Below are positions 1 through 24,026 of a stretch of DNA of 24,026 nucleotides, in pieces. The notes below the pieces were generated by a model. The model was not told the origin of the DNA, did no database searches, and worked only from the letters and a program-made list of their open reading frames with translations. Numbering within the stretch: position 1 is the stretch's first letter; each line of letters begins with the position of its first letter. The DNA is from Sphingobacteriales bacterium (GTDB lineage Bacteria > Bacteroidota > Bacteroidia > Chitinophagales > Chitinophagaceae), in NCBI GenBank assembly GCA_004294195.1, contig REAQ01000265.1, forward strand, positions 1-24,026, written 5' to 3'. The position numbers and the translations under genes are program-made.

Positions 1-1227
1 GGTATCCGCATCATCGCTCCCATACCTGGAAAAGGCACCATTGGTATTGAAGTGCCGAATGTGAAGAAAAGCATCGTGGGCATGAAAACCCTGTTGGCTT
101 CTGATAAGTTCCAGAACAGTCATTATGCATTACCTATTGCCTTAGGTAAGAAGATCGACAATGAGCTATTTATTGTTGACCTTACCACGATGCCGCACCT
201 CCTGATGGCAGGTGCAACCGGACAAGGTAAATCTGTAGGTGTTAATGCCATCCTGGTTTCGCTTCTATACAAAAAACATCCTTCACAATTGAAGTTTGTG
301 TTGGTTGACCCCAAGAAAGTGGAATTGAGTCTTTATCGTTTGATCGAGAAACATTTTCTGGCGAAACTTCCCGGAGAGGATGAATCCATCATCACTGACA
401 CCAAGAAAGTGGTACACACATTGAATGCTTTGTGTATTGAGATGGACAATCGATATGACCTTTTAAAAGAAGCCGGTTGCCGTAACATCAGGGAATACAA
501 CGAGAAATTTGCATCGAGGAAACTCAATCCCGAAAAAGGGCACCAGTTCCTTCCTTTCATTGTATTAGTAATCGATGAATTTGCGGATCTGATCATGACT
601 GCGGGTAAAGAGATCGAGATGCCCATTGCCCGATTGGCGCAGTTGGCACGTGCAGTAGGTATTCACTTGATCATTGCTACACAAAGGCCATCGGTAAACA
701 TTATTACGGGTACCATCAAAGCCAATTTCCCTGCACGTATTGCCTTCAAAGTGTCATCCAAGGTAGACTCAAGGACCATCCTTGACACTGGTGGTGCGGA
801 GCAGTTGATCGGCCGGGGAGACATGCTGATCTCTTACAATGGTGAAGTAACCAGGCTGCAGTGTGTGTTTGTGGATACACCCGAAGTAGAACGTGTGGTG
901 GATTTCATCGGAGAACAAAGGGGCTATCCACAGGCCTTCCTGCTGCCGGAGTATATTGACGAGAAAGATGCAGATGGAAAAGAACTGGATATGTCTGAAA
1001 GGGATCCGTTGTTTGAAGACGCTGCAAGACTGATCGTTCAAAGCGGCGTTGGATCTACTTCGTTGCTGCAAAGAAGAATGAAATTGGGATACAACCGTGC
1101 AGGCAGATTAATGGACCAGTTGGAGATGGCAGGCATTGTTGGTGGCAACCAAGGCAGCAAAGCCAGAGATGTTTTGGTGAAAACAGAACATGAGTTGCAA
1201 GAGATCTTGTCACAATTCGGCATTTAG
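1..1227 (+). CDS. ftsK: DNA translocase FtsK, C-terminal part (5' end cut by window)
   Basis: This is the motor and DNA-reading part of the septal DNA translocase that pumps chromosome termini through the closing division septum. The frame is open from base 1 (reading GIRIIAPIPGKG), so the gene begins upstream; the GTG at 52 is not a real start. The Walker A motif GATGQGKS lies at about 211-234 and Walker B (VLVIDEFADLI) at about 562-595, followed by the family motif IATQRPSVNIITG at about 673-711. The C-terminal gamma winged-helix domain, which reads polar DNA signals in the family, spans about 994-1180 (DPLFEDAARLIV, then RRMKLGYNRAGRLMDQLE). The N-terminal membrane segments and linker are outside the window. 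lolA follows 118 bp downstream on the same strand but has its own promoter-like box. The family assignment is very secure. Confidence 0.97.
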   Translation, partial: GIRIIAPIPGKGTIGIEVPNVKKSIVGMKTLLASDKFQNSHYALPIALGKKIDNELFIVDLTTMPHLLMAGATGQGKSVGVNAILVSLLYKKHPSQLKFVLVDPKKVELSLYRLIEKHFLAKLPGEDESIITDTKKVVHTLNALCIEMDNRYDLLKEAGCRNIREYNEKFASRKLNPEKGHQFLPFIVLVIDEFADLIMTAGKEIEMPIARLAQLARAVGIHLIIATQRPSVNIITGTIKANFPARIAFKVSSKVDSRTILDTGGAEQLIGRGDMLISYNGEVTRLQCVFVDTPEVERVVDFIGEQRGYPQAFLLPEYIDEKDADGKELDMSERDPLFEDAARLIVQSGVGSTSLLQRRMKLGYNRAGRLMDQLEMAGIVGGNQGSKARDVLVKTEHELQEILSQFGI

Positions 1228-1316
1228 ACTGCCTTTCATGGGTGTTGGCATCATTTTTTTGTTGATTTTCACAAATCACCTATAAACCTTACGGTGCCGG
1301 TTGCCGTCTATAGTCA

Positions 1317-1324
1317 TATCTTTG
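1317..1324 (+). promoter_or_regulatory. Bacteroidota -7 box of lolA
   Basis: TATCTTTG matches the TAnnTTTG -7 consensus of Bacteroidota promoters and lies 21 nt before the lolA ATG. No clear TTG -33 element sits at the usual distance; the nearest TTG (1301) is too close. The call rests on the motif alone. Confidence 0.45.
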
Positions 1325-1345
1325 CGAACGATTTTATTCAACATC

Positions 1346-2008
1346 ATGAAAAAAATTCTCGTCTTTTTAACATTGCTTGTAGCCACAGCTAACGTATTCG
1401 CACAAACGAAATCTCCGGTCAGCAATGACCCTGAGGCCAAAAAAGTACTTGACGCAGTAAGTGCGAAATTCAAAACCTTTAAAACGGTAAAAGGTAATTT
1501 TTCATTGGAAGTGAAAGACGCCAACGGTAAAACACAGGGTACAAAGAAAGGTACCGTTTACATGAAGGGAACCAAGTATCGGGTGAGCATTACCGGGCAG
1601 GAGATTTTTTGTGATGGTAAGAATATATGGACTTACGATAAGGGCGCCAATGAAGTGCAGATTTCTGCTTTCGATCAAAGTGGAAGCATGATCACGCCGC
1701 AAAAATTATTTACTAATTTTTACGACAAGGATTTCTTGTATAAACTGAATGGCGACAAAACCGTAGCAGGTAAAACCGTGCAGGAAGTTGAGCTCACACC
1801 TGTTGATAAATCGAAACCTTTCTTCAAGGTATTGCTCGGCGTGGATAAAACTTCTAAAATGATCACTTCAACGCAGATCTTCGAAAAGAATGGAAACCGA
1901 TATGCGTATGGAATGAGTAATGTTGCCACCAATGCAGCCATCGGAGATGATATGTTTATGTTTGATGTGAAGAAGTATCCTGGGGTGGAAGTGGTGGACC
2001 TAAGATAG
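1346..2008 (+). CDS. lolA: Outer-membrane lipoprotein carrier protein LolA family
   Basis: Periplasmic chaperone-like protein that in the family accepts lipoproteins from the LolCDE transporter and carries them to the outer membrane. I chose the ATG at 1346 (MKKILVFLTLLVATANVFAQ) because it gives a clean Sec signal peptide cut after VFA; the frame stays open upstream to a TTG at 1301, which would bury the signal. The mature protein (about 200 residues) has the LolA beta-barrel pattern: an N-terminal helix (EAKKVLDAVSAKFKTFKTV), then alternating strands (GNFSLEV, GTVYMKGTKYRV, GKNIWTYDKGANEVQI) and later FDVKKYPGVEVVDL. The position after ftsK is common in Bacteroidota as I recall. The gene is convergent with ubiX, and the gap holds an octamer palindrome. 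The family is secure; an exact LolA role is inferred. Confidence 0.9.
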   Translation: MKKILVFLTLLVATANVFAQTKSPVSNDPEAKKVLDAVSAKFKTFKTVKGNFSLEVKDANGKTQGTKKGTVYMKGTKYRVSITGQEIFCDGKNIWTYDKGANEVQISAFDQSGSMITPQKLFTNFYDKDFLYKLNGDKTVAGKTVQEVELTPVDKSKPFFKVLLGVDKTSKMITSTQIFEKNGNRYAYGMSNVATNAAIGDDMFMFDVKKYPGVEVVDLR

Positions 2009-2014
2009 AATCTG

Positions 2015-2056
2015 GACAATTGTACATTTGTGCAATTGTACAATTGTACAATTGTC
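2015..2056. repeat. 42-bp octamer palindrome between convergent lolA and ubiX
   Basis: The stretch is built of an 8-bp unit, itself palindromic (ACAATTGT), repeated with an 8-bp period (caattgta, caattgta, caattgtc). As a whole it is an imperfect inverted repeat: arms 2015-2035 and 2036-2056 match at 19 of 21 positions. It lies 6 bp after the lolA stop and 5 bp before the ubiX stop, so RNA from either gene would fold into a hairpin. Role as a bidirectional terminator is inferred; there is no clean U-tract. Confidence 0.7.
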
Positions 2057-2061
2057 TCAAT

Positions 2062-2619
2062 TTAATGCCCCCACCGAAATGTGCTAATGTCAAATCCTGC
2101 AAGATCTAATACGCGGTCCACTACTGTAGCAGCCACTTCTTCAACTGTTTGAGGCCTGCTGTAAAATGAAGGCGTTGCCGGGCAAATGATTCCACCTGCC
2201 AGAGTAATGGTTTCCATGTTGCGTAAATGGATCAGGTTGTAGGGGGTTTCCCTCGCAACAAGGATAAGTTTTCTTCGTTCTTTAAGAACTACATCAGCAG
2301 CCCTGGTCAAGAGGTCATTAGAGGCGCCACCAGCGATCCTTCCAAGGGTGCCCATGGAACAGGGGATTACGATCATGGTATCAAACTGACCCGAGCCTGA
2401 GGCAAATGGCGCAGAGAAGTCGTTTTTTGAATAGTAGGTGAAAGGATAGTCATGGTGTAACACATTACCAAGTTCAGTTTCCCAAACGGTAACCGCATTG
2501 TCAGACATCAAAATGCCCACTTCGCTGTACTGCTCCTTCAGCAGCTGAAGTTTGTCTAATAAAAGCTTAAAGTATATCGCCCCACTGGCACCGGTAGCCG
2601 CCACCACTAATTTTCGCAT
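2062..2619 (-). CDS. ubiX: UbiX-family flavin prenyltransferase
   Basis: Makes prenylated FMN from FMN and dimethylallyl phosphate, the cofactor of UbiD-type decarboxylases (quinone or aromatic-acid metabolism). The 185-residue protein has the family length. The N-terminal flavin-binding motif AATGASGAIY sits at residues 7-16. Later come PCSMGTLGRIAGGASNDLLTR, the typical phosphate/FMN loop, and LILVARETPYNLIHLRNM, which in the family binds the prenyl phosphate and closes the site. I chose the ATG at 2619 (MRKLVVAATG); the frame extends 12 codons upstream to 2655 but that tail would overlap the divergent gene and lacks family support. No ubiD is in the window. UbiX could serve menaquinone synthesis, but that cannot be decided here. 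Confidence 0.93.
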   Translation of the reverse strand: MRKLVVAATGASGAIYFKLLLDKLQLLKEQYSEVGILMSDNAVTVWETELGNVLHHDYPFTYYSKNDFSAPFASGSGQFDTMIVIPCSMGTLGRIAGGASNDLLTRAADVVLKERRKLILVARETPYNLIHLRNMETITLAGGIICPATPSFYSRPQTVEEVAATVVDRVLDLAGFDISTFRWGH

Positions 2620-2630
2620 AATTTTGCAAT

Positions 2631-2637
2631 TACCTTG
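2631..2637 (+). promoter_or_regulatory. Possible -7-like box (TACCTTG) of the thioredoxin-like gene
   Basis: TACCTTG lies 17 nt before the ATG at 2655 within the 35-bp divergent gap with ubiX. It is one T short of TAnnTTTG. The same heptamer also precedes pntAA (8661) and the FKBP gene (16183), which is why I list it. Low confidence. Confidence 0.3.
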
Positions 2638-2654
2638 TAAATAAACACAATTCA

Positions 2655-3194
2655 ATGCAAAAAGTTACGGTAGTCATATTGCTTCTTTCCGGACTGGTGT
2701 TCTCCATGAGTTCATGGAAAGGCGATTCCCCTTCAAAAGGGAAAGTGAATTGGATCGGATTGCAAGAAGCCGAAGCCCGAGCCAAAAAGGAAAACAAGCC
2801 GGTGCTCATCGATCTGTATACCGATTGGTGCGGATGGTGCAAAGTCATGGACAAACAGACCTATAGCCATGAAAAAGTGGCTGAATATATCAATTCCCAT
2901 TTTATCCCGGTAAAACTGGATGCTGAGACCAAAAACGCCCTTCAATGGAAAGGAAAGTCTTACGCGTACAATGCCAACTATAAAGTAAATATGTATGCTG
3001 TTTACCTCACGGAAGGACAGCTAAGTTTCCCCACCACCGTCATTATCCCTGCGGATGATACCCGGCCACAAGCTATTCCGGGATTTCTGGAACCGAAAGA
3101 CATAGAATCCCTGTTGAAGTATTTCGGTGAAGGGTATTACGGGAAGGTGCCTTTTCAGGATTATTACAAGAAATTTTCAGGGTCCTGGAAGTGA
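2655..3194 (+). CDS. Secreted thioredoxin-like protein (WCGWC motif)
   Basis: A 179-residue exported thioredoxin-fold protein. Residues 1-20 (MQKVTVVILLLSGLVFSMSS) form a signal peptide or membrane anchor. The thioredoxin domain follows: strand PVLIDLYTDWCGWC with the CxxC pair at C59 and C62, helix with KVMDKQTYSHEKVAEYIN, and FPTTVIIP, where the proline after F is the cis-Pro position. The form CGWC after TDW is typical of the DUF255/thioredoxin_7 branch, which acts in periplasmic thiol-disulfide exchange. The substrate is unknown. The gene is divergent from ubiX (35 bp) and is followed by its own terminator at 3261-3293. I chose the ATG at 2655 because it directly starts the signal peptide. 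Fold and export are clear; the specific role is not. Confidence 0.88.
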   Translation: MQKVTVVILLLSGLVFSMSSWKGDSPSKGKVNWIGLQEAEARAKKENKPVLIDLYTDWCGWCKVMDKQTYSHEKVAEYINSHFIPVKLDAETKNALQWKGKSYAYNANYKVNMYAVYLTEGQLSFPTTVIIPADDTRPQAIPGFLEPKDIESLLKYFGEGYYGKVPFQDYYKKFSGSWK

Positions 3195-3260
3195 TACACA
3201 ATAACAAGTTCTGAACCACCGTTATAGATACGGTTTTTCATAGGATATTGGATTTAAAAC

Positions 3261-3293
3261 GGGGCTGGATTTCTATCCGGGCCTCTTTTTTTT
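3261..3293 (+). terminator. Intrinsic terminator after the thioredoxin-like gene
   Basis: GGGGCTGGA and TCCGGGCCTC form a 9-bp stem with one mismatch and two G-T pairs around a TTTCTA loop, followed at once by a run of eight T. It lies 66 bp after the stop at 3194. It is a good plus-strand Rho-independent terminator. Confidence 0.7.
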
Positions 3294-3386
3294 GTACCTA
3301 CCCCAACTCGCAGCCGAGGTCAGAGGGTAGGGGGCTGACGGCAGAGCTTAATTGCCTGCGATCAGGTTAGAACTTCGCGGAGAGCG

Positions 3387-3420
3387 AATTGCCGCATTAC
3401 CGCATTAACGAATTGTCTAA
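3387..3420. repeat. Octamer tandem repeat (ATTGCCGC/ATTACCGC type)
   Basis: The units attgccgc, attaccgc, attaacga and attgtcta run with an 8-bp period. The first 20 bases (aattgccgcattaccgcatt) recur exactly at 20392-20411 in another convergent junction, and the unit aattgtct also occurs at 2050-2057. The rest of the gap 3294-3386 holds no gene; I see only a weak imperfect hairpin around 3312-3345. Confidence 0.75.
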
Positions 3421-3422
3421 TT

Positions 3423-3494
3423 GACATGGCAAATGCATAAAAGAAAAAAACCAGGCTGAAGCCTGGTTTTTTTCTTTTATGCATTTGCCATGTC
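3423..3494. terminator. Perfect 34-bp inverted repeat with bidirectional terminator core
   Basis: Arms 3423-3456 and 3461-3494 are exact reverse complements (34 of 34) around a TGAA loop. The core is a classic two-way terminator: A-tract, stem CCAGGC/GCCTGG, T-tract. The outer 21 bp of the right arm include the last five codons (D-M-A-N-A) and the stop of the alpha-oxoamine synthase gene, so the left arm is an inverted copy of that gene's 3' end. Such perfection through coding sequence suggests recent palindrome correction or template switching. Confidence 0.9.
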
Positions 3495-4733
3495 TGGTAT
3501 TGCTTCCGTCCGGTAAGCACCCAGGTCAAGCTTTTCTTTTGTTTCTTCGAAAGCCTTGAGCGTCAATGCAATATCTTCGTCTGTATGCACCGCTGTGGGG
3601 ATCAGACGGAAGATGATGTGTCCTTTCGGAATAACAGGATACAAAACAATTGAACAGAAAATATTATAGTTCTCTCTAAGGTCCATCACCATCGTAGTGG
3701 CTTCTTCCACACCACCTTTCATATAAACCGGAGAAACCACAGAGTCTGTTTTACCGATGTCAAATCCCTTTTCCTTCAGGCCATTCTGCAGTTTCCGGGC
3801 ATTTGACCAAAGCTTATCCTTATACTCCGGGTGGTTCCTGAGCAGCTCCAGCCGCTTCAGATTCCCCACTACCAGCGGCATGGGTAAGCTCTTTGCAAAG
3901 ATCTGGCTCCGGATACTGTATCGGATATAGTCAATAATGGCCTTGTCGCCTGCCACAAAAGCACCGATAGAAGCCATGGATTTGGCAAATGTGGAGAAAT
4001 ACAGATCGATCTCATCCTGTACCCCTTGTTCTTCACTCGCTCCTGCTCCCGTTTTTCCAAGGGTGCCGAAGCCATGCGCATCGTCAAGCAGTATACGGAA
4101 TGAATATTTTGACTTAAGGGCCACGACTTCTTTCAGTTTGCCCTGGTCGCCCGCCATGCCAAACACGCCTTCGGTGATCAGCAGGATGCCGCCTGCGCCT
4201 TGTTTCTCAATCAATGCGGTGGCGCGTTGCAGCTGCTTCTCACAATCTTCCACATCATTGTGCTTGAACACATATCGGTGACCCGGATGCAGGCGTACCC
4301 CGTCAATGATACAGGCGTGGCTTTCTGCGTCATAAACGATCACATCGTGCCTTCCCACCAATACATCGATGACACTAACCATACCCTGGTAACCAAAATT
4401 CAAGAGGATGGCATCTTCTTTTGCTTCATAGGCGGCCAGTTCCGCTTCCAGTTGTTCGTGCAGGTCACTGTTTCCGCTCATCATACGGGCGCCCATGGGA
4501 AGGGCAAGTCCATACTTTGCAGCAGCATCTGCATCGGCTTTCCTCACTTCAGGGTGGTTGGCCAACCCCAGATAGTTATTAAGACTCCAAACGATCTTTT
4601 CTTTACCCCTGAACTTCATCCTGTTTCCAATCTCTCCTTCTAGCTTTGGGAAGGAAAAATAACCATGTGCGCGTTTTCTGTGCTGTCCGAGCGGTCCTTG
4701 ATTACGTAGGAGTTTCTCAAAAATATCGGCCAT
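3477..4733 (-). CDS. Alpha-oxoamine synthase family PLP enzyme (KBL/SPT/CFAT-like)
   Basis: A 418-residue fold-type I PLP enzyme of the family that condenses an amino acid with an acyl-CoA, releasing CO2 (2-amino-3-ketobutyrate CoA ligase, serine palmitoyltransferase, 8-amino-7-oxononanoate synthase, cysteate acyltransferase). Visible motifs: NNYLGLANHPEV at 52-63; GARMMSGNSDLHEQLE at 81-96; H139 in ESHACIIDG, the PLP-stacking histidine; DDAHGFGTLG at 217-226; K251 in STFAKSMASIG, the Schiff-base lysine. The N-terminal 45 residues (RAHGYFSFPKLEG) and the C-terminal tail go beyond the core. In this phylum such genes often make sphingolipid or sulfonolipid bases, but the acyl-chain substrate cannot be read from sequence. 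It has its own -7 box (4755-4762) and is divergent from the phosphatase gene. The last five codons and stop lie inside a perfect inverted repeat. Confidence 0.9.
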   Translation of the reverse strand: MADIFEKLLRNQGPLGQHRKRAHGYFSFPKLEGEIGNRMKFRGKEKIVWSLNNYLGLANHPEVRKADADAAAKYGLALPMGARMMSGNSDLHEQLEAELAAYEAKEDAILLNFGYQGMVSVIDVLVGRHDVIVYDAESHACIIDGVRLHPGHRYVFKHNDVEDCEKQLQRATALIEKQGAGGILLITEGVFGMAGDQGKLKEVVALKSKYSFRILLDDAHGFGTLGKTGAGASEEQGVQDEIDLYFSTFAKSMASIGAFVAGDKAIIDYIRYSIRSQIFAKSLPMPLVVGNLKRLELLRNHPEYKDKLWSNARKLQNGLKEKGFDIGKTDSVVSPVYMKGGVEEATTMVMDLRENYNIFCSIVLYPVIPKGHIIFRLIPTAVHTDEDIALTLKAFEETKEKLDLGAYRTEAIPDMANA

Positions 4734-4754
4734 TGTTATCTATTTTTTGGTGTG

Positions 4755-4762
4755 CAAAAATA
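4755..4762 (-). promoter_or_regulatory. -7 box of the alpha-oxoamine synthase gene
   Basis: On the minus strand the bases read TATTTTTG, matching TAnnTTTG, with 21 nt to the ATG at 4733. This spacing equals that of the lolA box. Confidence 0.5.
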
Positions 4763-4788
4763 CAAAAAATAGGTAATAGTGTGAGGGC

Positions 4789-4821
4789 TTAGGGTGAGGT
4801 CTCTTATCACATAAACCCTAA
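4789..4821. repeat. Spaced inverted repeat before the phosphatase gene
   Basis: TTAGGGT (4789-4795) and ACCCTAA (4815-4821) are perfect 7-bp inverted arms 19 bp apart. The right arm overlaps the presumed -7 box at 4819-4826. It could be an operator or chance; there is no independent support. Confidence 0.3.
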
Positions 4822-4826
4822 ATTTG
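4819..4826 (+). promoter_or_regulatory. -7 box directly before the phosphatase start
   Basis: TAAATTTG matches TAnnTTTG and ends only 4 nt before the ATG at 4831. If functional, transcription would begin at or within a few bases of the start codon, giving a leaderless mRNA. Confidence 0.45.
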
Positions 4827-4830
4827 AATT

Positions 4831-6468
4831 ATGAAGAATTTTCTGCTGGTTTACACCCTTTTCTGTGCCTTTTCCGGGCAGGCGCAGGTAAAAACGCCTA
4901 CCAGTGCTCCCGCAAAGCCCAAAATTGTGGTTGGACTGATGGTTGACCAGATGCGTTGGGATTTTTTATATCGATATACTGACCGGTACTCAGAAGGAGG
5001 CTTCAAAAGATTGGTAAGGGAAGGGTTCAACTGTGAGAATACGATGATCCCCTATGCCCAAACCGTTACGGCTTGTGGTCATGCATCGGTCTATACCGGT
5101 TCAGTACCGGCGGTCAACGGGATCATGGGCAATGAGTGGTTCAGCCGCGAGTTGAATAGGCAGGTATATTGTGTGGAAGACCCAACGGTAAAAACGGTTG
5201 GATCGGGCAGGGAATCCCCTCCAATGTCGCCCCGCAATTTGCAGGTCACTACCATGTGCGACGAGCTGCGCATTTCCAATAATTACAAGTCGAAAGTAGT
5301 GGGCATTGCCATCAAAGACAGGGGTGGAATTCTTCCTGCAGGCCATACCGCCAATGCGGCATACTGGTATGATGGGTCAACGGGTAATTGGGTTTCGAGT
5401 ACCCATTACATGCAACAACTGCCGGGCTGGGTTGACGCGTTCAACAATCGCAAAATGCCCGATTCCTTGTATAAATTGAATTGGAATACCCTGTTCCCCA
5501 TCGAAACTTATCTCATGAGTGATCCTGACGACAAGGTGTATGAAGGAAAGTTTGCTTTCGATCCTAAACCGGTGTTTCCGCATAATATCAGTGCAATGGC
5601 CGGCAAAAACTATGGCATCCTTCCCGCAACACCACATGGGAACACGCTGACCCTTGAGTTTGCTAAAGCGGCAATTGTAGCTGAGGGACTTGGGGCCGAT
5701 CAATACACAGATTTTCTGGCCGTGAGTCTTTCTTCACCCGATTACATCGGTCATCAATATGGACCGAACTCCGTTGAAGTGGAGGATACATATCTGCGTC
5801 TGGACAGGGAGCTGGCTGCTTTTTTCAGCTACCTGGATAAGAAGTTTGGTAAGAACGGATATTTGTTTTTCATCACAGCCGATCACGGCGTAGCCAATGC
5901 CCCTGAGTATTCCGTAGAGCATAAACTTCCCGGTGGCCGAAACGGCACCTTGACCACCAAGGCCATGAACAATGTGGCCGTGAAATACAATCTGAAGAGC
6001 CTTGTACGAAATTTTTCCAACTATCAAATCTATCTCGACTATGACGTGATAGACAGTGCGAAACTTGATATCGATGAGGTTAAGGAATCGTTTATCAAGG
6101 AACTGATGAAACAGCCAGGTGTTGCCCTCGCGTTTGATAACGATGAGATCGATGAAGCTCCCTTGCCTGCCAATATTAAGGAACGATTCATCCAGGGCAG
6201 AAATGCGAAACTGGCGGGCGATATCCAGGTGGTGCTTTCCTCAGGATATCTCAATTATGGTACTACCGGAACCTCACATGGCAGTTGGTATCCATACGAT
6301 GCACATATTCCGTTTGTGCTGATGGGATGGGGTATCAAGCCTGGCAGTCTTGGCAGGGAAGTGTATATGTCTGACATCGCACCCACTATTTGTAACCTGC
6401 TGAAGATCCAGATGCCGAGTGGAACAACGGGAACAGTTATTCCTGAAATTACTGACGCTAAGCGCTAA
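4831..6468 (+). CDS. PafA-like alkaline phosphatase, exported
   Basis: A 545-residue exported phosphomonoesterase of the alkaline phosphatase superfamily. It begins with a signal peptide (MKNFLLVYTLFCAFSGQAQ). Metal ligands and active site are in place: D39 in GLMVDQMRWD; the threonine nucleophile in QTVTACGHASVYTG (T80 best fits); N101 in GIMGNEWF; K162 and R164 in IAIKDRGG, the phosphate-contacting pair typical of PafA monoesterases rather than of NPP diesterases; D and H in SSPDYIGHQYGP; TADHGVAN; and H in GTSHGSWYPYDAHIPF. In Bacteroidota such enzymes release phosphate from diverse organic esters in the periplasm, usually without phosphate repression. thyA follows after 58 bp with no clear terminator between. 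The start is fixed by the signal peptide. The exact substrate range is unknown. Confidence 0.93.
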   Translation: MKNFLLVYTLFCAFSGQAQVKTPTSAPAKPKIVVGLMVDQMRWDFLYRYTDRYSEGGFKRLVREGFNCENTMIPYAQTVTACGHASVYTGSVPAVNGIMGNEWFSRELNRQVYCVEDPTVKTVGSGRESPPMSPRNLQVTTMCDELRISNNYKSKVVGIAIKDRGGILPAGHTANAAYWYDGSTGNWVSSTHYMQQLPGWVDAFNNRKMPDSLYKLNWNTLFPIETYLMSDPDDKVYEGKFAFDPKPVFPHNISAMAGKNYGILPATPHGNTLTLEFAKAAIVAEGLGADQYTDFLAVSLSSPDYIGHQYGPNSVEVEDTYLRLDRELAAFFSYLDKKFGKNGYLFFITADHGVANAPEYSVEHKLPGGRNGTLTTKAMNNVAVKYNLKSLVRNFSNYQIYLDYDVIDSAKLDIDEVKESFIKELMKQPGVALAFDNDEIDEAPLPANIKERFIQGRNAKLAGDIQVVLSSGYLNYGTTGTSHGSWYPYDAHIPFVLMGWGIKPGSLGREVYMSDIAPTICNLLKIQMPSGTTGTVIPEITDAKR

Positions 6469-6513
6469 TTATCCACACGCAGCGTGAAAGGGAGAAGGTA
6501 AAGGGAGAAGATT

Positions 6514-6521
6514 TAAGTTTG
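6514..6521 (+). promoter_or_regulatory. -7 box directly before thyA
   Basis: TAAGTTTG matches TAnnTTTG and ends 5 nt before the thyA ATG, again implying a leaderless or almost leaderless transcript. Just upstream is a purine-rich direct repeat (aaagggagaag twice, about 6487-6511) of unknown role. Confidence 0.45.
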
Positions 6522-6526
6522 CACAT

Positions 6527-7321
6527 ATGAAACAGTACCACGATCTGTTAAAACATATTCTGGATACAGGCGCGCAGAAGCATGACCGCACGGGTACAGG
6601 TACCATCAGTGTGTTTGGCTACCAGATGCGTTTCAATCTGGCCGAGGGTTTTCCGATGGTGACTACTAAGAAAGTGCATTTGAAAAGCATCGTGCATGAA
6701 TTGTTGTGGTTTCTTAAAGGCGAAACCAACATTGCTTACTTGAAAGAAAACGGGGTGAGCATCTGGAATGAGTGGGCTAATGAACAAGGTGAGTTGGGAC
6801 CTGTGTATGGAAAACAATGGCGGAGCTGGGAAGGGAAGGATGGTGCAGTGATTGATCAGATCAAGTGGCTTGTTGATGAGATCAAAAAGAATCCGGACAG
6901 TAGAAGGCTCATCATCAGTGCATGGAACGTTGCGGATCTTCCAAAGATGGCGCTGATGCCTTGTCATACCTTGTTTCAATTCTATGTGGCCGATGGGAAA
7001 CTGAGTTGTCAGTTGTATCAAAGATCTGCGGATGTTTTTCTTGGCGTTCCATTCAACATTGCTTCATATGCATTGCTGACATTGATGGTTGCGCAAGTCT
7101 GTGACCTTCAGCCCGGAGATTTTATTCATAGCTTCGGCGATGTGCATATCTATAACAATCATATTGAGCAGGTGAACCTTCAGTTGAGCAGGGATCCTTA
7201 TCCTTTGCCAACGATGAAAATTAATCCTGAAGTGAAAGATATCTTTGGTTTCCGTTTTGAAGATTTCACACTGGAAAATTATCAATCGCACCCGGCCATC
7301 AAGGCGCCAGTAGCGGTGTAG
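6527..7321 (+). CDS. thyA: Thymidylate synthase
   Basis: Converts dUMP and 5,10-methylene-tetrahydrofolate to dTMP and dihydrofolate in the cytosol. At 264 residues it has the exact length of the short bacterial form. Motifs: [17 protein letters not shown] at 20-36 (phosphate-binding arginine), the tryptophan pair in SIWNEWANE at about 79-85, nucleophile C146 in [14 protein letters not shown], and the dUMP-binding run [20 protein letters not shown] (162-181), then HIYNNHIEQ. folA begins 13 bp after the stop, so its product dihydrofolate is reduced by the neighbour. The ATG start is fixed by the conserved N-terminus [15 protein letters not shown]. Confidence 0.98.
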
Positions 7322-7334
7322 AAAAAAATTGTGT

Positions 7335-7835
7335 ATGATTGTTTCCCATATCGTTGCGGCCGGTGAGCATAACGAAATCGGCAAGCAGAATCAGCTGTTG
7401 TGGCGTTTGCCGAATGACCTTAAGTTTTTCAAAAACACCACATGGGGAATGCCGGTGATCATGGGACGAAAAACCTACGAATCCATAGCTGGTGAACCAC
7501 TGCCCGGCAGGATCAATATTGTTGTGACCCAGAATACAGGTTTCCATCCCAACAATGAAAAAGTGCGTGTGGCCACCTCTATTGAGCAGGCCATTGTGAT
7601 GGCGGGTGAAACGGATTGTAAAGAAGTGTTTATTGCGGGAGGGGGAGAGATCTATAAGCAGAGCCTCCCGCTGACCCACCGTATTTATCTTACACGGGTT
7701 GTGCATAGCTTTCCCGAAGCAGAAATTTTTTACCCGGAGATCAGGGACACGGAATGGAAAAGGATTCATCATCTGGACTTTCCCGCAGATGAGAAACATG
7801 CCTGGGCCTATCGCTTTGAAACTTGGGAAAGATAA
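7335..7835 (+). CDS. folA: Dihydrofolate reductase
   Basis: Reduces dihydrofolate to tetrahydrofolate with NADPH, regenerating the cofactor used up by thymidylate synthase next door. The 166-residue protein has the normal length. The acidic catalytic residue is D28 in WRLPNDLKFFKNTTWG; PVIMGRKTYESI (40-51) carries the NADPH-binding GRKTYES motif; VFIAGGGEIYKQSL is the second nucleotide-binding loop; the C-terminal strands end in HAWAYRFETWER. I chose the ATG at 7335 (MIVSHIVAAGEHNEIG) over a TTG two codons upstream. The next gene starts 1 bp after the stop, indicating one transcript. Confidence 0.97.
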   Translation: MIVSHIVAAGEHNEIGKQNQLLWRLPNDLKFFKNTTWGMPVIMGRKTYESIAGEPLPGRINIVVTQNTGFHPNNEKVRVATSIEQAIVMAGETDCKEVFIAGGGEIYKQSLPLTHRIYLTRVVHSFPEAEIFYPEIRDTEWKRIHHLDFPADEKHAWAYRFETWER

Positions 7836-7836
7836 A

Positions 7837-8634
7837 ATGTATTCTCCTTTTACGATGGCCTGGAAGTATCTCCGTTACCTGCTGACAGCAGATAATGGAC
7901 GTGGCCATGGCATTCATTCCCCTTTTGTTTACCAGTTGATCCGGGAAGTGTTCATGGATCAAAAAAGGCTTGCGGCATACGAGTTGCCTGAAGAATACCG
8001 GCGATCCGTGTTGCACAATACAACCTTGTTGGATATTGAGGATCTTGGTGCTGGTTCAGTGGGTGGATCACGCCGGAAGCGTACGGTAGCCTCTATTGCA
8101 AGAAATTCGGTTAAGCATCAACGTTATGCATCGTTGTTATTCAGGCTTGGATGCTTTTTAAAGGCTCGTCGCATACTGGAACTCGGAACATCGCTTGGGG
8201 TTACTTCGATGTACCTGGCGGCAGTGTCAACTGCTGAAGAGGTGGTGACCATGGAAGGATCTTCTGCAATAGCTGACCAGGCAGAAGCAGCGTTCCGTGC
8301 TCGCGGACTGAACAAGATCAAGGTGGTCAGGGGAAATTTTGATGATCGATTGCCGGAATTATTGCAGACGATGACACAAATAGACCTTGTCTATGTGGAT
8401 GGTAACCATCGCAAAAATCCGACGCTGGATTATTTCAACCAGACCATTCCTCTGGTACCGAATGAAGGCTGTATTGTTTTTGATGATATCCACTGGAGCA
8501 GGGAAATGGAAGAAGCCTGGGCCGAGATCTGTGCAGATCACCGGGTTACGCTGAGTATCGATCTGTTTGCCATCGGGCTGGTGTTTGTAAGGAAAGAGCA
8601 ACTGGAGAAACAGCACTTTACCATACGGTACTGA
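7837..8634 (+). CDS. Class I SAM-dependent methyltransferase, substrate unknown
   Basis: A 265-residue protein with a Rossmann-type methyltransferase domain resembling the O-methyltransferase family. Motif I is RRILELGTSLGVTSMYLA (111-128); VVTMEGSSAIADQAEAAF (136-153) carries the acidic residue that would bind the SAM ribose; DLVYVDGNHRKNPTLDYF (183-200) and CIVFDDIHWSREMEEAW (212-228) are the usual metal/substrate region. The first 100 residues (SPFVYQLIREVF, then SIARNSVKHQRYASLLFRL) are typical of a Bacteroidota-specific group, as I recall. The ATG at 7837 is 1 bp after the folA stop; the frame is open upstream through folA, but those codons read the shadow of folA. The operon position suggests co-expression, not a folate role. 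Substrate unknown. Confidence 0.85.
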   Translation: MYSPFTMAWKYLRYLLTADNGRGHGIHSPFVYQLIREVFMDQKRLAAYELPEEYRRSVLHNTTLLDIEDLGAGSVGGSRRKRTVASIARNSVKHQRYASLLFRLGCFLKARRILELGTSLGVTSMYLAAVSTAEEVVTMEGSSAIADQAEAAFRARGLNKIKVVRGNFDDRLPELLQTMTQIDLVYVDGNHRKNPTLDYFNQTIPLVPNEGCIVFDDIHWSREMEEAWAEICADHRVTLSIDLFAIGLVFVRKEQLEKQHFTIRY

Positions 8635-8660
8635 TAAAATATTATCTGCCCGGAAATCGT

Positions 8661-8667
8661 TACCTTG
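8661..8667 (+). promoter_or_regulatory. Possible -7-like box (TACCTTG) of the pnt operon
   Basis: TACCTTG lies 27 nt before the pntAA ATG in the 60-bp gap after the methyltransferase gene. It is the same heptamer as at 2631 and 16183. Confidence 0.3.
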
Positions 8668-8694
8668 CTGGCATCCTGATTAACCCACACCATT

Positions 8695-9807
8695 ATGATT
8701 ATAGGCGTTCTTAAAGAACCCGCGTCGGAAACCAGAGTCTCTCTCTCCCCAGAAACAGTTGCTGCATTGGTCAAAAAAGGTTGTGGCATTCTCGTAGAAA
8801 TGAATGCAGGTGCAAATGCTTTTTGCAGTGATGCAGATTTTATTGCTGCAGGTGCGAAGATTGAGGACAGGGCATCTGTGATTGCGGGTGCTGATGTGAT
8901 CCTTTCCATTCAGCCACCTAATGATCTGGCATCCATTCCTTCGGGAAAGGTGTTGGTTGGTGTATACCAGCCATTATTCAATGTTGATGTTGCGGGAAAT
9001 ATGGCTTCTTCGGGGCATACGGCATTCAGCCTTGACATGCTTCCGAGGACTACCCGTGCCCAGGCAATGGATGTTTTATCCAGCCAGGCCAATATCGCCG
9101 GATATAAAGCGGTGCTGATGGCGGCGAACCTTTTTCCCAGATATTTTCCGATGTTCATGACAGCTGCCGGATCAGTGGCGCCGGCAAAGGTGCTGATCCT
9201 TGGCGCAGGCGTTGCAGGGTTGCAGGCCATTGCTACGGCAAGAAGGCTGGGTGCAGTGGTGGAAGTGTTTGATACCAGGCCAGCAGTGAAAGAAGAGGTG
9301 ATGAGTCTGGGTGCAAAATTCGTGGAGGTGGAAGGCGCAGCAGACGCATCGAAAGCGGGTGGATATGCCGTTGAGCAAACAGAAGATTATAAACGCAAAC
9401 AACAGGAACGCATAGCCGAAGCAGTACGTAAGGCTGATATCATCATCACAACTGCGCAGATACCCGGAAAAAAAGCGCCGGTCCTGATCACAGCGGAAAT
9501 GATCCAGAGCATGCGAAATGGCTCCGTGATCATTGACCTTGCAGCAGCCACGGGCGGTAACACACCTTTTACCAAAAACGAGGAAACCATTTTTGTGCAC
9601 GGCGTGTTCATCACAGGCAACAGCAGCCTGCAAAGAACCATGCCGATGGATGCCAGCAGGCTATATGGAAAGAATATTGCCAACTTCCTCCAATTGATCA
9701 CAGCGAAAGACAACAGTCTTCACTTGAATTTTGAAGATGATCTCGTGAAGGGTTCTTGTATTTCCCATGAAGGGAAGATTGTTCATGAACGACTTTTAAA
9801 CAAATAA
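8695..9807 (+). CDS. pntAA: NAD(P) transhydrogenase alpha subunit part 1 (NAD-binding domain I)
   Basis: Soluble NAD(H)-binding domain of the proton-translocating transhydrogenase, which uses the proton gradient to reduce NADP with NADH. The 370-residue protein starts with MIIGVLKEPASETRVSLSPETV, the conserved alanine dehydrogenase/PNT N-terminal motif. The family signature RTTRAQAMDVLSSQANIAGYKAV lies at 118-140, the nucleotide-binding loop GAGVAG at 170-175, and the acidic ribose-binding residue in VVEVFDTRPAV at 188-198. The loop QIPGKKAPVLIT, which closes over NAD in the family, follows. The membrane part of the alpha subunit is a separate gene (pntAB, 2 bp downstream), the three-subunit layout seen in many bacteria including Bacteroidota. 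Confidence 0.96.
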   Translation: MIIGVLKEPASETRVSLSPETVAALVKKGCGILVEMNAGANAFCSDADFIAAGAKIEDRASVIAGADVILSIQPPNDLASIPSGKVLVGVYQPLFNVDVAGNMASSGHTAFSLDMLPRTTRAQAMDVLSSQANIAGYKAVLMAANLFPRYFPMFMTAAGSVAPAKVLILGAGVAGLQAIATARRLGAVVEVFDTRPAVKEEVMSLGAKFVEVEGAADASKAGGYAVEQTEDYKRKQQERIAEAVRKADIIITTAQIPGKKAPVLITAEMIQSMRNGSVIIDLAAATGGNTPFTKNEETIFVHGVFITGNSSLQRTMPMDASRLYGKNIANFLQLITAKDNSLHLNFEDDLVKGSCISHEGKIVHERLLNK

Positions 9808-9809
9808 GC

Positions 9810-10118
9810 ATGACAGAGATACTTGGCTGGCTGCAGGCGCATCAGCAAATGGTGTACATCGTGATCTTATCCATATTTCTCGGTGTGGAAGTCATTGGTC
9901 GCGTACCAAGTGTGCTGCATACCCCTTTGATGAGTGGTGCCAATGCCATACATGGTGTGGTGATCATTGGTGCCATCATTGTGATGGGGCAGGCAGATTC
10001 CGGGAACTACCTTGCACTGATTCTCGGATTTTTGGCAGTGGTATTGGGCACCTTGAATGTGGTGGGCGGTTTTGTGGTGACAGACAGGATGCTGGAAATG
10101 TTTAAAAAGAAAAAATAG
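9810..10118 (+). CDS. pntAB: NAD(P) transhydrogenase alpha subunit part 2 (membrane)
   Basis: A 102-residue membrane subunit giving the alpha-side transmembrane helices of domain II. Three hydrophobic segments are visible: MVYIVILSIFLGVEVIG (about 15-31), AIHGVVIIGAIIVMGQA (46-62) and ALILGFLAVVLGTLNVVGGF (70-89). The VLHTPLMSGANAIHGV motif between the first two is diagnostic of the family. It starts 2 bp after pntAA and ends 9 bp before pntB, so the three are surely co-transcribed. Confidence 0.96.
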   Translation: MTEILGWLQAHQQMVYIVILSIFLGVEVIGRVPSVLHTPLMSGANAIHGVVIIGAIIVMGQADSGNYLALILGFLAVVLGTLNVVGGFVVTDRMLEMFKKKK

Positions 10119-10127
10119 CAGAACGGT

Positions 10128-11549
10128 ATGGGCATCAGTTTACTAACCCTGGCATATTTGATTGGTTCTGTCACCTTCATTCTTGGATTGAAGATGCTTT
10201 CCCATCCTGATTCCGCGCGGAAGGGCAACCTTATTGCAGCTGCAGGGATGATCATTGCTATTTTGGGAACGATATTTTTATATGAGAATGAAGGGAAAAA
10301 GCTGGGCAACTATATATGGATCTTCGGTGGCCTGTTGATTGGTACCATCATCGGTACTTTATCTGCAAAGAAAGTGAAGATGACCGCGATGCCTGAGATG
10401 GTGAGCCTGTTCAATGGAATGGGTGGTGCATGTGCGGCGCTGATTTCCATGGTGGAATTTAATCACCTGCAACATCAGCAATTCATGGTGAGTGGAGCGC
10501 CGGTGGGTGGTGGCACTTTATTGGCTATCGTACTCGGCCTCATCATAGGGACCATTTCATTTGCGGGAAGTATGGTGGCCTGGGGTAAACTCAATGGCCG
10601 TATCAAGGATTTCTCGTTTCCTGGTCAACACCTGATCAATATCGGTTTACTGCTGTTGATCCTGTGCATGGCTGGCTATCTGGTTTGGCAGGGTGGTGAA
10701 GTCTCCTCCTTTTATTTCTATCTCATCTTTATACTTAGTGCCGTTTATGGTATTTTCTTTGTGCTGCCCATCGGAGGTGCAGATATGCCTGTGGTGATCT
10801 CCCTGCTGAACTCATTCACTGGCGTTGCTGCCGCAACAGGTGGTTTCCTTTATGACAATCCTGTGATGCTTACGGGCGGTATCCTTGTGGGTGCCGCGGG
10901 CACCTTGCTCACCATTCTGATGTGTAAGGCGATGAACCGCAGTTTGCAAAATGTGCTCATAGGATCCTTTGGCGGCAACAAGGCTGCGGCCAGCGGGGGT
11001 GCTATGGCCAGTGGGGGTACTTATAAAGAAATCACACTTAGCGATGCGGCCATGGTGATGAGCTATGCCAATAAAGTGATCATTGTACCCGGTTACGGTC
11101 TGGCTGTTGCCCAGGCGCAACATACTTGTCACGAGTTGGAGAAATTACTGGAAAACAAAGGCGTGCAGGTCCAGTATGCCATCCATCCGGTAGCAGGAAG
11201 GATGCCTGGTCATATGAACGTGTTGTTGGCTGAGGCCGATGTGAGCTACGATAAATTGCACGAAATGGAAACGGCGAATGAAGAGTTCAAGACCACTGAT
11301 GTGGTGTTGGTGCTTGGCGCCAATGACGTTGTGAATCCTGCCGCTAAATCAGATCCATCGTCCCCAATCTATGGCATGCCCATCCTTGAGGTTGAAGATG
11401 CAAAAGCAGTGATCGTCAATAAGCGCAGTATGAAGCCGGGATATGCGGGCATCGAAAACCAATTGTTTTATCAGCCCAAAACCTCCATGTTGTTCGGTGA
11501 TGCGAAAAAGGCATTGCAAGACCTCATCGCAGAGATCAAGAATATCTAA
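10128..11549 (+). CDS. pntB: NAD(P) transhydrogenase beta subunit
   Basis: A 473-residue subunit with the remaining membrane helices and the NADP-binding domain III. About nine hydrophobic segments fill residues 1-270, including EMVSLFNGMGGACAALIS and VVISLLNSFTGVAAATGGF, whose conserved polar residues line the proton path in the family. Domain III (about 300-473) has VIIVPGYGLAVAQAQH, the variant Rossmann loop for NADP, VAGRMPGHMNVLLAEADV, and VLVLGANDVVNPAAKSDP, ending with NKRSMKPGYAGIENQLFY. All parts are present and the length is normal. The rRNA methylase gene starts 9 bp downstream. Confidence 0.97.
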   Translation: MGISLLTLAYLIGSVTFILGLKMLSHPDSARKGNLIAAAGMIIAILGTIFLYENEGKKLGNYIWIFGGLLIGTIIGTLSAKKVKMTAMPEMVSLFNGMGGACAALISMVEFNHLQHQQFMVSGAPVGGGTLLAIVLGLIIGTISFAGSMVAWGKLNGRIKDFSFPGQHLINIGLLLLILCMAGYLVWQGGEVSSFYFYLIFILSAVYGIFFVLPIGGADMPVVISLLNSFTGVAAATGGFLYDNPVMLTGGILVGAAGTLLTILMCKAMNRSLQNVLIGSFGGNKAAASGGAMASGGTYKEITLSDAAMVMSYANKVIIVPGYGLAVAQAQHTCHELEKLLENKGVQVQYAIHPVAGRMPGHMNVLLAEADVSYDKLHEMETANEEFKTTDVVLVLGANDVVNPAAKSDPSSPIYGMPILEVEDAKAVIVNKRSMKPGYAGIENQLFYQPKTSMLFGDAKKALQDLIAEIKNI

Positions 11550-11558
11550 CTTGCCGGG

Positions 11559-12914
11559 GTGCAGTTACCGCAAACCTTAATGCAATACCTGAATGATGTT
11601 CCTGGCTTTATGCCGGAAGCCTTTCTTGTTGCGCACACACTGGAAGCTCCGGTGTCTGTTCGTGTCAATCCCAACAAATCTTACGATCTGTCTCATCTGT
11701 TGTTGGATCAGCGGGTGCCCTGGAGTGCTCAGGGATTTTACCTGAAAGAAAGGCCTTCATTTACCCTTGATCCAGGCATTCATGGTGGCGCATATTATGT
11801 GCAGGAAGCGTCCAGCATGTTTCTGGAGTTTGCACTTCAACAAGTGCTTCATGATCAGCAGGGATTATATGCCCTGGATCTTTGCGCCGCCCCGGGTGGT
11901 AAAGCAACATTGTTGTCGTCTATGCCTCAGTTCAGCCTTGTGCTTGCCAATGAAGTCATCAGAACCCGGGTAACGATCCTGCATGAAAATGCAGTGAAGT
12001 GGGGAGAGCCTAAACTATTGGTGTCTAATAACGATCCTTCTGCTTTTAATAGGTTGGATGGTTTTTTCGATGTGATGGTGGTAGATGCACCCTGCAGTGG
12101 CAGTGGGTTGTTTCGGAAAGACCCGTCGGCACTGAATGAATGGTCTGAACAAAACGTCAAGCTGTGCGCAGCCCGCCAACAGCGAATCCTCTCAGATGCG
12201 CTCCCTGCGCTTAAGGATGGAGGGGTCCTTGTGTATTCTACCTGCTCTTATTCTCCGGAGGAAGATGAAGATATTTTACAATGGCTTGTGGGCGAACACG
12301 GATTAAGTGCGATTGATTTGCAGATTCCGCAAGACTGGGGTATTGTAAAAACGGCATCTGCAAATGGAGGAATCGGTTATCGGTTCTTTCCGGATAAGTT
12401 GAAAGGAGAAGGATTTTTTGTCAGCTGTCTTCAAAAAACGGGTGGAGGAAAATCCGGAATGCGAACGGCATCCAGATATGAAAAATCGATAAAATCCGCA
12501 TCTTATCACCAGGGTTTAAAAACATGGGTGGATGAAGGGTTGGAGATCAGGGTGAGAAGCCGGGGTAATGAATTGATCCTGATTCCGGCGGCTTTGGAGC
12601 CGGCCCTCCAGGAACTGGAACAGGTTTTGCACCTGAGAAAGTCTGGTGTCAGGGCCGGTGCACTGATGCGCGACCAGTTTGTTCCTGATCACGAGCTGGT
12701 GCTGAGCCAGTACTTGTCCGGATCGGCACCACGGATTGAGCTGACCAGGGAAGAGGCCCTTCGTTTCTTGCGGAAACAGGACATCAACCCGCAGGGAAGC
12801 AGGAAAGGCTGGTTTACGGTGACCCATGGAGGACTACCCATCGGATTGATCAAACACCTGGGTAACCGGGTGAATAATTATTATCCATCATCTTGGCGTA
12901 TTTTAATGTCTTAA
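11559..12914 (+). CDS. RsmF-like rRNA (cytosine-C5)-methyltransferase
   Basis: A 451-residue NOL1/NOP2/Sun-family RNA m5C methylase, probably acting on 16S rRNA. The N-terminal part (FLVAHTLEAPVSVRVNPNKS) is the family's RNA-binding lead. The SAM site is DLCAAPGGKATLLSSM (about 107-122), the motif IV cysteine is in VVDAPCSGSGLFRKDP, and the catalytic motif VI cysteine is in VYSTCSYSPEEDEDIL. The C-terminal third (GVRAGALMRDQFVPDHEL, then LTREEALRFLRKQDI and GLPIGLIKHLGNRVNNYYP) matches the extra domains of RsmF/YebU. I take GTG at 11559 as start (MQLPQTLMQYL) because it restores the usual N-terminus and lies 9 bp after pntB; an ATG at 11580 is the alternative. The exact target base is not provable here. 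Confidence 0.9.
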   Translation: MQLPQTLMQYLNDVPGFMPEAFLVAHTLEAPVSVRVNPNKSYDLSHLLLDQRVPWSAQGFYLKERPSFTLDPGIHGGAYYVQEASSMFLEFALQQVLHDQQGLYALDLCAAPGGKATLLSSMPQFSLVLANEVIRTRVTILHENAVKWGEPKLLVSNNDPSAFNRLDGFFDVMVVDAPCSGSGLFRKDPSALNEWSEQNVKLCAARQQRILSDALPALKDGGVLVYSTCSYSPEEDEDILQWLVGEHGLSAIDLQIPQDWGIVKTASANGGIGYRFFPDKLKGEGFFVSCLQKTGGGKSGMRTASRYEKSIKSASYHQGLKTWVDEGLEIRVRSRGNELILIPAALEPALQELEQVLHLRKSGVRAGALMRDQFVPDHELVLSQYLSGSAPRIELTREEALRFLRKQDINPQGSRKGWFTVTHGGLPIGLIKHLGNRVNNYYPSSWRILMS

Positions 12915-12929
12915 TTTAGTGATCCAGAT

Positions 12930-13961
12930 ATGAAGAAGTTTTACACGCTGATTTTGCTTGCCTTTACCGTACTGCAGCTCCAGGCGCAACAATTGATGGT
13001 GCAGCAGGAAGCTGGTAAATTGTATGTGCCACATACGGTTCAACCCAAAGAGAACTGGTATAGCGTGGGCAGGATGTTCAACCTCAGCCCCTCCGTGATT
13101 GCAGGCTTCAATGGACTAAAGATGGACAAAGGCCTGTCTATTGGTCAGAAGATAAAAATACCTCTAAACGATCAAAACCTCGCGCAAGGAGGCCAGCCCG
13201 CAGCTGATGAAGCATTCATCCCGGTTTTTCATACTGTAAAAGAGAAAGAAGGTTTGTACCGGATCGGTCAAACTTTCAACAAAGTATCTGCTGACCAGTT
13301 GAAGGCTTTCAATAAGATGAAGACCGATGATGTAGTGATAGGTTCTAACCTGGTAGTTGGTTATCTGAAGGTGAAAAAAGAGCTTTCACCACTGGCCGGT
13401 GCGGCAGTGTTGCCACCAGCAACAGTAGCTTCCAAACCAGCAACAACAACAGAGGCGCCTAAAGCCACTACATCTCCCGCGGCTACGCCTAAGCCCGTGA
13501 ATCCACCGCCCGTTGTAATCAAAGAACCAGAGAAAAAAGAGCCTGTTGCCAAGCCAGTAGAAGATAAACCTGCACCAGTAACAAAACCTGCAGAAGAGAA
13601 GCCTGTTGTACCGCCGCCCACAATTGTGCGGAACGATGCCCCTTCAACAGAAGGTGCATTTGCTGCGGTATACAAGGACCAATCTAAAGGCGACAATCAA
13701 ACAACCGGCCTCGCGGGAATATTCAAGAGTACCAGTGGCTGGAAAGATGGTAAATACTATGTACTAATGAACAAGGTGTCACCGGGTACCATTGTTAAGA
13801 TCACGTCTGTTTCCACCAACCGGGTGGTATATGCCAAGGTTCTTGGTGAAATCCCTCCGGGAAAGGAGAACGATGGATTGTTGATCCGCATCAGCAATGC
13901 GGCGAGTGCACAGCTGCAGGTTGCAGAGGGTTCTAAGTTTGATGTCTCACTCGTATACTAG
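12930..13961 (+). CDS. Exported protein with two LysM domains
   Basis: A 343-residue exported protein, probably peptidoglycan-bound. Residues 1-20 are a signal peptide (MKKFYTLILLAFTVLQLQAQ). LysM 1 spans about 32-77 (HTVQPKENWYSVGRMFNLS to GQKIKIPL), LysM 2 about 97-148 (HTVKEKEGLYRIGQTFNKV to VVGYLKV). Residues about 165-235 are a Pro/Lys/Ala/Thr-rich linker that likely spans the wall. The C-terminal ~85 residues (GLAGIFKSTSGWKDGKYYVLM to VAEGSKFDVSLVY) form a compact beta-rich domain that resembles the double-psi beta-barrel/RlpA type, but I see no catalytic motif to claim. It starts 15 bp after the rRNA methylase. Its TAG stop is part of the heptamer repeat shared with the convergent fmt gene. 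Confidence 0.87.
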   Translation: MKKFYTLILLAFTVLQLQAQQLMVQQEAGKLYVPHTVQPKENWYSVGRMFNLSPSVIAGFNGLKMDKGLSIGQKIKIPLNDQNLAQGGQPAADEAFIPVFHTVKEKEGLYRIGQTFNKVSADQLKAFNKMKTDDVVIGSNLVVGYLKVKKELSPLAGAAVLPPATVASKPATTTEAPKATTSPAATPKPVNPPPVVIKEPEKKEPVAKPVEDKPAPVTKPAEEKPVVPPPTIVRNDAPSTEGAFAAVYKDQSKGDNQTTGLAGIFKSTSGWKDGKYYVLMNKVSPGTIVKITSVSTNRVVYAKVLGEIPPGKENDGLLIRISNAASAQLQVAEGSKFDVSLVY

Positions 13962-13985
13962 CTACTAGCTATTAGCTAATAGCTA
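13956..13985. repeat. TAnTAGC heptamer array and 20-bp palindrome at the LysM/fmt junction
   Basis: Four 7-bp units (tactagc, tactagc, tattagc, taatagc) run from 13956 to 13983. Within them 13966-13985 is a perfect 20-bp palindrome. The array includes the LysM gene stop (13959-13961) and the fmt stop and the codons for its last residues L-A-I-S, leaving only 10 bp between the two coding regions. It could form a short hairpin in both transcripts. Confidence 0.8.
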
Positions 13986-14847
13986 ATTTGAAGCCGCGCA
14001 TAAAATCATCCACCGCCATTTTTTTCTTACCCTCCATCTGTACGATTGTAGGGTATACGTATCCGTTAGTACAGGCGAAGGCTAGTTTCCCATCGTTCAT
14101 TAATACTGTTCCGGGCGTTTCATTGTGCGCGTTGATCCGATATTGGCAGGCATAGATTTTGAACATTTTTTCCTGAAGTGTTGCGAATGCGGCAGGGTAG
14201 GGAGATAATCCCCTCACCAGGTTGTGGATCTCTTCTGCGCTGGCGATCCAGTTGATCCTGCAGGTATCTGTAAATATTTTGGGCGCGTGTTTGAGTTCAG
14301 TCTCCAGTAAAACAGCTGCGCCGATCTCTTTCATTTTGTCGTGCACTTCACCCGTATTTTCTTCCGGGCCGATGGGTATTTCTTGTTGCAACAAAATATC
14401 TCCGGTATCAATATCGTGTTTGAGTTTGAAGGTGGTGACACCGGTCTCTTTTTCTCCGTTGATCACGGCCCAGTTAATCGGTGCCGCACCACGGTATTTT
14501 GGTAAGAGTGAGCCGTGAAGGTTGATGGTGCCCATGGGCGGCATATTCCACACCAGTTCCGGTAACATGCGGAAAGCAACCACCACCTGGAGGTCTGCAT
14601 GCAGGTTTCGGAGTGCAGCCAGAAATTCAGGATTCTTTAGTTTTTCCGGTTGCAGGATGGCAAGGTTTTGTTGCAGGGCGTATTCTTTTACGGCCGATTG
14701 CTGCAGCTTCATACCCCTACCGGCGGGTTTGTCCGGGGCCGTTATCACGCCAACGATGTTGCAGCCGCCTTCAACGAGTTGTTGCAGGCTGGCGCGGGCA
14801 AATTCCGGAGTACCCATGAAGACGATCCTGAGTTGCGTATAGTCCAT
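13972..14847 (-). CDS. fmt: Methionyl-tRNA formyltransferase
   Basis: Formylates initiator Met-tRNA using 10-formyl-tetrahydrofolate. The N-terminal Rossmann domain begins LRIVFMGTPEFA; the catalytic triad is present as N109 and H111 in TINLHGSLLPKYRGAAPINWA and D147 in KHDIDTGDIL. The C-terminal tRNA-binding domain starts near CRINW (196-200) and includes VRGLSPYPAAF (211-221) and ends with MRGFKLAIS. At 291 residues it is shorter than the usual ~305-315: the linker at 180-190 reads AVLLETELKHAPKIF, where I would expect about 20 more residues between LLET and LKHAPKIF. The frame is intact, so this is an in-frame shortening. The last four codons and the stop are made of the TAnTAGC repeat. 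It lies downstream of namZ on the same strand. Confidence 0.93.
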   Translation of the reverse strand: MDYTQLRIVFMGTPEFARASLQQLVEGGCNIVGVITAPDKPAGRGMKLQQSAVKEYALQQNLAILQPEKLKNPEFLAALRNLHADLQVVVAFRMLPELVWNMPPMGTINLHGSLLPKYRGAAPINWAVINGEKETGVTTFKLKHDIDTGDILLQQEIPIGPEENTGEVHDKMKEIGAAVLLETELKHAPKIFTDTCRINWIASAEEIHNLVRGLSPYPAAFATLQEKMFKIYACQYRINAHNETPGTVLMNDGKLAFACTNGYVYPTIVQMEGKKKMAVDDFMRGFKLAIS

Positions 14848-14861
14848 GTGAAGTAAAAATG

Positions 14862-14894
14862 TAAAAGTAAAAAGTAATAGCCTCTTTACTTTTA
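14862..14894. repeat. AT-rich inverted repeat between namZ and fmt
   Basis: TAAAAGTAAA (14862-14871) and TTTACTTTTA (14885-14894) are perfect 10-bp inverted arms with a 13-nt loop. The left side is part of a short-period GTAAAAA/AAAAGT run (14851-14878). It sits just after the namZ stop and may be a weak terminator or spacer hairpin. It has the same style as the convergent-junction repeats though these two genes are co-directional. Confidence 0.5.
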
Positions 14895-14895
14895 A

Positions 14896-16158
14896 TCATT
14901 CCTCATACATCAAATACTTTTTCCTGACCAGTTTAAATGCGTCGAGGTCTTTCTGCCAGCTCTGGCGGATCTCTGCTTCACTCTTTCCATCGATGATCTG
15001 CTGCATCAATGTATTGTTGCCGGCCAATTTATTGAAGAAGGCGCCATCGGCACTACCGGATTTAGGAAGTATAAAGAAGTTCTTTTTTTCGGGGAACAAT
15101 TTATACGCTTCCAGAAGGTATCCCAAATGTATTCTGCCATCGATCTTTTTCCTGATCTGTTCTGGTGGGGCAGCAAGGTTCCAACCATAGCATAGCTGGT
15201 CTTTCAGCTTCGGTTCTTTGGCACCGGCTGTTGATACGGGCGTGAATGCGTACAATGTTTTGGGGAGCGATGGATGGCCGAATACCTGGAACGGTGTGGG
15301 TGTTCCCCGGCCTTCACTTAACACCGTACCTTCAAAATAGCAGGTGGATGGATACAGGTAAATCGAAGCCATATCCGGGAGATTGGGCGAAGGTTTTTCT
15401 TTAATGGTGTAAACGCTTTGGTGGGTATAGTTCCCGCATTTGATCACCAGAAAATGGAAGGGTGTGTCTTTTTTGTTTTCCGCTGTACGGTAATAGGCAA
15501 ATTTTGCATTGGCAACGGGGGAGAGCCATTGTTCTCCGGAGATCATCATCGCGTATTCACCGATGGTCATACCATACACCACAGGAATAGGCTGCATGCC
15601 AACAAAGGATTTATACTTTCTATCCAGCACGGGACCATCAACATATCCGCCATGAGGATTGGGCCTGTCAAGGATCAGGAGCGGTTTCCCCAACGCTGCT
15701 GCGGCTTCCATATACTCTTCCAACGAGGAGATATAGGTGTAAAAACGAACCCCTACGTCCTGGATATCGAAAATGAGAATATCTACATCCTTTACATCTT
15801 CTGCACTTGGTTTGCGTTTTGATCCGTAGAGAGACACTACGGGGATGCCTGTTTGCGCATCAACGTAATTGCCAATTTTCTCCCCTGCATCTGCCGTGCC
15901 CCTGAATCCATGTTCGGGTCCGAAGATGACGGATATTTTTACGCCCAGTTTTTTAAGGGTATCCACGAGATGTGTGTTCCCGATCATGGAAGTATGGTTG
16001 GCGAAGATGCCCACTTTTTTGTCCTTGATCAAAGGCAGATAAACCTGCAATCTCGCGGCTCCGGGGAGAATGGGTTGGGTCTGTGCATGACACTGTGTGA
16101 AACAGCACAGGAGGCCAATCACCAACACAATAGCTGAAGGTTTGAAAAACGTATGCAT
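14896..16158 (-). CDS. namZ: DUF1343/NamZ-type exo-beta-N-acetylmuramidase, exported
   Basis: A 420-residue exported protein of the DUF1343 family, whose studied members (NamZ) release terminal N-acetylmuramic acid from peptidoglycan fragments, for cell-wall recycling or scavenging. The signal peptide (MHTFFKPSAIVLVIGLLC) ends near HAQ. Family landmarks: KKVGIFANHTSMIG, VIFGPEHGFRGTADAGE, GIPVVSLYG, DILIFDIQDVGVRFYTYISSL, LLILDRPNPHGGYVDGPVLD, PVVYGMTIGEYA and LSEGRGTPTPFQVFG. These cover the whole N-terminal catalytic domain, and the C-terminal domain runs to VRKKYLMYEE. I chose the ATG at 16158 rather than the TTG two codons earlier. It is divergent from the FKBP gene. The family is secure; the activity in this organism is inferred. 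Confidence 0.9.
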   Translation of the reverse strand: MHTFFKPSAIVLVIGLLCCFTQCHAQTQPILPGAARLQVYLPLIKDKKVGIFANHTSMIGNTHLVDTLKKLGVKISVIFGPEHGFRGTADAGEKIGNYVDAQTGIPVVSLYGSKRKPSAEDVKDVDILIFDIQDVGVRFYTYISSLEEYMEAAAALGKPLLILDRPNPHGGYVDGPVLDRKYKSFVGMQPIPVVYGMTIGEYAMMISGEQWLSPVANAKFAYYRTAENKKDTPFHFLVIKCGNYTHQSVYTIKEKPSPNLPDMASIYLYPSTCYFEGTVLSEGRGTPTPFQVFGHPSLPKTLYAFTPVSTAGAKEPKLKDQLCYGWNLAAPPEQIRKKIDGRIHLGYLLEAYKLFPEKKNFFILPKSGSADGAFFNKLAGNNTLMQQIIDGKSEAEIRQSWQKDLDAFKLVRKKYLMYEE

Positions 16159-16182
16159 CGCCAAATATCACTAAAAATCACT

Positions 16183-16189
16183 TACCTTG
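16183..16189 (+). promoter_or_regulatory. Possible -7-like box (TACCTTG) upstream of the FKBP gene
   Basis: TACCTTG lies 77 nt before the ATG at 16267 in the namZ/FKBP divergent gap. It is the third copy of this heptamer upstream of a plus-strand gene. It would give an unusually long leader. Confidence 0.28.
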
Positions 16190-16266
16190 CCGGTCGGCCT
16201 CGTCTATATTTTCTGACGTAACCGCGGTTGCACAGGCGTTTAGGGGAGCCGATTAAAAATTACAAC

Positions 16267-16698
16267 ATGCAAGCAAAACAAGGTGACGTAGTAAAGGTAC
16301 ATTACACAGGACGGTTAACGGACGGAACACAGTTCGATTCTTCAGAAGGCAGGGAGCCATTGGAATTTACGGTAGGCGCAGGTCAGATGATCAAAGGATT
16401 TGATGACGGTGTGGTGGGTATGAATGTGGGTGATAAGAAAACGCTCAGTATACCTGCAACAGAAGCGTATGGTGAAAGGGATGAGCAGGCCATTATAGAA
16501 TTTCCTGCTTCCAATATTCCTGCGGACATGAAGCTGGAGCCAGGTATGCAACTGACACTCAGAAATCAGCACGGACAACCGGTTCCCGTTGTTGTTCTTG
16601 AAGTACAAACCGAAGTGATCATCATGGATGCCAATCACATGCTCGCTGGTAAAGAGCTAGTATTTGATGTTGAGCTTGTTGAGATCATTGAGGCATAG
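16267..16698 (+). CDS. SlyD-like FKBP-type peptidyl-prolyl isomerase
   Basis: A 143-residue cytosolic prolyl isomerase/chaperone. The split FKBP domain is visible: VKVHYTGRLTDGTQFDSSEG (9-28), PLEFTVGAGQMIKGFDDGVVGM (31-52), GDKKTLSIPATEAYGERDE (55-73), and at the end ANHMLAGKELVFDVELVEI (122-140). Between 74 and 121 lies the insert-in-flap chaperone domain that marks the SlyD type. There is no signal peptide and no histidine-rich metal tail. I chose ATG 16267 (MQAKQGDVVKVHYTG), preceded by an A-rich stretch; a TTG at 16228 in frame would add 13 unsupported residues. The TAG stop leads directly into the GGGCATT repeat of the next junction. Confidence 0.93.
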   Translation: MQAKQGDVVKVHYTGRLTDGTQFDSSEGREPLEFTVGAGQMIKGFDDGVVGMNVGDKKTLSIPATEAYGERDEQAIIEFPASNIPADMKLEPGMQLTLRNQHGQPVPVVVLEVQTEVIIMDANHMLAGKELVFDVELVEIIEA

Positions 16699-16755
16699 GG
16701 CATTGGGCATTGGGCACTGGTAGGGAATAGGTCAGTGCCCAATGTCAATTGCCTA
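16691..16755. repeat. GGGCATT heptamer hairpin at the FKBP/membrane-protein junction
   Basis: Heptamers agggcat, tgggcat, tgggcac follow the FKBP stop. CATTGGGCACTG (16708-16719) and CAGTGCCCAATG (16733-16744) are perfect 12-bp inverted arms with a 13-nt loop; AGGCA (16691-16695) and TGCCT (16750-16754) can extend the stem, taking in the last FKBP codon and the stop of the minus-strand gene. No strong T-tract is seen, so terminator function is inferred. Confidence 0.75.
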
Positions 16756-17298
16756 GTTTCTTCGCAGATACCATCCCAGCCACACGCCATTCAGGGCCCA
16801 GGGAATCCATGCATCATTGAATTCTGCCCATATCCCCGGCGTCTTATACCAGATGAAAGTGGCGTAAGGGAAATACAGGAACCCGATGATTCCCACAAAC
16901 ACGCTCGACAGAAAAATGGATCCGAAAGAATTGAAATTACCCCTGCCGAGGATCCATACCAACAAATACACCAGAAGCATATTGGTTAGCACACTCCGGA
17001 TGAGGTTCATGGTCATGTCCAGGTTGTTGAACGACTTATGTAACTCTACAAATGCCATGGGTTTTCCGCTTGCAGCCGTCATAATTTTCTGTGCTTCTTC
17101 TGATGAGGTGCCAGTTGGATAATTGGGCATCATGTACCGTCCTTCTTCCAGATGTTGATTAAGGTAAGCAAGAATGGAATCCTGCTTGGGCGTATATTGC
17201 TGTGCAGGCCTGTGCAGGTCAAGGGCAGCGTTGGATAAGAACTGCCAGAAAAAAAGAATGATGCCACCTACGATGGCTGCGATGAGGGATTTTTTCAT
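16753..17298 (-). CDS. Conserved-looking membrane protein of unknown function
   Basis: I do not recognise a characterised family for this 181-residue protein. It has an N-terminal hydrophobic segment (LIAAIVGGIILFFWQFLSNAA, about 5-25), an extracytoplasmic-looking stretch with YMMPNYPTGTSSEEAQKIM (54-72), then three more hydrophobic segments: LTNMLLVYLLVWIL (about 103-116), IFLSSVFVGIIGFLYFPYA (127-145) and AWIPWALNGVWLGWYL (162-177). The layout suggests four membrane helices with a ~75-residue loop between the first two. It is convergent with the FKBP gene and divergent from pepT (67 bp). The reading frame starts with a normal ATG and a Lys-rich N-terminus (MKKS). It is likely a real gene; the function is unknown. 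Confidence 0.75.
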   Translation of the reverse strand: MKKSLIAAIVGGIILFFWQFLSNAALDLHRPAQQYTPKQDSILAYLNQHLEEGRYMMPNYPTGTSSEEAQKIMTAASGKPMAFVELHKSFNNLDMTMNLIRSVLTNMLLVYLLVWILGRGNFNSFGSIFLSSVFVGIIGFLYFPYATFIWYKTPGIWAEFNDAWIPWALNGVWLGWYLRRN

Positions 17299-17305
17299 TT
17301 TACAG

Positions 17306-17313
17306 TAGATTTG
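17306..17313 (+). promoter_or_regulatory. -7 box upstream of pepT
   Basis: TAGATTTG matches TAnnTTTG, 52 nt before the pepT ATG, and is identical to the box before ribD. A second AT-rich run (17339-17355) lies between it and the gene. Confidence 0.4.
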
Positions 17314-17365
17314 GTGCGTATAAATTAGGCAATTGGTTTAATATATTATAAGATTTTCAGGCATT

Positions 17366-18613
17366 ATGTTCAACAATTATCGATTTTCCGTTGCGGAGAG
17401 ATTGCTGCGATATGTGCAGATTGACACACAAAGTGATCCCTACAGCGAAAGCTTTCCGAGCACCGCGAAACAGCTTGACCTTTCCCGCCTTCTCGTGAAA
17501 GAATTGATGGATATGGGTATTTCCGATGCCGGGTTGGATGAACATGGGTATGTATTTGCGACTATTCCTGGCAACACTGACAAGGATGTGCCGGTGATTT
17601 GTTTTTGTTCTCATATGGATACCGCGCCCGATGTTAGTGGAACTGGGGTTAAGCCCATCGTTCATTCTAACTATGACGGTTCACCCATCATCCTGCCCGA
17701 TGATCCATCGCAGGTGCTGACAATTGAGCTGCATCCTTACTTAAAAGAGAAGATCGGGGACGACATCATTACTGCATCCGGAACAACCCTTCTTGGCGCA
17801 GACGACAAGGCAGGCGTAGCCATCATTATGGATCTCGCGCATTTCCTTCTGACGCATCCTGACATTAAACATGGCCGCATCAGGATCCTGTTTACACCGG
17901 ATGAAGAAGTGGGCCGTGGGGTTGAGAAACTGGATATGGAGAAACTGGGTGCCGATTATGGCTACACCCTGGATGGAAGCGAAGCAGGCTCTTTTGAAGA
18001 CGAGACGTTTTCTGCAGACGGCTGCATCGTGACCTTTGAAGGGGTAAGTGCACACCCGGGCACAGCCAAGGGGAAAATGATCAACGCCGTGAAGCTAGCG
18101 GCGGCCTTCGTTGATGCGTTACCGAAAGGTGCGTTTTCCCCGGAGACCACAGAAGGACGTGAAGGATTTGTACATCCGTTGCACATCAGTGGCTCTGCTG
18201 AACAAGCAAAAGTTGAATTCATTATTCGTGATTTTGAAACGCAGAAATTGAATGATCATGCTGCATTCCTGAAGCAACTGGCACAGGAGATTGCCGATGA
18301 ATATCCTGGAGCAAAAGTTTCTGTAGATGTGAAGCAACAGTATCGCAACATGAAAGAGGTGCTGGATCTTCATCCTAAGGTTGGCGCCTACGCGAAAGAA
18401 GCGATTCATCGGGCCGGATTAACCATCCGTCAGCACCCGGTCCGCGGGGGTACAGACGGATCCCGTTTGTCGTTTATGGGATTGCCTTGTCCAAATATAT
18501 TCACCGGTGAAATGGCATTGCATTCGAGACATGAATTTGTGAGTGTTCAAGACATGCAGAAATCAGTGGAAACGCTTGTGCATTTGGTGCAGATTTGGGA
18601 AGAAAATGCTTAG
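17366..18613 (+). CDS. pepT: Peptidase T (tripeptide aminopeptidase)
   Basis: A 415-residue M20-family zinc aminopeptidase that removes N-terminal residues from tripeptides in the cytosol. Metal and catalytic residues: H83 and D85 in CFCSHMDTAPD; D146 in LLGADDKAGVAI (bridging); E180 (catalytic) and E181 in FTPDEEVGRGVE; D203 in YTLDGSEAGSF; the last zinc histidine in ALHSRHEFVSV near the C-terminus. The inserted lid domain (about 215-325) includes SAHPGTAKGKMINAVKLAAAF and RDFETQKLNDH, typical of PepT rather than other M20 enzymes. The N-terminus ERLLRYVQIDTQSDP is conserved. The stop codon TAG is part of the AGGTTGA repeat that follows. Confidence 0.97.
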   Translation: MFNNYRFSVAERLLRYVQIDTQSDPYSESFPSTAKQLDLSRLLVKELMDMGISDAGLDEHGYVFATIPGNTDKDVPVICFCSHMDTAPDVSGTGVKPIVHSNYDGSPIILPDDPSQVLTIELHPYLKEKIGDDIITASGTTLLGADDKAGVAIIMDLAHFLLTHPDIKHGRIRILFTPDEEVGRGVEKLDMEKLGADYGYTLDGSEAGSFEDETFSADGCIVTFEGVSAHPGTAKGKMINAVKLAAAFVDALPKGAFSPETTEGREGFVHPLHISGSAEQAKVEFIIRDFETQKLNDHAAFLKQLAQEIADEYPGAKVSVDVKQQYRNMKEVLDLHPKVGAYAKEAIHRAGLTIRQHPVRGGTDGSRLSFMGLPCPNIFTGEMALHSRHEFVSVQDMQKSVETLVHLVQIWEENA

Positions 18614-18667
18614 GTTGAAGGTTGAAGCGTTGCCGCTCTTCAACCTCCAACCTTCAACCTCCAACCT
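18612..18667. repeat. AGGTTGA/CCAACCT heptamer hairpin after pepT
   Basis: Two units of aggttga (18612-18625) face inverted copies (cttcaacct, ccaacct, cttcaacct, ccaacct; 18638-18667). Arms 18612-18627 and 18638-18653 pair over 16 bp with one mismatch around the loop cgttgccgct. The left arm begins inside the pepT stop codon and the right side ends 6 bp before the convergent gene's stop. Confidence 0.78.
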
Positions 18668-18672
18668 GTAAC

Positions 18673-19038
18673 TCAAGTAGCGCTCATTTCTAAATGATCT
18701 ATTGGCTCTTTCCAGATCCGCATATACCAGTATACAGGGAATGCCAGCACATTGCCTAAAAGGAAGAGGATGATCCAAAGTAACTTCTCCTCTGTGTTGA
18801 CATTGCTGTTGACCACTAGTATAATGTAATAGACCAACAGGCCGAAGGATACAATACCCATTGCAAGCATCAGCACAAACAGCCAGAACATGCTGGAGAA
18901 AAGGGGCATAGGTTGGTTTTCATTGCCGTACAGGATCACGTCTTTAACCAGTAACCCAAAGGCTACCATGTATGCGATGACAAGGGCGATGGGCAAAAAG
19001 GTAAAGATGCCCAGCCAGATTTTGCTTCCTTTTGCCAT
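18673..19038 (-). CDS. Small membrane protein, PLDc_N-like tail, unknown function
   Basis: A 121-residue protein with three or four hydrophobic segments: IWLGIFTFLPIALVIAYMVAF (7-27), MFWLFVLMLAMGIVSFGLLVYYIILVV (50-76) and LLWIILFLLGNVLAFPVYWYM (86-106). The motif EEKLLWIILFLLGNVLAFPVYWYMRI resembles the short PLDc_N-type membrane module seen in many small Bacteroidota proteins, but I claim no enzyme activity. It is convergent with pepT and divergent from exbB, with its ATG only 65 bp from the exbB start. It is a plausible real gene of unknown role. Confidence 0.7.
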   Translation of the reverse strand: MAKGSKIWLGIFTFLPIALVIAYMVAFGLLVKDVILYGNENQPMPLFSSMFWLFVLMLAMGIVSFGLLVYYIILVVNSNVNTEEKLLWIILFLLGNVLAFPVYWYMRIWKEPIDHLEMSAT

Positions 19039-19103
19039 AAGCCGTGATTTTCATTAAGATAAACAATTCTGCTGATGAACTAACCCCGAGGGCTACCTTT
19101 TTT

Positions 19104-19859
19104 ATGAAGCGGTTAACTATTGTGTGCTTACATTTGCTCAAACTGTTTTTCATGCCTGGTTGGTTGTTGCAATCCACTCCTTTGACATCTTCCGCAGACA
19201 CTTTGCAGTCGGGCACCCAAGCCATCGCTGCCTCTCCTAAGGAAATGCATCTTTGGGATATCCTGGTATCAGGCGGACCGATCATGATACCTTTGGCCCT
19301 GCTTCTGGTGGCTGCTATTTTCTTTATGGTGGAACGATGGATCGCGATCAAGCGGGCATCAAAAATTGATGAAAATTTCATGGGGATCATCCGTGATCAT
19401 ATCATGAATGGAAATATTGCTGCAGCAAAATCACAGGCAAAGAATACCAATAGTCCCATTGCGCGGATGATCTACAAAGGTATTCAACGCATCGGTAAAC
19501 CCATCGATGCTATCGAACGGAGCATGGAGTCTGTGGCCCAGCTTGAAATGTATGCGTTGGAACGCAACCTGAACGTGCTTTCTGTGATCTCCCGCGCCGC
19601 ACCAATCTTTGGTTTTATTGGTACACTCGCTGGTCTAATGCAGCTTTTCTTCAATATCAACGCTACGGGTGAATTTGTGCTTAATACCATTGCAGGTGGT
19701 TTGTATGTAAAGATTGTTACTTCATTGACCGGTTTGCTGATTGGCCTCGTGGCCTACCTTGGGTATAGCTACCTTATGGCGCAGACGGATAAAGCGGCCA
19801 ACCGGATGGAAGTGGCCGCAGCAGATTTCCTGGACGTATTGCAGGAACCAACTCATTAA
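19104..19859 (+). CDS. exbB: ExbB/TolQ-family proton channel subunit
   Basis: A 251-residue inner-membrane protein that with ExbD uses the proton gradient to energise TonB-type or Tol-type transport across the envelope. The MotA/TolQ/ExbB domain is clear: first helix GPIMIPLALLLVAAIFFMVERWIAIKRA (about 58-85), cytoplasmic region with NSPIARMIYKGI, then APIFGFIGTLAGLMQLFF and AGGLYVKIVTSLTGLLIGLVAYLGYSYL, the two pore-lining helices with the conserved small and Thr residues. The N-terminal ~45 residues contain an extra hydrophobic segment (LTIVCLHLLKLFFMPGWLL), common in Bacteroidota homologues. I chose ATG 19104; a GTG at 19044 in frame would add 20 residues that overlap the gap with the divergent gene. 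exbD starts 3 bp after the stop. Confidence 0.93.
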   Translation: MKRLTIVCLHLLKLFFMPGWLLQSTPLTSSADTLQSGTQAIAASPKEMHLWDILVSGGPIMIPLALLLVAAIFFMVERWIAIKRASKIDENFMGIIRDHIMNGNIAAAKSQAKNTNSPIARMIYKGIQRIGKPIDAIERSMESVAQLEMYALERNLNVLSVISRAAPIFGFIGTLAGLMQLFFNINATGEFVLNTIAGGLYVKIVTSLTGLLIGLVAYLGYSYLMAQTDKAANRMEVAAADFLDVLQEPTH

Positions 19860-19862
19860 CAC

Positions 19863-20261
19863 ATGCAGATCCGAAAAAAGCATAGGGGAGAAGCCGAAGT
19901 ATTTACGGATGCATTGAATGACATCCTGTTCATCCTACTTATGTTCTTCCTCATTGTATCTACCCTTGCCAATCCCAATGTAATCAAGCTATCGCAACCC
20001 AAGTCGAAGAGCGATACCAAGGCAAAACAAAATGTGGTAGTATCCATTGATGCCAACCTGATGTACTACGTAGGTACTAATAAAGTAGGTATTGACTCGC
20101 TGCGTGCCGCGTTGTTACCCGCTATTCAGAAGGAGAAGACAGATATACCCACCGTGGTGATCAATGCGGATAAGAATGTACCTATTGACAATGTGGTTGC
20201 GGTGATGCGGGTGGCGAGGGAATTGGGTGCGAGAACGGTGCTATCTGTTGAGAAGAATTAG
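19863..20261 (+). CDS. exbD: ExbD/TolR-family biopolymer transport protein
   Basis: A 132-residue partner of ExbB. The short cytoplasmic N-terminus leads into one helix (LNDILFILLMFFLIVSTLAN, about 18-37) with D20, the conserved membrane aspartate that carries protons in the family. The periplasmic domain (about 45-132) has VVVSIDANLMYYVGTNKV, VVINADKNVPIDNVVAVMRVARELGA and the final LSVEKN, the usual ExbD/TolR fold. It starts 3 bp after exbB, so the two are one operon; no tonB or outer-membrane receptor gene is nearby, so which system it powers is unknown. A 160-bp composite repeat lies directly downstream. Confidence 0.95.
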   Translation: MQIRKKHRGEAEVFTDALNDILFILLMFFLIVSTLANPNVIKLSQPKSKSDTKAKQNVVVSIDANLMYYVGTNKVGIDSLRAALLPAIQKEKTDIPTVVINADKNVPIDNVVAVMRVARELGARTVLSVEKN

Positions 20262-20267
20262 ACATGG

Positions 20268-20430
20268 TTAATGCGGCAATGCGGAAATGCGGTAATGCGA
20301 CAATGAAGGAAGCGCGGCCGTGCGTTGCCGGCGTGCGCAGAACCACCCGGAGTGACTGCCGGCGCGCCGCAACGCAGGGCGCGCCTTCCTAAATTGCCGC
20401 ATTACCGCATTGTCAAATTACCGCATTAAT
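20268..20430. repeat. ~160-bp composite palindrome: octamer arms plus GC-rich core (exbD/prmC junction)
   Basis: The left arm (20268-20305) is an 8-bp tandem array: aatgcggc, aatgcgga, aatgcggt, aatgcgac. The right arm (20391-20430) is the inverted counterpart (attgccgc, attaccgc, attgtcaa, attaccgc); about 31 of 38 positions pair. Inside lies a very GC-rich inner inverted repeat (20306-20390) with AGGAAG/CTTCCT ends and a TGCGTTGC/GCAACGCA core; its center (about 20340-20353) is unpaired. The last codons of prmC (L-M-R-stop) are part of the right arm. The block 20392-20411 is identical to 3387-3406. It contains no plausible ORF. It may be a terminator or a REP/MITE-like element. Confidence 0.8.
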
Positions 20431-21251
20431 CTCACCATCCTCTCATTCCCCCCCAGATCCTTCCTGACCTCTGCCCTGTATCCACTGCCCTGACCCAATC
20501 CTGCCACTTGCTGCGCCAGTTGGTAATGGGTTTCAAAAAAAAATTCGGTTACGCCATACCGTGAGCCGTAACCTATGATCGCGCGGTAGAATTTCAAGGC
20601 ATCATGATCAGGCACAAACAAAGCTACATGTGGTTCATGATCCACCACGTGTGCTGCCATCGTATCCTTATCGCTAAATGGTATGTAGGGCGGATTGCTG
20701 ATAATGACTGTTGGGTGATCCAGTAGTTCCTGTACAGAAAGATCCAGGAAATCTCCCTCCACCCAATGCACACGTGCATTCAGCCGCGTTGCATTTTCCT
20801 TCGCCACCGCAAGAGCATTGGCACTTACATCCATGCTTGTGACGGAAGCCTCCGGACGTTGTTTGCTGATGACGATGGGTATGCAACCGGAGCCTGAACC
20901 AATATCAAGGATCCTGGCCTCTTTGGGGGCTGTTTCCAGCAGCCATTGCACAAGTTCTTCGGTCTCCGGCCTGGGAATGAGGACGTGATGGTTCACTGAA
21001 AACTGCAGGCCCATAAACATGGCATAGCCCAACACGTATTGCATCGGAACGCCTGCCTGAAGTTGTTGGCTGGACCGTTCAAAAATCTCCGTTTGTTCTT
21101 CGGTTAGTTCCGGATCACGGAGCAACCGGTCTGCCCTGGTGGTTCCCGTAAGGTCTTCAACTACCCATTGCGCAATAGCCGATGCTTCCCGTTCTTCATA
21201 CAGATGGCGGATCTGATCCCTCAGTAGTTGCTGTGCTGCATTGGCCGTCAT
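20418..21251 (-). CDS. prmC: Release-factor glutamine N5-methyltransferase
   Basis: Methylates the glutamine of the GGQ motif of peptide-chain release factors RF1/RF2. The 277-residue protein has the N-terminal helical recognition domain (QLLRDQIRHLYEEREASAIAQW, then LLRDPELTEEQTEIFERSSQQL), PMQYVLGYAMFMGLQFSV, the conserved segment before the catalytic domain, SAM motif I in ILDIGSGSGCIPIVISKQ, and the NPPY motif in VIISNPPYIPFSDKD that positions the target amide. The C-terminus FFETHYQLAQQVAGLG is typical. The ATG is only 4 nt from a TAnnTTTG box on its strand and 37 bp from the divergent ribD start. The last codons (L-M-R-stop) fall within the octamer repeat. Confidence 0.96.
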   Translation of the reverse strand: MTANAAQQLLRDQIRHLYEEREASAIAQWVVEDLTGTTRADRLLRDPELTEEQTEIFERSSQQLQAGVPMQYVLGYAMFMGLQFSVNHHVLIPRPETEELVQWLLETAPKEARILDIGSGSGCIPIVISKQRPEASVTSMDVSANALAVAKENATRLNARVHWVEGDFLDLSVQELLDHPTVIISNPPYIPFSDKDTMAAHVVDHEPHVALFVPDHDALKFYRAIIGYGSRYGVTEFFFETHYQLAQQVAGLGQGSGYRAEVRKDLGGNERMVRLMR

Positions 21252-21255
21252 CCTG

Positions 21256-21263
21256 CAAACATA
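21256..21263 (-). promoter_or_regulatory. -7 box directly before prmC
   Basis: The minus strand reads TATGTTTG, an exact TAnnTTTG match, followed by 4 nt (CAGG) and the prmC ATG. It would give a leaderless or nearly leaderless transcript. Confidence 0.5.
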
Positions 21264-21273
21264 AATATTACAT

Positions 21274-21281
21274 TAGATTTG
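21274..21281 (+). promoter_or_regulatory. -7 box directly before ribD
   Basis: TAGATTTG matches TAnnTTTG, with 7 nt to the ribD ATG. It lies 10 bp from the divergent prmC box, so the two promoters would have to overlap: each -33 region falls inside the other gene. Confidence 0.5.
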
Positions 21282-21288
21282 CGGCGGT

Positions 21289-22329
21289 ATGAATAGGGAT
21301 ACTGCCTTTATGTTGCGTTGTGTGGAACTGGCCCGCAAAGGAGCTGGCCATGTTGCACCCAACCCCATGGTTGGTGCCGTGCTGGTGCATGGGCAGCGCA
21401 TCATCGGAGAAGGTTGGCACCAACAATATGGCGAGGCGCATGCAGAAGTGAACTGTATCAAAACTGTTGCCCCGCAAGATCAGGCATTGATACCGGAAGC
21501 AACGATGTATGTATCACTGGAGCCCTGTGCTCACTTTGGTAAAACACCACCTTGTGCAGACCTGATCATCGCGCATCAGATCCCCCGTGTGGTGATCGGG
21601 AGCCAGGATCCATTCCCTGATGTTAATGGAAAAGGTATCGCAAAACTCCGGGCCGCTGGCGTAGACGTAGTAACGGGTATTGCCTCAGAAGCATGTGAGG
21701 AATTGAATCACCGATTTTTCACCTTCCATCGCCACCATCGTCCCTATGTGATCCTGAAATGGGCGATGTCTGCAAATGGGAAAATGGCCGCCAACGGCGA
21801 CGAGCGGCTGCTTATCAGCAATGACCTCAGCAACAGATTGGTTCATCAATGGCGCAGTGAAGAAGCAGCCATCCTCGTGGGCTCCAGAACCGCCTTACTG
21901 GACAATCCATCCCTCACCAATAGACTGTGGACGGGACGGCATCCGATCCGCCTGGTGGTGGACATTGATCTTTCCCTGCCCGCACACCTGCATGTTTTTG
22001 ATGGCCAAACGCCCACCATCGTTTTCAATACCCTGAAACATGATATGAACGACGCTTTGAAGTTTTATCAGGTGACTGGCGATGTGGATCTGGTTAACCA
22101 GATCCTGCATGCTTTGTATGTACTGAAGATCCAGAGTGTGCTGGTGGAAGGCGGCGCAAAAACCCTGCAGGCATTTCTGGGCCAAAACTGCTGGGACGAG
22201 ATCAGGGTGATCACCAATACAACCCTTCATGTGGATCAGGGACTGCAGGCTCCCGCAGTGCCCGCTTCTGGCAAAAAAGAAACCCTTACATTGTTGAACG
22301 ATTTGGTGACCATATATTATCCCTCATGA
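21289..22329 (+). CDS. ribD: Bifunctional riboflavin biosynthesis deaminase/reductase RibD
   Basis: Carries out two successive steps of riboflavin synthesis: deamination of the pyrimidine made from GTP, then NADPH-dependent reduction of the ribosyl side chain. The N-terminal deaminase (1-145) has the zinc site: H and catalytic E in GEAHAEVNCIKTV, and the two cysteines in SLEPCAHFGKTPPCADLII; the substrate motif HVAPNPMVGAVLV precedes. The C-terminal reductase (about 148-346) starts with RPYVILKWAMSANGKMA and includes ILVGSRTALLDNPSLTNRLW and SVLVEGGAKTLQAF. Length is normal at 346. No other rib genes are in the window. The stop overlaps the start of the transporter gene by 4 bp (ATGA), implying translational coupling. 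Confidence 0.97.
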   Translation: MNRDTAFMLRCVELARKGAGHVAPNPMVGAVLVHGQRIIGEGWHQQYGEAHAEVNCIKTVAPQDQALIPEATMYVSLEPCAHFGKTPPCADLIIAHQIPRVVIGSQDPFPDVNGKGIAKLRAAGVDVVTGIASEACEELNHRFFTFHRHHRPYVILKWAMSANGKMAANGDERLLISNDLSNRLVHQWRSEEAAILVGSRTALLDNPSLTNRLWTGRHPIRLVVDIDLSLPAHLHVFDGQTPTIVFNTLKHDMNDALKFYQVTGDVDLVNQILHALYVLKIQSVLVEGGAKTLQAFLGQNCWDEIRVITNTTLHVDQGLQAPAVPASGKKETLTLLNDLVTIYYPS

Positions 22330-23207
22330 TTTATTTGATCCTAACCATTGTATTTACCTCTTGCCTTACCCTTGCGTTCAAAGTGCTGGGGAAGTACCAG
22401 ATTTCTTCTTTACAGGCCATCGTCTTTAACTATATCACCTGTGTGGTCATCGGCTCTTTTATGAATAAGGGTTATCCCGTGGATGCCATTACACAACAGG
22501 TTCCCTGGCTATGGTGGGCCATCGTGATGGGGGTGTTTTTCATTGTGCTGTTCAATGTTATCGCATTTACCTCCATCAATCTGGGTGTTGCTGTGGCGTC
22601 CGTAGCGTTTAAGTTATCTCTTGTGATACCTTTCCTGTTCACCATATTTTTCTATGGCGAGTCGTCTACCTGGATGAAATGGGCCGGTGTGATCATAGCG
22701 CTTGCGGCAGTAGTGATGACGAGTTGGCCACATAAAGAGATCGAAGGATCTTCACTTAAATCGGCACATGGATGGATCCTAGCCGTGCCCGCTGCCTTGT
22801 TTATTGGTAGTGGCGTGCTGGATGCGATTGTAGCACATGTAGATAAAGCTTTTCTCAATGAAACCAACAAGGACAGTTTTTTCATCGTTGCTTTTTCCAT
22901 AGCCGCACTGCTGGGCGGGTTGTATTTGATCTATCGATTGGTAACAGGGAAAGAGCGTTTTGACCCACGTTCCATCATCGGCGGGATCTGCATCGGCTTT
23001 CCCAATTATTTCTCTGTATGGTGCCTCATCAAAGTGCTTGGGGAGTACGAAGGCAACAGTTCTGCAATCTTCCCCATTGTTAATATTGGCATTGTACTCT
23101 TCAGCACCCTCGTTGCCTTTTTTGCCTTTCGTGAGAAATTGTCGAAACTCAACTGGGCCGGTATTGCATTGGCCGTTGCGGCGATCCTGTTAATGGCTTG
23201 GGGCTGA
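22326..23207 (+). CDS. EamA/DMT-family membrane transporter
   Basis: A 293-residue inner-membrane protein with about ten hydrophobic segments in the two-fold EamA repeat: first half 1-135 (starting YLILTIVFTSCLTLAFKVL, with LGVAVASVAFKLSLVIPFLFT and the end-of-repeat helix WAGVIIALAAVVMTSW), second half 150-293 (WILAVPAALFIGSGVLDAIVA, then SSAIFPIVNIGIVLFSTLVAFFAF and WAGIALAVAAILLMAWG). The family exports or imports small metabolites; the substrate cannot be told. Tight coupling to ribD (4-bp overlap) might hint at a link to flavin metabolism but this is only positional. The stop shares one base with the next start (TGATG). Confidence 0.88.
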   Translation: MIYLILTIVFTSCLTLAFKVLGKYQISSLQAIVFNYITCVVIGSFMNKGYPVDAITQQVPWLWWAIVMGVFFIVLFNVIAFTSINLGVAVASVAFKLSLVIPFLFTIFFYGESSTWMKWAGVIIALAAVVMTSWPHKEIEGSSLKSAHGWILAVPAALFIGSGVLDAIVAHVDKAFLNETNKDSFFIVAFSIAALLGGLYLIYRLVTGKERFDPRSIIGGICIGFPNYFSVWCLIKVLGEYEGNSSAIFPIVNIGIVLFSTLVAFFAFREKLSKLNWAGIALAVAAILLMAWG

Positions 23208-23635
23208 TGGCGGGGTTTCGTTTTCATACCATTGATACAGAAGGGCGTTCCGACTTCCGGGACAGGGGATCTAAATTTTTCGGTTATGCGTATCCGGTAG
23301 ATACGCCTGAGGACTGCAAGCTGCGTTTGCAAGCGTTGAAGAAAGAGCATCCCAAAGCCTCCCATTTTTGTTTGGCCTGGCGAATGGGGCCGGATGGGGA
23401 ACAGCATCGGGTAAGTGATGATGGAGAGCCTTCGGGTTCTGCAGGCAAGCCTATTGAGGGGCAGATCCTTAGCAGCGGATTGACCAATGTGATGGTTGTG
23501 GTGGTACGATATTTTGGCGGTTCTTTACTGGGTGTTCCGGGGTTGATCAACGCATATAAAACGGCAGCTGCTGAGGCCATTGCGCAGTGTACCATTGTGG
23601 AAAAAAATGTGGAGTACCTTTGTTGTTGTTCGTGA
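23207..23635 (+). CDS. YigZ/IMPACT-family protein, C-terminal domain missing
   Basis: The 142-residue product matches the N-terminal domain of the YigZ/IMPACT (UPF0029) family: KFFGYAYPVDTPEDC, HPKASHFCLAWRMGP, RVSDDGEPSGSAGKPI and the glycine-rich VVVVRYFGGSLLGVPGLINAYKTAAAEAI. The role of the family is unsettled (RNA or ribosome-linked). Full-length bacterial members have about 200 residues with a second, ferredoxin-like domain; here the frame stops right after IVEKNVEYLCCCS at 23635, where that domain should begin. The following ~220 bp contain broken reading frames. Either the gene was truncated by a deletion or insertion, or there is sequence error near this point. The start ATG overlaps the transporter stop (TGATG); an in-frame TTG at 23198 is unlikely. 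Family sure, intactness doubtful. Confidence 0.82.
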   Translation: MAGFRFHTIDTEGRSDFRDRGSKFFGYAYPVDTPEDCKLRLQALKKEHPKASHFCLAWRMGPDGEQHRVSDDGEPSGSAGKPIEGQILSSGLTNVMVVVVRYFGGSLLGVPGLINAYKTAAAEAIAQCTIVEKNVEYLCCCS

Positions 23636-23853
23636 AAATAAAAAGGGGAAAATTACCGCGGTCCGCAATATGCTTCCGTCAAAGCTGTAACCAAAGTAAT
23701 TTCATTGAGTGAGAAGATGAAAAACAAATTTCTATCCATCAAGGCAAGATCGTGATGACGGGCGGAAAGTATGGGGGCACCCCAACCGGAGTTTATTTAC
23801 AGCAATGATGTGTGGACACTAGAAAGAAAAAAATAGTCATCAATAAATCCGCC
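23636..23853 (+). pseudogene. Scrambled stretch with three short frame fragments, unrecognised
   Basis: No intact gene is seen between the YigZ-like stop and the DUF3052 start. Three protein-like fragments in different frames overlap: 23607-23690 (MWSTFVVVRENKKGKITAVR...), 23642-23755 (NYRGPQYASVKAVTKVISLSEK..., in the YigZ frame) and 23713-23808 (DEKQISIHQGKIVMTGGKY..., ending GVYLQQ and a stop). Read one after another by two shifts in the same direction they could be remnants of one short protein; I do not recognise it, and it does not resemble the missing YigZ domain. It could also be non-coding. Confidence 0.3.
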
Positions 23854-24026
23854 ATGAAAACAACGGGCTACTCAGGCACACCCCTCGCCAGGAAATTAGG
23901 AATAAAGGAAGGCTTCAAAATCCGGTTGGTCGATCAACCTGATTATTACTTTAACCTTTTTACTGATCTGCCGGAAACGCTTACCATCTTAAAGGACAAA
24001 AAGACAAAGAAGAACCTCATCCATTA
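23854..24026 (+). CDS. DUF3052 family protein, N-terminal part (3' end cut by window)
   Basis: The frame opens with an ATG and runs without stop to the window end, 57 full codons. The product starts MKTTGYSGTPLARKLGIKEG, then FKIRLVDQPDYYFNLFTDLPE, the N-terminal pattern I know from DUF3052 proteins, in which YSGTPLxKKLGIK is the hallmark. The function of the family is unknown. The upstream 40 bp are A-rich, as usual for translation starts in this phylum, and the gene would be independent of the damaged stretch before it. The family is assigned from motif memory only; the rest of the gene is outside the window. Confidence 0.75.
   Translation, partial: MKTTGYSGTPLARKLGIKEGFKIRLVDQPDYYFNLFTDLPETLTILKDKKTKKNLIH

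Follow-up and report, generated by a model that had tools for sequence, protein, structure and literature searches.

What is known of short repeats that gather behind bacterial genes? By analogy, the closest precedent for the arrays described here is the inverted heptamer arrays of Xanthomonas. Rehm et al. (2015; PMC4692102) described G-rich heptamer repeats, GGGAATC in Xanthomonas and GGGGA(C/T)T in Nostoc. The Xanthomonas heptamers are mostly intergenic, adjoin or overlap stop codons, and carry their G-rich strand inward from the gene; they form 70 and 75 inverted pairs in two genomes, 16% lie between convergent as against 7-8% between divergent genes, their length and sequence vary between two species, and slippage has been proposed for their period (PMC4692102). 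Heptamer repeats of TAACTGA occur in Beggiatoaceae, Cyanobacteria and five Bacteroidetes (PMC4679880). DNA uptake signals that lie in inverted pairs form terminators (Kingsford et al. 2007, cited in PMC2267715), and in quasipalindrome template-switch mutations inverted repeats become more alike (PMC7202029, PMC8604942).

We analysed a window of 24,026 nucleotides from a Sphingobacteriales bacterium (Chitinophagaceae), whose own genome is a 398-contig draft of 75% completeness. Within the terms searched, we found no description of palindromic 7- or 8-mer arrays in Chitinophagaceae in the open-licence literature. DNA uptake signals consist of one word and are not known to form tandem arrays, unlike the repeats of this genome. 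The two are alike in that a hairpin arises where complementary copies of a word found throughout the genome lie close together (PMC2267715). As the Xanthomonas and Nostoc heptamers are described, our arrays resemble them in period 7, intergenic position, proximity to stop codons, scarcity at divergent gaps and an inward G-rich strand. They differ in that the period-8 half (19 arrays, against 22 of period 7) exceeds the heptamer definition; that the genome holds about eleven families of words, with periods of 7, 8 or 13-14, rather than one motif type; that several words lack a G-tract and no single quadruplex-capable motif unites them; and that words differ between congeners, one palindrome copies a coding end and one family has a conserved core. 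The TAACTGA repeats are likewise intergenic tandem heptamers present in some Bacteroidetes, whereas in the main genome described they lie mostly just upstream of start codons and form one motif, direct rather than inverted (169 direct sets, 1 indirect; PMC4679880). Finally, the likeness to quasipalindrome template switching lies in inverted repeats that gain likeness; the cited papers concern mutations or gene evolution, whereas here we infer a genome-wide accumulated result (PMC7202029, PMC8604942).

Six convergent junctions of the window

The earlier note on this DNA listed six convergent gaps, which gene calls place at exactly 2009-2061, 3195-3476, 13962-13971, 16699-16752, 18614-18672 and 20262-20417, and described all six as filled by inverted arrays of 7- or 8-bp units. 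Five hold clear arrays; the gap at 3195-3476 has a weak, one-armed array with a separate 35-bp palindrome alongside. The features, none assigned to a strand, are as follows.

2016-2055: junction 1, array of five copies of ACAATTGT (TRF, period 8)
3388-3410: junction 2, one-armed array ATTGCCGC ATTACCGC ATTAACG (weak TRF call and pattern match)
3423-3494: junction 2, perfect palindrome with 35-bp stem and 2-nt loop (stem search, coordinates)
13956-13987: junction 3, TAGCTAN array overlapping both stop codons (TRF 13956-13985, period 7; gene calls)
14851-14877: weak case between co-directional genes, AAGTAAAAAGTAA (TRF; already seen in the earlier note)
16686-16720: junction 4, left arm, GGCATTG array (TRF, period 7)
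16733-16744: junction 4, right arm, single inverse copy CAGTGCCCAATG (fold, coordinates)
18612-18632: junction 5, left arm, GGTTGAA array (TRF, period 7)
18638-18667: junction 5, CTTCAACCTCCAAC array as the right arm, inverted relative to the left one (TRF 18641-18667, period 7/14)
20270-20305: junction 6, AATGCGGY array as the left arm of an F1 element (TRF, period 8)
20308-20389: junction 6, F1 core, 82-nt G+C-rich quasi-palindrome (match search, coordinates)
20393-20428: junction 6, ATTRCCGC array as the right arm of that F1 element, inverted relative to the left one (TRF, period 8)

At an array-finder score of at least 11, arrays were counted in five of the six convergent gaps, in none of 14 co-directional and none of six divergent ones, and dinucleotide-shuffled gaps gave about none. 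The case at 14851-14877 is left out of these counts because the array finder did not report it. When fold energies were compared with those of shuffled sequence (junction 3 over 13940-13990), the hairpin z-scores of the six junctions ranged from -2.2 to -7.7 over both strands. The strongest is at junction 1, where the unit ACAATTGT is itself palindromic and the hairpin stands between the stop codons of genes 1346-2008 (+) and 2062-2619 (-), with dG -25.0 and z -7.7 on the + strand; the values are dG -27.9 and z -5.7 at junction 4, and dG -20.5 and z -4.9 at junction 5. At junction 2, TRF reports 3388-3407 (period 8, 2.5 copies, a weak score of 33), and the word belongs to family F1, the same as AATGCGGY. 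Rfam, searched at gathering scores, returned nothing for the window.

The palindrome at 3423-3494 differs in kind. Its right arm takes in the 18 nt that end the CDS at 3477-4733, with the stop codon among them, and its left arm is an inverted copy of that coding end; A- and T-runs inside the arms resemble a two-way terminator, with a U-tract recognisable by eye. Among four homologues of the gene, three (L057, L061, L062) carry a short terminator of the ordinary kind behind the stop codon and the fourth (L114) carries none there, and no inverted coding-end copy was seen in the 120 nt examined for each. The process of duplication plus inversion that had been suggested for all junctions thus has direct evidence once in the window, and this is the one place where we found an inverted flank copy that relatives lack, as template switching predicts. 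Two further perfect stems of the genome, of 28 bp (L023) and 27 bp (L038), take in 25 and 15 nt of coding sequence and stand without an outgroup. Perfect stems also occur beyond the clade (41 entries in 1.37 Mb covering 80 loci from other species, many being ordinary terminators). Over 25 palindromes, arm identity is 0.87 in register against 0.74 one unit shifted, a comparison with a built-in bias, since the best register was the one selected.

Distribution of arrays and turnover of their words

Over 566 kb, or 29% of the draft genome, arrays occupy 20 of 64 convergent, 23 of 279 co-directional and 4 of 69 divergent gaps; without the window, the counts are 15/58, 23/265 and 4/63. The convergent bias is real in this genome, and "every junction" was a lucky window: beyond it most convergent gaps hold no array at this score. 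Likewise, the absence of anything comparable at divergent gaps describes the window (0/6) but not the genome, where some divergent and co-directional gaps carry arrays. In co-directional gaps, the median distance of an array is 5 bp to the stop codon upstream and 24 bp to the start codon downstream, and 18 of 24 arrays are nearer to the stop. Among intergenic arrays, the periods between 4 and 20 are 7 (22 arrays), 8 (19), 13 (9), 14 (10) and 16 (4), with none else; in the 80 loci they are mainly 7 (31) and 14 (27). Reading inward from the nearest gene boundary, G exceeds C in 32 arrays, C exceeds G in 16 and 4 are tied; the corresponding counts are 17/7/1 in the nearest relative, Ww31 (G015), 10/2/0 in four other congeners and 32/8/7 in 79 further loci, copies of one family being non-independent.

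How general is the convergent bias? Four congeners, pooled and using other words, show a weak one (5/57 convergent against 5/236 co-directional gaps, p=0.027; divergent 0/55). Ww31 has no convergent excess, with arrays in 2/11 convergent, 17/73 co-directional and 1/10 divergent gaps. The 80 loci show no enrichment either (4/177, 31/904 and 7/170, respectively); they are not a fair test, because they all surround one gene and sample the same few junctions repeatedly, and their tally does speak against a universal convergent rule.

The words themselves are dispersed. Because rotating AATGCGGY and taking its reverse complement gives ATTRCCGC, two of the six units taken as different are one family. 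Counting overlapping matches, and with the near-palindromic TAGC word mostly counted on both strands at each place, the genome holds 48 matches to ATTRCCGC x2 (reversed-pattern control, 0), 134 to the TAGC word TAGCTATTAGCTAATAGC with at most 1 mismatch, and 68 to GGCATTGGGCATTG with at most 1 mismatch (control, 1). The F1 core, used as a 93-base query, has 15 matches in this genome and none in the other 59 genomes searched, and the TAGC word has none in 36 congeners. The earlier statement that this is "not one mobile repeat copied around" is therefore too strong, since all three searched words are dispersed and the gap at 20262-20417 holds one of the 15 core matches. The core averages 92.5% identity over 8 equal-length copies, and the arms are inverted in the 10 long copies shown. 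Compared over 8 elements, the two arms of one element match each other no better than arms of different elements do (0.78 against 0.80, permutation p=0.88); thus fold-back correction is not seen in F1, and arm co-evolution in that family was rejected. Grouped by eye, the words form about eleven families, and G-tracts are missing from TAGCTAN, CAATTGR and AACTCAGY. Individual arrays are imperfect and vary from copy to copy, and 13 gaps hold mixed words.

Orthologous convergent gaps in relatives are mostly short, empty or provided with an ordinary terminator. At junction 1, all four relatives that have both genes show 8-14 nt between the matches and no array. Ww31 carries hairpin arrays at junctions 3 and 4 in words other than those of our genome, the counterpart of junction 3 (locus L051) being built from another 8-mer. 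Moreover, the genes for thymidylate synthase (6527-7321) and dihydrofolate reductase (7335-7835) are 13 bp apart in the window; in Ww31 an array hairpin stands between them, and such hairpins occur within tight co-directional runs.

Alternative explanations

Could the hairpins be selected as two-way terminators or stabilisers of mRNA 3' ends, mostly without U-tracts, which fill convergent gaps because these need them most? A terminator role, judged from sequence, is possible but unproven, and selection for one is a doubtful explanation of the pattern as a whole. Convergent gaps do fold strongly: the median z is -5.3, against -0.55 and -0.14 in other gaps, and 70% of the 40 convergent gaps of 30-260 bp fall below -3. 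Of the 37 convergent gaps of at least 30 bp that lie outside the window, 29 have an array or a stem of at least 12; such stems occur in 12/20 convergent and 7/23 co-directional array gaps, and the arms lie close to stop codons. By our own criterion, a U-tract terminator is present in only 10 of 50 convergent gaps of at least 10 bp, and in Xanthomonas axonopodis heptamer repeats able to form a quadruplex coincided more often than control repeats with transcripts that started or stopped (PMC4692102). Against selection, 28 of the 34 filled convergent gaps lack a U-tract terminator by that criterion, so that a stable hairpin between convergent stops typically comes without the U-tract at the stem end that an intrinsic terminator has. 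Filling does not avoid gaps that already have such a terminator (6/34 against 4/16), and the anticorrelation of arrays with U-tracts that we looked for was not seen. Furthermore, relatives commonly have orthologous convergent gaps of 30 nt or less with no hairpin, 16 of 23 co-directional array gaps have stems under 12, and the hairpins of Ww31 interrupt tight co-directional runs, including that of thymidylate synthase and dihydrofolate reductase.

It is a good deal less probable that the arrays derive from small non-autonomous mobile elements of a REP/REPIN- or MITE-like kind, spread by a transposase, as their ends or as what is left of them. F1, with its conserved 82-nt core in dispersed copies and inverted ends, does look MITE-like, and the other searched words are dispersed too. 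REP sequences are frequent between convergent genes (PMC1525189), and REP, BIME and REPIN sequences resemble our arrays in being dispersed, species-specific, extragenic and palindromic; as described, they lack tandem 7- or 8-mer arrays (PMC1525189, PMC12306157), and a RAYT-type (Y1) transposase does not track our arrays in the genomes compared. Against mobile elements stand the roughly eleven unrelated words, grouped by eye. In a search that covered the Y1 family, our 75% complete genome gave a single match, a partial one where a contig ends, and the 1.3 kb read there contained no array; G016, which is 95% complete, carries arrays but lacks a Y1 match, whereas G007 has a Y1 match and no arrays in 120 kb. 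From these comparisons we rejected RAYT as the driver.

It is very improbable that metagenome assembly or window choice produced part of the pattern. The array rate is higher in the window (5/6 against 15/58), the genome is a fragmented draft, and tiny-loop perfect palindromes can arise by assembly or amplification, yet period-7 arrays are present in isolate genomes such as those of Sediminibacterium goheungense and Terrimonas ginsenosidimutans (L053, L129) and the arrays are imperfect, differing between copies.

A proposed model of spacer repeats at gene ends

We propose, with a probability of roughly 0.57, that the arrays are fast-turnover spacer repeats with a period of 7 or 8, private to the lineage and in many cases folded into hairpins. 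Slippage and fold-back template switching would make them grow, and they would be tolerated best behind stop codons, in this genome above all at convergent gaps. The starting state is visible in relatives, where most of the orthologous convergent gaps are short or contain a terminator hairpin of the ordinary kind. From there, replication slippage would produce direct duplications of 7 and 8 nt, and a nascent strand folding back on a hairpin would copy the flank, making or lengthening an inverted copy. Such a copy can take in a coding end, as it has at 3423-3494 and probably has in the two further palindromes. Existing arrays may then seed new ones by ectopic copying, as shared words and the 13 mixed-word gaps suggest, giving each genome a small vocabulary, with F1 and its conserved core resembling a small mobile element. 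Finally, purging would be weakest where neither promoter nor 5' leader is hit; convergent gaps would fill first and other 3' ends next because selection removes arrays least there. Any effect on termination or mRNA ends would be a by-product, which may be retained where useful.

The sharp period, stop-side location, convergent bias, private words, word turnover and coding-end copy argue for this spacer-repeat model, as do the array hairpin of Ww31 between thymidylate synthase and dihydrofolate reductase and the published Xanthomonas parallel. Against it stand the strong folding of convergent gaps, which tolerance alone does not require; the missing convergent bias in Ww31 and the 80 loci; the F1 arms without co-evolution; the single inverted copy with an outgroup; and the perfect stems beyond the clade. 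Loss of SbcCD was considered as a permissive change and rejected: the array-rich closest relative has an SbcD match over the cut-off, and our draft only a weak one. A bolder form of the model is tentative. Gene ends might be an active hairpin workshop, in which fold-back and slippage by 7 or 8 nt keep lengthening palindromes that start at 3' ends, so far that they reach even coding sequence, while species-own words overwrite one another at the same junctions and the architecture stays.

The arrays are of a known kind, in that similar repeats exist in other bacteria; their quick re-spelling and the sign of fold-back are worth testing. If the growth model is true, convergent gaps would be a natural recorder of bacterial slippage and fold-back template switching, and a clean period of 7 or 8 would bear on the manner in which DNA polymerase slips. 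Similarly, hairpins behind genes could then be mutational by-products rather than evolved terminators, which would matter for terminator prediction in Bacteroidota. With several words at many comparable junctions within one genus, both points can be tested by comparison.

Array frequency by gap type

The draft genome (1,956,249 bases, 398 contigs, 75% complete) was sampled through the window and 100 further contigs taken by number (565,936 bases, 29% of the genome), from ranges chosen partly because word matches had revealed long contigs there. Genes were called with a purpose-written, hexamer-based caller, and gaps above 1200 bp (1 of 413) were dropped. For comparison we used the nearest named relative, 'Sphingobacteriales bacterium isolate Ww31' (locus L051; 82% identity in the PNTB-family protein at window 10128-11549; congener G015, in which the same matches occur, is taken to be this isolate), four pooled congeners (G016, G007, G025 and G020), and 80 named loci, namely L051 and 79 titled Chitinophagaceae, Sphingobacteriaceae and relatives.

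Gaps with an array (period 6-10, score at least 11); the last two rows count other features
Sample: convergent; co-directional; divergent
Own sample, window included: 20/64; 23/279; 4/69
Own sample, window removed: 15/58; 23/265; 4/63
Own sample, window included, gaps of at least 30 bp: 18/42; 21/152; 4/62
Four congeners (400 kb): 5/57; 5/236; 0/55
Ww31 (134 kb): 2/11; 17/73; 1/10
80 named loci (1.37 Mb): 4/177; 31/904; 7/170
Own sample, stems of at least 15 in gaps of at least 10 bp: 22/50; 19/201; 5/63
Own sample, a word from at least one of 11 families (assigned by eye): 32/64; 57/279; 13/69

The convergent excess in our genome is strong (Fisher p=6e-6 against co-directional and 2e-4 against divergent gaps) and persists with the window removed (p=0.001 and 0.005), when co-directional and divergent rates do not differ significantly (p=0.80). 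The excess is weak in the four congeners (p=0.027 against co-directional gaps) and absent from the Ww31 and 80-locus samples. The convergent-gap architecture that the earlier note described is real in this genome but not universal; 15 of 58 convergent gaps outside the window carry an array. There, filling is bimodal: 29 of 37 convergent gaps that reach 30 bp contain an array or a stem of at least 12, as against 1 of 21 below that length. By comparison with the 11-family gap counts, word-family matches within genes number 13 in 406 kb.

The six convergent junctions and their counterparts in relatives

The gene caller returned exactly the coordinates of the six convergent gaps reported earlier, and TRF recovered their arrays.

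Junction 1, 2009-2061: five copies of a self-palindromic 8-mer
Junction 2, 3195-3476: weak one-armed array of the 8-mer seen at 20262; alongside it, a perfect palindrome (3423-3494) that is unrelated to it
Junction 3, 13962-13971: gap of just 10 bp, the array overlapping both stop codons
Junction 4, 16699-16752: hairpin with unequal arms
Junction 5, 18614-18672: hairpin with unequal arms
Junction 6, 20262-20417: element of about 160 bp, in which a G+C-rich core of 82 nt separates an 8-mer arm from its inverse

A palindromic array at every junction had been claimed; this describes five of them, but not junction 2, with its weak single arm and unrelated palindrome. All six fold more stably than shuffled sequences on both strands (z from -2.2 to -7.7), most weakly at junction 3 (folded over 13940-13990). 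Within junction 2, the non-coding stretch 3225-3298 ends with a hairpin and T-run (GGATATTGGATTTAAAACGGGGCTGGATTTCTATCCGGGCC), has a close counterpart, judged by eye, near the corresponding gene of L057, L061 and L062, and has no Rfam match at gathering scores; it is possibly a small RNA.

We searched 100 relative loci for orthologous gaps, measured between match ends rather than stop codons. Both genes of junction 1 occur in four loci, 8-14 nt apart and without an array. Those of junction 3 occur in 35, of which 20 were inspected (the others being 2 repeats of the Ww31 locus, 1 oriented differently and 12 whose matches lie over 600 nt apart); 13 of the 20 have at most 30 nt, Ww31 carries a hairpin array, 89 nt long, of a GACTCTCT word, and L102 a perfect 29-bp stem. 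At junction 4 (12 of 13 loci inspected) several relatives have ordinary terminators, by eye, and Ww31 a hairpin array with a different word. At junction 6 (10 of 12 inspected) 11-49 nt separate the genes and no array was seen by eye. For junctions 2 and 5, no relative with both genes was found among the 100 loci.

Seventeen adjacent orthologous pairs are shared with the Ww31 sample. Two of three convergent pairs are filled in both genomes, our filler at one being an ordinary terminator only, and 5 of 13 co-directional pairs are filled in Ww31 alone, although at one of these (L010) our own array is visible and was missed by the cut-off. The thymidylate synthase/dihydrofolate reductase gap, for example, is filled in Ww31, while our genes lie 13 bp apart.

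Repeat words, polarity and inverted copying

Between periods 4 and 20, intergenic arrays in our sample have periods 7 (22), 8 (19), 13 (9), 14 (10) and 16 (4) and no others; shuffled gaps yield about 0.3 arrays in total. In the 80 loci the chief periods are 7 (31) and 14 (27), with a few others, and the 7-nt habit extends beyond the genus. Three words have 48, 134 and 68 matches in our whole genome, overlapping and two-strand matches included. Among 59 other genomes, doubled ATTRCCGC occurs in none and the TAGC word in one, outside the genus. Array words read by eye in Ww31 (CAGGTTG, AAAGTAA, AGAGAGTC) and G016 (GTTGTAG) are unlike ours, GGTTG-type repeats are common to our genome and Ww31, and G007 has no array in the 120 kb examined. 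Thirteen of our gaps mix word families. In a Terrimonas ginsenosidimutans isolate, a long stretch consists of repeated CGGTCAA heptamers (L129 7276-7634).

Stems without a U-tract mostly have more G than C in the 5' arm: with ties omitted and same-family copies not independent, counts are 15 versus 3 in both our convergent and co-directional gaps, 16 versus 2 in Ww31, and 11 versus 5 (convergent) and 18 versus 4 (co-directional) in the 80 loci. Similarly, when each array is read from the closest gene boundary towards the inside, arrays with more G than C outnumber the reverse by 32 to 16 (ours), 17 to 7 (Ww31), 10 to 2 (four congeners) and 32 to 8 (79 loci), again with same-family copies not independent.

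The F1 family, which has AATGCGGY/ATTRCCGC arms, has 15 core matches, every one in our genome. Eight equal-length cores average 92.5% identity and the arms about 79%; in these eight, the arms of one element resemble each other no more than arms of different elements do. F1 elements at three sites (L132 7604-7787, L148 235-472, L158 5871-6146) form a similar chimera: part of the core gives way to a GGCATTG-type stretch, with CTCGCGAAGCGTC after it. One of our contigs ends in a partial match to a Y1 (IS200-like) transposase (L166 8010-8243), and the 1.3 kb inspected there has no array.

Perfect stems (at least 14 bp, loop at most 30) number 24 in our 566 kb, none within genes, 12 in 134 kb of Ww31, 1 (gene-internal) in 400 kb of the four congeners, and 41 in the 80 loci (1.37 Mb), where many are ordinary terminators. 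Six of ours, two nested at one place, cross a stop codon by at least 5 nt, the long ones being:

Window 3423-3494: 35 bp, with 18 coding nt
L023 1960-2018: 28 bp, with 25 coding nt
L038 9991-10047: 27 bp, with 15 coding nt

Stop-crossing stems also occur in a few loci of other species (e.g., L102 6123-6170). Four homologues of the gene whose end lies in the 3423-3494 stem (82-85% identity) end in MAEA, MAEI or MAEV where ours ends in MANA, followed by a short terminator in L057, L061 and L062 and by none in L114; no inverted copy of the coding end was seen in the 120 nt inspected for each. The coding arm is therefore ancestral, and the far arm arose later as its inverted copy. This is the best evidence for the 'duplication plus inversion' proposed in the earlier note. 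In Ww31, mixed 8- and 9-mer arrays adjoin a U-tract terminator (L229 4850-4997) whose arm seems to be present in inverted form twice.

Origin of the arrays and likeness to known repeats

What maintains these arrays at gene ends? We propose that they would grow by mutation where they are tolerated, and rank this above selection as terminators. The latter would suit the gene-end location and the strong folding of convergent gaps, and stems of at least 12 in 12 of 20 convergent versus 7 of 23 co-directional array gaps on recount slightly favor it. However, no U-tract terminator was called by our criterion in 28 of the 34 convergent gaps that are filled, ordinary terminators are no scarcer in array gaps (6/34 versus 4/16), a stem of 12 is missing from 16 of 23 co-directional and 8 of 20 convergent array gaps, many relatives have no arrays, and Ww31 tolerates arrays inside tight co-directional runs. 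These observations together place selected terminators second.

The heptamer arrays that Rehm et al. (2015; PMC4692102) report from Xanthomonas and Nostoc resemble ours in location and polarity, with few at divergent gaps, and those of Xanthomonas also in inverted pairing; the authors cite polymerase slippage as an idea for the heptamer period and leave function open. REP elements are described (PMC1525189) as frequent between convergent genes. Our genome differs from these precedents in its vocabulary of many words, which varies from one congener to the next, in having families of period 8 and a core in F1, and in the coding end that was copied in inverted orientation.
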